From contig JANXYK010000062.1 of assembly GCA_025350055.1 (NCBI GenBank), forward strand, positions 1 through 64,000: a stretch of 64,000 bases of DNA. Reading direction: 5' to 3'. A program made the translations under genes and the position numbers. The DNA comes from Gammaproteobacteria bacterium. GTDB lineage: Bacteria; Pseudomonadota; Gammaproteobacteria; Steroidobacterales; Steroidobacteraceae. Shown one piece after another: positions 1 to 64,000 of this stretch; the stretch's first letter is position 1, and every line of letters begins with the position of its first letter. Under the pieces are notes generated by a model, which saw nothing but the letters and a program-made list of their open reading frames with translations, searched no databases and was not told the origin of the DNA.

Positions 1-255
1 TGCGACGACCAGTCCACGAGCATCAATTGTGTGCTTGCCTTGCAAGGGCTGCTCGGAAATAGCGACGATCTTGTTACCCAGAACGCCGACGTTTCGGATG
101 GCGTCCAATCCGGACTCCGGATCCATTACACGGCCGCCGGCGATCACGATGTCGAGTACAGCCGCCTCCACTTGAGAGCTGGGTGCGGCAGCAGAAGAAA
201 TACCAAGCCTCGCAAGCAGGATAACCGAGGTGAGGAAAATAGCGGCTTTACGCAT
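1..255 (-). CDS. Secreted amidohydrolase-like enzyme, N-terminal fragment running off the left edge
   Basis: Reading the minus strand from the ATG at 255 gives 85 open codons to the window edge. Residues 1-24 look like a Sec signal peptide (MRKAAIFLTSVILLARLG, then SSAAA). After it comes DIVIAGGRVMDPESGLDAI and, further on, a NKIVAIS stretch and TIDARGLVVA, the standard opening strands of the amidohydrolase superfamily (D-aminoacylase/dihydroorotase type), where a small beta-sandwich precedes the metal-binding HxH. The metal site lies outside the window, so the substrate cannot be inferred. The signal peptide suggests a periplasmic enzyme. Its upstream side faces a repeat-rich region. Confidence 0.75.
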   Translation of the reverse strand, partial: MRKAAIFLTSVILLARLGISSAAAPSSQVEAAVLDIVIAGGRVMDPESGLDAIRNVGVLGNKIVAISEQPLQGKHTIDARGLVVA

Positions 256-399
256 ACTGATAAGGTATTTCTCACAAGATTGTCGGCTAGTGTAATCGCG
301 ACAACCTATCTTGGTATAACGATTCGTCGCCCGTAAGCCGCCGTTATCTACGGTCTCCATCGGGTCGCGAGCCGTCCTTAGTCGTCAGGGCCGCTCCGG

Positions 400-813
400 C
401 GGACCGCAGTCGGTCGGAAGCGTCCGGTTTGTACCCCATCCATTCTTCGCCGCGGATTATCCTGTCACGCGGTCGACGGTAGACTTCCAGTAGACTTCGG
501 CGCCGATCACACGCTGAATTTTTCTGCAGAACCACGCGGAACTTTTAGTAGGGATGACGCTAACGGTGTGACTTCCTGAAGGAACCCTCGGTGAAGCTTC
601 GACTACGCCTTCTCCCCCACCTGTAACTCCGCGATTTTGAAGGGGACCCCACACCCTCCAATCCCGCAGTACCCGTTCGGATACTTCGCCAGATATTGCT
701 GGTGATAGTACGCCCGATGACGGTAAATCCCACGGAATCCCCACGGTTGCCGTCGCGGTAGGCCTCTACCGGTCGACTTTCGGTAGACCTCAGCGTCGCT
801 CCGTCGGTAGACC
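400..813 (-). repeat. Dispersed repeat, copy 1 (longest copy, inverted)
   Basis: Read on the minus strand, this copy starts with GGTCTACCG, contains TCTACCG/AGTCGACC words, then the coding sequence of a MsrA C terminus, then GTTAGCGTCATCCCTACTAA, a TTCCGCG...TCTGCAGAA stem, GCGTGTGATCGGCGCCGAAG, GTCGACCGCGTGACAGGATA and GGATGGGGTACAAACCGG. Copies in plus orientation lie at 4048-4395, 4632-4797 and 5486-5682, with a tail-only copy at 3268-3340. The rest of 256-979 holds no intact gene: 256-400 shows nothing recognisable and 814-979 is similar to the start region of the intact GDT1 gene near 20.4 kb. Confidence 0.8.
603..737 (-). pseudogene. MsrA C-terminal fragment inside repeat copy 1
   Basis: The reading frame ending at 603 encodes [20 protein letters not shown] followed by a [14 protein letters not shown] tail. 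The YHQQYL..NP.GYCG segment is characteristic of the C-terminal end of peptide-methionine (S)-S-oxide reductase MsrA. The catalytic GCFWC-type N-terminal region is absent, and upstream codons (VYRRSDAEVYRKST) come from the repeat. This is therefore a gene remnant, not a working enzyme. A very similar tail is found at 4139-4258, with shorter pieces near 3268-3313 and 5486-5501. Confidence 0.75.
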
Positions 814-979
814 ACGTCGGAGGCCTTGGGCTTGCGTCCGTGGCGACTCCCTTCGTCGATCACGGAGTTGCCGCTCGGATTCCGCAAGACTGCCGACTTG
901 AATTCCCGTTGCCAAGATCACTCCAACCAGATACAAATGCGGCGCGATTGTGGAGTAGCCACCCGGCCAGACCGGGGCG

Positions 980-1490
980 ATGGAAGCCTTCTTGATTTCA
1001 CTCTTCACCGTCGCGATCGCCGAGATGGGCGATCGCACGCAGCTGCTCGCACTGGTATTGGCCGCCCATCGTCGGTGGCGTCCTTCGCGCTACGCTTGCC
1101 AACCACGCGGCGGCCGGCTACGTGGGCGCACATTTCGGGCGCTACCTGACCCCGTCACGTCTCGACCTGGTCGTCAGCACCAGCATGATTGGCATGGCAC
1201 TGTGGACGCCTATACCCGACTAACTCGATGGCAAAGACGGCGAACTACGACGCCAGAGCGCCTTCATCGCTGCAATCGGTGACAAGAGGCCGGTTGCGAC
1301 GGTGGCACTGGGTGCTGTCTACCAGAATTTGGTCGCCATCGTCGCCGGTACAACCCTTCGGATGCCAGTAGCCAACGTGCCAGTGATCTTCCTGGGCCAC
1401 GCGTTCTCCAGCCGGCTTCCGCTTAAGGCCATCCCACTTGGCGACAAATCTCTTGTTCCTAGCGCTTGGAGCGGCTCGCTTCGCAGCTGA
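980..1490 (+). pseudogene. TMEM165/GDT1-family transporter pseudogene
   Basis: The start MEAFLIS.FTVAIAEMGDRT is nearly identical to the intact GDT1-family protein encoded at 19835-20404 on the other strand. After about 29 codons the similarity jumps frame: a second frame gives TLANHAAAGYVGAHFGRYL and TSMIGMALW, then another gives VALGAVYQNLVAIVAGTTL and VANVPVIFLGHAFSSRLPLK. An in-frame stop interrupts the middle. Known members are six-helix Mn2+/Ca2+ (H+) exporters with two E-x-G-D motifs. The first motif (EMGDRT) survives here; the second (expected EIGDKT) is reduced to an IGDK remnant. It is a degraded paralogue, not a frameshift of one base. Confidence 0.85.
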
Positions 1491-1606
1491 GCTGGAAACG
1501 AAGAGGAAGAAAGAGGTAGTTTTAACCTCGGGCTCCAGCCCGGAACGGGACTAAAACGGGGAGCAGGTCAATATCGCGTCAATACGCCCTGAAAGGAAAA
1601 CGCATC

Positions 1607-2248
1607 ATGTCCAACGTCAAGGTGGCAAGTTTCGGAATGTCCATTGACGGCTTCAGCGCCGGTCCGAGGCAAAGCCTCGACAACCCGTTGGGCGTCGGTG
1701 GCGCTGCGTTGATGCAGTGGGTCTTTCCGACACGAACCTTCCAGCAGATGCATGGAGAGGGCGGCGGGGAGACAGGCGCAGACGACGACTTTGCGGCACG
1801 CGGCTTCGCCAACGTCGGTGCGTGGATCCTGGGGCGCAACATGTTCGGCCCCGTCCGAGGACGCTGGACCGACGAGTCGTGGAAGGGCTGGTGGGGCGAC
1901 GAGCCACCGTACCACACGCCGGTCTTCGTGCTCACGCACCACGCGCGAAATCCCATCGAGATGCGGGGCGGGACAACTTTCCACTTCATCACGAATGGAA
2001 TCCATGCCGCCCTGGAATCGGCGAAGAAGGCCGCCGGCGATTGCGACGTGCGCATCGGCGGCGGTGCGGACACCGTCCGCCAATACCTGCAGGCAGGACT
2101 GGTTGACGAGGTGCACGTCGCGCTGTCGCCCGCATTGCTCGGGCAGGGAGAGGCCTTGCTGTCAGGTATCGATCTGACCGCGCTCGGCTTCAAATGCACC
2201 GAACACGTTACCTCGCGCCACGCGATGCACGTCATCCTGTCGAAATAG
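1607..2248 (+). CDS. Dihydrofolate-reductase-like / RibD C-terminal domain protein
   Basis: The 213-residue protein begins VKVASFGMSIDGFSAGPRQS, the usual opening of the RibD C-terminal (bifunctional deaminase-reductase) fold found in small stand-alone NADPH-dependent reductase-like proteins. ILGRNMF is in the usual FGRRTYE-like place, TPVFVLTHH follows, and DVRIGGGADTVRQYLQAGLVDE is the conserved nucleotide-binding glycine stretch; the end ELHV-like segment is DEVHVALSPALLGQGEALL. Length fits the family (about 180-220). The ATG at 1607 follows GAAAGGAAAACG, a good ribosome binding site. The physiological substrate of these proteins is usually unknown. Cytoplasmic; no partner gene adjacent. 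Confidence 0.85.
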   Translation: MSNVKVASFGMSIDGFSAGPRQSLDNPLGVGGAALMQWVFPTRTFQQMHGEGGGETGADDDFAARGFANVGAWILGRNMFGPVRGRWTDESWKGWWGDEPPYHTPVFVLTHHARNPIEMRGGTTFHFITNGIHAALESAKKAAGDCDVRIGGGADTVRQYLQAGLVDEVHVALSPALLGQGEALLSGIDLTALGFKCTEHVTSRHAMHVILSK

Positions 2249-2594
2249 AACGACGCGCGCGGCCACGGGAACGTCCGGTGTCGGGAATGCCGTAGGCAGC
2301 CGCAACCGACTCCTTTGGCTCAAACTCGGAAGTTGCTCCAATCGGAGCGAGGTTTTGTCTACCGGCGGATCAGCATTAGCGTCTCCCGAAAGTCCACTGA
2401 CAATGCCATGGACAGCGGGCAGTGCGATTCGGTAGAAATCCGGTAGAGCGGCCTGCATTCCGCCAGCATTTCCCTGCTGGTAGCGACCGCGTCGAGGAGG
2501 TCCCGCTCGTCCCGCCCGTGATCCCCGCGACCTTGGCTTCCAACCGACTCATCACGAAACCCCGATCTGGTGGAGCGTGCGCCCTGTACCGCGT
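2249..2594. other. 346 bp without a recognisable gene
   Basis: Between the reductase-like gene and the SDR fragment no frame gives a protein I recognise. A short minus-strand frame (CPLSMALSVDFRETL) and scattered TCTACCG words resembling the dispersed repeat can be seen near 2355-2440, so this may be eroded sequence of the same repeat-rich island. Confidence 0.5.
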
Positions 2595-2987
2595 TCAGAG
2601 TTGCAACCAACCGCCATCGACCGGAAGTTCAGCGCCGGTCGTGAAAGTCGCATCGAACGCGAGGAAGAGGACGGCCTTAGCGGTCTCGTCCGACGAACCG
2701 AAGCGCTTCATGGGAACCATGCCGGCCGTCTTCTCCCTGATCTGGGCGGCCGCGTCTTTATCGGGAAACACTTTGCCGAGGATCGGCGTGTCGATGGGGT
2801 CGGGCGTCACCGCGTTGACGCGGATTTCATGAGCAATCAACTCGGCGGCGAGCGTCCGGGCGAATGATCGCAGCGCAGCCTTGGCAGCTCCATATGCGAG
2901 CTGCTCGGGCATCCCCTTGACGTTGGCGATCGAGGTCGTGAGGCCGACAGAGCCACCCCGGTTTATCAGCGGAGCGGGCTTCTGCAC
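2595..2987 (-). pseudogene. Short-chain dehydrogenase/reductase, C-terminal two thirds only
   Basis: The 130 codons contain the SDR catalytic core: a serine in the TTSIANVKGMP strand, then the YGAAKAALRSFARTLAAEL helix with the YxxxK pair, the IRVNAVTPDPIDTP loop and the usual C-terminal GAELPVDGGW(L) end. The N-terminal half with the TGxxxGIG dinucleotide-binding motif and NNAG is missing; upstream of 2987 the sequence changes to unrelated DNA. A normal SDR has about 245 residues. The protein could not bind NAD(P) normally, so I treat it as a truncated gene left by rearrangement. Confidence 0.85.
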
Positions 2988-3026
2988 CGCGAAAGCGGTC
3001 CGTCGCGGTTTAGTGGCCGAGCAGAC

Positions 3027-3269
3027 GTGACGAACTTGGTGGCCGGGTTCCTCGAGGTCGTAAAGGACCTCAATTTTTCAACGCCTAATTTGCATGCCCT
3101 TGCGGACGAGGACGCCGCATTTGCTGAGTTTTCAGGGGGGTCGACCGTCATTGCCAGCGGCCGCAAATATGCCCAAGACTATGCGTTCTACCTGCGCGCC
3201 AGAGACGGCAAGATAGTCTTCGTTCGCGAGTACATGAGTTCGCTCAAGTCTATGAAGGCTTTTTCCTGA
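3027..3269 (+). pseudogene. SnoaL-like (NTF2-fold) protein fragment
   Basis: About 80 codons match the C-terminal part of SnoaL/ketosteroid-isomerase-like proteins: FAEFSGGSTVIASGRKYAQD, then YLRARDGKIVFVREYM, where 'G.I...REY' is the typical last strand. The N-terminal helix and first strands (about 40-50 residues) are absent and the frame upstream has a stop. The stop codon at 3267-3269 overlaps a copy of the MsrA-tail repeat, so the 3' end is also at a junction. Probably non-functional. Confidence 0.6.
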
Positions 3270-3340
3270 CGCCCTTCAAAGCCGCGGAGCTACAGGCGGG
3301 AGAGAAGGCGTAGCCGGCGCTGCGCCGAGGGTTACTGCGG
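3268..3340 (+). repeat. Dispersed repeat, tail-only copy
   Basis: The stretch reads CCCTTCAAAGCCGCGGAGCT then ACAGGCGGGAGAGAAGGCGTAG and GCGCCGAGGGTTACTGCGG. It translates as PFKAAELQAGEKA-stop, a variant of the MsrA C-terminal tail seen in the larger copies, followed by the CACCGAGGGTTCCTTC-like segment. It sits exactly between the SnoaL-like fragment and the higBA promoter. Confidence 0.6.
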
Positions 3341-3376
3341 TCGGCGTGTCGTGCCAGCTCGAAGCTGTCGGCCATG

Positions 3377-3412
3377 GTAACGCCTGACGGTACTAACGGG
3401 ACACGTTACTAT
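3377..3412 (+). promoter_or_regulatory. Candidate higBA operator and promoter
   Basis: An inverted repeat GTAACG (3377-3382) and CGTTAC (3404-3409) has a 21-bp gap that contains a further TACTAACGGG. TACTAT at 3407-3412 resembles a -10 box and lies only 7 bp before the higB ATG at 3419, so the transcript could be leaderless or start within the dyad. HigA-type antitoxins are known to bind palindromes over their own promoter. Assignment is from pattern only. Confidence 0.4.
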
Positions 3413-3418
3413 AGGTCG

Positions 3419-3700
3419 ATGATAAAGTGTTTTCGGGCCAGGGAGACCGAAAAGATCTGGAGTCGCGAGTACTGCAAGCGTATTCCACGCGACATTCAAG
3501 AGCGGGCGCTGATGAAGCTTCAGCAACTCAACGCGGCTGGAGACCTGAAGGACCTTTCGATTCCGAGTTCGAAGCAGCTCGAGACCCTAAAGGGTGATCG
3601 AAAGGGCGAGTACAGCATCCGGATCAATAAGCAGTGGCGGATCTGCTTTCGCTGGCGTGACGGTCACGCCTTTGACGTCGAGATCGTCGATTATCACTAG
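3419..3700 (+). CDS. higB: HigB-type mRNA interferase toxin (RelE/HigB family)
   Basis: The 93-residue protein begins MIKCFRARETEKIWSREY and has the family pattern: LMKLQQLNAAGDLKDLSIPS, then LETLKGDRKGEYSIRIN and QWRICFRW...DVEIVDYH. The KQWRI(C/V)F..W strand and terminal VEIVDYH are diagnostic of the HigB/RelE-like plasmid maintenance killer subgroup, which cleaves mRNA at the ribosome. I chose the internal ATG at 3419 because it matches the family N terminus; the upstream frame to 3374 overlaps the putative operator. It is 8 bp upstream of the antitoxin gene, toxin first, as is normal for higBA. Confidence 0.92.
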   Translation: MIKCFRARETEKIWSREYCKRIPRDIQERALMKLQQLNAAGDLKDLSIPSSKQLETLKGDRKGEYSIRINKQWRICFRWRDGHAFDVEIVDYH

Positions 3701-3708
3701 GCGGGAAT

Positions 3709-4038
3709 ATGGTTATGGCAACGCGAAAGATCAAGCTTGCTCTCCCGGGCAAGATTCTCCGGGAGGAGTTCATGGCGCCGGTAGGTCTCAGTGCGTATGC
3801 GCTGGCCAAGGCGCTGGACGTCCCGCTACCTCGCGTAAATGACATCGTGCGCGAGAAGCGCTCGATCTCGCCGGAAATGGCCGTGCTGCTCTCGGCGTAT
3901 TTTGGTACGTCGGACGGCTACTGGATCAACTTGCAGGCGCACTTCGATCTGGAGATGGCGAAGGACAAGGTCGGCAAACAAGCGGCCCGGATCAGCCCGC
4001 ATCCCCATGGTGCGGACGGCAGGCTGCAGCCCCTCTGA
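3709..4038 (+). CDS. higA: HigA-type antitoxin (XRE helix-turn-helix)
   Basis: This 109-residue protein is the expected partner of HigB. The core GKILREEFMAPVGLSAYALA leads into the helix-turn-helix AKALDVPLPRVNDIVREKRS and ISPEMAVLLSAYFGTSDGYW followed by the INLQAHFDLEMAKDK helix, all typical of the HigA antitoxin family. It should neutralise HigB and repress the operon through DNA binding. The extreme C terminus (SPHPHGADGRLQPL) is unusual, and the repeat copy at 4048 begins 10 bp after the stop, so the tail may have been altered when the repeat joined. ATG at 3709 or 3715 are both possible. Confidence 0.92.
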   Translation: MVMATRKIKLALPGKILREEFMAPVGLSAYALAKALDVPLPRVNDIVREKRSISPEMAVLLSAYFGTSDGYWINLQAHFDLEMAKDKVGKQAARISPHPHGADGRLQPL

Positions 4039-4047
4039 CGGCTGACT

Positions 4048-4395
4048 GGTCTACCGCTCGATCGACGTTAACGTCTACCGGAAGTTGACCGATAGCCGGC
4101 CAGCAATGATGCAACGGCGGGGATTTAGTGGGATTTCCAACTATCGGGCGCACTATCACCAGCAGTATCTGGCGAAGAATCCCAATGGGTACTGCGGGAT
4201 TGGAGGGTGTGGGGTGCCCTTCAAAATCGCGGAGTTACAGGTGGGGGAGAAGGCGTAGTCGTCGTCACTCAGGCGGCTTGCGGATGAAACCAGAGGGTTA
4301 CCAGCCGGCCGCGTCGATTGCCCGCGTGTTTCCGCAGGAAAACGCCAGCTGATTTCGGCGTCAGCCTCTACCGGAAGTCTACCGGTGATGCGCCC
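4048..4395 (+). repeat. Dispersed repeat, copy 2
   Basis: Collinear with the copy at 400-813 read on its minus strand: GGTCTACCG, TCTACCGGAAGTTGACCGAT, GGATTTAGTGGGATTTCC, the MsrA tail, AAGGCGTAGTCG, a diverged middle, CCGCGTGTTTCCGCAGGAAAA and CTCTACCGGAAGTCTACCGG. It ends where the ORF6N fragment begins (about 4396). It is more diverged in its second half than the other copies. Confidence 0.75.
4139..4258 (+). pseudogene. MsrA C-terminal fragment inside repeat copy 2
   Basis: Forty codons ending in a TAG at 4256-4258 encode [20 protein letters not shown] and the same [14 protein letters not shown] tail as the fragment at 603-737. The nucleotide differences between the two copies lie partly at third positions. 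The N-terminal catalytic part of methionine sulfoxide reductase is missing. Confidence 0.75.
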
Positions 4396-4406
4396 AGGCA
4401 AACGGC

Positions 4407-4655
4407 GTGGAGACTCGCGCCCTGCTGCAGGCCGTCAAGCGCAATCCAGCGCGCTTTCCGACGGATTTCATGTTTGAGCTGTCCGCCGCCGAATGGGCGG
4501 CTTTGAGATCACAATCTGTGACCTCAAAACTCGGTCGCGGTGGTCGACGCTATGCCCCGTTCGCGTTTACAGAGCAGGGCATAGCGATGCTGTCATCGGT
4601 GTTGAACAGCGATCGCGCCATCGCTGTAAACTCCTTCAGGATGGCACACGTTTAG
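4407..4655 (+). pseudogene. ORF6N-domain (phage-type DNA-binding) protein fragment
   Basis: Codons give [20 protein letters not shown] then [36 protein letters not shown] and [17 protein letters not shown]. This is the conserved core of the ORF6N domain, found in phage antirepressor-like and island proteins. The usual N terminus (about 30-40 residues before GVETRAL) is replaced by repeat copy 2 and the C-terminal part is cut by repeat copy 3 after about residue 75. A full protein has 150-250 residues, so this remnant is very unlikely to work. Confidence 0.85.
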
Positions 4656-4797
4656 CGTCATCCCTACTAAGAGTTCCGCGTGTTTCTGCGGAAAAATCCA
4701 GCGTGTGATCGGCGCCGAAGTCCAATGGAAGTCTACCGTCGACCGCGTGACAGGATAATCCGCGGCGAAGAACGGATGGGGTGCAAACCGGTCGCTT
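4632..4797 (+). repeat. Dispersed repeat, copy 3
   Basis: Contains TCCTTCAGGATGGCACACG, TTTAGCGTCATCCCTACTAA, the stem TTCCGC/GCGGAA around GTGTTTCT, AGCGTGTGATCGGCGCCGAA, GTCTACCGTCGACCGCGTGA and GGATGGGGTGCAAACCGG. The MsrA tail is absent. The copy starts abruptly inside the ORF6N fragment, which gives a clean left junction at about 4632. Confidence 0.75.
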
Positions 4798-4904
4798 GCG
4801 ACTCGTTGCCGCCGGTTGGGAACGACAGCTTCGAGGAACCAAAATCGCAAAACTTTCGCCAAAACTGAGATCGTCGCCGGCTGAGCTGCAGCCAGCGCGC
4901 CTAA

Positions 4905-5444
4905 TCAGAGTTTCTCTATTTTTCCCACCCGGACTTCTTTGACGAGCCAATGTCCGTGAACGCGGGCGAGTTTCATATCGGAGAAAGAGTGAGCGCCGAC
5001 GGCATTGTTTTCTACCTCCATCCATAGACACTCAAAATAAAGCGACGCTTTGTCGCCCTCGACCTGTGCGTGCATTCGCATTGCGGGCGTGTAGCCGATC
5101 CAGTGATGTTCGGGGCGGAATGGGCCGCTGACGTCTGCCCAGTACCGACGCACCTCTGATTTACCGGTGTAAACCTTGTTATCGTGCGCAGTGTCGGTAA
5201 GGACCGCATCGTCGCCATAGATGCTCATCATAAGATCCAAGTTCTTCTCGGGTAGCACGCTCCCAGCGGTATGGAAGGTCACCTCGACGTTGCGCACGGC
5301 CAGTATGTCGGCCGGCGGCCCGCGGTCAGCTTGTGATTCAGCGAGCGCCGCCATGGCGAGCACGAGACCAAAAGCGAGGAACAAATTTTTCTTCACGAGT
5401 ATTTCCTTCACCGTGGGGGCATGGTCTCGGATACTACGCTTCAT
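4905..5444 (-). CDS. Secreted SnoaL-like / NTF2-fold protein
   Basis: The 179-residue product has a hydrophobic leader (LFLAFGLVLAMAALAES) and then an NTF2-like domain: a helix ending LMMSIYGDDAVLTD, VYTGKSEVRRYWADV, and strands HAQVEGDKASLYFECLWMEV and FSDMKLARVHGHWLVKEVRV. Such proteins are often small enzymes or binding proteins of unknown substrate. The ATG at 5444 has AGGAG five bases upstream. A GTG at 5396 preceded by AAGGA would give a more usual signal peptide, so both starts are possible. Repeat copies lie on both sides (4632-4797 and 5486-5682). Confidence 0.75.
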   Translation of the reverse strand: MKRSIRDHAPTVKEILVKKNLFLAFGLVLAMAALAESQADRGPPADILAVRNVEVTFHTAGSVLPEKNLDLMMSIYGDDAVLTDTAHDNKVYTGKSEVRRYWADVSGPFRPEHHWIGYTPAMRMHAQVEGDKASLYFECLWMEVENNAVGAHSFSDMKLARVHGHWLVKEVRVGKIEKL

Positions 5445-5485
5445 AACGCTCCTCAGAAAAGCTGCAGTTGACTGCTGCCCGAGCC

Positions 5486-5682
5486 GGCGGAGAAGGCGTA
5501 GTCAAAGCTACACCGAGGGTTCCTTCAGGAAGTCACACGGTTAGCGTCATCCCTACTAAAAAGTCCGCGTGTTTCTGCAGAAAAATACAGCGTGTGATCG
5601 GCGCCGAAGTCGACCGTCGACCGCGTGACAGGAAAATCCGCGGCGAAAAATGGATGGGGTGCAAACCGGCCGCTTCCGACCC
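5486..5682 (+). repeat. Dispersed repeat, copy 4
   Basis: Begins with the last bases of the MsrA tail (CGGCGGAGAAGGCGTAGTC), then CACCGAGGGTTCCTTCAGG, GTTAGCGTCATCCCTACTAA, CCGCGTGTTTCTGCAGAAAA, GCGTGTGATCGGCGCCGAAG, GTCGACCGCGTGACAGGAAA and GGATGGGGTGCAAACCGG. Relative to copies 1 and 3 it lacks a short TCTACTGGAAG block. It lies directly upstream of the Cys-rich protein gene, whose promoter must lie in or after it. Confidence 0.8.
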
Positions 5683-5784
5683 CAAGCGGACCAAGTCGGT
5701 GTCCCTGTACCGCAGCAAACATCGCAGGTATGCTCCTGGGAACCAAGCACCACGTCAGCTGCCTGTCTCATCGGGGGCCGATCG

Positions 5785-7329
5785 ATGTCGAAAACACTAC
5801 CCGCACTCATCCTTTACGCGCTCGCCTCGGTGCCGGCCGCGTGGGCGCAGGAACTCTCGCAGGCTTGGACTGATGCACGTGCCGCATGCCAGAGCGACCT
5901 GCAGAAGTTCTGCACCGGTGTGGCGCCGGGCGGGGGCCGCGTGCTCGCCTGTCTCAAGCAACATAAAGAAGAGGTCACTCCTAGCTGTAAGCAGGCTGTC
6001 CTCAAGGTGCTCCAGGGATCAGGCGCCGCCCCCGGATCGCCGCCGAGTCCGCCGCCCGATCAATCCAGCGCGAGTCCCTCGCCCAGCGCCGCGCCCGGAT
6101 CGAGCGAGACTGCGGATGCTCACCCGGCCACTCACGTCGCACCGGCCGCGTCCAGCAAGGTGGCGCATTCCGGCTCGACCGCCACCTCCGCGAATGCAAA
6201 GCCAGCCGCGCACGCCGACAGCAGCTCGGCTCGCTACTACGAGCTCAAACGCGTCACGGCGACGATGAAGCTCGATCCGGTTCCTGACAATCCGTTGCCA
6301 CCGCTGGACGCGAACCACGAAACCAAGATCTTCTCGCTTCTCGCGCCGACGGATTGGAGCGTGCACGGGGGGATGGCCGCCAGGGATGTCGGAAGCTGCT
6401 TCTCCGATTACAGTCAGTTGACGGGAGCGGCGAAGAGCGGCGACGGGGCCTACGCCATGAGCGTGCTGCCCCAGGCGACATTCCGGTATGCGGACGACCC
6501 GGCGGTCCGGCAGCAGTGGGAGCAGCGCGATCGCTTTGATGAGAAGTTCAAGCTCAAGGGTTGCCCCATTGTGGCGCCGCCGCACGCGGCCGACTTCATC
6601 CGGGACTACATCGTCTGGAAGTTTCACAAGGACCGGCCGCAGGTGACTGCGGAGCCATTTCCCGAGCTCGAGCAACTGGTCCGCATGCAGCTCGGCCTGG
6701 GGCCGCAGCGGGACGGCGCAAATGGCGGCGCGACGCGAGTCGAGGCCGCGCGGGTGCGAGCTTCCACGACCAGTGAGAAGGGCGACCCGGTCGATGAATG
6801 GTGGTCCGCGGTCATCGTCGTGCATCCTGTTCCAATCGCAGGACGGGGCGTGGGCTACGACTGGCACGTCGAGCAGGTCACGGTCTTCCAGGCTCCCAAG
6901 GGGAAACTGGACGGCTACGACAAATTGTACCGGGTGATGGCGACCAGCGTCCGCATCGATCCGCAGTTGCAAGCGTGGTACAGCCGTTTGATCAACATGA
7001 CATATACCCAGTGGGCGCGGGAGATGCAGAAGCAGAACGCCATAGTCGCGGCGTTCCAGCAGCACGCGGTCGAGACGATCATGGGCGTGACGGCCAACCA
7101 GCAGCATGGTTCCATGGTGGCAGCCTACGGAGCTGACCAGTTGGTGCGGGGCGTGCAAACCTTCCGTGATCCCTCCACCGGCCACACGGTCGAGCTCAGC
7201 AACCTCTATGACCACGCCTGGGCGAATGGCAACGATCAGTACGTCGTGACCGACGATCCCAACTTCAATCCGAACGGGCGCGTGAATGGTGACTGGGGCG
7301 AGCTGCAGCTGGTGCGACCGCAGCCCTAG
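5785..7329 (+). CDS. Secreted protein with a cysteine-rich repeat domain, function unknown
   Basis: The 514-residue protein starts with a signal peptide (SKTLPALILYALASVPAAWA). Residues about 28-70 form a cysteine-rich repeat of the eukaryote-like GLG1 type: ARAACQSDLQKFCTGVAPGG, RVLACLKQHKEEVTPSCKQA, with spaced Cys residues. A low-complexity Pro/Ser/Ala linker follows (about 75-145), then a C-terminal part of about 360 residues that I do not recognise, rich in Trp and aromatic residues (DYIVWKFHKD, WWSAVIVVHPVP, YDWHVEQV). The ATG at 5785 is preferred over the frame's first ATG at 5650, which lies in the repeat. Likely periplasmic or secreted; no operon partner. Confidence 0.8.
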   Translation: MSKTLPALILYALASVPAAWAQELSQAWTDARAACQSDLQKFCTGVAPGGGRVLACLKQHKEEVTPSCKQAVLKVLQGSGAAPGSPPSPPPDQSSASPSPSAAPGSSETADAHPATHVAPAASSKVAHSGSTATSANAKPAAHADSSSARYYELKRVTATMKLDPVPDNPLPPLDANHETKIFSLLAPTDWSVHGGMAARDVGSCFSDYSQLTGAAKSGDGAYAMSVLPQATFRYADDPAVRQQWEQRDRFDEKFKLKGCPIVAPPHAADFIRDYIVWKFHKDRPQVTAEPFPELEQLVRMQLGLGPQRDGANGGATRVEAARVRASTTSEKGDPVDEWWSAVIVVHPVPIAGRGVGYDWHVEQVTVFQAPKGKLDGYDKLYRVMATSVRIDPQLQAWYSRLINMTYTQWAREMQKQNAIVAAFQQHAVETIMGVTANQQHGSMVAAYGADQLVRGVQTFRDPSTGHTVELSNLYDHAWANGNDQYVVTDDPNFNPNGRVNGDWGELQLVRPQP

Positions 7330-7385
7330 GTGTGATCGGCGGCGAATTCGCAATTTGCCGTTGGTTGTTGATCAAGGGCGCGCGA

Positions 7386-8042
7386 TCTAACAGTCTGTTG
7401 AAAATTGGCCATTGAACGCGATGCAAGTGTTCTCAGCAGTTGAAGCGGCAGCGGCGGAGAGCCTGTTTTTTTTCGCTCAGGACTGCTGAGTTGTCGTGTT
7501 TGGCATCGTTGGGCTTGCTCAAGGCGCACCTTCCCTGCGCTATCCGCTGTACTGAAGCTCGAGCAGCTTGGGCAGGGGGCGCAGATTCACCACAGTGGCC
7601 ACGAGCGTGAACAGCTACTCGACGCGATCCAGACCCCGCAGCTTGACCTGACGCAACGTGCCGTGCTGCTTGGCGTCGCCAAAGATGGTCTCGATGAGCT
7701 TGCGGGCGATCTGGCTCAAGGCGTATCCGGCATGACGCGTGGTGCGCACATCGATGCGGCTGGCACGGTTCGTGGTGTTCTGCGCCACATGTGGCGTGAC
7801 ATGCAAGGCTCGACAGCGCGCGACAAAGTCGCTCGTGTCATAGGCCTTGTCGGCCCCGACCGTCTTGCGCGTCTCGCCGGGCAGCGCGCCGAGCATGTCC
7901 AGCGCCGCCTCGCGCTCCGCACTGCCGCCGGCTTGTGTCAATCGGCTGTCGATCACCAGACCATTGCGGTTCTCGGTCAGCACATGACAGTGAAGGCTGT
8001 GCAACGCTCATGCGAACCGAAAAGTTCAATGAACTGTTAGAC
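7386..8042 (-). mobile_element. Internally deleted IS5-type insertion sequence
   Basis: The ends are imperfect inverted repeats: TCTAACAGTCTGTTGAA at 7386-7402 and, on the opposite strand, GTCTAACAGTTCATTGAA at 8025-8042. Between them only the last part of a DDE transposase remains. A complete IS of this type is about 1-1.3 kb, so some 500 bp are lost. Inside the left end a perfect 9-bp inverted repeat, CTCAGCAGT (7432-7440) and ACTGCTGAG (7482-7490), flanks a run of eight T. No target duplication is visible at the outer flanks. Confidence 0.7.
7540..8004 (-). pseudogene. IS5-family transposase, C-terminal remnant with an amber stop
   Basis: The frame encodes GLVIDSRLTQAGGSAEREAA, TVGADKAYDTSDFVARCRAL, RASRIDVRTTRHAGYALSQI and ARKLIETIFGDAKQHGTLRQ, which carry the second Asp and final Glu of the DDE triad. 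A TAG interrupts RGLDRVE|LFTLVATVVNLRPLPKLLE, where relatives usually have Trp. The N-terminal half with the first Asp is missing. The element cannot transpose by itself. Confidence 0.85.
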
Positions 8043-8404
8043 AGTCACGGGACGACCACGCTGTCGGATTTACCTCGCGAACATCATCACCCCATCCATC
8101 AGAATTGTGTTTGTATCTGTGATAGACGTTCGTCAACACGGTCGATTCCTTACCGTCGCAACCATCACCCCGGAACGGCAAAAGGACAACAGCAAAATCG
8201 TCCGCAGTGCCGAAGAAAATCCGACCAAAATCTTGAGCATCCGCTATCAAGCCCGCTTGAAAGGCGGCCCTGTGGACGAGAATCCCCCAATGCCCCCCGA
8301 ACTAAGATCAACTGCTGCGTAGCTCTGGCGCTGCCTCGGCTTGCGCAGTCGAAAGTTCTCGGACAATACTATGGACACGATTCACATAGATTCTGAGCAA
8401 GAAC
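8043..8404. other. 362 bp without a confident gene
   Basis: Only one frame, 8107-8322 on the plus strand (71 codons: MFVSVIDVRQHGRFLTVATI to PPMPPELRSTAA), stays open. It matches nothing I know and has no convincing ribosome binding site. GC is lower than in the rest of the window. It may be the lost 5' region of the next, degraded gene. Confidence 0.4.
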
Positions 8405-9570
8405 GTGCCAAGGACCCCTGGACCGGTAGGGCTACATCCTGATTCCGAGCGGCCGGACACGGGTACTCTTGCAGTAACCCGATATTACGCTCCGGGGATT
8501 GCCGGCTGCTATTCAAGGCAACCAAGCCTCAAGACGCACCGGATTCAGCGCAGGCACGGAACTGCGAAAGCTGACTCCTGTAGACGGGGTGACACAGGCC
8601 CACTTGTTCGGAAGGTACAGCGTGTGCTCAACGAGCGAGCACAGAGCGGCCTAAAAATAGACGGTGTGTTCGGACCCGTAACGCAGGAGGCAGTCTCGAA
8701 ACATCAAGGTACAACAGGACTGGCGGTTGATGGCGTCGCCGGTCACGCAACTGTGGCGGCGCTTCAGAGCGGACGGGGAGTTTCCCCAGCGGCTATCAAT
8801 GTAGTTCGTCCAGCCGCCGGCTCGCAGAGTGATGACGTCCATAGTTGGCCGGCCACGAAGATTCTTTTTGAAGTATTTAAGCGGACTGACAACAGACTGC
8901 CGCTTGAGATGAAGTCTTTGTGGAACCCATTCGCCACTTGGGAAAATGCCGAGAAGGCGGTAGGCATCTTTGCGGTCCCCATCGCCGGTGAAATCTTCGA
9001 TGTGGCGATGATGGGGCTTCTCTTGGCCACAGCCGGTCCGGCCGCGTTTGACGGTGGGCGCGAACCGGGCGGCTTTTTGCTCGCTATTGCGGGTGCAGCG
9101 ACGGACAAGGACATCGACACCGCCGCTGAGCATTTGGCACATTCAATAACACGCTTTGGCGTCGCAGCGGTATTGGCCTGATTGCAGCAAAGGTCGGTGC
9201 GTGGCTCAGGCCGAGCACCGACGCAAGAGGCGGCAACCCCTGAGCCCACCACGATTCCGGAAGGCACCAAGCTCTTGCGCATCATCGGCGATGGAAATAA
9301 TCCGGCGGGCTCGTGCTGGACGCGAGAGATGCCGCAAACCGAGGCCGCGTGGCGTGCCGACTTGGCAGTCAAGGGCGAATGGAACGGCGACGGTGGGTAC
9401 ATCGAGTACACGGTCCCGAATGGCGGCTGGCCGGCGTGGACCGGCACCGCGCACCGCAACCGGCCGCCATGCCCGGCTATGTGCTCAGGGGCGGCGGGGA
9501 CCAAGTGTGGATCCCGCCAAATACCGTCCCTCGGTTGGCGCCGATACCAACTCCCTGGAGCATGAGGTAG
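8405..9570 (+). pseudogene. Peptidoglycan-binding protein with toxin-like C terminus, broken by frameshifts
   Basis: Codons from about 8585 encode a peptidoglycan-binding domain 1: RRGDTGPLVRKVQRVLNERA, IDGVFGPVTQEAVSKHQ, LAVDGVAGHATVAALQ. A hydrophobic segment (EIFDVAMMGLLLATAGPAAF) follows. The frame stops at 9179-9181 (AAVLA-stop) although another frame continues LIAAKVGAWLRPST. From 9250 the original frame gives IPEGTKLLRIIGDGNNPAGS, EAAWRADLAVKGEWNGDGGY and IEYTVPNGGWPAWTGTA, then the similarity moves to a different frame: PGYVLRGGGDQVWIPPNTV. This terminal segment resembles C-terminal domains of PG-binding or RHS-type polymorphic toxins. With two or more lesions it is probably inactive. 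Confidence 0.65.
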
Positions 9571-9575
9571 GCGCC

Positions 9576-9983
9576 ATGGCGGTCTTTGTCCCCCGGATCG
9601 ATGCCTTGCTGAAGCGGCTCGACGAGTTACTCTCGCGCTTGGCGTCGATGCTCGACGAGCAGCGGGGCGTGCTCGCCGCGCCCGCGGCGACAGCCGCAGA
9701 TGCCGCGCTTCTGAAGCAGCTGTCGCACGCGCAGTCGGTTATCGTTGCGCGACGGCGCGACCTGGGCGCCGCGGTACGGGACCGGTCGGTGGATCGGCTC
9801 GTGCACGAGCTCTGGTCGCTCGGCGGGGACATGTCGCATTTCGACTTCGCTCGGCTCCCGTCGGCCGTGGATTTCCCGGCGGCGCGCGACGCACTGTCGA
9901 TGGACGCACTTGTGCTGACCCGCGACCTCAGCAGCGCGGCGAGTAAATCGGCCCTGGTCACGGAACTGCTCGGCGCACCCTGA
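9576..9983 (+). CDS. Hypothetical helical protein, possible immunity protein
   Basis: The 135-residue protein has no signal peptide. Its N terminus (VPRIDALLKRLDELLSRLAS, MLDEQRGVLAAP) forms a short predicted coiled coil. A more conserved-looking stretch is DRLVHELWSLGGDMSHFDFA. GAGGTAGGC precedes the ATG at 9576, five bases after the stop of the broken toxin-like gene. I do not recognise a family. Position directly behind a toxin-like C-terminal domain suggests an immunity protein, which is inference from context only. Confidence 0.5.
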   Translation: MAVFVPRIDALLKRLDELLSRLASMLDEQRGVLAAPAATAADAALLKQLSHAQSVIVARRRDLGAAVRDRSVDRLVHELWSLGGDMSHFDFARLPSAVDFPAARDALSMDALVLTRDLSSAASKSALVTELLGAP

Positions 9984-10054
9984 TGCGCTGCGCGAGGCTT
10001 GCGCGCCGCTCAAGCGCGGGGCTCCGACGCTCCCATACGCCAGGTTCTGAGGTG

Positions 10055-11051
10055 ATGCGCTCGCACGGATCACTCCGCAGCGCTGCGTTGATCTTGGTCA
10101 TTGGGATCGGCGGTCCAAACCTTGCAATGACTGCGCAGGATGACTGCGCGGCTCCATCGTGGCTCTATCCCGCCAACTCACCCTCGGAGCAGGTGGCCGC
10201 GCAAAGTCCCGATGAGCAGCTGCACCTGTCTGGCAGCTCGCAGGCGTACACCTACACGCAGCTCCACGATCTCAACTTTGCTCCCGACTGGCACCCCGAC
10301 GATCACGCGCCCATGCCGGAAAGTGTGTCGCGTGGCCGGGCTCCCATGGCCTACGCTTGCGGCTATTGCCATACGCCTACGGGGCAAGGGCGCCCGGAAA
10401 ATTCCCAGCTGGCTGGGCTTCCTGCTGCCTACATCACCAGCCAGGTGATGAAGTTCGCCAGTGGCGCGCGTCGTGGCGCCTGGTGCGGGCCTTACAGACC
10501 GAGCGATCTCATGTTGCAGGTGGCGCAGCATGCGACCAGCGCGGATGTTGCCAGCGCCGCGGCGTATTTTGCGCAGCAGGCGCCGCGCAGTCGCGTACGC
10601 GTGGTTGAGACTGATCGGGTACCGCGCTCGCGGGTCGTTGGCCTGGTTTTACAGCGCGATCGCTGGCGCCGGAACGGAACCTCTGGGCACGCGACTGATG
10701 GAGTTCTCTCCCGACGCGGAGCGCCATGAGATGCGCGACGATCGGATGCGCTACATCGCCTATGTGCCGAAGGGCAGCATTGCGCGCGGCAAACTGGTCG
10801 CCTCACAGGGTATCGACGGCCTCAAGAGTGCCTGCGATACCTGTCATAGCCCGCAACTTGGGGGAGTAGGGCCGATACCCGCGCTCGCCGGCCGCTCGCC
10901 AACCTACCTGCTGCGCGCGTTGTTCGAGTTCCAGACCGGCAAGCGCGTCAATGACGCGGCAGAGTTGATGAAGCCAATCGTCGCGCAATTGAAGCTTGCG
11001 AATATGATTGACGTTACAGCGTACGCTGCCTCGCTCCCGGTCCGTCGTTGA
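10055..11051 (+). pseudogene. Dihaem c-type cytochrome with one frameshift
   Basis: A signal peptide (LRSAALILVIGIGGPNLAMT) leads into a first cytochrome domain with CGYCH (ACGYCHTPTGQGRPENSQLA, then GLPAAYITSQVMKFASGARR). The second domain has CDTCH (ACDTCHSPQLGGVGPIPALA, GRSPTYLLRALFEFQTGKR). Both are of the cytochrome c4/c553-like type found as electron donors or dehydrogenase subunits. The frame changes near 10647-10650, a run of four T: with one T fewer the sequence reads RVVGLVYSAIAGAGTEPLG and is continuous. This may be a real mutation or a sequencing error. A start at 9983 overlapping the previous stop is possible but would bury the signal peptide. Confidence 0.85.
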
Positions 11052-11069
11052 ACAAACAGGACTGCGAAT

Positions 11070-14000
11070 CTAAAGGCGTTTCGCCAGCTCGTGCAGAGGC
11101 TGGCGGAACTGCAGCCCCAGATCGGCGTGATGGGACAGGGACGCTGCGGCTTCCCCATAGAGCTTTCGTGCTTCCGCATTCTGGTTGAGATCGAGCAGGC
11201 ACTGGGCAAGGGATACCCTGATCTGCGCCAGCCACGGGCTGTTCGGCACATCGGTGGCGAGCCGCAGGCTCAATGCCCGTCGCAATAGCGCAACGGCAGT
11301 CTGCCCCTTGCCGCCTCGTCGCAGCGATTCGCCCAGCGCCAGCAAGGCATCGGCCTCGTAGTCCTGGATGTAGTTGCGAATGTCCGCGTGTTGGGCGGCA
11401 TCGACGGCAGTCCGCGCAGTATTCATCGATTCGGCGAACTGCCCCTTGGCGCTGAAGGCTTCCGCCAGCAAGGTATTGCGTGCCACCTCGTCCACCATGG
11501 CAGCGGGGTAGGCCGGCGACCTGGCAGCATGCATTTGCTTCGCCCATTGAATGGCGCCGTCCGTATTCCCCTGCGCCAACGCCAGACTACCCTGGGCGAG
11601 CAGATAGGGATTTTCCAGTGTCGGCTCCCTGGCTTTTCCGCCGATGCTGCGGCGTAGAGCCAGTGCTCGCTCCAGATCCGCCTTTGCCTCGCGATAGTGA
11701 CCCGTGAACGTAGCCCACTTGCCGTGCTCCAGCAGCGCGGCGGCAAGCAGTATCGAGTCGGGAAATGTCTTGTCCAGCGTAGCGACATCCTGGGCAAGGT
11801 ACTCTTCAGCGGCGTCGAAGCCGCCTTCGGCGAGCAGACTGCGACCATATTGCGCGCGAATCGCAGCTGCGACTGTCGAGTTCTGCGGCACTGTGCCCCG
11901 TCGAATGCCGTCAATGGCCTGTGCCTGCAATTGAAGGCCCTCGCGAACACGCGAGGTGGCGTGGAGAAACGAGCCCAGTCGCCACTGCGATATGTGTGTC
12001 GCGATATGCGAGTCGCCGTTTTGGGCGAGGCTGGCCGCCAGTGAGGCGCGGAAATTGCGCTCAGCATCGACGAACTCGCCCAGCGCGGATTGCGCGGCGG
12101 CGAGCCCTGCGAGCGGCGAAATCTCCCACGCCGAAGTGGTGGCTACGCGTCGATGCACTTCCTGCAGCGACTTGCGGAAGATGATCTCGGAGCCAGCGTA
12201 GTCGCCGAGTTCGTAATGCGCGTACCCGGCCTTGTCGAGTGCGAGCTGGTAGGTCCAGCTGTCGGGCGCGTTGACTGCGAGCAATCGCAGTGCGTCGTCT
12301 TCCAGGCTCTGCATCCGTTCAGGTGCCGTGTACCTGAGGTAGCTGCCCGATTCCATCCATACGCCGGCGCGGGTTTCAGACTTGAAATCGCCCAGCTTGT
12401 CGAGGATGCCCTGCGCCTCTCGCAGCAGTGCCGGAATTCGTACTCGCTCCGGCGTGGTCGAGATATCCACCACATAGTCGAGCAGTGAATCGGCGAGCTC
12501 CACGCTGGTCGATGCGCCGGCCTTCGTGAGCGCCTCTATGCGTCGCAACCGCAACTGTGCAGCCTGCACGTCCAGGCCCATCTGCGTATACATGTCGGCG
12601 AGCGTCAACAAGACCTCGGCTTGCGCCTCAGGGGCGTCTTTCAACTGCTCGCCCACGCGTGCCGCGCCAACGTCCAGCAGTTCGCGCGCGGTGGTTTGGC
12701 GCGCTTTCAGCGGGTTACTCTGCAGATGCGTGTTGGTGCGGAATATATCCTGCAGGAACTGCTGCACGGCCTGCGCGCGCTCGGTCTCGTTCCTGGCGAC
12801 AATCGCCTGCGCACGTGCGAGTCGCGCCTGGTGCACGGAAATGCCGGTGGTCGCAGCGAGCGCCAAGGCCACGAGCACAGTGACGGCGACCGCGAGTCGG
12901 TGACGCGCGACGAACTTGCGCAGCAGATACATGGGTGCGTCCGGTCGCGCCAGTACGGGCAACCCCGAGCAGTAACGTCGCAGATCGCCGCCAAAGGCGT
13001 CGACTGAAACATAGCGAAGTGGCGGCTCCTTCTTCAGTGCCTTCAGCGTGATCGTGTCGAGGTCGCCGGACAGGGCTCGACGCAGCTGGGCTACAGTCAT
13101 TGCTCCGATCTCGGCGGCCTTGCCGGCATCGCCCACCGCCTGGCTGGGCTTTTGCGGGTCGGCGCTCAGGATCGCCTCTTCGAGCGCGGCGACCGAGCGG
13201 CGCGTGAGACGGTACGGTCGCTCCGAGCTCAGCAATTCATAAAGGAGCACTCCCAGGGAGTAGATATCGCTCGCGACACCCAGCGGCGCGCCCGCAATCT
13301 GTTCCGGACTGGCATAGCCGGGCGTCAACATGCGGCGGGTGAACTGCGTCAGGTCAGCAGAGTCTGATTCTCCCGTCGGCAGCATCTTGGCAATGCCGAA
13401 ATCCAGCAGACAGGCGTTGCCCGCCGGCGTGACCAGTATGTTCGAGGGTTTCAGATCGCGGTGCAGGATCAGGTTTGAATGCGCATAGCCCACGGCGTCG
13501 AGCACCTGCGCAAACAGGGCGAGCCGCGTCGCGATGCTGGCGCGACGCTCGCTGCAGTACTGCGTCAATGGCACGCCTTCCACGTATTCCATCGCCAGGT
13601 AGGGCTGGCCTTCGGCCGTGATGCCCGCGTCATAGAGTCTTGCGATATGCGGATGCGCGAGCGCTGCCAGGATGTCGCGTTCGCGGCAGAAGCGGTCGAT
13701 GAATTCCCGGCGATAGTGCTCCGCAAACGGCAGCTTGAGCGCGACCGTGCGCGTGAGGGTTCCATCAACGCGCCGCGCGCGCCACACCGAGCCCATGCCG
13801 CCGCGCCCGAGTTCGGATTCCAGCAGGTAGGGGCCTATGCGAGTGCCTGCCGAGAATGCGCTGCCCGGGTTGGCGAGTTGAGCCGCAGCCGTCGAATCCT
13901 GCAACTGCGGCAGGGACTCGAGGAAGCTGCCGGTGTCGATGATTGCCCGGCGGTTGAGCAACTCCTGCAGCGTGCGGGCGGCCGCGGGATCGCGTAGCGC

Positions 14001-14099
14001 CAGGTCCGCCAGCCATCCGGGAATCTCCTCTGGCCGCAGCTCCAGCGCCTGGTCGAGCAGCGCGGAGATCCGATTCCAGTTGTCCCGGTCTATGCGCAC
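11070..14099 (-). CDS. Membrane Ser/Thr protein kinase with TPR-like sensor/output domain
   Basis: The 1009-residue protein has a Hanks-type kinase domain at about 88-370: glycine loop GRGGMGSV at 98-105, Lys122 in ALKLP, catalytic HRDLKPSN from 213 and DFG at 233-235, so all catalytic residues are present. A single membrane helix (LAVAVTVLVALALAATTG) near 420 is followed by a coiled linker (ARLARAQAIVARNETERAQA) and some 550 residues of alpha-helical repeats of TPR type in the periplasm. The start is GTG. It lies 6 bp behind the ECF sigma gene, a pairing well known for ECF families controlled by cognate kinases; phosphorylation of the sigma factor or a partner is the likely role. Confidence 0.9.
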   Translation of the reverse strand: MRIDRDNWNRISALLDQALELRPEEIPGWLADLALRDPAAARTLQELLNRRAIIDTGSFLESLPQLQDSTAAAQLANPGSAFSAGTRIGPYLLESELGRGGMGSVWRARRVDGTLTRTVALKLPFAEHYRREFIDRFCRERDILAALAHPHIARLYDAGITAEGQPYLAMEYVEGVPLTQYCSERRASIATRLALFAQVLDAVGYAHSNLILHRDLKPSNILVTPAGNACLLDFGIAKMLPTGESDSADLTQFTRRMLTPGYASPEQIAGAPLGVASDIYSLGVLLYELLSSERPYRLTRRSVAALEEAILSADPQKPSQAVGDAGKAAEIGAMTVAQLRRALSGDLDTITLKALKKEPPLRYVSVDAFGGDLRRYCSGLPVLARPDAPMYLLRKFVARHRLAVAVTVLVALALAATTGISVHQARLARAQAIVARNETERAQAVQQFLQDIFRTNTHLQSNPLKARQTTARELLDVGAARVGEQLKDAPEAQAEVLLTLADMYTQMGLDVQAAQLRLRRIEALTKAGASTSVELADSLLDYVVDISTTPERVRIPALLREAQGILDKLGDFKSETRAGVWMESGSYLRYTAPERMQSLEDDALRLLAVNAPDSWTYQLALDKAGYAHYELGDYAGSEIIFRKSLQEVHRRVATTSAWEISPLAGLAAAQSALGEFVDAERNFRASLAASLAQNGDSHIATHISQWRLGSFLHATSRVREGLQLQAQAIDGIRRGTVPQNSTVAAAIRAQYGRSLLAEGGFDAAEEYLAQDVATLDKTFPDSILLAAALLEHGKWATFTGHYREAKADLERALALRRSIGGKAREPTLENPYLLAQGSLALAQGNTDGAIQWAKQMHAARSPAYPAAMVDEVARNTLLAEAFSAKGQFAESMNTARTAVDAAQHADIRNYIQDYEADALLALGESLRRGGKGQTAVALLRRALSLRLATDVPNSPWLAQIRVSLAQCLLDLNQNAEARKLYGEAAASLSHHADLGLQFRQPLHELAKRL

Positions 14100-14105
14100 T
14101 CGTTT

Positions 14106-14684
14106 CTAGTCACGCAACGCGGCATCGAGCCACAGTCGGGCCTTCTGCCAGTCGCGCTGCGCTGTGCGCTCGGTCATGCCGAGTGCCTCGCCGATCTCGG
14201 CAAACTCCAGGCCAGCGAAGTAGCGCATCTCGACCACGCGTGCCAGCCGCTGATCGATGGTGTCCAGTTCCTCGAGTGCTTCGTTGATGCGCAACACCTG
14301 GCTGTCCGCCACCAGGGTTGCAGGCTCGTAGTCTGGATCCAGCGTTACGTGCAAGACATCGCCGCCGTTGCGCACGGCGCTGCGTTGTCTGAGCAGATCG
14401 ACAATGATGGAGCGCATGGCCCGGGCCGCGTACGAGAGCAGATAGGCCCGATCTTCTGTCTGGAAGCCTCCCAGCTTCGCCAGTCTCAGGTAGCACTCGT
14501 GAACCAGCACCGTCGTATGGAGCGAAGTCATCGCTGGCGTTCTGAACAGGCGCAGATGCGCGATCCGGCGCAATTCATAGTAAGCACCGTTGAACAGGCG
14601 ATCGAGCACAGCACGACCCTGCTCGGGAGTCACGGTAAGGGGGTTCGCCAGTGGCTCCCCATGCTCATCTTTCAGTTCCGTCAT
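14106..14684 (-). CDS. ECF sigma factor (TIGR02999-like, kinase-associated)
   Basis: The 192-residue protein has sigma region 2 (AYYELRRIAHLRLFR, LVHECYLRLAKLGGFQ, AYLLSYAARAMRSIIVDLLR) and region 4 with the helix-turn-helix RVVEMRYFAGLEFAEIGEAL/GMTERTAQRDWQKARLWL. The HTTVLVHECYLRL block and terminal TAQRDWQKAR are typical of the ECF group usually encoded with large Ser/Thr kinases. No anti-sigma gene is adjacent; the kinase gene follows after 6 bp and is probably co-transcribed. The divergent neighbour is the DUF1111 oxidoreductase gene, a plausible target. Confidence 0.93.
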   Translation of the reverse strand: MTELKDEHGEPLANPLTVTPEQGRAVLDRLFNGAYYELRRIAHLRLFRTPAMTSLHTTVLVHECYLRLAKLGGFQTEDRAYLLSYAARAMRSIIVDLLRQRSAVRNGGDVLHVTLDPDYEPATLVADSQVLRINEALEELDTIDQRLARVVEMRYFAGLEFAEIGEALGMTERTAQRDWQKARLWLDAALRD

Positions 14685-14782
14685 TGCCGCTCAGTAAATG
14701 CTGGTCCGCATGTCGTTTCTTGCGGAGAAATTTCGTAACAGTCTACAGAAGGATCGCATTTGAGAAACAGGGAGTGCCGATT

Positions 14783-16333
14783 ATGTACAACGTCTTAAGA
14801 ACTGGTTGGTTGCAACGGGCCGCCACTGTGGCTGTCTTGTGTTTCGGTGCTTCCGTATGCATGGCTCAGGTGGATCCGGGCGTGAGGCTCGGGCAGCCCG
14901 GGGCGGGCAGTCCACTGCCCGGACTCAGCACCGTTGAGTCAGCCGTATTCGATGAGGGCGTGCAGCGCATGATCCAGCTGGAGGCGGTCTGCGATGACTG
15001 CTCGGACCTGGTGATCGGAACCCGTCTCGAGCCCGCGCGCGCCAATGTCGTTACTCAATCGAATTCTTCCGGGCTCGGCACCCGATTCAATGGCGACCAA
15101 TGCAGTGTCTGCCACAACCAGCCGGCGGTCGGCGGGTCAGGCGGATTCATGGTGCCCAACCCCGGCGCGCTGCCCAACCAGCAGCGGCAGCCGGAAAACC
15201 CGATGTTCGACCTGATCCCGCATCGCAAGGGCGCTTCCAATGCGGTGCCGTCGTTCATTACGCGTTTCGGGCCGATCCGCGAAGTGCGCTTCGCGCGCAA
15301 GCCTGACGGTTCACCTGATGGTGGGGTGCACCAGCTGTTCACGGTGGTTGGCCGCGCGGACGTATTTCCGGCGGGACAAGCCGACACCTGCAACAACCAG
15401 GTGCTGCCGCAGCCGGATTTCGAGACTGAATTCCGTCGCGGCAACCTGCGCTTCCGCATTCCGCTGCAGCTCTTCGGGCTCGGCATCATCGATGGCATCC
15501 AGGATCGGGAAATCCTGGCGCGGCACGCCGCCAGCGCCACAATCCGCGCCTCGCTCGGCATCGTCGGTGTCCCGAATCGCAGCGGCAATGATGGCACCAT
15601 CACCAAGTTTGGCTGGAAGGCGCAGAACAAGTCGCTCGCGATCTTTTCAGGCGAGGCCTACAACGTCGAAATGGGCGTGACCAACGACGTGTTCACGCAG
15701 GCGACGGACGAGACGCCGGCGTGCACCGCAGACAAGAGCGAGCCCAACGATATCCTGCGCATGGACGACAAGGATATCCGCAACCAGAGCTTCTACACGC
15801 CGGCGCATCAGGCGCCAGACTGGCTGATGTTCTCGATGTTCATGCGGCTGCTCGACGCGCCGAAGCCCGCTCCGATGACGGCGAGCGCGCTGCGCGGCCA
15901 GGCGTTGTTCGGTACCGGTCCCGACGTTCCTGGCGTGGGATGCGCTGCCTGTCACACGCCCACCATGGTCACACCAGCGCGCAGTGAAACGGCTGCCCTT
16001 GAGAGCCTGAGCGCAAACCTGTATTCCGATCTGCTGATTCATCACATGGGACGCAATCTCGCCGATGACATCACGCAAGGGGCTGCCAGTGGCGACATGT
16101 TCCGCACCACGCCGCTGTGGGGCGTCGGCCAGCGGCGCTTCTTCCTGCATGACGGGCGCACGGACGATCTGCTCAAGACGATCTACACGCACTATTCGCC
16201 GGCGGGGGATTGCGACAACCGTGCCGGATCCAATTGCTATGGAGCCTCCGAGGCCAACGCCGTGGTCAAGCGTTTCGCTGCACTCTCGCATGCTGACCAG
16301 CAGGCCATCCTGGATTTCCTCAGGGCGCTTTGA
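14783..16333 (+). CDS. Dihaem 'thiol oxidoreductase'-like protein (DUF1111)
   Basis: The 516-residue protein has a signal peptide (AATVAVLCFGASVCMA) and two c-type haem motifs: CSVCH (GDQCSVCHNQPAVGGSGGF) and CAACH (GVGCAACHTPTM). The segments FNGDQCSVCHNQP, GLGIIDGIQDREIL and PLWGVGQRRFFLHDGRTDDL are hallmarks of the DUF1111 family, distantly related to MauG/cytochrome c peroxidases. It acts in the periplasm; its substrate is not established. I chose the ATG at 14783 (GGGAG upstream) since the longer frame runs into the opposite sigma gene. It is divergent from the ECF sigma/kinase pair. Confidence 0.92.
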   Translation: MYNVLRTGWLQRAATVAVLCFGASVCMAQVDPGVRLGQPGAGSPLPGLSTVESAVFDEGVQRMIQLEAVCDDCSDLVIGTRLEPARANVVTQSNSSGLGTRFNGDQCSVCHNQPAVGGSGGFMVPNPGALPNQQRQPENPMFDLIPHRKGASNAVPSFITRFGPIREVRFARKPDGSPDGGVHQLFTVVGRADVFPAGQADTCNNQVLPQPDFETEFRRGNLRFRIPLQLFGLGIIDGIQDREILARHAASATIRASLGIVGVPNRSGNDGTITKFGWKAQNKSLAIFSGEAYNVEMGVTNDVFTQATDETPACTADKSEPNDILRMDDKDIRNQSFYTPAHQAPDWLMFSMFMRLLDAPKPAPMTASALRGQALFGTGPDVPGVGCAACHTPTMVTPARSETAALESLSANLYSDLLIHHMGRNLADDITQGAASGDMFRTTPLWGVGQRRFFLHDGRTDDLLKTIYTHYSPAGDCDNRAGSNCYGASEANAVVKRFAALSHADQQAILDFLRAL

Positions 16334-16339
16334 ACCCGA

Positions 16340-16384
16340 ACCCGCGGGCCAGTGGTCGCACGACGCGCCACTGCACCCGCGGGT
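16340..16384 (+). terminator. Strong hairpin downstream of the DUF1111 gene
   Basis: Outer arms ACCCGCGGG (16340-16348) and CCCGCGGGT (16376-16384) and inner arms CCAGTGG and CCACTG form a long GC stem beginning 7 bp after the stop codon. No U-tract follows, so it may be a 3' end stabiliser or a factor-dependent stop rather than a classical terminator. Confidence 0.5.
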
Positions 16385-16513
16385 CTGTTCCCGGCCCGCA
16401 TGAACATGCGGCGGAACGGGAATAAGATGGGCTCGTCCGGAGTCTAACTCCGTATCTGGTTTCGCCTGCCGGAATGCGCCTGGTTGCCGTGAGCTCACTA
16501 CCCGAACAGTTCA

Positions 16514-17062
16514 ATGGACGATAGGCGCCGCCGCTTCGAGGCGCAGGTGTTGCCGCATCTGGACGCGGCGTACCGCCTTGGCAGGTGGCTGGCGCGTTCG
16601 CGTGAAGGCGTCGAGGATGTGGTCCAGGACGCGGTGCTGCGCGCCTATCGCGGCTTCGACGGGCTCAGGAATCCCGATGCGAAAGCCTGGTTCCTGACCA
16701 TCGTCAGAAACTGTCACTTTTCCGCGCGCCAAAGCCCGTCGCGACGCTGGGACCCATTGCCCGATGGGGAAGTCGGTCACGACAGTCGCGACCGTGACGA
16801 GTTTCGCGATGCCTCCGCCGATCCGGAGGGCGCGGCAATGCAAAGCGAGGAGGCGCAGGCGTTGCGTGCGCTCATCGAGACACTGCCCGAAGAGTTTCGC
16901 GAGGTGCTGGTGCTTAAGGAATTCGAAGACCTGAGCTATCGACAGATCGCGACCGTGACCGGTACGCCGCTGGGCACGGTGATGTCGCGCCTGTCGCGGG
17001 CGCGGGCGAGTTTGCGCAAAGGCTGGTTGACCCAGATGGGAGATATCCGTGCAGTGCCCTGA
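16514..17062 (+). CDS. ECF sigma factor
   Basis: 182 residues with region 2 (YRLGRWLARSREGVEDVVQD, AVLRAYRGFDG, PDAKAWFLTIVRNCHFSARQ) and region 4 (LPEEFREVLVLKEFEDLSYR, QIATVTGTPLGTVMSRLSRA). These are standard for RpoE-like ECF sigma factors. The gene overlaps the anti-sigma gene by 14 bp, so the two are translationally coupled. The following metallophosphoesterase and cupredoxin genes are probably in the same operon. Many such units are autoregulated and answer to oxidative or metal stress; the signal here is unknown. Confidence 0.94.
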   Translation: MDDRRRRFEAQVLPHLDAAYRLGRWLARSREGVEDVVQDAVLRAYRGFDGLRNPDAKAWFLTIVRNCHFSARQSPSRRWDPLPDGEVGHDSRDRDEFRDASADPEGAAMQSEEAQALRALIETLPEEFREVLVLKEFEDLSYRQIATVTGTPLGTVMSRLSRARASLRKGWLTQMGDIRAVP

Positions 17063-17834
17063 ATCCCTGCGTGTGCAGGCGTATGTGGACGGCGAGGTGG
17101 ACGCGCTGGGCAGTGCCGATATCGAACGGCACCTCGAGCACTGTGCCGAGTGTCGCGAGCAGCACGCGCACGTGGAGGCGCTGCGGGCAAGACTGCGCCC
17201 GCTGGCCAGCAAGGCGCCGGCACCTGAGGCGCTGCGCCAGCGAGCGCGGCAGCTGCTCCACATGGAAGATGCAGGGCGAGGGTCCTACGGCCGACGCCTG
17301 CGGCCGCGCTTCACGGCCTGGTCGTTCTGGTCAGGCGCAGGCAGCGGCTTCGCCGCAGCCACTATCGCCGCTGTGTGTGTCTATTTTGCTGTCACGCCGA
17401 CAGCCTCGAATCGCATGGTGGACGAGGTGCTGGGCGCGCATGTGGGCGCACTCATGTCCGGGCATCTCCTGGCAGTCGAGTCGACCGATCATCACACGGT
17501 GAAACCATGGTTCGCCGGCCGCACCGAGGTCTCGCCGGTGGTCGTGGACTTTGCAGCCGATGGCTATGCGCTCAAGGGCGGCCGCGTCGACACGCTCGAC
17601 CACCAGCGTGCTGCGGTACTGATCTATCAGCACGGCCGGCACATCATCGATGTCTACTGCTGGACAGTGCCAGCTGGCGTGCTGCCAGGGAACGTGACAC
17701 GTCGCGGCTATCACCTCGCGTTCTGGAGGAGTGGTGATCTGGCGTATGCGGCCGTATCCGACACCGCATGGAGCGAATTGCTGGGTCTGCGAAATTTGCT
17801 GCAAAGCCAGCGAAGCAACGATCCACCGACCTGA
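17049..17834 (+). CDS. Zinc-binding membrane anti-sigma factor
   Basis: The 261-residue protein opens with MQCPESLRVQAYVDGEVDAL and a ZAS zinc motif, H28xxxC32xxC35 in the stretch ERHLEHCAECREQH. One membrane helix (SGAGSGFAAATIAAVCVYFA) lies near residue 100, followed by a periplasmic domain of about 140 residues. The arrangement is that of class I anti-sigma factors, which hold the sigma factor at the membrane. The GTG start at 17049 overlaps the sigma gene. The periplasmic part contains YQHGRHIIDVYCW and HLAFWRSGDLAYAAVSD, typical of the anti-sigma factors in this phosphoesterase-linked operon. Confidence 0.92.
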   Translation: MQCPESLRVQAYVDGEVDALGSADIERHLEHCAECREQHAHVEALRARLRPLASKAPAPEALRQRARQLLHMEDAGRGSYGRRLRPRFTAWSFWSGAGSGFAAATIAAVCVYFAVTPTASNRMVDEVLGAHVGALMSGHLLAVESTDHHTVKPWFAGRTEVSPVVVDFAADGYALKGGRVDTLDHQRAAVLIYQHGRHIIDVYCWTVPAGVLPGNVTRRGYHLAFWRSGDLAYAAVSDTAWSELLGLRNLLQSQRSNDPPT

Positions 17835-17906
17835 GTAGCGAGAGTCACGGGAATAAATGTCGGGGCTCGCAAGTCTTGTCCTGTGAACCCGCCACAGGAG
17901 AAGCCC

Positions 17907-18845
17907 GTGACCGACACTTTGCTCCAGTCCCGCCGCAACGCGTTGCGTTGCATGGCTTTTGGTGGCGCCGGCACACTGTTCGTGCTTGCCGGAGGCGTGC
18001 TGACTCCAGTAGAGCTGGCCGTAGCTGCGCAAGACAGCACGGCCGTCAAGAAGCTGGGCAAGCCGCTGTTCGTGCAGATCAGCGATACGCACATCGGCTT
18101 CAACAAGGAAGCCAACCCGGACGTCAATGGCACGCTGAAGCAAAGCATCGCGCTGGTCAATGCGATGCCCGATCAACCCGCGCTCATCATCCACACCGGT
18201 GACATCACGCACCTGTCGAAGGCGGCCGAGTTCGACACGGCGCAGCAGCTATTGGGGCAACTCAAGACCACGGAACTGCACACCGTGCCGGGCGAGCACG
18301 ATGTGACCGACCCCGAGGTCAAGGAGTATTTCTCACGTTTCGGCAAGGCCTCCGGCAACAAGGGTTACTACAGCTTCAATCATGCGGGCGTGCACTTCAT
18401 CGCGCTGGTCAATGTGCTGCAGTTCAAGCCGGGCGGCCTCGGCACGCTCGGTGCCGAGCAGCTTGCGTGGGTGGCGTCGGATCTGAAGGGCCGCTCGTCA
18501 AGCACTCCCATTGTGGTGTTTGCCCACATGCCGCTCTGGACAATCCATGAGCCCTGGGGCTGGGGCACGGGCGACGCGGATCAGCTCATCGCAGCGCTGC
18601 GCCGCTTCGGTTCGGTCACGGTACTGAACGGCCACATCCACCAGATCGTGCAGAAGGTCGAAGGACAGATCACCTTCCACACCGCGCGTTCGACGGCCTA
18701 TCCGCAGCCGGCGCCGGGCGTCGGCAACGGGCCCGGGCCGCTCAAGGTGCCGGCCGACGAGTTGTCGAGGATGCTGGGCATCTCCACCGCCATGCTGGTC
18801 AAGCACCCGCGCTCGCTGGTGCTGGCCGATGCGACGCTGGGATAG
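17907..18845 (+). CDS. Tat-exported calcineurin-like metallophosphoesterase
   Basis: The leader SRRNALRCMAFGGAGTLFVL is a twin-arginine signal. The metal-binding motifs follow in order: QISDTHIGF, HTGDITH, PGEHD (a variant of GNHD), FAHMPLW and NGHIHQ. These five motifs define the dimetal site, so a periplasmic phosphohydrolase is expected; the substrate cannot be told. The GTG at 17907 has AGGAG six bases upstream and is favoured over the in-frame GTG at 17883. The gene overlaps the cupredoxin gene and follows the ECF/anti-sigma pair by 72 bp. Confidence 0.9.
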   Translation: MTDTLLQSRRNALRCMAFGGAGTLFVLAGGVLTPVELAVAAQDSTAVKKLGKPLFVQISDTHIGFNKEANPDVNGTLKQSIALVNAMPDQPALIIHTGDITHLSKAAEFDTAQQLLGQLKTTELHTVPGEHDVTDPEVKEYFSRFGKASGNKGYYSFNHAGVHFIALVNVLQFKPGGLGTLGAEQLAWVASDLKGRSSSTPIVVFAHMPLWTIHEPWGWGTGDADQLIAALRRFGSVTVLNGHIHQIVQKVEGQITFHTARSTAYPQPAPGVGNGPGPLKVPADELSRMLGISTAMLVKHPRSLVLADATLG

Positions 18846-19194
18846 GGCAGTCTTGTCATCGACATTGAGAGCGCTATGCACAGCAGCGACGCTGGCGCTT
18901 GCCGGCAGTTCCATCGCGGCGGACGCACCTGCGATCATTGCGTCGCCGCCGGCGCAGGTCGTCATCAAAGGCTTCATGTTCGAGCCGCAATCTGTGACGG
19001 CGAAGGTTGGCGAGACAATCACCTGGATCAACAAGGATGATGAGCCACATACAGTGCGCAGCGATGCCGGATTGTTCGCATCCGCAGCGCTGGATACTGG
19101 CGAGACCTTCCGCTTCAGGTTCGACAAATCAGGCACCTATCACTTTTTCTGCTCGATCCACCCGAAGATGACCGGCACGATCGTGGTTCACTAG
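18829..19194 (+). CDS. Cupredoxin (plastocyanin/amicyanin-like)
   Basis: 121 residues: signal peptide (LCTAATLALAGSSIAA) and a type I copper fold, VVIKGFMFEPQSVTAKVGET then ITWINKDDEPHTVRS and YHFFCSIHPKMTGTIVV. The copper ligands are visible: His in DEPHTV, then Cys, His and Met in FCSIHPKMTG. It should be a periplasmic electron carrier. It overlaps the metallophosphoesterase gene by 17 bp and belongs to the ECF sigma operon; an alternative TTG start at 18853 would give a shorter leader. Confidence 0.92.
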   Translation: MRRWDRAVLSSTLRALCTAATLALAGSSIAADAPAIIASPPAQVVIKGFMFEPQSVTAKVGETITWINKDDEPHTVRSDAGLFASAALDTGETFRFRFDKSGTYHFFCSIHPKMTGTIVVH

Positions 19195-19203
19195 AATGCA
19201 TTC

Positions 19204-19766
19204 GTGACACTGAGCACCGAGCAGTTCAGGACCCGAAGCCCACCGCGCTTTAATTCCAAAGCCGACGAGCGCGCCCACGTGCTGCACCGACTCGCGGGTA
19301 CCTGTCGAATCTTCGGACTGCGGGGCTACTCGACAGGCCTGCTCGGGCACCTCACCGTCCGCGATCCGGAATTTGCAGATCGCTTCTGGGTGAATCCGGT
19401 TGGTGTGCCCATGAGTCGCATCGGTGTATCCGACCAGGTGCAGGTTTCGCACCAGGGCGAGATCCTGTACGGCAAGGGCCCGGTCAATCCCGCGGGGCTG
19501 CTGCTGCATACCGCTGTCCACCAGGCCAGGCCCGACGTCACGGCGATGTGTCACTCGCATGCCATTCATGGTTCGACATGGGCTGCACTTGGCAGGGTGC
19601 TGGATCCGATCACACAGGATGCCAGTGTGTTCTATGAGCGCCAGGCCCTGATCACCGAGCCGCGGGTGGTGCGTGATGCCGCAGGTGCGGCGGCCTTTGC
19701 GGCTGGCTTTCCTACCAGACGCTCTGGGATGAGCTGATCCTGAGCAATCCAGATCTGGCCACGTGA
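19204..19766 (+). pseudogene. Class II aldolase/adducin-like gene with a large 3' deletion
   Basis: The first 165 codons are good class II aldolase: ERAHVLHRLAGTCRIFGLRG, YSTGLLGHLTVRDPE, FWVNPVGVPMSRI, ILYGKGPVNPAGLLLHTAVH and VTAMCHSHAIHGSTWAALGR, with the paired His residues of the zinc site. After AAAFAAGF the frame is lost; another frame gives YQTLWDELILSNPDLAT, the normal C-terminal end. About 70 codons between the two parts, including the third zinc His region, are missing. The truncated protein would end at 19737. It lies 9 bp behind the cupredoxin gene. Confidence 0.8.
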
Positions 19767-19834
19767 CGACCAGCGCTCTTCCCGACGCCGGTTCTATCTG
19801 GCAATGGCGATTGCTGGCGCGCCAGCCTGGTGGG

Positions 19835-20404
19835 CTAGCGATTGCCGAACGCGCGCCAGAGGAATAGCGTTCCGAGCGCGAAGAAAAGCAGGCTTGCTGC
19901 AATGTGTATCGCTCGTAGCGGCAAGCGATCGGCGAATGAATTGCCGAGCAAGACCACCGGGACGTTGGCGACCAGCATGCCGGCGGTAGTTCCGGCAACA
20001 ACGGCGGCGAGGTTGCTGTAAGCGGCGGCCAGCGCCATGGTGGCGATCTGCGTCTTGTCGCCGATCTCGGCCAGGAAGAACGCGATCAAGGTTGCGGTGA
20101 ATGCGCTGGCGCGCCCGGATTTCTCCGGCCCCTCATCGAGCTGGTCCGGCTTGAGTGTCCACAGGGCCATGCCGATCATGCTGATGCCGACGACGGCGTC
20201 CAGCCGTGCTGGCGTCAAGAGCTTCCCGGCTTCGGCGCCAATCAGGCCGGCGACGGCGTGATTGGCGAGCGTGGCGCAGAGGATTCCCGCAATGATCGGC
20301 CAGGGCTTGCGGTATCGGGCCGCAAGCACCAGCGCCAGCAGCTGCGTACGATCGCCCATCTCGGCGATCGCAACGGTCGAGATCGAAATCAGGAAGGCTT
20401 CCAT
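19835..20404 (-). CDS. TMEM165/GDT1-family manganese/calcium exporter
   Basis: 189 residues with six membrane helices arranged as two repeats, each with the family signature: EMGDRTQLLALVLAARY in the first and EIGDKTQIATMALAAAY in the second. The acidic residues of these E-x-G-D motifs coordinate the cation; bacterial members export Mn2+ in exchange for protons. Length is normal. A degraded paralogue lies at 980-1490 with a similar upstream block (CCAAGATTACTCCAA on the minus strand at 20427-20441). I saw no yybP-ykoY element upstream. Confidence 0.93.
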   Translation of the reverse strand: MEAFLISISTVAIAEMGDRTQLLALVLAARYRKPWPIIAGILCATLANHAVAGLIGAEAGKLLTPARLDAVVGISMIGMALWTLKPDQLDEGPEKSGRASAFTATLIAFFLAEIGDKTQIATMALAAAYSNLAAVVAGTTAGMLVANVPVVLLGNSFADRLPLRAIHIAASLLFFALGTLFLWRAFGNR

Positions 20405-20457
20405 CGACGCTTGCTCGGGTATCCGATTGGAGTAATCTTGGCAGCGGGTATTCCACT

Positions 20458-20694
20458 ATGCCGATCAGATCAGCGCAACCTGCGGATTCTACGGCGATCG
20501 CCGAATTCATCGTCCCGAGCATTCGTGAGCGTGGATATCGCGCCATTCAGTTCAACTTCGTCGTGGTCACGAATGAACGCGCGGTGCGACTGTGGCAGTC
20601 GCTGGGCTTCGAGATGGTCGGCCGCCTGCCGGCAGCGTTCAGCGACCGGGAGCAAGGTTATGTCGACGCGCTCGTGATGTATCACCTGCTATGA
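20458..20694 (+). pseudogene. GNAT acetyltransferase with an internal deletion
   Basis: The 78 codons join the first strand of a GNAT domain (MPIRSAQPADSTAIAEF) directly to the last third (GYRAIQFNFVVVTNERAVRL, WQSLGFEMVGRLPAAFSDRE, YVDALVMYHLL). A normal member has about 160-170 residues. The missing middle contains the acetyl-CoA pyrophosphate-binding motif (R/Q-x-x-G-x-G/A), so the product cannot work. The deletion keeps the frame. Confidence 0.85.
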
Positions 20695-20816
20695 GCAATG
20701 AATGCAGGTACGCACCGTGGACCGGTCGATGACCGATATATTGATGACGACTATCTAGCTTCGGCGGGCAACGGCCTCTGATCGGGTCGCGGTCGTCGGC
20801 ATACTAAGGACTAGTC

Positions 20817-21356
20817 ATGTTCCGCTCGGTATTCAAGCCCGGAGTTCTGCCCGTTACGCTGGCCGCCGCCGGCATCCTGATGGTCACGATGGGGAGCCGC
20901 CAGTCCTTCGGCCTTTTCATCAGCCCGATCAGCTTTGCGCTCGCCATCGGACAATTCAGTTGGGGTGCGATACAACCCATTGCCGGCGCATTGGCGGATC
21001 GCTGGGGGCCGCGCCCGATCCTGCTTGCCGGCATGCTGCTGCTACATGAAGGCTTCGGACTGACGATACTGCTGAGTTTCACCTGGTTGGCCACGGTTCC
21101 GCCCACCGCGACCCTGGTCGGCAAATTATTCGGCACGCGTTACCTGTCGACGCTGTTTGGCCTGACCTTGCTGACGCACCAGATCGGCGGATTCCTCGGC
21201 GCCTGGCTGGGGGGTCTCGCGATCACGCGCTTCGGTGATTTCTCCTGGATGTGGTACGCGGACATGATTCTCGCAACGCTCGCCGCGCTCGTGAATCTGC
21301 CAATCCGTGAAGCGCGCATCGTCAGGCCCACCCTGCTTGAACCTCTGCGTGCATAA
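20817..21356 (+). pseudogene. MFS transporter with large in-frame central deletions
   Basis: The 179 codons read as a shortened major facilitator: helix 1 (VLPVTLAAAGILMVTMGSRQ, SFGLFISP), a piece of helices 2-3 (ISFALAIGQFSWGAIQPIAG, ALADRWGPRPILLAGMLLL), then a jump to late helices (FGLTILLSFTWLATVPPTAT, LVGKLFGTRYLSTLFGLTLL, HQIGGFLGAWLGGLA, PIREARIVRP). A full MFS protein has about 400 residues, so more than half is missing without frame loss. The remaining five or six helices are unlikely to form a transporter. Confidence 0.8.
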
Positions 21357-21374
21357 CACTCGGGAGCCAATGCC

Positions 21375-21863
21375 ATGACCAGAACCACGATAGCCCTGAC
21401 GACCACCATGGCAGCACTCGCTGCCGTATCACTGGGTAGCTATGCCGGCTACGCCTATGCGCAGCAGCAGGGCGCGAGCACCCACACCTATTCATATGCC
21501 ACCAAGGGCCTGGTCGAATTCCAGGATGGCGGCGAACACTGGAAGCTGCTGCTCGATGCCTCGAATCTCGGCGGCAAGGCACTGGACATGGCCGAGCTGA
21601 CGCTCCCCGCCGGTGAAGTGGTTGGCAGTCATCATCATGATGCGGTCGAGATCTTTTATGTGCTCTCGGGCACGCTGGGCCATGAAGTGAATGGCGAGAT
21701 GCACTTGCTGACGCCCGGCATGGTGGGCGTGGTCAGGCCCGAAGACGCGGTACGTCACCTGGTGCCCAAGGAAGGCGATGTCAGGATGCTGGTGATCTGG
21801 GCGCCTTCCGGGGAGGCGCAGAAATTCTTTGGTCGTGCAAAGACCACGCCGGTGGCGCAATAG
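21375..21863 (+). CDS. Secreted cupin-domain protein
   Basis: 162 residues with a signal peptide (MTRTTIALTTTMAALAAVSL, cleaved after about AYA) and a single small cupin barrel. Motif 1 is AGEVVGSHHHDAVEIFYVLS and motif 2 is LLTPGMVGVVRPEDAVRHLV. The His-His-His-x5-Glu pattern indicates a metal site in the barrel. The function of such secreted cupins is usually unknown. The stop codon overlaps the GTG start of the next gene, so the two are co-translated. Confidence 0.88.
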   Translation: MTRTTIALTTTMAALAAVSLGSYAGYAYAQQQGASTHTYSYATKGLVEFQDGGEHWKLLLDASNLGGKALDMAELTLPAGEVVGSHHHDAVEIFYVLSGTLGHEVNGEMHLLTPGMVGVVRPEDAVRHLVPKEGDVRMLVIWAPSGEAQKFFGRAKTTPVAQ

Positions 21864-22912
21864 TGGGCCGTGCGCTGGTCAGCGCGTGCGCGCTGTTGAT
21901 GGCCTTGCCCGCCGTCGCGTTGTGTGCAGCTGCGAGCGATGCACGCGCGCAAGCGCAGCAAGCGCCCCAGTTGCCCGCAACCATGCGCGCCGCCGCCTTC
22001 GACAAGGGCGGTGGCCCGGAAGTCCTTTCCATCCACAATCTGCCTATTCCGAGCGTAGGCCCTGGTCAGGTGCTGATCGCCGTGCAGGCAGCAGGCATTG
22101 GTGCCTGGGAGGCGCAGATGCGCCAGAATCCGGGTGAGCACGCAAAGTTTCCGCAGGTACTGGGTGGCGATGGTTCGGGCATTGTCGCGGCCGTGGGCCC
22201 GGGCGTGCGCGGCTTCAAACCCGGTGATCGGGTGTATGGCACGGGCAATGGTTTCTATGCCGAGTATGTGTCGGTGCGGGCTGAAAACATTGCGCACGTG
22301 CCGGCGGGCATGAAACCGGCCGAGGCTGGTGTGCTTGCGATCAGCGGGCTGTCGGCACTGCAAGGCATCGACGATGTGTTGCAGCTGAAGGCCGGACAAA
22401 CCCTGATCATCCACGGAGCCGCGGGCGCTGTTGGCACGCTGGCGCTGCAATTCGCGAAGCTGCGCGGTGCCCGGGTACTGGCAAGTGCATCAACTTCCGA
22501 AGGCGTCGAACTCGTAAAGCGATTGGGCGCCGATGCCGTCGTGAATACTCGCAGCGAAGACCTGACTGCTGCCGCCCGCGGCTTTGCGCCGCGGGGTGTC
22601 GATGCGGTGTTGGCGTTTGCCGGCGGCGCGGAGCTCGAGCACTGCGTCGACGCGCTGCGCAGCGATGGCCGGGGCAGGGTGGCCTTCCTGTATGGCATGC
22701 AGCCCGCGCCCAAGCCGCGCTTCGGTGTGCGCATCACGATGTACAGCTTCGTCGATGGCCCGCAGGAACTGGCGCGGCTGAATCAGGCTGTCGGGGCCGC
22801 GCACCTGCAGGTGCCGATCGCCGCGGAATTTGCACTCGCTGATGCAGCGGCGGCGCACCGACGCCTCGAGGCCGGTCATCTGCTCGGCAAAATCGTATTG
22901 CGCGTGCGCTAG
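21863..22912 (+). CDS. Quinone oxidoreductase-like MDR protein with an N-terminal signal-like leader
   Basis: The 349-residue protein belongs to the zinc-independent medium-chain dehydrogenases: MRAAAFDKGGGPEVLSIHNL, GGDGSGIVAAVGPGVRGFKP, GDRVYGTGNGFYAEYV and the Rossmann entry IIHGAAGAVGTLALQFAKL. No catalytic zinc ligands are obvious, fitting NADPH:quinone oxidoreductases. About 40 extra residues precede the domain and look like a Sec signal (VSACALLMALPAVALCAAAS). That is odd for an NADPH-dependent enzyme. The GTG start overlaps the cupin stop; an ATG at residue 41 would give a cytoplasmic enzyme. Confidence 0.88.
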   Translation: MGRALVSACALLMALPAVALCAAASDARAQAQQAPQLPATMRAAAFDKGGGPEVLSIHNLPIPSVGPGQVLIAVQAAGIGAWEAQMRQNPGEHAKFPQVLGGDGSGIVAAVGPGVRGFKPGDRVYGTGNGFYAEYVSVRAENIAHVPAGMKPAEAGVLAISGLSALQGIDDVLQLKAGQTLIIHGAAGAVGTLALQFAKLRGARVLASASTSEGVELVKRLGADAVVNTRSEDLTAAARGFAPRGVDAVLAFAGGAELEHCVDALRSDGRGRVAFLYGMQPAPKPRFGVRITMYSFVDGPQELARLNQAVGAAHLQVPIAAEFALADAAAAHRRLEAGHLLGKIVLRVR

Positions 22913-24011
22913 TGCGGGGCTTTCATGTAGGCCACGGCGTCGCCGTGGTAGCTGCCCATGAAGATCGTGTCGCCCACCTGCACGGCACTCGTGCCATCGC
23001 TGTAGGTGTCGTTGGCGGGTAGTTGCGCCAGCACCTGCACCTGCAGGCTGACCGGATCGAGCCGGATCAGCCTGGTATCGTGCGTGCAATTGCCGGTTGA
23101 ACAGTCGCCCATCAGGACTTTCGGGTCGACGACCTGGCCGGTGACCAGCAGGCTTCCGTCCGGCGCATGACCGATGTTGTCAGGCAGGAAGTCGAGCTTC
23201 ACGGTGCTGGGTGCTCCGCTTCCATCACCTGCCACGCGCAACACCTGGTGACCGAAGAACCAGTTGAAGTACAGCCAGCGGCCGTCTTTCGAAGTTGTCA
23301 CTCCGTTGTCACCAGTCGCAGCGGTATTCGCGTAGTGCGCATAGCCGCGGTCGGGTCGCCACTTGAACACAGCGCCGGCATACTCACCGCGGCCCATCTT
23401 GTCGCGCGCATGTGCATCGTGCGGATCAAAAGTGCTGGTAACCATGAAGCTGTCGCCGGCGAGCGGCGTGACTGAATTCAACCAGACGCTTTCCTTGACC
23501 TCGGCGCAGCCCGCCCAGCTGAGCTGCGGCTCGCTGCCACGCGCATCGATGCTGAATATCTCGATGGACTCGCGTCCACCGTGGTTGACCGCGTACAGCG
23601 TGTGGCGTCCGTGCTCGCCCTTGCGGATCGCGAGCCCATGGGCCACGAACTGCGCGGCGTCGGGCGCCGGGCAATCACCGTACAACTTGTTGTGTTCCAC
23701 CCGCTTGAGTGCCGCCTGCGCGATCGAGTGCCAGCGCAGGCTCTTGCTGTTCAGCAGGTAAAGATCACCACCCCCCGGGGGCGAACCGGGCAGCGAGCCG
23801 CCCATGCCGCTGACGAGGATCCACGGCGTGCCCGGAATCTGCACCAGGTCTTCGGGATGATGAAGGCCGCAGAGGTAATGCACGGCTCCATGGGGCGCGC
23901 ATTGATCTGCGCCCGCTGGCGCGGCAGGCGGCCCATTGCGTCTGCCGCAATGGCTGTATGGAAAGCCGTCAGCAGGCCACACGCGCCCAGCAACATCGGG
24001 TAACGCATCAT
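22909..24011 (-). pseudogene. Secreted beta-propeller (SMP-30/paraoxonase-like) with one frameshift
   Basis: From the ATG at 24011 (GGAGG four bases upstream) a signal peptide (RYPMLLGACGLLTAFHTAIA) and ARPMEPC are read. Near 23880 the frame changes; the other frame continues HYLCGLHHPEDLVQIPGTPW, ILVSGMGGSLPGSPPGGGDL, HGLAIRKGEHGRHTLYAVNH, VWLNSVTPLAGDSFMVTSTF, NWFFGHQVLRVAG and SDGTSAVQVGDTIFMGSYHG. The repeats and H-G-L-A/N-I-G-H loops are those of six-bladed calcium propeller lactonases/esterases. A single-base loss explains the change. The stop codon shares the CTAG at 22909-22912 with the convergent gene. Confidence 0.75.
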
Positions 24012-24176
24012 TCCGCCTCCAGCCATGCCATAGCGGCGCGCTGCAGTATAGCGGGTCTCGCGGCGAGGCTATGGGCACGCCGCGCGAGGCCGACCCGGCA
24101 GGTGGTGCAGCTCACGTTCGCGCGCGGCGCCGCAATCAGCGCAACAACAGGCGGTGGTGTATTGAACCTGTAGCGA

Positions 24177-26475
<2,299 letters not shown>

Positions 26476-26532
26476 GCCCTCATGCGCTGATGCTAAACTG
26501 CGCTCGTTGCATTGCATGCGAGCGGAGCGATT

Positions 26533-28293
26533 ATGCCGGGGCGATTGACCAGCCTGATGCTCACCCTGGCGGTATTGGGCGGCGCCACGGTAGCGGTCGG
26601 ATCGGTGCCCACGTACGCAAAAGACGTGGCGCCGATCCTGCTCCGGCACTGTGCCGCCTGCCACGCCGCCGACGATGGCCCGGCACGCGTGGCGCTGCTC
26701 TCGTACCCGAAGGCTGTGGCTGCTGCCAGTTCGATTCGCGAACAGGTGGCTGCGCGCAGGATGCCACCGTGGTCCGCTGATCCTGTGCACAGCCTGAAGT
26801 TTCGCAATGACGCCCGACTCAGCGACAGCGAAGTGGGCACGCTGCTGGCCTGGATCGACGGCGGAACACCCGAGGGCAATGCAGCCGATCTGGCAGCGAT
26901 GACTGACGAGGTGCAGTCCTGGCAATCACCGCTCCGGCGCCCGCCCGACGCGATTGTTGCCTTGCCGGAGCTGCACGTTGCCGCCAGCGGCGAGATCCCC
27001 TACATCCAGCAGCTGATCAAGGTGCCGGCGATGCAGGATCAATGGATCGCGGCGATGCAGCTGCGCGCCGGCAATCGCCGCCTGCTGCACCACATGGCCA
27101 TCACCGAAGTGCTGCTGCCCGAAGGCATGGGGCCGAAGGAAATCGCGGAGTTCGCGGCCGTGGCGCGCAATCTCGGCATTCCCGAAGGCGCAGTCGCCGA
27201 TGTCACACCCGCAGTGGTGGACCGTGCCAACGCCAATGCCTACGACATGCTTGGCGTGTACACGCCTGGCTCCACGCTCGAGGTCTTCGCCGAGGACAGC
27301 GGCAAGTTGCTCAAGGCCGGCAAGAATTACTATCTGAACTTCAACATCCATTACAGCGCTACCGGCAAGCCCGAATCCGATCGTTCGCAGCTGGCACTGT
27401 GGTTCCGCCCGGCCCCGCCACGGCAGCAGCTGTTTCGCGCGCCGCTGGCGATAAATGCCATCATCGCCAACGGCAGCGAATTGCTGACAGATGCGCCAGG
27501 CACCAAGGCCGAGGGCACGCAAGTGTCGATTCCGCCCATCGCGCCCTATGAGCACAGTTACGAGCTGATCGGCATGGCGGCCTTCACGCAAGCCGTGACT
27601 ATCTTCCAGCTGCAGCCGCATGCGCACATGCGGGCGCGCGATTTCCGGTATGTGCTTGTGTATCCCGATGGACGCGAACTGACGCTGCTGACAGTGCCGG
27701 CCTATGATTTCCATTGGCAGCTGGCCTACGAGCTCGAGCAACCCTTGGAGGCGCCGGCCGGCAGCAAGCTCATCGTCACGGCGCACTACGACAACTCGCA
27801 GGAAAATTACCGCCAGCGCATCGCCGCGGATGATCCTGGTCGCAACTGCGGGCCCCAGAACCTGGTGTATTTCCGACGGCAGAACCAGACCTGGGATGAA
27901 ATGTTCAGCCCGCTGGCGCAGTACGCTGTCGACACCACGACCACGACCACGACCACGGCAACGGCAACGGGCACTGGCGCGGCCGTGCCGCAACCGCGCC
28001 CACTGAAGGCCGTGCAGGTAGTAGGCTGCCTGGTGCCAGGTCGAGCCAATGACTGGCTGCTGCGCCGTGCTGGCAAGCCGGCGGCCACCGAGAGTCAGGC
28101 AAGCTCATCGACGGAACTGCAGGGCGCCAAAGCGCTGCCGCTCGGCACCGGTCGCTACGCGCTGATCGGCACCGGGCCCTTTGATGCGCGCAGTCGAGGC
28201 GGACACAAGGTAGCGGTGAAGGGTGTATTGATTGAAGACGGCAATCGCATCAACCTGACTTCCCTGCAGACGCTCGCCACCCGCTGCCCATAA
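26533..28293 (+). CDS. Cytochrome c fused to a copper type II monooxygenase-like domain
   Basis: 586 residues with a signal peptide, a cytochrome c domain (C40-AACH in LLRHCAACHAADDGPARV) and a domain resembling peptidylglycine/dopamine monooxygenases. The candidate copper ligands occur in family order: H186-H187 (RLLHHMAIT), H273 (NFNIHYSATG), H363-x-H365 (QPHAHMRA) and M457 (TWDEMF). A Thr-rich linker from about 467 is encoded by ACCACG repeats and leads to a small C-terminal domain. Bacterial relatives are annotated as ascorbate-dependent monooxygenases; haem may supply electrons here. The SCO-family gene 21 bp downstream fits a copper-loading role. Confidence 0.85.
   Translation: MPGRLTSLMLTLAVLGGATVAVGSVPTYAKDVAPILLRHCAACHAADDGPARVALLSYPKAVAAASSIREQVAARRMPPWSADPVHSLKFRNDARLSDSEVGTLLAWIDGGTPEGNAADLAAMTDEVQSWQSPLRRPPDAIVALPELHVAASGEIPYIQQLIKVPAMQDQWIAAMQLRAGNRRLLHHMAITEVLLPEGMGPKEIAEFAAVARNLGIPEGAVADVTPAVVDRANANAYDMLGVYTPGSTLEVFAEDSGKLLKAGKNYYLNFNIHYSATGKPESDRSQLALWFRPAPPRQQLFRAPLAINAIIANGSELLTDAPGTKAEGTQVSIPPIAPYEHSYELIGMAAFTQAVTIFQLQPHAHMRARDFRYVLVYPDGRELTLLTVPAYDFHWQLAYELEQPLEAPAGSKLIVTAHYDNSQENYRQRIAADDPGRNCGPQNLVYFRRQNQTWDEMFSPLAQYAVDTTTTTTTTATATGTGAAVPQPRPLKAVQVVGCLVPGRANDWLLRRAGKPAATESQASSSTELQGAKALPLGTGRYALIGTGPFDARSRGGHKVAVKGVLIEDGNRINLTSLQTLATRCP
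27934..27969 (+). repeat. Hexanucleotide repeat encoding a Thr/Ala linker
   Basis: Four copies of ACCACG (27934-27957) are followed by two GCAACG units inside the monooxygenase-like gene. They keep the frame and encode alternating Thr residues then AT pairs. Copy-number change would alter linker length by two residues per unit. Confidence 0.85.
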
Positions 28294-28314
28294 CACTTCG
28301 CTGCCGATAACATC

Positions 28315-28947
28315 ATGCGCACCGCTATTGCACGCTCGCCCATCGTTGCCATCCTGGCGGCCCTGTTCATGTTGTTCGCGGCACCGGAGGAGTCAGGCGG
28401 GGCTGCAGCGCCGCTGGCATTCAAGCTGGCACCCTGGCCGCAGGCCGCCCACTCTCCCGGCTTCAGGCTGCGCGATGCCGACGGCGCGCCGCGCACCCTG
28501 CAGAACTATCGCGGCAAGATCGTGGTGGTGTTCTTCGGCTTCCTGCGCTGCCCCGGCATCTGCTCGGCCGAAATGCACAAGCTGGCCGTGGTGATGAAGC
28601 AGCTAGGCGAGCGTGCCGCCAACGTGCAGGTGCTGTTCATCACGCTCGATCCGCAGCACGACAGTCCGAAGCTGCTCAAGAGCTACATGCGGGCTTTCGA
28701 CCCGCGCTTCATTGGTCTTACCGGCACGACGGCGCAGATAAATCAGGCGACCAGCAGTTTCCAGGTGCAATACACGCGCGTTCCGCAGGGCGGGGACTAC
28801 ACCATCGCTCACTCGACGGCGACCCTGATCATCGATGCCACTGGCAGGCTGCGCCTGGTCAGCGCGGCGGATTCACCAGTGGCCGACCTGGTGCATGACA
28901 TCACATCCTTGTTGAGTGAACCCGCGAGCGCGCCCAAGGAGAATTGA
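28315..28947 (+). CDS. SCO1/SenC-family copper chaperone/redoxin
   Basis: 210 residues: an N-terminal membrane or signal helix (PIVAILAALFMLFAA), then a thioredoxin-like fold with RDADGAPRTLQNYRGKIVVV, FFGFLRCPGICSAEMHKLAV (CxxxC metal site), VLFITLDPQHDSPKLLKSYM, and YTIAHSTATLIIDATGRLR giving the conserved His. These three ligands bind copper in SCO proteins, which load Cu into cytochrome oxidase or other cuproenzymes. There is no oxidase gene here; the upstream copper monooxygenase-like gene, 21 bp away, is the probable client. Confidence 0.93.
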   Translation: MRTAIARSPIVAILAALFMLFAAPEESGGAAAPLAFKLAPWPQAAHSPGFRLRDADGAPRTLQNYRGKIVVVFFGFLRCPGICSAEMHKLAVVMKQLGERAANVQVLFITLDPQHDSPKLLKSYMRAFDPRFIGLTGTTAQINQATSSFQVQYTRVPQGGDYTIAHSTATLIIDATGRLRLVSAADSPVADLVHDITSLLSEPASAPKEN

Positions 28948-28977
28948 GCGCCGCGCGAGCCCCTGGAGTTCTGGCGC

Positions 28978-30688
<1,711 letters not shown>

Positions 30689-30719
30689 AGGGGCGCCATG
30701 CGATACCGTCGCAGATACA

Positions 30720-31376
30720 ATGAAAAAAATGGCGACCCGCAGCTCAGACGTAGTTCCCCGCAACACATGGGCTGGCCTCATCCTGGTGTTGTTGGTGCTG
30801 GCAGGCGCCATGTTCTGGTTCATCGATCACAGTGCGCTGCGCTACACCACTTTCGATGCGGGCACCTATGGAGAATTCTGGCCGCGTCGCCTCGGGCTGG
30901 TGCCGCACATCTTCGGCGGAGTACTCGCCGCAGTGTCGGGCCTGGTGCAGCTGTGGTTGGGCCTCACTGGCCGCACCGGCTTCTTGCACCGCAGGCTCGG
31001 ACGGGTTTATCTCGCCGGCGTCACCGTTGGCAGCGCAAGTGCGTTCTATCTGGCACTCACCATCGATCATCAAGACTTCGCGTATGCCGCCGGGCTGTTC
31101 GGTCTGGCCTGTGCGTGGGTGATCACCACCTCGATGGCGCTGTACTCCGTCCGCAATCGGGCACTCGAGCAGCATCGCGAGTGGATGATCCGCAGCTACG
31201 TGGTCACCTTCGCCTTCGTGACCTTCAGGCTGGTGGAAAAGCTGCTGATGCCCCTGAACATCGCGGCGCCGATGGAAGTCGATACCATGCTGGCCTTCGC
31301 CTGCTGGTCGGTGCCGCTGCTGCTGAGCGAGCCGCTGATCCAGTGGCGCAGGATGCATTTTCGCCATCATCAATAG
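30720..31376 (+). CDS. DUF2306 membrane protein
   Basis: 218 residues with about six membrane helices (WAGLILVLLVLAGAMFWFID, LGLVPHIFGGVLAAVSGLVQ, FAYAAGLFGLACAWVIT and others). The block RTGFLHRRLGRVYLAGV and the EQHREWMIRSYVVTFAFVTF segment with conserved His/Arg/Tyr are diagnostic of DUF2306. These proteins are of unknown function; the conserved His residues between helices suggest a cofactor such as haem. It follows the nitrobindin-like gene by 31 bp. Confidence 0.88.
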   Translation: MKKMATRSSDVVPRNTWAGLILVLLVLAGAMFWFIDHSALRYTTFDAGTYGEFWPRRLGLVPHIFGGVLAAVSGLVQLWLGLTGRTGFLHRRLGRVYLAGVTVGSASAFYLALTIDHQDFAYAAGLFGLACAWVITTSMALYSVRNRALEQHREWMIRSYVVTFAFVTFRLVEKLLMPLNIAAPMEVDTMLAFACWSVPLLLSEPLIQWRRMHFRHHQ

Positions 31377-31386
31377 AGGTGCCGCC

Positions 31387-31860
31387 ATGAAGAGAACCGC
31401 GCTGGTCCTGCTGACAGGGTTGCTGTTGTCGACGCTCGCCGCCGCTGCTGCGCCCGACGAGCCGATGACGCCGATCCGGCAGTTCATCGATGGCTTCAAC
31501 AACGGCGACACCAAGACCGCCTACGCCGCCTACGCGAACGGCAACATCATCATCATCGACGAGTTTGCGCCGCATCGCTGGTCGGGCCCCGATGCCGCCC
31601 ACAAATGGGCGGCGGGCTATGACAAGCACGCTACTGCCGCGGGTGTAGCCGATGGTCATGTCTCCTACAAGGAACCGACCCGCGTCGAAGCCGACGGCAG
31701 CTTTGCCTACGTGGTGATCCCCACCCTGTACACCTACAAGGAACACGGCAAGGCGATGGCGGAAGAAGGGCAGATGACCTACGCGCTGCGCAAAGGCGCC
31801 AGCGGCTGGAAGATCGCCGGCTGGACCTGGACCGGGGTCAAGCCGCACGCGGCCACTTGA
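31387..31860 (+). CDS. Secreted SnoaL-like / NTF2-fold protein
   Basis: 157 residues with a signal peptide (TALVLLTGLLLSTLAAAAA). The mature part is NTF2-like: TPIRQFIDGFNNGDTKTAYA, IIIIDEFAPHRWSGPDAAHK and FAYVVIPTLYTYKEHGKAM, ending with SGWKIAGWTWTG. It is the third SnoaL-like sequence in the window after 3027-3269 and 4905-5444, but not closely similar to them. It starts 10 bp after the DUF2306 gene and its stop overlaps the next start, so it is in an operon. Confidence 0.85.
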   Translation: MKRTALVLLTGLLLSTLAAAAAPDEPMTPIRQFIDGFNNGDTKTAYAAYANGNIIIIDEFAPHRWSGPDAAHKWAAGYDKHATAAGVADGHVSYKEPTRVEADGSFAYVVIPTLYTYKEHGKAMAEEGQMTYALRKGASGWKIAGWTWTGVKPHAAT

Positions 31861-33854
31861 CCGGCGAGCGCGATTGCGACGGCGGGCTGCGGCGTGCACG
31901 CCAGGCGCTGCGCGCGGGCCAGGCGACCACTGCCGAGCGCGTACTGCGCGAGCTGGATGCGCAGCGGCCGGGCGATGCCGCCTGCCTCGCACTGCTGGGC
32001 GCGGCGCTGCTGTACCAGGAGCGCGTAGACGAGGGCATCGCCGCATTGCAAGCTGCGCTCGGCGCCGTGCCGGCCCATTCGCCCGATCCGGTCGCGACAC
32101 GCATTGATCTGGCGCGTGCACTGCGCGCCGGCGGCCAGTTCACGGCGTCCCGCGAGCAGACGCGGCTGGTGCTGGCGCAGCAGCCACACCACGCGCCCGC
32201 CTGGCTGGCCTACGCCGACACACTGGTGGACTTGCAGCAATACGCCGCTGCACGCGTAGCCTACGAACGTGCACGCCTGTGCGATGCCGAGCAGACACGC
32301 GTCGCCAGGTCCACCGCGGCGCTGCTCGCCGACGATCGCAAAGGCTCCGAGCAGTTGTTCCGCGAGATCCTGCAGGCTGATCCGGCGCATGTGTCCGCGC
32401 TGTGCGGCCTGGCAGCGCTCTCGCTCGCCGCCGACCGGGGCCGCGATGCCGAGCGCCTGCTGCGCCATGCACTCAAGCAGTCGGCCCACCATCCATTGAT
32501 CTGGCGTGGACTGGGGCAGGTGTTGATGTCGCTGGGAAAACTCGCGGAGGCCGACGCCGCGGTCCGCAGGCTCCTGCTGATCGAGCCCGAGAACCCCCAG
32601 AGCTGGATCACGCTCGCCGCAGTGGCTGTGCGCCTGCTGCGCCAGGAAGCGGCACTCGAAGCCTACAAGCGCGCAGCGCAACTCAGCCCCGGGGAAGTGC
32701 AGCTGCGCATGGCGATCGGCCATCTACTGAAGACGCTCGGCCGGCGCGAACAGTGCGAGGCCACCTACAAGGCGGCGCTGCGCATGGACCCGGGCTGCGC
32801 CGAGGCCTGGTGGAGCCTCGCCGATCTCAAGAACTACGACTTCAGCGCCACGGACATCGCCGCGATGGAAGCGCAGCTGGCGCGCACCGACACCCGGCGC
32901 GCCGCGGCAGCACACCTGCAGTTCGCACTCGGCAAGGCAGCTGAACAACGCCGCCAGTACCCCGAATCCTTCAGTCACTACCAGCTGGGCAACACGCTGC
33001 GACGGCTCGATGCCCCGTTCGACAGCGGGCATTTCGAGCAGCGCTGCCGACGAATCAGTGCGTATTTCAACGCGGAATTCTTCGCCCGGCACGCCGGCTG
33101 CGGCGATCCGGACGCGGCGCCGATTTTCATTGTGGGCCTGCCGCGTTCCGGCTCGACACTTATCGAGCAGATACTCGCCAGCCACTCGCAGGTGGAGGGC
33201 ACGATGGAGTTGCCCAACATCATCAACATCAGCCACCAATTCGATGACATGGTGCCAAGCCGCGACGGTTATCCGGAGACGCTGGCCACGGCGCCGAGCG
33301 GCGCGTTCACGACGCTCGGGGCGCGCTACCTTGCCGAGACTGCGCCACTGCGCACTGGTCATGCGCACTTCACCGACAAGCTGCCCAACAACTTCAGCCA
33401 CGTGGGACTCATTGCGCTGATGCTGCCCAATGCCACGATCATCGATGCGCGCCGACATCCGCTGAACGCCTGCTTCAGCGCCTACAAGCAGCACTTCGCC
33501 GATGGCCAGACCTACAGCTACGACCTAGTAGATCTCGGCCATTACTATCGCGCCTACCTGTCGTTGAAGGATCACTGGGATGCCGTGCTGCCGGGCAAAG
33601 TGCTGTGTTTCGGGTACGAGCGGCTGATTGCGGATCCCGAGACGCAGATCCGCCGTTTGCTGGCGCATTGCCGCTTGCCGTTCGAGCCAGCCTGCCTCGC
33701 ATTCCACGAGACACGTCGCGCAGTGCGCACTGCAAGCGCGGAACAGGTGCGTCAGCCCCTGTATGCATCGGGCGTGGGCTACTGGCGTCACTTCGAAATG
33801 CAGCTGGAACCCCTGCGCCAGGCACTTGGTGATTGCCTGCAACGCTTCAACTGA
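31857..33854 (+). CDS. TPR-repeat sulfotransferase
   Basis: 665 residues. The first 370 or so are tetratricopeptide repeats (ACLALLGAALLYQERVDEGI, HPLIWRGLGQVLMSLGKLAE, QSWITLAAVAVRLLRQEAAL). The C-terminal part is a sulfotransferase: the PAPS 5'-phosphosulfate loop IFIVGLPRSGSTLIEQILAS and the 3'-phosphate site IIDARRHPLNACFSAYKQHF. Acceptor unknown. Such TPR-sulfotransferases are often beside TonB receptors, as here. The TTG at 31857 overlaps the previous stop and has no obvious ribosome binding site, so the true start could be a little downstream. Confidence 0.92.
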   Translation: MTGERDCDGGLRRARQALRAGQATTAERVLRELDAQRPGDAACLALLGAALLYQERVDEGIAALQAALGAVPAHSPDPVATRIDLARALRAGGQFTASREQTRLVLAQQPHHAPAWLAYADTLVDLQQYAAARVAYERARLCDAEQTRVARSTAALLADDRKGSEQLFREILQADPAHVSALCGLAALSLAADRGRDAERLLRHALKQSAHHPLIWRGLGQVLMSLGKLAEADAAVRRLLLIEPENPQSWITLAAVAVRLLRQEAALEAYKRAAQLSPGEVQLRMAIGHLLKTLGRREQCEATYKAALRMDPGCAEAWWSLADLKNYDFSATDIAAMEAQLARTDTRRAAAAHLQFALGKAAEQRRQYPESFSHYQLGNTLRRLDAPFDSGHFEQRCRRISAYFNAEFFARHAGCGDPDAAPIFIVGLPRSGSTLIEQILASHSQVEGTMELPNIINISHQFDDMVPSRDGYPETLATAPSGAFTTLGARYLAETAPLRTGHAHFTDKLPNNFSHVGLIALMLPNATIIDARRHPLNACFSAYKQHFADGQTYSYDLVDLGHYYRAYLSLKDHWDAVLPGKVLCFGYERLIADPETQIRRLLAHCRLPFEPACLAFHETRRAVRTASAEQVRQPLYASGVGYWRHFEMQLEPLRQALGDCLQRFN

Positions 33855-33956
33855 AATCGATTCGCAGCGCTGCTGTTGCGCCGCCGTTGCACTGCTGACT
33901 AAGTGCGCCCGGCCAATGGATGATGCATCTGCAATCAGCGCTGATGGAGTCCACAG

Positions 33957-36189
33957 ATGTGTATCCGCAAGCAGCAAACCGCGATTGAACAGCCATTCAG
34001 TGGGCCGCGCGTGGCAACGCGCGGCATTCATCCCGCGATCGGCCTGGCCGTGGCGGCAGCCATTGCCGGCTTCAGCGCGCCGGTGATGCCTGCGTTTGCA
34101 GCCGCAGCTGACAATTCTTCACAAGACGCCCTCGATGTCGTCATCGTCACGGCCCGCAAGCGCAGCGAGAACCTGCAGGATGTGCCGCTTAGCATCAATG
34201 TGCTGTCGAAGAAGGACCTCGGACAGCTCGATATCTAGGGCTTCGACGACTACGCGCAGAAGCTCCCCTCGGTGTCCTTCATCAGTGCGGGCCCCGGTAC
34301 GCAGTTCCTGGTGATGCGCGGCGTGGCTGATGGCAGCAACCCGACGTACTCCAATTTCTCCGCAACCGGTTTCTTCGTCGATGACATGTCGACCAGCTGG
34401 GCCGGTACCCAACCCGACCTGCATCTGTACGACATCGAGCGCATCGAGGTGCTGAACGGGCCGCAGGGCACGACCTATGGCGCCGGCGCCATGGCGGGTG
34501 CCGTGCGCTGCGTAACCAACAAACCCGACCTCAATAATTTCAGCGCCGGCGTCGACTTCAGTGGCGGCTCGATCGCCAACGGCGGCGAGAACTTCACCTA
34601 CGAGGGTTTCTTCAACGCGCCGCTGATCCCCGGCAAGCTGGGCTTGCGGGTCTCGGCCTTCATCGATTCGCGTGGCGGCTTCATCAACAATCTGTTGACC
34701 ACGCGCGTATAGAAGAACACCGCGGTGTCCAACAATTCGGCCTGGGCGCGCGACAACTACAACACCGAACACACGACCGGTGGCCGCATCGCGCTGCGCG
34801 GCGAGTTGAATGACAACTGGAGCGGCACGCTGACCTACAGCTTCCAGCGCCAGAACGTGGTCGGTGCCTGGGACCAGGATCCCAACCTGCCGCCACGTAC
34901 CGTCTCGCGCTTCGGGCCGGAGAGCAACCGCTTCGAGGCCAAGATGGCCGATCTGCATATCGATGGCGACCTGGGCATCGCCGACCTGGTGTTCGCCAGC
35001 ACTTACTGGTCGCTGCCGCGGCGCCAGCAGAACGAGTACTCGCAGTACATCGAGAATTTCCATAACGGCGCCAACGAGGGCGTCACCTGCGCCAATGATC
35101 CCGTGTATGGCGGCGGGCCCTACACCGATTGCGCGGTGCCGATCCAGTACTACGAATACCACACCAACCCGGAACGCTGGTCAAACGAGTTGCGGCTCGC
35201 CTCCAAGCCGGGTGGAAAATTCCACTGGCTCGCTGGCCTGTACACCTAGAAGACGCGCGACAAGAACTCAGGCAGCACCTACTACATGCCGGGCCTGCGC
35301 ACCGACAGCCCCGCGTTCCAGTACTACAACGCCTACAAAGGCACGGCGCCGGGTTTCACCTCGCTTCCGCCCGGCATCTGGTATGGCTACCAGACGCGCA
35401 CCGACAACCTGCAGACCACAGAGTTTGCCAACATCAGCTTCGATTTCACCGACAAGCTGAGCGTCGAGGCCGGCGCGGTGCATTTCAAATCCGATTTCAG
35501 CTACTACAGCCCCTACGGGCAGTTTGCCTACGTGGATACCTCGCCGGCACTGAGCGTGGGTTCATCGGCCAAGTGGAACGGCAAGTTCGGCCTCAACTAC
35601 CACTTTTCGCACGGCGTGATGGCCTATGCGAATTGTGGATATCTGCGCGCCCAGCAGTTTCAACGTCAATGTCGGCGATGCGCGCATCCAGGGCATCGAA
35701 TCGAATCTCGACTACAAGTTCGACGAGCACTGGTCGGCACAGGCCTCGGGCAGCTATACCGACTCACACCTGAGATCGAGCCCGTATCGCACCTTCCAGG
35801 CCAACGTGGGTGAGCGGCTGCCGTTCGTGCCGTATTTCAACTGGAGCTGGAACCTGCGCTACCAGCGGCATGTGGGCGCGGACAAGCTGGTGTATGCGCA
35901 GTTCGACATGGCGCACAAGGGTGACAGGTGGAACGACCTGCATGTCGAGGGAGCCCACGGTTCCCCGCGCATCCTGCAGCCGGGCTACAGCGTCGCCAAC
36001 CTGCGGGTCGGCCTGAACCCGACTGACAGCCGCTGGCTCGCGGAATAGTTCGTCACCAACGTGACTGACAAGAACGCGATCGTCTACAGCAACACCTTCA
36101 ACTTCGACCTGCGCGAGACCACCAACGAGCCGCGTGTGTTCGGCCTGCGGCTGAACTACCGCTTCGGCAAGGTATCCGGCAGCGAGTAG
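33957..36189 (+). pseudogene. TonB-dependent receptor pseudogene with four amber stops, a deletion and a frameshift
   Basis: Residues after the signal peptide show the plug: DVVIVTARKRSENLQDVPLS, LPSVSFISAGPGTQFLVMRG and IERIEVLNGPQGTTYGAGAM. Barrel strands follow to ATTNEPRVFGLRL-type end NEPRVFGLRLNYRFGK at 36150-36180. The frame is broken by TAG at 34236, 34710, 35247 and 36046. Near 35630 the frame shifts after GVMAYAN and roughly 100 residues seem to be missing before SSFNVNVGDARIQGIESNLD. Sequence between lesions is well conserved, suggesting recent inactivation. It follows the TPR-sulfotransferase gene, its usual companion. Confidence 0.9.
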
Positions 36190-36196
36190 GGCGGAT

Positions 36197-37063
36197 CTAC
36201 ATCGGCTCGCTGCCCGGCTTCGGGTCGGCGAGCGGGAAGGTCTTGGCGCCGTCATTGCCTGGCGCTGGCGTGGGCGCAGGCACCGCCGGTGCGCTGCCGC
36301 CCTGGCCCGGCGCGGGAGTAGCGACCGCAGGGGTTGAGCCTTGCGCCGCGGCATCACCACGGCTTGCAGGCGACAGCCCCGCAACGATCGCGGCGATGAA
36401 ACGACGCGCGGTTTCCGAATTGCTCTTTACCGAACCGCCGGTGATTTCGGCGGTGGTCACTTCACGCGCATAGAAATTCCGGTTGGCCTTGCGATCGAAA
36501 ATCAGCGCCGTGCCATCGAGGGCGACGCCGGCAAACAAGCCGCGGGCACGCGAATACGAGTAGATCTCGGCATCCTTGCCAGCCGACGCCTCGCCGCTGC
36601 GGCCCAGCGGGCCCGCGGCCACCGAAGCAGTGGCACCCAGCGTGAACTGGCCGCGCGCAAAATTCTCGAGGCTGCGCTGCGAGGCGAACACCAGCACGAT
36701 GTCTGCGGCCTGTGCGCCGATCTGCCAGCCGACGCTGCCACCGGTGAGCGAGATGAACACCGGTTCGCTGAAGCGGCCATTGGCATCACGCGAACTCAGT
36801 ACGCCATTGCCGTGCCGGCCGCCGACAAGGAGGGCACCCTTGATGACATCCGGTATCACCGCAACGCCATAGGCACGATCGAACAGCCAGTTGGGGATGC
36901 GCTGGTCGGGCGAAGCCTGCAGTTCATTCAGTACCTGCGTGGCGGTGATCAGGCGGGCGTCTTCGCGCGTCTGGGCGCCTGCCAGCGAGGGCAACAGCAG
37001 GGCGGCGAACAGTGCCGCCAGCGGAGCAATGAAGGTGGAGCGCAGTTGCGCGTACTGAGTCAT
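36197..37063 (-). CDS. Secreted SYLF-domain (DUF500) lipid-binding protein
   Basis: 288 residues: signal peptide (FIAPLAALFAALLLPSLAGA), then the SYLF domain: IPNWLFDRAYGVAVIPDVIK, GVLSSRDANGRFSEPVFISL, GGSVGWQIGAQAADIVLVFA and AEIYSYSRARGLFAGVALDG. This order is typical of the Ysc84/SYLF fold, which binds phosphoinositides in eukaryotes and probably lipids in bacteria. A Pro/Ala-rich tail of about 60 residues follows. The ATG at 37063 is preceded by GGGGAA; the frame continues upstream without support. It ends the seven-gene minus-strand unit, 53 bp after DUF3570. Confidence 0.88.
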   Translation of the reverse strand: MTQYAQLRSTFIAPLAALFAALLLPSLAGAQTREDARLITATQVLNELQASPDQRIPNWLFDRAYGVAVIPDVIKGALLVGGRHGNGVLSSRDANGRFSEPVFISLTGGSVGWQIGAQAADIVLVFASQRSLENFARGQFTLGATASVAAGPLGRSGEASAGKDAEIYSYSRARGLFAGVALDGTALIFDRKANRNFYAREVTTAEITGGSVKSNSETARRFIAAIVAGLSPASRGDAAAQGSTPAVATPAPGQGGSAPAVPAPTPAPGNDGAKTFPLADPKPGSEPM

Positions 37064-37116
37064 GAGCTTCCCCTGGTTGTGTGGCGGGTCAGTAGACCCG
37101 CAGCCGCGATGATCGT

Positions 37117-38277
37117 TCAGAACCAGGCAGAATAAAAGAGCTGGAAGACGGTAGCGTTGAGGATGAACAGCGGCTCGTTGCCCGCGCCGGCGTTGAGGTA
37201 GCGCAGATCGCGGTAGTCGTCGTAGTTGATGCGCATCCGGTCGAGGCGCAGGTTGAGTGAATTCTTCTGCAGGAAACGCGGGTGCGGCATCTGCCACGAG
37301 GCGCCCAGGCCCAGCGTCAGGCTGTGGAAGGTGGCCAGCTCGCGATCGCGCGCCATGAAGTTCTGTGCACTCGCGAAGGGGAACAGGTCGCTGTAAAAGG
37401 TGGCGTGGTTCTGGCGGTAAAAGCGCAAGTGGCCGTCAACCAGCCAGTTGTGGAACAGCGGCTGGGCGATGCCCAACTGCGCTGTATGTGCGCGTATGCC
37501 CCAGGTGTCGGCGTAGTAGCGATAGCTGCCGTCGAGCGCGCCGCGACCGGGCAGGTGGTATTTCAACTGCCACGAGCCGGCATTGCCGGTGCGCGTGTGC
37601 GGGTAGGCTTCCGATTGGGTGCCATAGCCGCGCGTTTCCTGGCCGTCGAGGTAGCGCACCTTGCGATACGGATTGTTCAGCAGGCCTTCGCTCTCGGAGG
37701 TCTCGAAATTCACGCTCAGCAGCAGTTTGCGGGTCAGGATCTGGGTCAGGCCCAGCTGCCAGTTGCGCCGGTCGGCCTCGCCATCGAGGGCGGTCTTGCC
37801 GCGCTCGCCGATCTTGTCCCAGCCGCGCACCACGCCGAAGGTGATGGTGGTCAGGTCGCCGAACATGTCTTCGCTGACCGAGGCAAACGCCGTCTTGGAC
37901 TTGAAATCGGGCTCGTCGCTGTTGATGTAGCCCGTGCTCCAGGTGGTCTTGTCCTGCAGGAAATCGACGCTCAGCGAATGCTGCTTGCGCTCTTCCTTGT
38001 AGGTGCTGGCGCCCGTGGTCGCATCGACCGAAGCGCCTGAGTAGGTATCGACGTGGCCGGTGATCTGGTCGGCGTAGTAGTTGTAGGCGACCGACACATG
38101 ATCGCCGAATTTCTTGCGCACCAGCACTGAGGGGCCTTTGATCTCGATGCCGCCACCTTTGTAGGTGTGGACCAGCACATCGGCGCGATCATCGGGCAGT
38201 ACGCCGGCCGTGGCGGTGCCCAGCAGCAGCAATGCTGCGGCAGCCAGTCGGGACAGTTTTCGGGGCATCGCGGGCAC
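37117..38277 (-). CDS. DUF3570 outer-membrane beta-barrel protein
   Basis: 386 residues: signal peptide (LSRLAAAALLLLGTATAG), then YKGGGIEIKGPSVLVRKKFG and DHVSVAYNYYADQITGHVDT YSGAS-type strands alternating with short turns (e.g. RKQHSLSVDFLQDKTTWSTG, LLLSVNFETSESEGLLNNPY), ending with an aromatic C terminus (VFQLFYSAWF) usual for barrels. The pattern matches DUF3570. The family is typically encoded next to DUF4266, as here (3 bp apart), often with the flavin transferase ApbE, which is not found in this window. Function unknown; probably an outer-membrane channel or scaffold. Confidence 0.9.
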   Translation of the reverse strand: MPAMPRKLSRLAAAALLLLGTATAGVLPDDRADVLVHTYKGGGIEIKGPSVLVRKKFGDHVSVAYNYYADQITGHVDTYSGASVDATTGASTYKEERKQHSLSVDFLQDKTTWSTGYINSDEPDFKSKTAFASVSEDMFGDLTTITFGVVRGWDKIGERGKTALDGEADRRNWQLGLTQILTRKLLLSVNFETSESEGLLNNPYRKVRYLDGQETRGYGTQSEAYPHTRTGNAGSWQLKYHLPGRGALDGSYRYYADTWGIRAHTAQLGIAQPLFHNWLVDGHLRFYRQNHATFYSDLFPFASAQNFMARDRELATFHSLTLGLGASWQMPHPRFLQKNSLNLRLDRMRINYDDYRDLRYLNAGAGNEPLFILNATVFQLFYSAWF

Positions 38278-38280
38278 GGG

Positions 38281-38514
38281 TCAGTTGCAGCCGCAGCCGC
38301 CGCCCACGCCGCCAGTGGCGCCGCGCGCACCCTCGCGTGATTCGAACACGTGATCGATGTAGGTGTTCGAGACCGGATCGCGGTTGAAGGACATTACCGC
38401 TTCGGCCAGGTGCTCGCGCTCATAGGGTTTCACCCACGGCTCGATTGGACTGCAGGCCGAGAGCGCCACCGCGCTTAAGGCCACCAGCAGCAGCAAACCG
38501 CATCGTCTAGACAT
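38281..38514 (-). CDS. DUF4266 small lipoprotein with a Gly-Cys C-terminal tail
   Basis: 77 residues: lipoprotein signal with lipobox LSAC (Cys21), then PIEPWVKPYEREHLAEAVMS and FNRDPVSNTYIDHVFESREG, and a final glycine-rich tail ending GGVGGGCGCN. This is the complete DUF4266 pattern. The two closely spaced Cys at the extreme C terminus are a family trait and suggest metal binding, cross-linking or processing. It lies 6 bp after the TlpA-like gene and 3 bp before DUF3570, so the three probably work together at the outer membrane. Confidence 0.92.
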   Translation of the reverse strand: MSRRCGLLLLVALSAVALSACSPIEPWVKPYEREHLAEAVMSFNRDPVSNTYIDHVFESREGARGATGGVGGGCGCN

Positions 38515-38520
38515 TCAGCT

Positions 38521-39021
38521 TCATTCCCGTATCAGTGCGCGGATCTGGTCCAGATACTCGTTCTCGGCGCCCGGCGAGTAGCCACGATGGATGTAGCGCA
38601 CCTTGCCGGTCTTATCGAGTATCACGGTGTTGGGCATGCCCTCGACCTGGTAGAGCTTACTGACTTTGCTGTCCACATCGAAGAGTATCGGGAAGGAGAC
38701 AGGTGTGGCCTTGAGCCAGTCGACCGCCGCAGCGCGGTCGGGTTCCACGTTCACGCCCACCAGCGTCACGCCTTTATTGCGGTATTGGCGGTTGAGCTGC
38801 TCGAGGATCGGCATTTCCTTGCGGCAGGGCCCGCACCAGCTGGCCCAGAAATTCACCAGCACGATCTGGCCCTTGAAGTCAGCCAGCTTCAGCGGTTTGC
38901 CGCTGCTGGACTGCAACGCAAATGCCGGTGCCGGTGCGCCAGTGCGCAGCGGATCGACCGAAGCCGCGAGCGTCGCGGCCGAGAGGGCCATCAGGCACAG
39001 GGGCAGTGCATAGCGTTTCAT
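38521..39021 (-). CDS. TlpA-family thiol:disulfide redoxin
   Basis: 166 residues: signal peptide (LPLCLMALSAATLA) then a periplasmic thioredoxin fold, APAFALQSSSGKPLKLADFK, VLVNFWASWCGPCRKEMPIL (active-site CGPC), VGVNVEPDRAAAVDWLKATP and the cis-Pro loop VEGMPNTVILDKTGKVRYIH. It should reduce or shuffle disulfides, as TlpA/ResA does for haem-ligating Cys pairs, which fits the nearby CxxCH proteins and the Cys-rich DUF4266 tail. Start ATG at 39021; upstream frame extension is unsupported. Minus-strand operon. Confidence 0.94.
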   Translation of the reverse strand: MKRYALPLCLMALSAATLAASVDPLRTGAPAPAFALQSSSGKPLKLADFKGQIVLVNFWASWCGPCRKEMPILEQLNRQYRNKGVTLVGVNVEPDRAAAVDWLKATPVSFPILFDVDSKVSKLYQVEGMPNTVILDKTGKVRYIHRGYSPGAENEYLDQIRALIRE

Positions 39022-39035
39022 GATCGTACTCCGTG

Positions 39036-39761
39036 TCAGAAGAACACGGTCGCGCCTACCTGTGCAGTCAGGTTGTTCTTCAGGCGTTCCACACCCAGCA
39101 GATCTGACTTGAATACCAGATCCTGCGCTTCGATATGGATCGCCAGCCAATCGGTAGGCAGCACATGGAAGCCAGCGCCAAAATTCACGGTGAAATGCTG
39201 ATCACCCGCAAATTTCACGCTGCCGATGCCGCCGACCAGATAGAACCCGCTGGTCATGGCGCGGTTGCGACCGAGAAACACCTCGCCAGGCAGGAAGTTG
39301 TAGCCCAGCGAGAGGTTGTAATACGTGAAGCGTCTCTCAGCATCGGTGAGCAGTTGCACATTGCCGCCCAGAGTTTCGAAGCTGGTCTTGCCGCCCTTGG
39401 CACGGGCATAATTCGCCTCGAAATAGAAGTCTTCGGTGATGTGATAATCAAAGCGCAGGCCGCTCACGGGCGCCGCGCCGAAGTCCTCGATCGAGATTTC
39501 ACCATAATAGCCACCGAGCTCGACGTTGTGGCTCTTGATCTTCGGCACCTTGATCTTGCGGCGCTCGACCTGCGGTTCGATCACCGTGGGCGGCACGGCC
39601 GCGGCCTCGGCGCTGACCGCCGCGGCGGCGTCGGCGCTCTGCGCGCCCACGGCCTTCGCGTCCTTCGCGTGGTGGCGATGGAACGGCCAATGCAGGTGCG
39701 CGCAGCCGCTGGTCGCGACGCAGACCAGGGCTAATAGAAGAACGCGAATCCGAGTTTCCAT
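39036..39761 (-). CDS. Outer-membrane beta-barrel lipoprotein (TIGR04565/OMP_myx_plus-like)
   Basis: 241 residues: lipobox TSGC (Cys20), a linker, then VELGGYYGEISIEDFGAAPV, GLRFDYHITEDFYFEANYAR, FTYYNLSLGYNFLPGEVFLG, MTSGFYLVGGIGSVKFAGDQ and FTVNFGAGFHVLPTDWLAIH, ending in aromatic VFF. This is the domain first defined in myxobacteria and found in other proteobacteria, usually as tandem pairs; here the upstream gene encodes the second member. It overlaps that gene by 31 bp. Likely an outer-membrane part of the same envelope complex. Confidence 0.88.
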   Translation of the reverse strand: METRIRVLLLALVCVATSGCAHLHWPFHRHHAKDAKAVGAQSADAAAAVSAEAAAVPPTVIEPQVERRKIKVPKIKSHNVELGGYYGEISIEDFGAAPVSGLRFDYHITEDFYFEANYARAKGGKTSFETLGGNVQLLTDAERRFTYYNLSLGYNFLPGEVFLGRNRAMTSGFYLVGGIGSVKFAGDQHFTVNFGAGFHVLPTDWLAIHIEAQDLVFKSDLLGVERLKNNLTAQVGATVFF

Positions 39762-40528
39762 TCCCGTTTTACCTCGTTGCTGTCACTCTTGGTGAACACC
39801 GTGTGGTGGCGGTATTCGACCCGCAAATAGAAGCGTCGCGCCAGGTAGTAGCGCGCGCCGATGCCCTCGTAGGCGGTCTGGTAGTTCTGGGTCACCGGCT
39901 GCACCAGCGTGCCCTTGCCCTCGGTGCGCTCGATGCCGGTGCCCAGCGTCACGAAGGGAGAGAAGCGCCAGCGCGGCATGAACACATGGTTCAAGCCCAG
40001 GTCGGCGACATAGCCGTTCGAGAGATTGCCGAGGAACTGGCCCGCGTGCAGTTCCACCTTCAGCGTGTCGGTGAGCGAGCGCGCCAAGAAGCCCTCGACC
40101 AGCGTAGCGCCGGCATAGTCGCCGGTCATCACGCCGCCTTCCCAGTGGTGCGAGCGGAAACCCTCGCGATCGCCACGATTGAAGGTGAAGGGCGAGCCAT
40201 CGGCGAGCGTGGTACGGATCATGTCGCGTTCCGAGGCCCAGCCCTCGATGCCGCGCTCGGTGCGCACCTTGAACCATTCGGTGCGGCGGAACAGCACGTC
40301 GATCGAATCGCCGCGCGCGACTACCTGGGTCACGGGATACCCGCGGCCCGGGCCGGTGTGCAGCTCGAGGTAGGGTTCGGTAACGAACAGCTGCAACAGC
40401 TCGTGCTTTGCCGCCAGTGCACGGGGCGACAGCGCGAACAGGGGCAACGCGAACAGCAGCAGCGCCAGCGGGCGCAGCCACTCAATTGAGCGGCGCGGCG
40501 AACGGATTGTTGTAATACTGGGCTCCAA
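39731..40528 (-). CDS. SH3-domain plus outer-membrane beta-barrel protein
   Basis: 265 residues: signal peptide (LALLLFALPLFALSPRALA), a bacterial SH3-like domain (YLELHTGPGRGYPVTQVVAR, WFKVRTERGIEGWASERDM) at about 45-105, then barrel strands (DTLKVELHAGQFLGNLSNGY, FSPFVTLGTGIERTEGKGTL, RFYLRVEYRHHTVF) and a C-terminal AFFY. The SH3 part could bind peptidoglycan or a periplasmic partner. It overlaps the 3' end of the HZS-alpha-like gene by 47 bp and the next barrel gene by 31 bp, so expression is tightly linked. Confidence 0.88.
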   Translation of the reverse strand: MEPSITTIRSPRRSIEWLRPLALLLFALPLFALSPRALAAKHELLQLFVTEPYLELHTGPGRGYPVTQVVARGDSIDVLFRRTEWFKVRTERGIEGWASERDMIRTTLADGSPFTFNRGDREGFRSHHWEGGVMTGDYAGATLVEGFLARSLTDTLKVELHAGQFLGNLSNGYVADLGLNHVFMPRWRFSPFVTLGTGIERTEGKGTLVQPVTQNYQTAYEGIGARYYLARRFYLRVEYRHHTVFTKSDSNEVKREWKLGFAFFY

Positions 40529-43163
40529 TATCCACCCATTCTGACAGCAAGCGCAGTTCCGCGGGAGTCATGAACCCGCTGTGATTCACGGTCCCGGTCG
40601 TGGCGCCAGAGAGTACATTAAAGAAGCTCGACGTGGCGGCCGAACCGCTATTGATGCTGGCGTTGACCTGCACGGTGGACAGCGTGAGGGTACAGGCCGT
40701 GTCGATGGAATAGCTGCCCGACACGTGACTGATGAGCAGTTGCGTGTAGGCGCGCAGCTGCGCCGTGACCTGCTGGGCCGGATCGTCATCGAGGGCCAGG
40801 CCGCCCTGCGGGTTGCCGGCCGGAATCATCACATCCATTGGCGTGGCGGAGCCCGCCGGCGTGCACTGCACGGTGCGCGCCGCCGCCGAGTGGCAGTTCA
40901 CGCAGGTGTTGGCGCCGCGATTCACCTGCCACAGCGGATGGATGTGGCCGGGCACGCTCGCGGCCGCACCGGTGCCACTCTTGTCGTAGTCGATGGTGAT
41001 CCGGCAGTTCGACGAATAGGAGTTCAGGCAGGTCTGGCTGGTGGGCAATGGCGTCGACAGGCCTGGGTTGTAGCTGTAGTCGATCGCCGTATCACCGGCC
41101 GCGCCAGTGCCCGCATATTTCACGTTGACGCTGGGCGTGGCCGCCAGGCAGTTGGTGACAGCGCAGTTGGTGGCGCTGCCGTAGATCAGCTGGGCCGCGC
41201 TCTTGCCGGTGGCATCACCGGCATTGGCCGGCGTGAACAGCCCGGTGCGGCCGTGCGCGGTCACGCTGGTCGGGGTGCGTGCATTGTGGCAGCCGTTGCA
41301 CTGGACCACCTCGCCCGGGCGCAGCTGCAGCCAGGCGCGATGCTGCGGGAAAGTAAGGATACGGCGCGCATTGGCATCGAGAATCGTCATCTGGAAGGCC
41401 ACATTCGCCGGCACCTTCACGCGCACCGAGCCATCGGCCTCGATCGGCACGTAGCCCAGGATCTCGCGCATGTAGCCGACCGAATTGTCGAGCGAGATGT
41501 TGCGATTGAAATCAGGGAAGCCGTCCTTCAGGTCCTTGTCACCCATTGATACGGCTTTCTCGAGCCGCAGAAAGCGCGCCGGGCGCGCATCGGCATTGGT
41601 CATGGCCATGGTGCTGATGAAGGCGGAATTGCTGGCAGCGCCCGCGCCGATCCACTTGGCATCGGCCCAGTCGTAGACGCTGCGGATGTCGATGATGCCC
41701 AGGCCATCACCGGCCAGTGTGCTGCCGGTGCCCACCGGTGCAACGTAGGCCGGTGGCGTACGCGCCTGCAGCGTCACCACATCGGTGAGCATCACGCCTT
41801 CGGTCGGTGCGACCACCGGCTTGAGCGTGTTGTCAGCGGGGTCGAACAGCCAGGCGCTGTACAGCGGCGGCGCCAGCTGCGGATTGGCGACCGCGAGATT
41901 CGCGGCCGTGCAGGGCACGATGGCGCCGGTGGTGTCGATCAGCCGGCACTGGCTCCAGCTCACCAGGATGCGGTTGGTGTTGTCCCACAGCGGATAGGCG
42001 CCGTTGAAGCGTCCGCCCGGCGAGGGGCCGGGAATGGTGCGCACATCGTTCGAGGTCGCAGAGCTTTGCGCCGGGCAGGGGTTGCTGCCGCCTGCGCCCA
42101 CGCCCGCCGCCAGGGTGCGCTGCGTGCACTCGACGGAGTTCACGACATCGAGCACCACGAGGTTGCCGCCGAAATCGGTGCCCGGAGCAGCCTGGCGGAT
42201 CAGCGCCATCACCTGGCCGCTCTGCATCTGCCGCGTCTTCACGAACTCGACCGGGGTCGGGAGCATCGTGACCGGGTCGGCCGTGCCCACATTGTGGCTG
42301 TGCGCGCCGTAGAGCAGTTGCAGGTCGCTGCCGTCAGGATTCATCGTATACAGGTGCATCGCGTTGGTGCCACCGGGCGCGTGATCCCAGCGCGTGTAGA
42401 GGATGCGCCCGTTGGACATTACGCTCGGGTCCAGGTCATGGCTCTGGTTGAAGGAGATCTGCTGGAAGGCGCTCGGGCCGGTGAGCGTCGGGTCGAGCAC
42501 GTTGAGCGTGAAGGCCGACTCGTCGCCATCCTCGGTCTGGGCTTCGAAGCCGCTCTTGCCTTCCTGCAGCAGCACACCCTTGGAATAGCGCTGCCGGGTC
42601 GAGCTGATCAGGATGCGCCCATAAGGATGGGTGCTGTCCGAGGGCAGGTAGTGCGGCGAGACATCCTCGCCTTCGCTGGCCGTGACATCGTCGGTGAGGC
42701 TGTGCAGGTTGTCGGCGGCGATGTCGTACTCATAGATACGCCAGGTCGGCTGCTCGAAATCCTTCATGGTCGCGACCAACGGGCCGCGCATCGCGAACAC
42801 CAGCCGCTTGCCGTCGGCAGAGACGTCCAGGTGCTTGATGTCGTAGAAATCGGTGCCGGTAATGCGCGTGGTGATGTTGCGCTCCACGCCGCTCGGTGAA
42901 GCCTTGTCGCGCAGATACACGTCGGTCTTGCTCCAGAACTTGCGCTGGTGGCGCAGGTCGTCGAGTTGGCGCAGCTTGTCGAGTGCCACCGGATCGGTGG
43001 GCAGCGTGCGCTTGATGTAGGCGATGCCAAAATCGGTGGTCGCACCGTTGCCAGTCTGGCCGCGCCCGATGTCCAGGCTCCCGCCGCTGCCGCAGGCGGC
43101 AAGGCTTATGGTCAGTGTCGCGAGCGCCAAAGCGGTGCACAGCCGACGGAATTCACGCTTCAT
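40482..43163 (-). CDS. Dihaem lipoprotein resembling hydrazine synthase alpha-type proteins
   Basis: 893 residues: lipoprotein signal (LALATLTISLAAC). The N-terminal half is a propeller-like region (DIKHLDVSADGKRLVFAMRG, SHDLDPSVMSNGRILYTRWD, HLYTMNPDGSDLQLLYGAH). The C-terminal half has c-type haem motifs CNGCH (VVQCNGCHNARTP) and CVNCH (ANTCVNCHSAAA). GRILYTRWDH and this domain order are those of proteins annotated as HZS alpha-like; hydrazine synthesis itself is not implied because the beta and gamma subunits are absent. ATG at 43163 with GAGCAG upstream. First gene of the minus-strand unit. Confidence 0.85.
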   Translation of the reverse strand: MKREFRRLCTALALATLTISLAACGSGGSLDIGRGQTGNGATTDFGIAYIKRTLPTDPVALDKLRQLDDLRHQRKFWSKTDVYLRDKASPSGVERNITTRITGTDFYDIKHLDVSADGKRLVFAMRGPLVATMKDFEQPTWRIYEYDIAADNLHSLTDDVTASEGEDVSPHYLPSDSTHPYGRILISSTRQRYSKGVLLQEGKSGFEAQTEDGDESAFTLNVLDPTLTGPSAFQQISFNQSHDLDPSVMSNGRILYTRWDHAPGGTNAMHLYTMNPDGSDLQLLYGAHSHNVGTADPVTMLPTPVEFVKTRQMQSGQVMALIRQAAPGTDFGGNLVVLDVVNSVECTQRTLAAGVGAGGSNPCPAQSSATSNDVRTIPGPSPGGRFNGAYPLWDNTNRILVSWSQCRLIDTTGAIVPCTAANLAVANPQLAPPLYSAWLFDPADNTLKPVVAPTEGVMLTDVVTLQARTPPAYVAPVGTGSTLAGDGLGIIDIRSVYDWADAKWIGAGAASNSAFISTMAMTNADARPARFLRLEKAVSMGDKDLKDGFPDFNRNISLDNSVGYMREILGYVPIEADGSVRVKVPANVAFQMTILDANARRILTFPQHRAWLQLRPGEVVQCNGCHNARTPTSVTAHGRTGLFTPANAGDATGKSAAQLIYGSATNCAVTNCLAATPSVNVKYAGTGAAGDTAIDYSYNPGLSTPLPTSQTCLNSYSSNCRITIDYDKSGTGAAASVPGHIHPLWQVNRGANTCVNCHSAAARTVQCTPAGSATPMDVMIPAGNPQGGLALDDDPAQQVTAQLRAYTQLLISHVSGSYSIDTACTLTLSTVQVNASINSGSAATSSFFNVLSGATTGTVNHSGFMTPAELRLLSEWVDIGAQYYNNPFAAPLN

Positions 43164-43479
43164 GACCTGCTGCTCCCTGCTGCGAGCCAGGCTCGCGATA
43201 TTGCCAATTGCGTCACCTCCGGCGTTCGCCGGATGCGGTTCCTTGCCGTGAGCGGCAGGGGATCGGGGTTCGACGCATACATCCGCCAGTGGTAGAGGAT
43301 CGCCCTTCAGCGCGCTGTGACACGTATCGCAGTTCATGGTCTTAAGCATAGCGCTTGAACAGTAGCGCGCGCGATGTCGGTGAGTTGCGACGTATGCGAG
43401 TTGAGACAACTCGAAGCTGCTGAACTGGTGGATATATTGCCCCTCGAAGTGCAGCCTTTGGGCACATGGGAGCTACGTG
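43164..43479. promoter_or_regulatory. Divergent control region of the envelope locus
   Basis: These 316 bp separate the seven-gene minus unit from the twelve-gene plus unit. A dyad CGAGTTG-AGA-CAACTCG (43397-43413) lies 20 bp before TATATT (43433-43438), a plausible -10 for the plus unit. Towards the minus unit there is a perfect hairpin CCGGCGTTCGCCGG (43219-43232) within 60 bp of the start codon, with a TTGCGTC box at 43208-43214. The frame of the minus gene stays open across most of this region. Confidence 0.4.
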
Positions 43480-44658
43480 ATGAAACAGGACAGGCACCTT
43501 GATCTGGCGCGACGCATCGCCACACTCGCCACTGCGGCGCTACTGGCTATGCAGGCTGTCAGCCCCGCGTACGCAGGTCCGCGTGAACAGGCGCGGCGCC
43601 TGCACGATCGCCTGGCGGGAGTGCCGCCTACCGATGCCGTGCTCACGCAGATGGCCAATGACATCTCCATGGGCCAGGCCACGGTCGCAGCGCAGCTCGC
43701 CATGAGTAACAAGAACTTCTACAACGTGACGCTGAAGAATTTCGTCGCGCCGTGGACCAATGTCGAGCGCACCGTGTTCGTGCCGCTCAACGACTACACC
43801 GCCACCGTGATCGGCATGGTGCGCGACGACATGGATTTCAGCACCGTACTGTCGGCCGACACGCTGTACGTGTCCAACGCCCCCGGTGCACCGGCCTACT
43901 CGCCGGGCAACAACGATCACTACCAGTACCTGGACGACAACAATGTCGACCTGCAGGCAACGCTGCAGCCGACCACGCAGTCGAGCCTGCTTGGCATCCC
44001 GAGCTCCGCCACTGCCGGTGTGATGACCACGCGCGCCTCGGCCGCCGCCTTCTTCGTGGCTGGCACCAACCGCCGCATGTTCCGCTTCACGCTCATCAAT
44101 CACCTGTGCCGTGACATGGAGCAGATGCAGGATTCCTCGCTCCCGCCGGATCGCATCCGCCAGGACGTGAGCCGCTCGCCCGGTGGCGACAGCCGCGTGT
44201 TCCTCAACAACTGCATCACCTGCCACGATGGCATGGACCCGCTGGCGCAGGCCTTTGCCTACTACGACTTCGACGCCACCAGCGGTCGCGAGTTGTACAC
44301 CGCCGGTGCCGTGCAGCCCAAGTACCTGATTAATTCGGACAACTTCAAGACCGGCTACGTGACCACCGATGATCACTGGAACAACTACTGGCGCAAGGGC
44401 GCCAACCAGGTGCTGGGCTTCGATGGTGCACTGATGGGCAGCGGCACCGGCGCCAAGAGCATGGGCCAGGAGCTCGCGCACAGCGACGCCTTCGCCCAGT
44501 GCCAGGTTGAAAAGGTGTTCCGTGCGATGTGCTTCCGCGACCCGGGCAATGCCCAGGATCGCCAGGCCGTCAGCACGATCAAGGGCAACTTCAAGAACGG
44601 CGGCTACAAGATGAAACAGGTCTTCGCCGACGCCGCCATCTATTGCATGGGCAACTAG
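43480..44658 (+). CDS. Secreted monohaem c-type protein, function unknown
   Basis: 392 residues: signal peptide (IATLATAALLAMQAVSPAYA), then VPPTDAVLTQMANDISMGQA and KNFYNVTLKNFVAPWTNVER, FFVAGTNRRMFRFTLINHLC, and a haem motif CITCH in VFLNNCITCHDGMDPLAQAF. After it YYDFDATSGRELYT leads to a C-terminal helical region with FAQCQVEKVFRAMCF. The layout (haem after a large helical part, 'FR.TLINHLC', 'DPLA.AF..YD') recalls planctomycete-type DUF1592/DUF1588/DUF1585 cytochromes but is shorter. GTG at 43477 and ATG at 43480 are both possible. First gene of the plus-strand unit. Confidence 0.82.
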   Translation: MKQDRHLDLARRIATLATAALLAMQAVSPAYAGPREQARRLHDRLAGVPPTDAVLTQMANDISMGQATVAAQLAMSNKNFYNVTLKNFVAPWTNVERTVFVPLNDYTATVIGMVRDDMDFSTVLSADTLYVSNAPGAPAYSPGNNDHYQYLDDNNVDLQATLQPTTQSSLLGIPSSATAGVMTTRASAAAFFVAGTNRRMFRFTLINHLCRDMEQMQDSSLPPDRIRQDVSRSPGGDSRVFLNNCITCHDGMDPLAQAFAYYDFDATSGRELYTAGAVQPKYLINSDNFKTGYVTTDDHWNNYWRKGANQVLGFDGALMGSGTGAKSMGQELAHSDAFAQCQVEKVFRAMCFRDPGNAQDRQAVSTIKGNFKNGGYKMKQVFADAAIYCMGN

Positions 44659-44683
44659 TCGCCAGTTCCCGGGAGACAGCAAC

Positions 44684-47182
44684 GTGAAGCGTACCAATTT
44701 CCTGTCGACACTCCTGCTGGCCGGACTGGCTGCAGTGCTCAGTGCCTGCTCGGGCGGCGCCGCGACCACCCTGAATGGCAATGCGGCCACTGGCGTGACC
44801 GCGTCCAGCTACGCGGGCCCGGCTCCGGGCAGCGCCGATGTGCAGGCCTTCAAGGTCAACCTGTGGCAGAACATCAACGGCGCCAACCGCTGCGGCACCT
44901 GCCACAAGGCTGGTGGCCAGAGCCCGATGTTTGCGCGCTCGGATGACGTCAACCTGGCCTACAACGATGCGCTCACGGTCGTGAACCTGTCGCAGCCCGA
45001 CCAGTCGCGCATGGTGCAGAAGGTCGCCGGTGGCCACAATTGCTGGCTCTCGAGCGCCCAGGCCTGCGCCGACATTCTCACCACCTGGATCAAGAACTGG
45101 GCCGGCGGCGTCAGCGGCGGCGGCACGCAGATCCAGCTCGTTGCGCCGCTCGACAAGGACGTGGGCAGCACCAAGACTTTCCCGGCCAGCGCGGCCGGCT
45201 TCCAGACCACGATCTACCCGCTGCTCACGCAGTTCTGCGCGCGCTGCCACAGCGCCAATGCGCTCACGCCGCAGACGCCGTATTTCGCCAGCAGCGATGT
45301 CAACGAGGCCTATGCGAACGCGCAGGCCAAGATCAATCTCGATACGCCGGATCTCTCACGCTTCTACGTGCGCCTGCATGACGAGAGCCACAACTGCTGG
45401 GTGCCGCCTGGCAGCTCGGCGGTCAGCTGCCCGCAGAGCTCGGCGACGATGCTCGCGGCCATCCAGGCCTTCGTCAACGGCATACCGGTCAGCACGGTCG
45501 ATCCGTCGCTGGTGCTCTCCAAGGCGCTGACGATGTACGACGGCACCATCGCCTCGGGCGGCAACCGCTACGAGACGGGCATCATTGCCAAGTACCAGTT
45601 CAAGGAAGGCACGGGCTCGACCGCCGACGATACCAGCGGCGTCGATCCGGCCCTGAACCTCACGCTCGCCGGCGATACCAGCTGGGTGGGCGGCTGGGGC
45701 GTGCGCTTCGGACCGAACGGTGGCGAGGCGCGCGGTGGCGCGGCCAGCCAGAAGCTCTACAACCTGATCAAGAACAGCGGTGAGTTCTCGGTCGAGCTGT
45801 GGACCGCGCCGGCCAACGTGACCCAGGAAGACGCCTACATGGCGAGTCTCTCGGGCGGCACGTCCTCGCGCAACTTCACCATGTCGCAGCATGCTTACCA
45901 GTACGAGATGCTGACGCGCTCGAGCGCCACCGACGCCAATGGCGCCCCGGCGCTGCTGACGCGCGACACCGATCGCGACGCGCAGGCTTCGCTCCAGCAC
46001 GTGGTGCTCACCTACGACGCGGTCAACGGCCGTCGTCTGTACGTGAACGGCAACTACACCGGCGACGTGGATGCCGAGAAGGGCGGCACGCTGGGCAACT
46101 GGGACGACACCTTTATATTCCTGCTCGGCAACGAGACCTCGGGCAACCGCAAGTGGCAGGGCACGCTGCGCTTCGCGGCCGTGTACCAGAAGGCGTTGAC
46201 CCAGGAGCAGATCCAGCAGAACTTCGCCGCCGGCGTCGGTGAGCGTTACTTCCTGCTGTTCAATGTCAGCCAGCTCACGGGCATGAACCAGGCCTATGTG
46301 ATGTTCGAGGTGAGCCGCTACGACAGCTACAGCTACCTGTTCAACAAGCCGGTGTTCATCAGCCTCGATCCGGCGGCGATGCCGGGCAGCATCCCGATCA
46401 AAGGCATGCGTATCGGCATCAACGGTGCCGAGGCCAAGGTGGGCCAGGCTTACGCGCCGCTCGATGTCATGGTGAGCAACGCCAACTTCACCGCCGGCGT
46501 GGGCCAGCGGCTCTCGGATGTGGGCACCGTGATCGCGCTGGAGAAGGGGCCGGATTCCGACCTCTTCTTCCTCAGCTTCGACCAGATCGGCACGCAGACG
46601 CACGTGCGCACCGATCCCGTGCCGCCGACGCCAGCAACCCCGGCCGACAAGCCGGAGGCCTCGCAGCTCGGCATCCGCACCTTTGCCGAGATCAATGCCT
46701 CGTTCGCCAGCATCACTGGTGTGTCGAGCGGCAATGCCAACGTGAAGTCTACGTATTTGCTGGTGCAGCAGCAGTTGCCCTCGGTACCGTTCATCGAAGG
46801 CTTCGTGGCCTCGCACCAGGTCGGTGTCGCGCAGCTCGCAATCCAGTATTGCGATTCGCTGGTCGAATCGAACCAGGCGGGCACGTACTTTCCGGGCCTG
46901 AATTTCGGTGCGCCGCCGAGCAGTGCCTTCATGGACACCACGCCGCTGATCACGCCGCTGCTCACCAATGGCGTGGGCGTGAACCTGAGCACGCAGCCGC
47001 TCGATGCGGATGCCAGCATCGACCACCCGGATGTGAGCACCGAGATCAACCGCCTGGTCACCAAGCTGACCAACTGCAACCCGGCTGACCCGACCTGCAC
47101 GGCGACACCGGCACGCACCAAGACCATCACCAAAGCCGCCTGCGCCGCCGTGCTCGGCAGCGGCGCCGTGCTGATCAAGTAA
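44684..47182 (+). CDS. Dihaem lipoprotein with a LamG/concanavalin-like domain
   Basis: 832 residues: lipobox LSAC (Cys22). Two haem motifs in a tandem: CGTCH (GANRCGTCHKAGGQSPMFAR) and CARCH (TQFCARCHSANALTPQTPYF), each followed by a similar DVN(L/E)AY.(D/N)A segment, so this region is an internal duplication. A LamG domain follows (SGEFSVELWTAPANVTQEDA, HVVLTYDAVNGRRLYVNGNY, FLLGNETSGNRKWQGTLRFA). The last 300 residues are unassigned. The lectin-like fold suggests binding to glycan or surface polymer. 25 bp after the previous gene. Confidence 0.88.
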   Translation: MKRTNFLSTLLLAGLAAVLSACSGGAATTLNGNAATGVTASSYAGPAPGSADVQAFKVNLWQNINGANRCGTCHKAGGQSPMFARSDDVNLAYNDALTVVNLSQPDQSRMVQKVAGGHNCWLSSAQACADILTTWIKNWAGGVSGGGTQIQLVAPLDKDVGSTKTFPASAAGFQTTIYPLLTQFCARCHSANALTPQTPYFASSDVNEAYANAQAKINLDTPDLSRFYVRLHDESHNCWVPPGSSAVSCPQSSATMLAAIQAFVNGIPVSTVDPSLVLSKALTMYDGTIASGGNRYETGIIAKYQFKEGTGSTADDTSGVDPALNLTLAGDTSWVGGWGVRFGPNGGEARGGAASQKLYNLIKNSGEFSVELWTAPANVTQEDAYMASLSGGTSSRNFTMSQHAYQYEMLTRSSATDANGAPALLTRDTDRDAQASLQHVVLTYDAVNGRRLYVNGNYTGDVDAEKGGTLGNWDDTFIFLLGNETSGNRKWQGTLRFAAVYQKALTQEQIQQNFAAGVGERYFLLFNVSQLTGMNQAYVMFEVSRYDSYSYLFNKPVFISLDPAAMPGSIPIKGMRIGINGAEAKVGQAYAPLDVMVSNANFTAGVGQRLSDVGTVIALEKGPDSDLFFLSFDQIGTQTHVRTDPVPPTPATPADKPEASQLGIRTFAEINASFASITGVSSGNANVKSTYLLVQQQLPSVPFIEGFVASHQVGVAQLAIQYCDSLVESNQAGTYFPGLNFGAPPSSAFMDTTPLITPLLTNGVGVNLSTQPLDADASIDHPDVSTEINRLVTKLTNCNPADPTCTATPARTKTITKAACAAVLGSGAVLIK

Positions 47183-47200
47183 GCGCAACCACCAGGATCA

Positions 47201-48799
47201 ATGAGGCTGCCTATGAAGATTCGTCGCAAACGTCCCCTGGGGTTGAATGATCCGCTGCGGCATCCGGATCATCCGTTGCCGGTCACTCGCCGCCAGTTTC
47301 TGGGGCAGGGCATGATCAGCGGCGGTGTCGCGATGGTGGGCGCCTCGGCGTTCAGCCTGTTCGCGAACCCGCGCGCAGCCTATGCCGCGCTCTCGCCCGA
47401 TATCGCGGCGCTCAAGAGCAGCCCCTGCAATATCGTGCCCGGCGCCGGCAAGATCCCCTTCATCTGCTTCGACCTCGCCGGTGGCGCCAACATCGCCGGC
47501 TCCAACGTGCTGGTGGGCCAGGGCGGCGGCCAGCTCGACTTCCTCTCGACCGCGGGCTACAGCAAGCTGGGCCTGCCGGGCAACATGGTGCCCAATGCCT
47601 CGATCGGCGCGGGCAGCTTCATCGACCAGCAGCTGGGACTGGCCTTCCACTCCGACAGCGCCTTCCTGCGCGGCATCCTCGAGCGCACGGCGGTCACCAC
47701 GCGCGCCAACATCAATGGCACGGTGCTGCCGGCGCTCAGCCAGAACGATACCGGCAACAATCCGCACAACCCGATGTACGGCATCTACTCGGCCGGCGCG
47801 CTCGGCGACCTGCTGCCGCTGATCGGCTCCGACAGTTCCGACTCGGGCGGCAATTCGGTGGCGCCTTCCTACATGATGGATGCCACAGCGCGCCCGACCA
47901 AGGTCGATCGTTCTTCAGACGTCACGGGTCTGGTCGACACCGGCAAGCTGGTGGGTCTGCTCAGCCAGGCCGATGCCACTGCGGTGCTCGAATCGATGGA
48001 GCGCATCAGCCGCAAGAAGCTCAACAACGTCGAGCTGCGCACCGACATGAGCGCCGACGCCGTGGTCAAGGAGCTGGTGCAGTGCGGTTACGTGAAGGCG
48101 GCCGACCTGGCCGATCGCTACGGCAATGCCAAGGCGGCGCTCGATCCGGATATCGATCCGCTGATTGTCGGGCCGACCGGCATCTTCACGCAGGCCGAAT
48201 ACGATGGCGACAGCGAGATCCGCAAGACCGCGGCCGTGATGAAGATGGTCGTCAACGGCTATGCGGGTGCCGGCACCATTGAAATGGGTGGCTTCGACTA
48301 TCACACCGGCGATCGCTCGACCGGCGAAGGCCGCGATTTCCGCGCCGGTCGCTGCATGGGCGCCTGCCTCGAATACGCGGCACGCCGGCACATGCCGCTG
48401 ATGCTCTACGTGTTCAGCGATGGTTCGCTCTCCTCGAACGGCATGATCGATAACTCGGCAGCGGGACGTGGCAAGGGCGTGTGGACGGGTGACAACCAGT
48501 CGACGGCGGCGGCCTTCTTCCTGGTGTACAACCCGGCAGGTCCGATCGCTGCGATCGCCAACCAGATCGGTCACTACAGCGCCGATGGTTCGGTGGTGAG
48601 TACCTCGAGCCCCGCGGCCAATGCGGTGAACCTGCTGGCGGAAACCGTAGTGCTGAACTACATGGCGCTGCATGGCCAGGAAGGCCAGTTCGCTACTCTG
48701 AAGTGGGCCAGCGGTGTCGGTACGGGACTGGGCAGCACGGCCGGTCTCATCGGCTTGCCGCCGATAGCAGCGCCCAACCAGAAATTCGCGCCCAGCTGA
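47201..48799 (+). CDS. Tat-exported DUF1501-like protein
   Basis: 532 residues: twin-arginine leader VTRRQFLGQGMISGGVAMVG, then IPFICFDLAGGANIAGSNVL, LPGNMVPNASIGAGSFIDQQ and GMIDNSAAGRGKGVWTGDNQ. MGGFDYHTGDRSTGEGRDFR in the C-terminal half recalls the 'GGFDTH' segment of DUF1501 proteins, which are usually paired with DUF1800 or haem proteins and whose function is unknown. No haem motif. It is 18 bp downstream of the LamG gene. A second ATG at 47213 is possible. Confidence 0.85.
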   Translation: MRLPMKIRRKRPLGLNDPLRHPDHPLPVTRRQFLGQGMISGGVAMVGASAFSLFANPRAAYAALSPDIAALKSSPCNIVPGAGKIPFICFDLAGGANIAGSNVLVGQGGGQLDFLSTAGYSKLGLPGNMVPNASIGAGSFIDQQLGLAFHSDSAFLRGILERTAVTTRANINGTVLPALSQNDTGNNPHNPMYGIYSAGALGDLLPLIGSDSSDSGGNSVAPSYMMDATARPTKVDRSSDVTGLVDTGKLVGLLSQADATAVLESMERISRKKLNNVELRTDMSADAVVKELVQCGYVKAADLADRYGNAKAALDPDIDPLIVGPTGIFTQAEYDGDSEIRKTAAVMKMVVNGYAGAGTIEMGGFDYHTGDRSTGEGRDFRAGRCMGACLEYAARRHMPLMLYVFSDGSLSSNGMIDNSAAGRGKGVWTGDNQSTAAAFFLVYNPAGPIAAIANQIGHYSADGSVVSTSSPAANAVNLLAETVVLNYMALHGQEGQFATLKWASGVGTGLGSTAGLIGLPPIAAPNQKFAPS

Positions 48800-48966
48800 T
48801 CGCAACCGGCTGATCGTTCGCTGTCGCGCATCACAGACGCTCGCGGTGGTTCCATGAGCCGCCGTCTTGCCGCATTCTTCCATCATGGCTATCGCATCCG
48901 AGCTCCAGATGATGTCAAATGGCGGGCGGCGTCCGGCGCCGTTGTTCATTGCTTAAGGAGCCGCTG

Positions 48967-49473
48967 TTGATCCGCAGGTTCGGACGGATATCCGTGCTAT
49001 TGGCGCTGCTGGCTGCGCTGCAGCCCGCGGCGCTCGCCGACGCCCAGCCGGGCAGCGCCGCTCCCGATTTCGCCCTGCCGGCCGCCAGCGGCGGCAATGT
49101 GCGGCTCTCGGAATACCGTGGCGATGTGGTGCTGCTGGCCTTCTGGAGCAGCCGCTGCGCGCGCTGCGTGACGCAGCTCACGGCGCTCGATGACCTGCAG
49201 ACCACCTACCGTTCCGCGGGCCTGGTGACGCTCGCGGTCAGCGTCGATGACGATCTCGCGCGCGCGACGCGCTTCGCGAAATCGCATCCGGCGCGCTTCC
49301 CGCTGCTGCTCGACCGGCGCAAGGGCGTCAGCCGGGCCTATGGCATCGAGCGCCTGCCCACCACGGTGCTGATCGACCGGCGCGGCCGCGTTCACAGCAT
49401 CCAGCCGGACTTTCGCGGTATTGATAACTCGTACGTCGCGCAGTTGCGCGCCTTGCTCGATGATCCGCTGTGA
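48967..49473 (+). CDS. TlpA/peroxiredoxin-like redoxin with CARC active site
   Basis: 168 residues: signal peptide (RISVLLALLAALQPAALA), then APDFALPAASGGNVRLSEYR, VVLLAFWSSRCARCVTQLTA (active site CARC) and IERLPTTVLIDRRGRVHSIQ with the cis-Pro loop. It is a second thioredoxin-like protein of the locus, different from the CGPC protein at 38521-39021. TTG at 48967 after AAGGAGCCGC is the best start; the longer frame lacks a site. Probably periplasmic. 168 bp after the DUF1501-like gene, so a secondary promoter may lie between. Confidence 0.85.
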   Translation: MIRRFGRISVLLALLAALQPAALADAQPGSAAPDFALPAASGGNVRLSEYRGDVVLLAFWSSRCARCVTQLTALDDLQTTYRSAGLVTLAVSVDDDLARATRFAKSHPARFPLLLDRRKGVSRAYGIERLPTTVLIDRRGRVHSIQPDFRGIDNSYVAQLRALLDDPL

Positions 49474-49519
49474 TGGCCGTAAAGCGGTCGCTGACAGTCT
49501 TGCCAATGGATTGCCCACT

Positions 49520-50233
49520 ATGAGAATTGCAGGAATTGCTGGCCGGCAGCGCGGTTTTGCGCCGCTGGCACTGGTGCTGCTGGCGTTGTCGCTGTGGCAG
49601 ACAGCACCGGCCTGGAGCGCAGATGCCGACTTGCCGGCTGTGGCCACGAGTCCGGCGGCGGGCAGTGCCGCGGCCGCGCCGGCCAGTACACCCGCAGCAG
49701 CGAGCGCGGTTGCGCCTGCCGGCGCGCCGGCGAGCGGCGAGGGCGCAGCACCGGCCGATCCCACGGCACCGGCCGCCGATGGCAGCACGCGTGCGCTCGA
49801 TGAACAGATCCAGGATCTTAAGCAGCAGGTGGTCGATCTCAACAAGGACCTGTTCGTCCTCGAGGAAGAGCTGCTGTTCCCGGCCAACACACAGGTGGCG
49901 GTGTTCATCTCCATGGATGTCGGTGAGTTCTTCGGCCTCGACTCGGTCACGGTGAAGATCGACAACAAGGAAGTCGGAACCTACCTGTACACGCCGCGCG
50001 AAGTCGCGGCACTCGCCAAGGGCGGCGTGCAGCGCTTATATGTCGGCAACCTGCGTGCCGGCCCGCACGAGCTGGTGGCGCTGTTCGGTGGCAAGGGCCC
50101 CAACGAACGCGACTACCGGCGCGGCGCGTCGATCAAGTTCGAGAAGGGCGTCGGCGCCAAGTATCTCGAGCTGAAGATTTCCGACCGGGCGCGCAAGGCG
50201 CAACCGGAGTTCGAGATCCGGGACTGGGAGTAA
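49520..50233 (+). CDS. Secreted coiled-coil protein of the envelope locus
   Basis: 237 residues: signal peptide (LALVLLALSLWQTAPAWS), an Ala/Pro-rich linker of about 55 residues, a short coiled coil (LDEQIQDLKQQVVDLNKDLF) and an all-beta-like domain (TQVAVFISMDVGEFFGLDSV, VTVKIDNKEVGTYLYTPREV, LRAGPHELVALFGGKGPNER). I do not know the family by name, but genes of this kind are seen next to TPR and TolQ/TolR genes. It ends 7 bp before the first TPR gene. Confidence 0.75.
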   Translation: MRIAGIAGRQRGFAPLALVLLALSLWQTAPAWSADADLPAVATSPAAGSAAAAPASTPAAASAVAPAGAPASGEGAAPADPTAPAADGSTRALDEQIQDLKQQVVDLNKDLFVLEEELLFPANTQVAVFISMDVGEFFGLDSVTVKIDNKEVGTYLYTPREVAALAKGGVQRLYVGNLRAGPHELVALFGGKGPNERDYRRGASIKFEKGVGAKYLELKISDRARKAQPEFEIRDWE

Positions 50234-50240
50234 CGCTCTG

Positions 50241-52331
50241 TTGCGGCGACCCCAGGCGCTACTGAAGCCGCTGCTGGCCAGCGGTGTCGTGGCGTTGTCG
50301 GCCCTGATCGCGTCGCCGGCACTGGCTGCGCGCGCGGCGCCCACCGACAGCCTGCCGAAGATCCGTGTCCAGGATCTGTTCTACGGCGACGTGCTGTTCC
50401 ATTTCTATGCCGGCGAAGAATTCGAAGCGCTCACGCGCCTCGAGGCCTACGAGCATTGGCAGCGCATGCCCCATCATCAACACGATGCGGCGCTGTTGGC
50501 CGGTGGCCTGTACCTCTCGCTCGGCATACACAACGAAGCGGGCAAACGCTTCGAGACACTGCTCGGCAACGATGTGCCGGTCGGCGTGCGCAACCGCGCC
50601 TGGTTCTACCTGGCCAAGGTCTGGTACACGCGCGGCTACTACGATCGCAGCGAACAATCGCTCGGGCGCATCACCGGCACGCTCACGGCGGCGCTCGAGG
50701 CTGAACGCCAGCATCTGCTGGTCAACGTGCTGATGCGCCAGAACCGCTTCGATGAAGCGGCCACACGCCTGGCTGGCTGGCAGGGCCCGCCGGACTGGAT
50801 GGCTTACGCACGCTTCAATCTCGGCGTGGCCCTGGTGCGCCAGAACCGCATGAGCGATGCCGATCCGGTGCTGACCGCGGTCGGCACCATGGAAGTGGGC
50901 GGCGAAGAGCTGCTGGCGCTGCGCGACAAGGCCAATCTCGCGCTGGGCTATGCCTGGCTGCAGGCGAACAATGCGGCCAATGCGCGCGTGGCGCTCGAGC
51001 GCGTGCGACTCACCGGGCCCTACGCCACGCGTGCGCTGCTGGGCGTGGGCTGGGCCGATGCGCAGCTCGGGCAGTTCCGCGAAGCGCTCACGCCCTGGCT
51101 GGAACTGCATGAGCGGAACCTGCTCGACGCGGCGGTGCAGGAATCCTTCCTCGCCGTGCCCTATGCCTTCAGCAAGCTGGGCGCCAATGCGCAAGCCGCC
51201 GACTACTACGAATCGGCGATCAAGTCCTTCGAGAGTGAAGCCGGCCAGATCGATGATTCGATCGTGCGCATCGGCGAAGGGCGGATGCTTGATGACCTGC
51301 TGGGTGCCGACAAGCAGGCGAAGCAACTGGGCTGGTTCTGGCAGTTGCGACAGCTCCCCGATGCGCCGCAGTCGCGCTACCTGTACGCGTTGCTGGCGGA
51401 CAACGATTTCCAGGAAGGCCTGAAAAATTACCGCGACCTGAGCTTCCTCGGCGACACGCTGACGCGCTGGGACCAGAGCATGGATGCCTTCGGCGCCATG
51501 ATCGATACGCGTGAGCGCGCCTATGCCGATCGCCTGCCGCGCACCGATGCCCTGCTGGCGAGCGATCTGCCTGCCAAGTTCCTCGCGGCGCGCGCCGCGG
51601 TGGATGCGCGCCTCACCAGCATCGAAACCGGTGATGATGTGGCGGCGCTGGGCACCGGGGCCGAGCAGAAGCAGTGGGCCAAGCTGCGCCAGCTCGAGGG
51701 TACGCTGGTGAGTGCGACGGCCGCAAATCCCGAATCCCTGCAGATCGAGCGCGACAAGCTCAAGCTGATGAAGGGCGTGCTCTACTGGCGCCTCGACAGC
51801 CAATTCAAGCAGCGCGACTACAGCCAGCGGCGTGCCTTGCGCGCGCTCGATGCAGCGCTCAACGAAGCGCAGAACCGCTGGGCGCGCGTGCAGCGCGCAC
51901 GCGGCAGCGTGCCGACCAACACGGGCGAGTTCGCCGCGCGCATTGCGGCGCTGGCGGCACGTATCGCGGCCATGCAGCAGTCGCTCAAGGATTCCGCTCA
52001 GCAGCAGAACGTGTTCCTGCAGCACCTGGCGCAGAACGAACTGCTGGCACAGAAAGAGCGCCTCGCCGCCTACCAGGTACAGGCGCGCTTCTCGCTGGCC
52101 GACATCTACGATCGCGCCAGTGCCGGCGAGCCGCGCAAGCCTGCGCCAGCGCGCGATGCGTCGAACGCGCCGGCCGCTGGCGATGGTGCGCCCAATGAGG
52201 CTGCGCCCACCGACACCGCGCCCACCGACACCGCGCCCACTGACACTGCGCCCACTGACACTGCGCCCACTGGCGCAGCGCCCAACAGCACGGCGCCGGG
52301 CGAGCCGACGCCCACAGGCAGTACGCCATGA
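50241..52331 (+). CDS. Large periplasmic TPR protein
   Basis: 696 residues: signal peptide (LLASGVVALSALIASPALAA) then helical repeats of TPR/Sel1-like type (AALLAGGLYLSLGIHNEAGK, RNRAWFYLAKVWYTRGYYDR, ARFNLGVALVRQNRMSDADP, ALLGVGWADAQLGQFREALT). A later coiled stretch (NTGEFAARIAALAARIAAMQ) precedes a low-complexity tail made of PTDTA repeats. It may act as a periplasmic scaffold. The TTG start at 50241 lies 7 bp after the previous stop and its own stop overlaps the next ATG. Confidence 0.85.
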   Translation: MRRPQALLKPLLASGVVALSALIASPALAARAAPTDSLPKIRVQDLFYGDVLFHFYAGEEFEALTRLEAYEHWQRMPHHQHDAALLAGGLYLSLGIHNEAGKRFETLLGNDVPVGVRNRAWFYLAKVWYTRGYYDRSEQSLGRITGTLTAALEAERQHLLVNVLMRQNRFDEAATRLAGWQGPPDWMAYARFNLGVALVRQNRMSDADPVLTAVGTMEVGGEELLALRDKANLALGYAWLQANNAANARVALERVRLTGPYATRALLGVGWADAQLGQFREALTPWLELHERNLLDAAVQESFLAVPYAFSKLGANAQAADYYESAIKSFESEAGQIDDSIVRIGEGRMLDDLLGADKQAKQLGWFWQLRQLPDAPQSRYLYALLADNDFQEGLKNYRDLSFLGDTLTRWDQSMDAFGAMIDTRERAYADRLPRTDALLASDLPAKFLAARAAVDARLTSIETGDDVAALGTGAEQKQWAKLRQLEGTLVSATAANPESLQIERDKLKLMKGVLYWRLDSQFKQRDYSQRRALRALDAALNEAQNRWARVQRARGSVPTNTGEFAARIAALAARIAAMQQSLKDSAQQQNVFLQHLAQNELLAQKERLAAYQVQARFSLADIYDRASAGEPRKPAPARDASNAPAAGDGAPNEAAPTDTAPTDTAPTDTAPTDTAPTGAAPNSTAPGEPTPTGSTP
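52203..52262 (+). repeat. 15-bp tandem repeat encoding PTDTA units
   Basis: Four copies of GCGCCCAC(C/T)GACAC(C/T), two of each variant, then a partial GCGCCCACTGGCGCA. The period keeps frame and encodes APTDT repeats near the C terminus of the TPR protein. The pairs of identical units suggest recent slippage. Confidence 0.9.
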
Positions 52332-55300
52332 AGCGCGCACTGCAAGTGTTGCTCGCCAGCGGCGCGCTGCTGTGCCTGCAGGGCACAGCGCTGGCGGCGA
52401 ACCCGCCGCCCAAGCGCGCCGCCACCGTCGGCGATCTGATCAAGCGCAATGTCGAGGTGCACACGGATGCGACCGTGGCAGGCAGTACGGCCAAGGCCAT
52501 GGAGGGCTACAAGCAGTTCCTCGAGCTGTCGAACGCCGATGCCAAGTTGCGCGCCCAGGCGTTGAAGCGCCTTGGCGACCTGAACCTGGAATCCGGCGAG
52601 CTCGAGCGCATGTCGAGCGAGGTCACGCAGCTGGACATGCAGGGGAACGAGGCGATCAAGCTCTATGCCACGCTGCTGAAGGCCTATCCCGACTACGCGC
52701 ACAACGACGAGGTGCTCTACCAGCTGGCGCGTGCCTATGAAACCACGGGGCAGCGCGCCCTGAACCTGGCGACGCTCGACCTGATCGTGCGCCGCTTTCC
52801 TAACAGCCGCGAGATTGCCGAGGTGCAGTTTCGCCGTGGTGAGGTGCTGTTTTCCGACCAGCGCTATGCCGACGCCCAGCAGGCCTACGAACAGGTGGTG
52901 GCGCGCGGTCCGGGCGGCTCCACGTTCTACAGCCAGAGTCTCTACAAGCACGGCTGGTCGCTATACAAGCGCTCGCAGTACGAAGAGTGCCTGGGCTCCT
53001 TTGCGAAGCTGCTCGATCGCATGCTGGCCGACAGCCGTCATGTCGGTGCAGCGCGCAACCTGGATACGCTCTCGCGCGCCGATCGTGAACTCGTCGAAGA
53101 CACGCTGCACGCGATGGGCCTCGCCTCTTCCAATCTGGATGGCGCCAAGACCCTCGATCAGCTGCTCGCCAAACGCGGTCCGACCCCTTACGCCTGGCTG
53201 CTGTATTCGCGCCTGGGCGATCTGTACGTGCAGCAGAAGCGCTACCAGGATGCGGCCAACACTTATCGCGCCTTCGTGGCGCGCGATCCGGTCGATGTGC
53301 ACGCACCTACTTTGAGCAACCAGGCGATCGCGGCCTACGCCAAGGGCGGCTTTGCCGACCTGGTGGTAGAGGGCAAGGGCGAGTACGTGCGCAGCTACGG
53401 CTTTAAGACGGCGTTCTGGAAGGGGCGCGAGCGCGGTGCCTTCCCGCAGGTGGTGGCCGAGCTCAAGAGCAACCTGAAGGATCTCGCGCAGTACTACCAC
53501 GCACAGGCGCAGAAATCGAAGAAGCTCGAGGACTACACCACGGCCGCAGGTTGGTATCGCGACTACCTGGCCTCGTTCCCGGATGATCCGGATTCGGCCG
53601 AGACCAACTACCTGCTGGCCGAGGCATTGTTCGAGAGCCATCAGTTCCCGGATGCGGCCAGCGAATACGAACACACGGCCTATGCCTATCCGATCGGTGC
53701 GCGTTCGGCGGCCGCCGGCTATGCGGCGCTGGTTGCGTACCAGAAGCAGGAAGAGCTGCTGCCCGCGGTGCAGCGTCCGGCCTGGCATGAGAAGGCCACG
53801 GCCTCGGGCGTGCATTTCGCCGAGACCTTTCCTGATCATCCCGAGAGTGCCAGCGTGCTGACGCGTGCGGCGCAGGATGTGTTCGCGCAGCACGATCTGC
53901 CGCGCTCGATCAAGCTGGCCGACTCGCTGCTGGCGCGCACGCCCCCGGTCGATGCCGCCAAACAGCGTATCGGCTGGACGATCATCGGCCAGGCACAGTT
54001 CGAGCAGGGCGTGTTCGACAAATCCGAGACCGCCTTCACGCGCGCGTTGACGGTCACGCCGCCCGCGGCGCCCGAGCATGCCGACATCACCGAACGCCTG
54101 GCAGCCGCCGTCTACAAGCAGGGCGATGCCAAGCGCAAGGCCGGCGATGATGCGGGCGCGGCCAACGATTTCCTGCGCGTCGCCACGGTGGCGCCAGCCT
54201 CGAAGGTGGTGGCCACGGCGCAATACGATGCAGCGGCCTCGCTGATCAATGCCAAGCAGTGGCCACTCGCGATCAAGGTGCTCGAGGCGTATCGCCGCGA
54301 CTACCCCAAGAGCGAATATGGCGCGGACATCACGCGCAAACTGGCGGTCGCGTATGTCGAGGCTGGGCAGGGTGCGCAGGCCGCCGCCGAATTCGAGCGC
54401 ATCGCTGCGGCGCCGGGCGAAGATCCGGCCGTGGCGCGCGAGGCCACGCTCCGTGCCGCCGATCTTTACGAAAAATCCGGCAATGGCGCGCATGCGATCA
54501 GCATGCTCGAGCAGTTCGTGCAGCACTATCCGACTCCGGTGGTCGATGCCGAGGAGGCGCGCGCGCGACTGGCCGATTTCGCCTCGCACGCCAGCAACGC
54601 CGAGCGCCTGCGCTACTGGCAGAACGAAATCGTCAAGGCCGATGCCGCGGCCGGCACGGGACGCACCGACCGCACCCGTTCGCTGGCCGCTACGGCGCGC
54701 CTGGCGCTGGCGGCACCGGCGCGCGATGCCTTCCGCGCGGTGCAGCTCACGCTGCCGCTGAAGAAATCGCTGGCAGCGAAGAAGCAGGCCATGGAGAGCG
54801 CACTCGCGGGTTACAAGGCCGTGGTGGCCTACGATGTCGCCAGCACCACGACCGCGGCCACCTATGAGATGGCGGAGATCTACCGCACGCTCGGCAAGGA
54901 CCTGCTGGCTTCCGAGCGGCCCAAGAAGCTCAGCGCCGAGGAGCTCCTGCAATTCGACTCGCTGCTCGAAGAGCAGGCCTTCCCCTTCGAGGAGCAGGCC
55001 ATCTCGATCCACGAGGTCAACGCGCATCGCGTCCACGATGGCATCTACGACGATTCGGTACGCAACAGCTACCGCGCGCTCGCCGAGCTCAAGCCCGCGC
55101 GCTATGCCAAGACCGAGACCACCAGCGATCTGTTGCGCAGCATTGCCACGCCGGCTGATGGGCAGCTGCCGCCCGCAGCGGTGGCCGATTTCACGCACGG
55201 CGTGGCCGATCTGCTCGCTGGCCGGCCCACCGACGCCGAACTCGATTTCAAGCAGATGGAATTGCAGTATCTGACGCTGGCAGAGCCCTCGGTAAACCTC

Positions 55301-55756
55301 GGCATCGTGACGCGCGATCAGAACAAGCTCGATGATTCGGCCGCCGCCTTGCAGCGCGCGACGGAACGGGCGCCCGCGAGCGCGCGCGCCTGGGACGAGC
55401 TCGGCCTGACATTGCGCCGGCAAGGCAAGTTCAAGGAGGCGCGCGTCGCCTACGAGCATGCCGTGGCCGCAGATCCCGCCTACGTCGCCGCGCATCGCAA
55501 TCTCGCCGTGCTGCTCGACCTCTATCTTGATGACCCCACGGCCGCGCTGGTGGAATTCGAGCAGTACAAGCAGTTGAGCGCTGAAGACAAGCCGGTCAGT
55601 GGCTGGATCGCCGAAGTGCGCCGCCGCGCCACACCCAAGGCGCCGCCCGCCGACGGCGCATCGTCGCCGGCCACAGCGCCGGCCGCGGCGCCTGCTGCCA
55701 CGCCCGCTACCGCGCCGGATGCTTCCGGTGCAGCCAACAAGGGAGGTGCATCGTGA
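52328..55756 (+). CDS. Very large periplasmic TPR protein
   Basis: 1142 residues: signal peptide (LQVLLASGALLCLQGTALAA), then many TPRs along nearly the whole length (YQLARAYETTGQRALNLATL, VQFRRGEVLFSDQRYADAQQ, LYSRLGDLYVQQKRYQDAAN, TNYLLAEALFESHQFPDAAS, RAWDELGLTLRRQGKFKEAR) and a Pro/Ala-rich C-terminal tail. Similar giant TPR proteins are parts of the myxobacterial Glt/Agl gliding machinery and related ExbB/ExbD loci. A scaffold across the periplasm is inferred. Start overlaps the previous stop by 4 bp. Confidence 0.88.
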   Translation: MKRALQVLLASGALLCLQGTALAANPPPKRAATVGDLIKRNVEVHTDATVAGSTAKAMEGYKQFLELSNADAKLRAQALKRLGDLNLESGELERMSSEVTQLDMQGNEAIKLYATLLKAYPDYAHNDEVLYQLARAYETTGQRALNLATLDLIVRRFPNSREIAEVQFRRGEVLFSDQRYADAQQAYEQVVARGPGGSTFYSQSLYKHGWSLYKRSQYEECLGSFAKLLDRMLADSRHVGAARNLDTLSRADRELVEDTLHAMGLASSNLDGAKTLDQLLAKRGPTPYAWLLYSRLGDLYVQQKRYQDAANTYRAFVARDPVDVHAPTLSNQAIAAYAKGGFADLVVEGKGEYVRSYGFKTAFWKGRERGAFPQVVAELKSNLKDLAQYYHAQAQKSKKLEDYTTAAGWYRDYLASFPDDPDSAETNYLLAEALFESHQFPDAASEYEHTAYAYPIGARSAAAGYAALVAYQKQEELLPAVQRPAWHEKATASGVHFAETFPDHPESASVLTRAAQDVFAQHDLPRSIKLADSLLARTPPVDAAKQRIGWTIIGQAQFEQGVFDKSETAFTRALTVTPPAAPEHADITERLAAAVYKQGDAKRKAGDDAGAANDFLRVATVAPASKVVATAQYDAAASLINAKQWPLAIKVLEAYRRDYPKSEYGADITRKLAVAYVEAGQGAQAAAEFERIAAAPGEDPAVAREATLRAADLYEKSGNGAHAISMLEQFVQHYPTPVVDAEEARARLADFASHASNAERLRYWQNEIVKADAAAGTGRTDRTRSLAATARLALAAPARDAFRAVQLTLPLKKSLAAKKQAMESALAGYKAVVAYDVASTTTAATYEMAEIYRTLGKDLLASERPKKLSAEELLQFDSLLEEQAFPFEEQAISIHEVNAHRVHDGIYDDSVRNSYRALAELKPARYAKTETTSDLLRSIATPADGQLPPAAVADFTHGVADLLAGRPTDAELDFKQMELQYLTLAEPSVNLGIVTRDQNKLDDSAAALQRATERAPASARAWDELGLTLRRQGKFKEARVAYEHAVAADPAYVAAHRNLAVLLDLYLDDPTAALVEFEQYKQLSAEDKPVSGWIAEVRRRATPKAPPADGASSPATAPAAAPAATPATAPDASGAANKGGAS

Positions 55757-56337
55757 ACCGATTCATCGTTGCAACGTTGGGTGTCTGCTGCCTGGGGCTG
55801 ATGAGCGCGTTCGGCGCCGAGCCGCAGGCGCAAACGCAAACGCAACGGCAGCCGCAAGCAGGTCCCGCGGCTCCGGCCACCGATGCCAGCGCCGCTGAGC
55901 CGGCCGTACAGACCTCCAGTGCCGCGAACGTGCCGGGAAAAGGCAAGGGGCAGGGCAATGGCAAGAGTGCGCCGGGCAAGCCTGCCGACGGCTCCAAGGC
56001 GCATGACTACATCGAACTCGAGACGATGCAGGTCACAGGCAACCGCGAGTTGCCGAATGTGATGTACGTTGTGCCCTGGAAGAAACCTGACTTGGGCGAT
56101 TTCGCCGGGCGGCCGCCCAAGAGCCTGCTCGATGAGATGCTCGCGCCAGTAGATCGCGACGTATTCCAGCGCCAGAACCGTTATTTTGCCGCCCTGCAGC
56201 CCGATGCGGCTGGCGGTGGCGCGGGCAGGGGCGCTGCGCCGGCAGCGCCTGGTGCAAAGCCCGCGGCACCGGCTAGCGCGCCTGCGGCACCCGTCACCGG
56301 GCCGGTTTCAGGGCCAGGTTCCGGGGATGAGAAGTAG
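55753..56337 (+). CDS. Small secreted low-complexity protein of the locus
   Basis: 194 residues: signal peptide (FIVATLGVCCLGLMSAFGA), a Gln/Ala/Gly/Lys-rich segment, then a short conserved-looking core ELETMQVTGNRELPNVMYVV, PWKKPDLGDFAGRPPKSLLD, EMLAPVDRDVFQRQNRYF and another Pro/Ala tail. 'QVTGNRELPNVMYVVPWK' occurs in hypothetical proteins of this gene neighbourhood as I recall it, but no function is known. GTG at 55753 with GGAGG upstream overlaps the TPR stop. Confidence 0.75.
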   Translation: MNRFIVATLGVCCLGLMSAFGAEPQAQTQTQRQPQAGPAAPATDASAAEPAVQTSSAANVPGKGKGQGNGKSAPGKPADGSKAHDYIELETMQVTGNRELPNVMYVVPWKKPDLGDFAGRPPKSLLDEMLAPVDRDVFQRQNRYFAALQPDAAGGGAGRGAAPAAPGAKPAAPASAPAAPVTGPVSGPGSGDEK

Positions 56338-56403
56338 TTCTTTGCAATGCGACACCAAGAGTATTTAGTTTCACTGGTTGATTCAGGCATGGGAGTCTGA
56401 GTA

Positions 56404-57051
56404 ATGGAATTCTTCAGCATGATCGTTAAGTTCTTCCAGGGCGGCGGCGCGATGATGTACCCCATCGCGGTGGTGCTGGTCATCGGCGCGGCGATCGCCA
56501 TCGAGCGCTACATCGTTCTCACCGCCACCTCACTGCGCAATCGCGGTTTGTGGAACGAGATCGCTCCGCTGCTGGCACAGGGCAATTTCCAGGGTGCGGT
56601 GAAAGTCACCGGCGCTTCGGATGCCGCTATCGGCCAGATCCTGAGCTACGGCCTGGCGCGCATCGCCTCGGCGCGGCGCCGCGACGACATCGAGAAGGCC
56701 ATGGAAGAGAGCCTGATGGATATCGTGCCCAAGCTCGAGAAGCGCACCCACTACCTGGCGACCTTCGCCAACCTGGCCACCTTGCTGGGACTGCTGGGCA
56801 CGGTGGTCGGTCTGATCAACGCCTTCGCGGCGGTGGCGACCGTCAATCCTTCGGAGAAAGCTAATCTGCTCTCGGCCAGCATCTCGGTGGCCATGAACTG
56901 TACGGCCTTCGGTCTGATAACCGCGGTGCCGCTGCTGGTGATCCATGCGGTGTTGCAGACCAAGACCACGGAGCTGATCGACAGCCTGGAGATGGCCTCG
57001 GTGAAGTTCCTCAACGCGGTGACCGAGCGCAATCCGGCGCAAGCGTCCTGA
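56404..57051 (+). CDS. ExbB/TolQ/MotA-type proton channel protein
   Basis: 215 residues: first membrane helix GAMMYPIAVVLVIGAAIAIE, a cytoplasmic loop, and the conserved second/third helices HYLATFANLATLLGLLGTVV, GLINAFAAVATVNPSEKANL and ISVAMNCTAFGLITAVPLLV. This is the MotA/TolQ/ExbB family that works with ExbD/TolR to turn the proton gradient into motion. Spaced 66 bp after the small secreted protein and 51 bp before the first ExbD gene. The GLLGTV and NCTAFGL motifs place it nearer to the AglR-type than to classical TonB-ExbB, which is my impression and not tested. Confidence 0.95.
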   Translation: MEFFSMIVKFFQGGGAMMYPIAVVLVIGAAIAIERYIVLTATSLRNRGLWNEIAPLLAQGNFQGAVKVTGASDAAIGQILSYGLARIASARRRDDIEKAMEESLMDIVPKLEKRTHYLATFANLATLLGLLGTVVGLINAFAAVATVNPSEKANLLSASISVAMNCTAFGLITAVPLLVIHAVLQTKTTELIDSLEMASVKFLNAVTERNPAQAS

Positions 57052-57102
57052 ACGGGTACCCGTTAGCGTCAGTCCAGCGCCACAGAATCAGCGAGAACTA
57101 GC

Positions 57103-57645
57103 ATGCGTCGTTCCGCAGCGGTACGAAAGTTGATGCGTCGCCAGCGCAAGCCCTCCGAGCTGCAGCTGGTATCGATGATCGACATCTTCACGGTTCTGGT
57201 GACCTTCCTGTTGATGACCGCGATCTTCTCCAGGACCGTGGTGCTCGACCTGAAACTCCCAAGCAACAACGCGAGCTTTCCGGAACTCCCCAAGGGCCTG
57301 AACCTCGAGGTGATCGTGCGTAGCAATGAGTTGACGGTCGCTGATCGCGGTACCGGGCCCTTGCGCACGCTCCCGAACACGGCCAAGGGTTATGACCTCG
57401 ATGGCCTGACCGAGTACCTGAAGTTCGTGAAATCGCGCTATCCCGACAAGACCGAGGCGACGATCCTGCTCGAGCCCGATACGCCCTACAACACGATGAT
57501 CGAGGTGATGGACCGCACCCGCGTGGTCGAGGTCAACGCCGGTCTGCAAACCGTGCAGGCCGAGTTGTTCCCCGAGGTGTCGATCGGCGATGCGCCGATT
57601 CCGGTCGGTGACGCGCCCGCTGCGGGCACTGGGGCCAAGAAATGA
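57103..57645 (+). CDS. ExbD/TolR-type biopolymer transport protein (1)
   Basis: 180 residues: a short cytoplasmic N terminus, one membrane helix with the key Asp27 in SMIDIFTVLVTFLLMTAIF, and a periplasmic domain (LEVIVRSNELTVADRG, KFVKSRYPDKTEATILLEPD, NTMIEVMDRTRVVEVNAGLQ). The membrane Asp is the proton-carrying residue of the family. Its stop overlaps the ATG of the second ExbD gene (ATGA), so the two are coupled and probably form a heterodimer, as TolR-like pairs do in gliding motors. Confidence 0.93.
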   Translation: MRRSAAVRKLMRRQRKPSELQLVSMIDIFTVLVTFLLMTAIFSRTVVLDLKLPSNNASFPELPKGLNLEVIVRSNELTVADRGTGPLRTLPNTAKGYDLDGLTEYLKFVKSRYPDKTEATILLEPDTPYNTMIEVMDRTRVVEVNAGLQTVQAELFPEVSIGDAPIPVGDAPAAGTGAKK

Positions 57646-58169
57646 GCATGTCGAACCGCGCACGGCGCATGTTGCAGCACCAGATGCGCAACAAGGCCGA
57701 TGCCGACCTCAACCTGATTCCGATGATCGACATCCTGAGCGTGATGGTGTCCTTCCTGCTGGTGTACTCGACCGAAGTCGAGGTGGTGCAGAACACCAAG
57801 AGCATCGACATCCCGCAGTCGATCTCCGAGCTACGGCCACGCGAGACCGTGGTGGTGATGGTGACCAGGGACGAGCTGTTCGTGCAGGGCGAGCGCATCG
57901 CCGCGATCAGCGAGATCACCGCCAGCCCCGATCCGATCATCAAGGCGCTGAGTATCGCGCTCAAGCGCCCCAAGCTCGTCGGGCAGGCGATGACCGAGAA
58001 GGACATCGCCGAGCGCGAGATCACGCTGATGGCCGACAAGGGTATGCCCTACGAGATACTCAAGAAGGTCATGGGCACCTGCACGGATGCCGACTACGGA
58101 CGTATTTCCTTTGCCTTGCTGCAGAAAGACCGCCCCGTCGACATGGCGAAACTGCGGCATAGCTTGTAG
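57642..58169 (+). CDS. ExbD/TolR-type biopolymer transport protein (2)
   Basis: 175 residues: membrane helix with Asp30 in LIPMIDILSVMVSFLLVYS, then a periplasmic part (SIDIPQSISELRPRETVVVM, DELFVQGERIAAISEITASP, MADKGMPYEILKKVMGTCTD, YGRISFALLQKD). It diverges from the first copy beyond the membrane segment, so the two are not a recent duplication. The next gene follows after 2 bp. Confidence 0.93.
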   Translation: MSMSNRARRMLQHQMRNKADADLNLIPMIDILSVMVSFLLVYSTEVEVVQNTKSIDIPQSISELRPRETVVVMVTRDELFVQGERIAAISEITASPDPIIKALSIALKRPKLVGQAMTEKDIAEREITLMADKGMPYEILKKVMGTCTDADYGRISFALLQKDRPVDMAKLRHSL

Positions 58170-58171
58170 CG

Positions 58172-59098
58172 ATGAAGGCGGAGAACCCTACGGTGCAGCT
58201 TACCCAGTATTACCGCAGCTACGAACTCCCCTGGGAGAATTACCCGGAGGACCAGAATCGCTTCCGGCGCTTGCTGCTGATCGGTCTCGTGACTGTGGCG
58301 GTGCTCGGCCTGGTGCTGCCCTTCATCCATCTGCCCAAGAGCCTGATCAGCGCCGAGGAGGCGGTGCCGCCGCGCCTGGCCCGGCTGATGGCGCAGGAAA
58401 AACCCAAGCCGCCGACGCCGCCGAAGGCAATCGAGCAGCCCAAGCCCGAGGCCAAGCCGAAACCCACCGACGTTCCCAAACCCGTGGACGTGCGCAAAAA
58501 GGTGGAAAACTCGGCCGCGATGCGCGCGATCAAGGACGAGCTCGCCGACCTGCGCGACCAGATGGACACCAGCCAGCTGCAGAATCGCAAGCTGACGGCA
58601 GCCGCGGGCCAGGACAATCGCTCGGAGCGCTCGCTCATCTCCTCGAAGGTGGGCACCGGTTCGAATGGCATCGTCACGGCGAATGCCAGCCGTGGCTTTG
58701 GTTCCGGCGCCGGTGCACTCTCGGATCACAACACGGTAGGCGTGAATTCGAACATCGCGAACGATGCCGCGCGCAACCGCGCCACGCGCGTCGGCAATAG
58801 CGGCAAGGCTGCACGCAGCCAGGAAGAGATCGAGCTGATGTTCGATCGCAACAAGGGCGCGATCTACGCGCTCTACAGCCGCGCAACGCGCGAGCGCGCC
58901 GACTTGCAGGGCAAGCTGGTACTGCAGCTGACGATCGCGCCCTCGGGCGAGGTCACCGATTGCCGTGTGCTCAGCAGCGAGCTGAACGATCCGGAGCTGG
59001 AGAGCAAGATCGTCGGGCGCGTGCGGCTGTTCCGCTTCGAGGCCAAGGATGTCGAGGCGATGACCGGGCGTAAGACCATCGAGTTCTTCCCGACCTGA
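58172..59098 (+). CDS. TonB-like energy transducer with AgmX/PglI C-terminal domain
   Basis: 308 residues: cytoplasmic start, one membrane helix (RRLLLIGLVTVAVLGLVLPF) near 33-52, a Pro/Lys-rich spacer (EKPKPPTPPKAIEQPKPEAK and onward) typical of TonB-type proteins, and a C-terminal domain from about 220: EEIELMFDRNKGAIYALYSR, LQGKLVLQLTIAPSGEVTDC, LEAKDVEAMTG-like FRFEAKDVEAMTGRKTIEFF. That end matches the AgmX/PglI C-terminal domain family. It would carry energy from the ExbB/ExbD motor to outer-membrane partners. Last gene of the plus-strand unit. Confidence 0.9.
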   Translation: MKAENPTVQLTQYYRSYELPWENYPEDQNRFRRLLLIGLVTVAVLGLVLPFIHLPKSLISAEEAVPPRLARLMAQEKPKPPTPPKAIEQPKPEAKPKPTDVPKPVDVRKKVENSAAMRAIKDELADLRDQMDTSQLQNRKLTAAAGQDNRSERSLISSKVGTGSNGIVTANASRGFGSGAGALSDHNTVGVNSNIANDAARNRATRVGNSGKAARSQEEIELMFDRNKGAIYALYSRATRERADLQGKLVLQLTIAPSGEVTDCRVLSSELNDPELESKIVGRVRLFRFEAKDVEAMTGRKTIEFFPT

Positions 59099-59108
59099 TC
59101 AGCGCGGA

Positions 59109-59498
59109 CTATTGGCGCGGACTGGTCGGCAGCACCGCTGGCAGATAGACCACGCCCTCGCTGACGCGTGCCGGCACGCTGATCAGCCGCTGGCCCAGGC
59201 ACACGCCCGCGGTGCACGCACCGCTCTGGACATCGAAGCGCGCACCGTGTCCGAAGCAGACGATATCGCCGCCGGGCGCCGCGAGGAACTTGTGCCGCGC
59301 CCAGTCCAGCGGCCCCCAGGTGTGCGGACAGCTATTGAGGTACACGCGCACCGTGCCACCGCGCCGTACCGCAAACAGCCGGTCTTCGTTGTGTTCCGAG
59401 GGCAAGAAACCGCGCGTATCGCCGTCGGGAATATCCTCGAGCGCGCACAGGCGTTGCTCGGCCACAGCGGGCGTCGCGCCGAGCCCGGGATGGCTCAT
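59109..59498 (-). CDS. Small Rieske [2Fe-2S] protein
   Basis: 129 residues, no signal peptide. The cluster ligands are CPH (YLNSCPHTWGPLDW) and CxxH (IVCFGHGARFDVQSGACTAG). This is a stand-alone Rieske ferredoxin of the type seen next to oxygenases or as nitrite-reductase-like small subunits. A further Cys pair follows (GACTAGVC). Start ATG at 59498 with GGGAG nine bases upstream; the frame to 59543 has no site. It is convergent with the AgmX-like gene (10 bp apart). Confidence 0.92.
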   Translation of the reverse strand: MSHPGLGATPAVAEQRLCALEDIPDGDTRGFLPSEHNEDRLFAVRRGGTVRVYLNSCPHTWGPLDWARHKFLAAPGGDIVCFGHGARFDVQSGACTAGVCLGQRLISVPARVSEGVVYLPAVLPTSPRQ

Positions 59499-59624
59499 CG
59501 CGCGAACTCCCTGGATTGCCGACCGGCGTGCGGGGGGTCGCATCGGCCGATATTCGCACAGGCTGGAGCGGCGATCCGGGGTATATTCGGCACTGACAGG
59601 GCACCCAGCGAGGACTGCAACTCG

Positions 59625-59987
59625 ATGAATCTACAGTCCGAGATCCAGTATTTCAGCGAACTCGCGCCGGTCGACCAGGCACGGCTCCTGGGCATGTTCC
59701 TGCACGAGCTGTGCACCGAGGCGCGCTCGACCTACGGGCCGCTGCCCGACCAGGTGCAGGATGGTGCGCGCCTGCGCTTCGTCAACGAGATGACTTCGCG
59801 TCTGGCGCGCTACATCGAACAGGTGCTGGTCGATGAGCGTGGCCGGCCGAGCGAAGACGTGCTGCTGCGCATGCTGCTCTCGCCCCGCACCGACAAGCTC
59901 GCCGAGCGCCTGGTGCAGAACGCCTACCGTCGCGCGATCCAGGGATTCGATCGCAATGACACCACAGTCACCATGATGCCGCGTTGA
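59625..59987 (+). CDS. Conserved hypothetical protein
   Basis: 120 residues, all helical by composition, no signal peptide: YFSELAPVDQARLLGMFLHE, LCTEARSTYGPLPDQVQDGA, RLRFVNEMTSRLARYIEQVL. I do not recognise a named family. Its stop overlaps the start of the antiporter gene (TTGA), implying co-translation. ATG at 59625 follows GAGGA at a distance of 11; the longer frame runs antisense to the Rieske gene. Confidence 0.65.
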   Translation: MNLQSEIQYFSELAPVDQARLLGMFLHELCTEARSTYGPLPDQVQDGARLRFVNEMTSRLARYIEQVLVDERGRPSEDVLLRMLLSPRTDKLAERLVQNAYRRAIQGFDRNDTTVTMMPR

Positions 59988-61960
59988 CGCTGTTCAGCCA
60001 GGTACTGGTACTGCTGCTAGCCTCGGTCGCGGTCGTGGCGATCGCCCGCCGGCAAGGGCTGCCGCCGATGCTGGGCTACCTGGTCGTTGGCATGCTGCTG
60101 GGTCCCTTGGCCTTCGGCATGCTGCCCGACGGCGCCGCCACGCACACGCTGGCGGAGATTGGCGTGGTGTTCCTGCTGTTCACGCTCGGCCTCGATTTTT
60201 CCTGGCCGCGCATGATGGCGATGCGTCGCGAGGTGTTCGGCCTTGGCGCCGCGCAGCTGCTCGTGATCGGCGGCAGCGGCGCGGCCATCCTGCATGTGCT
60301 GGGCGTGAGCTGGCCGAGCGGCATCGTGGTCGGCGGCGCGCTCGCCATGAGTTCGACGGCGATCGTGCTGCACCAGCTGACCGATCAATCCGAGCTGAAT
60401 CGCACCCACGGGCGCCTGGCCTTCGCGGTGGTGCTGTTTCAGGACCTCGCCTTCGTGCCGCTGCTGGCCCTGGCCGGTGCGCTGGGCAACAGCGGTGGCG
60501 GTTTCACGGCCGCGGCGCTGGCGCGCATGGCGGGCGAGGGCATGCTGGCCCTCGCTCTGGTGCTGGCGATCGGCCGCTGGGTGCTGCGACCCCTGTTCTA
60601 CGAAATTGCCCACAGCCGCCTGCGCGAGCTGTTCACGCTCACCGTGCTGCTGGTGGTGCTCAGCTGCGCCTGGATCACGCAGCAGGTCGGCCTGCCGATG
60701 GCGCTGGGTGCGTTCCTAGCCGGCATGATGCTGGCCGAATCCGAGTACCGGCACCAGGTGGAATCGAGCGTACGCCCGTTCAAAGAACTGCTGCTGGGCC
60801 TGTTCTTTATTTCGGTCGGCATGCTGCTCGACCTGCGGTTGCTGTATCACAATTTCTTTGTGGTCACGGCGCTGCTCGCGGCGCTGCTGCTGGGCAAGGC
60901 GCTGCTGGTCACGCTGGTGGCGCGCGGCTTCGTGGCCAGCAACTTCAAGGCGGTGCGCACCAGCATCGTGCTGGTCGGCGGCGGTGAGTTCGGTGTCGCA
61001 CTGCTGACGATCCTGGTACAGCACGAAGCGTTGGTGCCCGAGCGTTTCACGCAGCCGCTGCTGGCTGCCATCGTGCTGAGCATGATGCTGAGCCCGCTGA
61101 TCATTCGCGCCAACCGGCGCATTGCGCGGCTGCTGCTGGGCGAGAAAGGCCCGCCCGGCAGTGCACTCGAGCGCGAGGAGGCGGTCACCGATGCGCTCGC
61201 GCGGCGCGAACACGTGGTGCTGTGCGGCTTCGGGCGCGTGGGCCAGAATATCGCGCGGGTGCTGGAATCGCAGGGGTTCGAGTACATCGCGATCGACCTC
61301 GATCCGGCCCGCATCCGCCTGGCGCGCAATGCCGGCGATACCGTGCTGTACGGCGACAGTGCCGATGAGGAGTTGTTGCAGCATGCGGGCCTCGCTGCCG
61401 CCAGCGCCGTGATCATCACCTTTGCGAACCCGGCGGTCTCGGTCGGCATCGTGCAGGCCGTGCGCCGCCTGCGTGCCGATGTGCCGGTGCTGGTGCGCAC
61501 GCAGGATGACGTGGGGCTCGCTGACCTGAATGCAGCCGGCGCCACCGAAGTGGTGCCCGAGACCTTCGAGGCCAGCCTGATGCTGGTCTCGCAGGTGCTG
61601 ATGCTGCTGGATGTGCCGGTAAGCAAGGTGGTGCGCACCGTGGGTGACATCCGCGCCGAGCGCTACGCAACGCTGCGCGGCATCTTCCGCCACGATGGCG
61701 CGCGCGTGGTCGACGACACCCATGCCTTTCGCGAGGAGTTGCGTTCGGTGGTGCTGCCGCCGCACTCCTGGTCGATCGGCCGGCGGATCGAGGACGCGCG
61801 CGCGCAGGGTGCCGACGTCACCTTCACCGCCGTACGCCGCCAGGGCATCACCGGTCGCCAGCCCGATGGTGATACCGAGCTGCGCGAAGGGGATATCGTG
61901 GTGATCTACGGTACGCCCGAGGCGCTCGAGCATGCCGAGGCGGTACTGCTGGCCGGCTGA
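59984..61960 (+). CDS. Kef-type cation:proton antiporter with RCK (TrkA-N/TrkA-C) domains
   Basis: 658 residues: about 12 membrane helices of the CPA2 family (LPPMLGYLVVGMLLGPLAFG, GVVFLLFTLGLDFSWPRMMA, GGALAMSSTAIVLHQLTDQS with the discontinuous-helix motif, VVLFQDLAFVPLL with the ion-binding QD), a TrkA-N domain (HVVLCGFGRVGQNIARVLES) and a TrkA-C domain at the end (ELREGDIVVIYGTPEALEHA). Potassium efflux coupled to proton uptake, gated by nucleotide or glutathione adducts, is the known role of Kef proteins. TTG start overlaps the previous stop. Confidence 0.94.
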   Translation: MTLFSQVLVLLLASVAVVAIARRQGLPPMLGYLVVGMLLGPLAFGMLPDGAATHTLAEIGVVFLLFTLGLDFSWPRMMAMRREVFGLGAAQLLVIGGSGAAILHVLGVSWPSGIVVGGALAMSSTAIVLHQLTDQSELNRTHGRLAFAVVLFQDLAFVPLLALAGALGNSGGGFTAAALARMAGEGMLALALVLAIGRWVLRPLFYEIAHSRLRELFTLTVLLVVLSCAWITQQVGLPMALGAFLAGMMLAESEYRHQVESSVRPFKELLLGLFFISVGMLLDLRLLYHNFFVVTALLAALLLGKALLVTLVARGFVASNFKAVRTSIVLVGGGEFGVALLTILVQHEALVPERFTQPLLAAIVLSMMLSPLIIRANRRIARLLLGEKGPPGSALEREEAVTDALARREHVVLCGFGRVGQNIARVLESQGFEYIAIDLDPARIRLARNAGDTVLYGDSADEELLQHAGLAAASAVIITFANPAVSVGIVQAVRRLRADVPVLVRTQDDVGLADLNAAGATEVVPETFEASLMLVSQVLMLLDVPVSKVVRTVGDIRAERYATLRGIFRHDGARVVDDTHAFREELRSVVLPPHSWSIGRRIEDARAQGADVTFTAVRRQGITGRQPDGDTELREGDIVVIYGTPEALEHAEAVLLAG

Positions 61961-62012
61961 AGGCCGCACCCGGCGCCATGCAGTACAATGCGCGGCCTTT
62001 GGAACGCATCAA

Positions 62013-64000
62013 GTGAACCGCGACGACCTGCATTTTCCGCCCCACCACCAGCCGCTGCGCGATGACATCCACGCGCTGGGCGAGGTCGTGGGCCAGGTGC
62101 TGCGCGAGCAGGGCGGAGCGCAGCTGTACGAGCTGGCCGAGCAGGATCGCAAGCTCGCGATCCGCCGGCGTACGGGCGAAGCCGGCGCTGGCGAGGCGTT
62201 GCGCGAACGGGTGCAGGGGCGGCCGCCGGAACTGGCGCGCGACCTGGTGCGCGCCTTCTCCTCGTATTTCCAGCTCGCCAATGTCGCCGAGAAGGTGCAC
62301 CGCATCCGGCGCCGGCGCGAGTATTTTCTGGGCGATGGCGAGCGCCCGCAACCCGGCGGTGTCGAGGATGCGCTCGCCGAGCTGAAAGCCCAGGGGCTCA
62401 AGCTCCCCGAGGTCATGGGCCTGCTGCGTTCACTCAGCATCGAACCGGTGCTGATCGCGCATCCGACCGAGTCGGTGCGCCGCACCGTGCTGCGCCGCCA
62501 GCAGCGGCTCGCCGACCGGCTACTCGAGCGCAGCAATCCGCAGCTCGCGCCACACGAGCAGCGCGGCCTGCTCGAGCGCATCCGCACCGAAGTGACCATC
62601 GACTGGCAGACGGCCGAGCACCCGCGCGAATACCTGACGGTCGCCGATGAGCGCGAGCACGCAATCTTCTATCTCGCCGAGGTGCTCTATCGCATCGTGC
62701 CGGCCTTCTACCAGGAAATCGGCGCCGCGCTCGCCAAGCTCTATGGCGCCGACGCCGAGGCGCTGGAATTGCCGCAGCTGCTGGGTTTCGGCACCTGGGT
62801 GGGCGGCGACATGGATGGCGCCCTCGAAGTGCACGCCAAGAGCATCCGCGAGACGCTGGCCCGCCAGCAGCAGGTGATCATCAGCAACTATTTTGCCGAC
62901 TGCCAGGAGCTGGCGCAGCAGCTCTCGCAGAGTGCGGCGCGCGTTGGCGTATCGGCGGCCGTCACCAAGCGCATCGCCGACTATCGCACGCTCTTGCCCG
63001 GCGCTCCCGGGCTGGCGCCCGCGCGCCACGACACGATGCCCTATCGGGTGCTATGCGGACAGATGGCCGAGCGGCTGCGCATCACCTTCGATGGCCGTCC
63101 GAACGGCTACGAGCGCCCGGCGCAGTTTCGCGACGATGTGGCCCTGCTCGCCGCCAGCCTGCGGGAAAATCACGGCGTGCATGCGGGCTATTTCCTGGTG
63201 CGGCGGCTGCTGGCGCGCGTCGACACCTTTGGTTTCCACCTCGCCACGCTCGACCTGCGCCAGCGCAGCGACGTGCACCACGCGGTGCTGGCGCAGGGCC
63301 TCGATGATCCGCTCTGGCCGCAGCGCAGCGCTGCCGAGCAACATGCGCGTCTGGTGGATCTACTCGATCGCGACGCCGCGCCCAGTGGTGCCTTCGATGC
63401 GCTGGCGCGGCGCACGCTGGCGGTATTCGAAGCCATCCGCCAGGGCCGACATCGCTACGGCCCGGAGGCCGTGGGCCTGTACATCGTCAGCGGCGCCGCC
63501 ACCGCGGCCGATGTGCTGGCGCCCCTGGTGCTGGCGCATTGGGCGGGCGCGCGCGACCGGCAGAGCGGCGCGGCCGCCATCGATATCGCGCCGCAGTTTG
63601 ACAGCGTTGCGAGCCTCGAGGGGTGCGGTGAAGTGATGACGCAGCTGCTGGCCGACACGGCCTACCAGCGGCACCTGGCCGCACGAGGACGCGTGCAGAC
63701 CGTGCTGATCGATTATTCCGAAAGCAGCCGCGAGAGCGGCATGGTGGCTTCGCGCTACGCCGCCTATCGCGCCCAGCGCGCGCTGTCGCGCTCGCTCGAT
63801 CAGGCGCGCGACCGCCATGTGCTGTTCTACAGCCGCGGCGGCAGCATTTCGCGCGGCGGCGGACGCATCGACGCGCTGCTGCGCGCGGCGCCCGCGGAAG
63901 TGGCCAGCGGCGTGCTGCGCTTCACCGAGCAGGGCGAGAGCATCGCGCAGAACTTCGGGCTGCGTGCCAACGCCATGCGCACGCTCGAGCGCGCCTTCGG
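62013..64000 (+). CDS. ppc: Phosphoenolpyruvate carboxylase-like protein, C terminus cut by the window edge
   Basis: 662 codons from a GTG at 62013. Alignment by eye with E. coli PEPC holds over the whole length: LIAHPTESVRR (His150, catalytic His138), TWVGGDMDGALEV (in place of GGDRDGNP), LATLDLRQRS (Arg416, Arg396), APQFDSVASLE (Asp530 at the Glu506 position), YSESSRES (Glu570 and Arg573 at the Asp543 and Lys546 positions) and LFYSRGGSISRGGGR (Tyr606 at His579; Arg608 and Arg614 kept). The fold and many landmarks are those of PEPC, which makes oxaloacetate from PEP and bicarbonate, but several metal-binding and catalytic residues are changed. No sequencing frame break. About 220 residues lie outside. 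Confidence 0.88.
   Translation, partial: MNRDDLHFPPHHQPLRDDIHALGEVVGQVLREQGGAQLYELAEQDRKLAIRRRTGEAGAGEALRERVQGRPPELARDLVRAFSSYFQLANVAEKVHRIRRRREYFLGDGERPQPGGVEDALAELKAQGLKLPEVMGLLRSLSIEPVLIAHPTESVRRTVLRRQQRLADRLLERSNPQLAPHEQRGLLERIRTEVTIDWQTAEHPREYLTVADEREHAIFYLAEVLYRIVPAFYQEIGAALAKLYGADAEALELPQLLGFGTWVGGDMDGALEVHAKSIRETLARQQQVIISNYFADCQELAQQLSQSAARVGVSAAVTKRIADYRTLLPGAPGLAPARHDTMPYRVLCGQMAERLRITFDGRPNGYERPAQFRDDVALLAASLRENHGVHAGYFLVRRLLARVDTFGFHLATLDLRQRSDVHHAVLAQGLDDPLWPQRSAAEQHARLVDLLDRDAAPSGAFDALARRTLAVFEAIRQGRHRYGPEAVGLYIVSGAATAADVLAPLVLAHWAGARDRQSGAAAIDIAPQFDSVASLEGCGEVMTQLLADTAYQRHLAARGRVQTVLIDYSESSRESGMVASRYAAYRAQRALSRSLDQARDRHVLFYSRGGSISRGGGRIDALLRAAPAEVASGVLRFTEQGESIAQNFGLRANAMRTLERAF

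Follow-up and report, generated by a model that had tools for sequence, protein, structure and literature searches.

A 19-gene locus in the 64-kb window (the whole stretch of DNA analysed here) brings together a proton-driven envelope motor and a set of flavin- and haem-type redox proteins, and the link between the two halves is not accidental. Computation established the gene content of the locus, its conserved linkage, the co-inheritance of its halves and its flavin-site and haem motifs. The dependence is one-sided: the haem proteins are hardly ever found in the absence of the motor. This co-inheritance suggests that the motor's job is to serve a surface electron-transfer complex, and we consider it somewhat probable that motor and redox proteins form a single system, the latter as clients, and that the motor serves to assemble, display or gate a redox complex at the surface. 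More tentatively, the motor may belong to the gliding lineage of envelope motors and, powered by the proton motive force, have as its client an outer-membrane electron-transfer complex made of an outer-side FMN barrel and HZS-alpha-like lipoproteins. The new element appears to be the tie between one large motor class and a flavin–haem payload.

The locus comprises 12 plus-strand and 7 minus-strand genes diverging from one gap, as determined by ORF calling, GC3 and Pfam/NCBIfam searches (Table 1). A first-pass annotation of this DNA, made from the letters and their reading frames, had given the same gene content and coordinates, including the DUF4266 protein and the HZS-alpha-like, monohaem and LamG haem proteins, whose CxxCH motifs were confirmed, and its 316-bp divergent gap was recovered by our start choice. 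Most intergenic gaps are under 70 bp or overlapping, as it had also stated, with one clear exception of 119 bp (48800-48918). The promoter-like element in the divergent gap is the sole site scoring ≥12 in the window; it is present at most haem clusters, among them unlinked ones outside the training set, where its position is unchanged. A shared promoter element for unlinked motor operons was also tested and was not supported: the element is absent from all scanned loci with a motor and no haem genes.

Table 1 Features of the divergent motor and redox locus, in window coordinates.
Feature	Position	Strand	Evidence
SYLF/Ysc84 secreted protein	36197-37063	-	PF04366 E 7e-37; syntenic in relatives
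DUF3570 outer-membrane barrel	37117-38277	-	PF12094 E 7e-46; SGAS and TGAS
DUF4266 small lipoprotein, ends CGCN (CxC)	38281-38514	-	PF14086 E 5e-21
TlpA-like periplasmic thioredoxin	38521-39021	-	PF08534/PF00578
OMP_myx_plus barrel protein with lipobox	39036-39761	-	TIGR04565 150 bits, cut-off 60
SH3-domain and barrel protein	39731-40528	-	PF08239 E 3e-9; TIGR04565 weak, below cut-off
HZS-alpha-like dihaem lipoprotein	40482-43163	-	PF18582 E 3e-15; two CxxCH
Divergent gap, putative regulatory	43164-43479		316 bp; start choice
Promoter-like element TGAGACA-N-TATATT	43402-43438	+	Conserved
Monohaem secreted protein, PSD2/DUF1585-like C terminus	43480-44658	+	PF07624 in 12/15 homologues
Dihaem LamG lipoprotein	44684-47182	+	PF13385 E 6e-18
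Tat-exported protein	47201-48799	+	Invariant twin arginine; no Pfam match in window member
Second redoxin/TlpA-like protein	48919-49473	+	PF00578 E 6e-27
Coiled-coil and beta-domain secreted protein ('CC' marker)	49520-50233	+	Alignment of relatives
TPR-like secreted protein 1	50241-52331	+	Syntenic in relatives
Large TPR protein 2	52328-55756	+	Many TPR matches; weak GltE-model match
Small secreted protein	55753-56337	+	Residues about 82-148 (C-terminal) kept in relatives
ExbB/TolQ-type proton channel subunit	56404-57051	+	PF01618 E 3e-28
ExbD/TolR-type subunit 1	57103-57645	+	PF02472 E 5e-14; membrane Asp in MIDIF
ExbD/TolR-type subunit 2	57642-58169	+	PF02472 E 4e-15; membrane Asp in MIDIL
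AgmX/PglI-TonB transducer	58172-59098	+	NF033768 56 bits, cut-off 40; TonB_C

Linkage between the halves persists through rearrangement. Four relatives have all 19 genes in identical order, and in other families the genes are rearranged yet linked; across 80 loci, a few from named species and most from metagenome assemblies, the genes stay together in at least four distinct arrangements, including a single-strand arrangement running from ApbE to AgmX in two loci. The SYLF/Ysc84 gene borders many versions. Haem genes lie ≤10 kb upstream of the motor in 40 of 48 informative loci, and in the five loci without nearby haem or flavin genes HZS-alpha is found elsewhere in the genome. Three loci have the barrels and the motor in genomes without HZS-alpha, and the DUF3570 proteins there carry no flavin motifs at the site.

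Co-occurrence was assessed in 275 Gammaproteobacteria genomes spread over the class. The motor was present in 39 of 41 genomes with HZS-alpha (p 1e-28), DUF3570 in 40 of the same 41 (p 4e-26), and the motor in 52 of 75 genomes with DUF3570 (p 9e-28), all by Fisher tests that ignore shared ancestry and hence give p values that are too small for related genomes; the Tat protein was accompanied by the motor in 36 of 38 cases. HZS-alpha matches are spread over about 28 families, and four families include a sampled genome that has both the motor and HZS-alpha alongside another that has neither. The two clusters still co-occur on separate contigs or far apart in five genomes of our set, and also in Steroidobacter agaridevorans, S. 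gossypii and Peristeroidobacter soli, cultured species in which the motor with its flavin/haem set could be tested by gene removal.

In the reverse direction, the association is looser. HZS-alpha lacked a motor in only 2 of 41 genomes and the motor lacked HZS-alpha in 23 of 62, while the lower-scoring motor class had HZS-alpha in just 4 of 24 genomes; the conserved eight-gene motor block also stands without the payload in two genomes. Since the haem proteins rarely occur without the motor, yet the motor occurs without them, and since they are mostly absent from the lower-scoring class, they look like clients rather than motor parts. The first-pass annotation had held that the link would be accidental if the halves were rarely neighbours or if most motor copies lacked the haem genes. 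For the high-scoring class, many genomes have the halves side by side or at least together, and the haem genes accompany most copies; for the lower-scoring class the latter does not hold. Of the 62 motor genomes, at least 23 have ApbE ≤13.3 kb from the motor, and in seven of the loci it is close to motor or haem genes. No apbE adjoins DUF3570 in the window cluster, which counts against a joint motor–redox function; in this genome the gene lies at 80931-81761 of the same contig, 17 kb past the window end.

The motor block is opened by the coiled-coil gene, whose product had no Pfam or PDB match in profile searches. Of 47 informative loci, 46 retain one ExbB and two adjacent ExbD genes. The window ExbB scores 41 bits against an ExbB equivalog cut-off of 206 and is far below the TolQ equivalog cut-off too. 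The AgmX/PglI-TonB protein matches the GltG and GltJ models weakly at its C terminus, below the GltG equivalog cut-off, and in the same comparison, which used models in place of the Myxococcus sequences themselves, TPR protein 2 matched GltE weakly (7e-6) and TPR protein 1 matched no Glt model.

The window DUF3570 protein has two flavinylation motifs of the form [S/T]GA[S/T], and in most relatives the pair is relaxed to S[S/N/G]AS...[S/T]xAS, which again counts against the motor–redox reading. In the structure model the window protein forms a 16-strand barrel and its motif loop (76-91) faces outwards; because confidence there is low (pLDDT below 50), the loop could instead fold into the barrel. 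The best 50 Foldseek matches listed were all outer-membrane barrels, with nothing more specific. The CGCN terminus of DUF4266 is kept in 12 of 12 relatives. Of the tandem OMP_myx_plus pair proposed earlier, one barrel passes the TIGR04565 cut-off of 60; its SH3-domain partner reaches 20 bits. At least 38 of 39 homologues of the HZS-alpha-like protein retain the haem-motif cysteines and histidines; the monohaem CxxCH is kept in 49 of 49 and both LamG CxxCH motifs in 49 of 52. A PDB profile search with the monohaem protein returned marginal, unrelated matches at most and one with the Tat protein returned nothing. The label 'DUF1501-like' for the Tat protein had to be dropped, as none of 19 aligned members matches DUF1501; its Foldseek matches are weak and nearly all from the alkaline-phosphatase/sulfatase superfamily, which leans weakly towards it being, probably, a distant member.

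Under the reading we favour, ExbB and the two ExbD subunits would use the proton gradient to move the AgmX/TonB-type rod, which would act on the outer membrane by way of both TPR proteins and the coiled-coil and small secreted proteins. There, the OMP_myx_plus/SH3 barrel pair would stand with the DUF3570 barrel, the latter carrying two FMN groups attached covalently by ApbE in a loop predicted by the model to face outwards. The TlpA-like proteins and the CxC lipoprotein DUF4266 would exchange thiol electrons with DUF3570, and the HZS-alpha-like and LamG lipoproteins with the monohaem and Tat proteins would form the electron-transfer and substrate-binding part, putatively on the outer face and in a physical complex. 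Most likely, the motor would assemble, display or gate this complex and electrons would cross between the periplasm and a substrate outside the cell; we infer both the direction of that flow and the motor's effect on its client. If true, this would be the first function for the gammaproteobacterial Agl/Glt core, and DUF3570 flavin proteins and HZS-alpha-like proteins outside anammox bacteria would gain a common setting.

A different function for the motor would be TonB-like uptake, in which it energises substrate import through the barrels and the haem and Tat proteins process the substrate outside or in the periplasm. The ExbB-ExbD-ExbD-TonB layout, the barrels within one locus and the TonB_C match all agree with this, but the locus has no intact TonB-dependent receptor (the sole nearby one is fragmented and outside the conserved set), Pfam finds no plug domain in the barrels and ExbB falls far short of both equivalog cut-offs, and we regard uptake as unlikely. 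Surface polymer traffic resembling Myxococcus Nfs, with redox proteins modifying or cross-linking the polymer and LamG acting as a lectin, seems less likely still: one study describes Agl-Nfs as a mover of spore-coat polymer on the cell surface, with the core as a presumed basal transport machine (PMC3858216), and the LamG domain and a sulfotransferase gene nearby in the window fit, yet none of the window genes compared that accompany the motor in relatives is a polysaccharide gene.

That two independent gene sets merely happen to be inherited together, already disfavoured, is now highly improbable. Shared ancestry of many relatives and the general lack of haem genes in the lower-similarity motor class speak for such an accident, but linkage survives rearrangement, co-occurrence outlasts the loss of linkage and nearly all HZS-alpha genomes keep the motor. 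Least credible of all is a Myxococcus-type gliding machine; Agl/Glt-like core parts and an OMP_myx_plus barrel point that way, whereas the locus has no full-length GltI/GltJ-like proteins, with weak C-terminal matches at most, and the core, according to PMC3169522, is insufficient for motility by itself and is also present in bacteria for which gliding is not known.

Judged by sequence, the motor operon fits the Agl/Glt 'core complex', a likeness already seen in the first-pass annotation and borne out for the core (ExbB with two ExbD and the NF033768 match). Each has one ExbB-like and two ExbD-like proteins, as well as periplasmic TPR proteins and a TonB-C/AgmX-type transducer. In the accessible text of the two papers concerned, the core stands alone in many Gammaproteobacteria with its function reported as unknown (Luciano 2011, PMC3169522; Wartel 2013, PMC3858216) and a fixed association with flavin/haem outer-membrane proteins goes unmentioned; the former gives seven core genes plus one extra in a single region, with which our eight-gene block agrees by gene count only. 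Compared with gliding machinery, the locus proteins show no full-length match to the gliding-specific parts, GltI/GltJ and polarity factors, and compared with ExbB/ExbD/TonB uptake systems, the locus differs in its low ExbB score and its missing receptor.

On the redox side, the HZS-alpha-like protein aligns with hydrazine synthase alpha (PDB 5c2v chain A, profile match E 3e-19) over the propeller parts, the first haem domain (CxGCH) and the C-terminal haem domain, in the same order. Hydrazine synthesis was nevertheless rejected: the protein scores 45 bits, where the equivalog cut-off is 800; neither hzsB nor hzsC was found among the locus proteins scanned, and the 26 residues that follow the protein's first haem motif include no Tyr that is invariant among its homologues. 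The monohaem protein has a weak match to PSD2 and a marginal one to PSCyt3, a likeness to planctomycete-type PSD cytochromes (DUF1585/DUF1588) that is limited to its C-terminal part, and its gene sits in an envelope-motor operon. The first-pass annotation knew of no described system with the full set, and our literature search, which covered few subscription journals, found no paper joining the motor and flavin/haem halves; each half had, however, already been described (PMC3169522, PMC8238504), the flavinylation module and the gammaproteobacterial motor core alike, which that annotation had overlooked. The ApbE/DUF3570/DUF4266/thioredoxin flavinylation module of Meheust 2021 (PMC8238504) shares with the locus a DUF3570 with two [S/T]GA[S/T] motifs, a DUF4266 with a C-terminal CxC and a thioredoxin-like protein. 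That module has apbE within the cluster, whereas the window cluster lacks it and relatives have it nearby; and, unlike the module, the locus couples these proteins to haem lipoproteins (HZS-alpha-like and LamG) and to a proton-driven envelope motor.

ORF calling combined with GC3 and searches of Pfam and NCBIfam confirmed the named genes, and the gene list of the first-pass annotation proved right. The probable starts of the HZS-alpha-like and monohaem genes leave 316 bp between them, bearing out the divergent gap it had proposed. The assembly of the source genome totals 3.29 Mb over 76 contigs. Its nearest named relatives are metagenome assemblies of Gammaproteobacteria and Steroidobacteraceae, and cultured Steroidobacter and Peristeroidobacter are among its further relatives.

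Genome comparisons established the gene content, linkage, co-inheritance and one-sided dependence of the two halves. Using CC, the coiled-coil gene adjoining TPR1, as the locus marker, we found all 19 genes in the window's order in four relatives (G003, G011, G008 and G023). In two genomes from other families (G038 and G028), the haem trio is reversed in orientation and the HZS-alpha to DUF3570 genes lie on the motor operon's strand, reading towards the motor. One strand holds HZS-alpha, SH3 barrel, OMP_myx_plus, TlpA, DUF4266, DUF3570 and motor in genome G033 and loci L121 and L134, preceded by ApbE in the latter two; parts of this order recur on the shorter contigs of L124 and L142. Among 48 loci with sufficient upstream DNA, haem genes lie ≤10 kb upstream in 40, DUF3570 without haem genes in 3 and neither in 5. 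All five of these last genomes (Steroidobacter agaridevorans, S. gossypii, Peristeroidobacter soli and two assemblies) carry HZS-alpha elsewhere, with the nine-gene haem/flavin cluster intact. The motor is complete in 46 of 47 loci with sufficient downstream DNA.

In the HZS-alpha/monohaem gap of 27 relatives, GAGACATT and TATA(G/T)T stand a constant 29–30 bp apart. A matrix built from these gaps also recovers the element in the corresponding gap of eight clusters outside the training set; in the 64-kb window it has a single above-threshold site, which lies inside the divergent gap. The conserved promoter-like element, GAGACATT plus TATAGT, marks haem clusters and is absent from scanned loci having the motor without haem genes.

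Across 275 genomes drawn evenly from Gammaproteobacteria, CC was found in 62, DUF3570 in 75, HZS-alpha in 41 and the Tat protein in 38. Genomes with HZS-alpha nearly always contain the motor (39/41) and DUF3570 (40/41), and those with the Tat protein nearly always contain the motor (36/38). Co-occurrence p values are ~1e-26 to 1e-28, with shared ancestry left out of account. Read by family, the HZS-alpha genomes fall into about 28 families; at least four of these (f57, f133, f137 and f162) include one sampled genome with both HZS-alpha and motor and another with neither. HZS-alpha occurs in 35 of the 38 genomes whose motors best match that of the window and in 4 of the remaining 24. At least 23 of the 62 CC genomes have ApbE ≤13.3 kb from CC; in S. 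agaridevorans, S. gossypii and Peristeroidobacter soli it lies about 12–13 kb from the haem cluster.

HZS-alpha without the motor is rare (2/41 genomes); the motor without HZS-alpha is common (23/62). Three loci (L136, L146 and L149) keep DUF3570, motor and barrel pair (SH3 barrel and OMP_myx_plus) in genomes lacking HZS-alpha; their DUF3570 has lost the flavin-site motifs at the usual place, and some ApbE persists in two of the three genomes. This pattern suggests that barrels and motor belong together and that flavin and haem are gained and lost jointly.

The window DUF3570 carries two flavinylation motifs, relaxed in most relatives. AlphaFold modelling (8 sequences, pLDDT 79) gives a 16-strand barrel, with the low-confidence motif loop (residues 76–91) and other long loops predicted on the outer side by strand count, both chain termini being placed in the periplasm. 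The profile match of the HZS-alpha-like protein to PDB 5c2v chain A (E 3e-19) covers the two haem domains and parts of the propeller, and at least 38 of 39 homologues conserve its haem cysteines and histidines. Identity as hydrazine synthase was rejected, the score being 45 bits where the cut-off is 800. Lipobox patterns occur in 44 of the 49 HZS-alpha-like homologues and 47 of the 54 LamG homologues; the residue after the cysteine is mostly Ser or Gly, which fits sorting to the outer membrane.

The Tat protein has an invariant twin arginine, and its fold shows a weak similarity, with a best E of 0.012, to alkaline phosphatases and sulfatases; the window member has zero Pfam matches. Six homologues were reported with one stop codon within the match, possibly where matches overrun the gene end.

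Positions of genes, sites and neighbouring features
Feature	Sequence	Position	Strand
Catalase-peroxidase, CxxC-type/Cu2_monoox_C and SCO1/SenC proteins, in a row	window	24286-28947	+
TPR-sulfotransferase fusion (Sulfotransfer_3, many TPR)	window	31857-33854	+
TonB-dependent receptor pieces	window	33957-36048	+
DUF4266 gene	window	38281-38514	
HZS-alpha-like probable start	window	43163	
Promoter-like element	window	43402-43438	+
Monohaem probable start	window	43480	
ORF after agmX	window	59112-59987	+
Kinase-like/sigma-like pair	window	11070-14684	
Kinase-like/sigma-like pair	L140	4219-7571	
Kinase-like/sigma-like pair	L145	4099-7565	
Kinase-like/sigma-like pair	G017	17916-21238	
Methyltransferase	L151	6869-8230	
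Tat homologue, stop in match	G051:C5	18939	
Tat homologue, stop in match	G017:C9	56293	
Tat homologue, stop in match	G216:C11	44077	
Tat homologue, stop in match	G080:C28	14773	
Tat homologue, stop in match	G073:C23	23986	
Tat homologue, stop in match	G134:C98	6545	

Among neighbouring genes, the receptor pieces (Plug and barrel matches over separate short ORFs) reflect either a broken gene or assembly errors. The middle protein of the catalase-peroxidase row combines a weak Cu2_monoox_C match with a single CxxC-type start region. The ORF after agmX is without a Pfam match; its last 120 residues are conserved beside the motor within the window's own family. In four loci of relatives (L151, L116, L127 and L129), a methyltransferase with a Trm112-like zinc ribbon and a carnosine-methyltransferase match separates the Tat gene from ApbE or TlpA. 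In Steroidobacter, Ser/Thr-kinase-like and sigma-factor-like genes lie between SYLF and motor; the window has a comparable pair.

We propose that the motor, working through AgmX and the TPR proteins, acts on a complex in the outer membrane that would comprise three barrels with flavin and haem clients, and that this action may serve to assemble, display or gate electron transfer at the surface. A literature search short of most subscription journals found no paper joining the motor, flavin set and HZS-like proteins. The set of DUF3570, DUF4266, thioredoxin and ApbE has already been described (PMC8238504), and HZS-like proteins beyond anammox have been suggested to form a wider enzyme family (PMC10732223). 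The Agl/Glt core complex of Gammaproteobacteria is described (PMC3169522; PMC3858216) as one region of seven genes plus one, of unknown function, and the motor block appears to agree with that published description.
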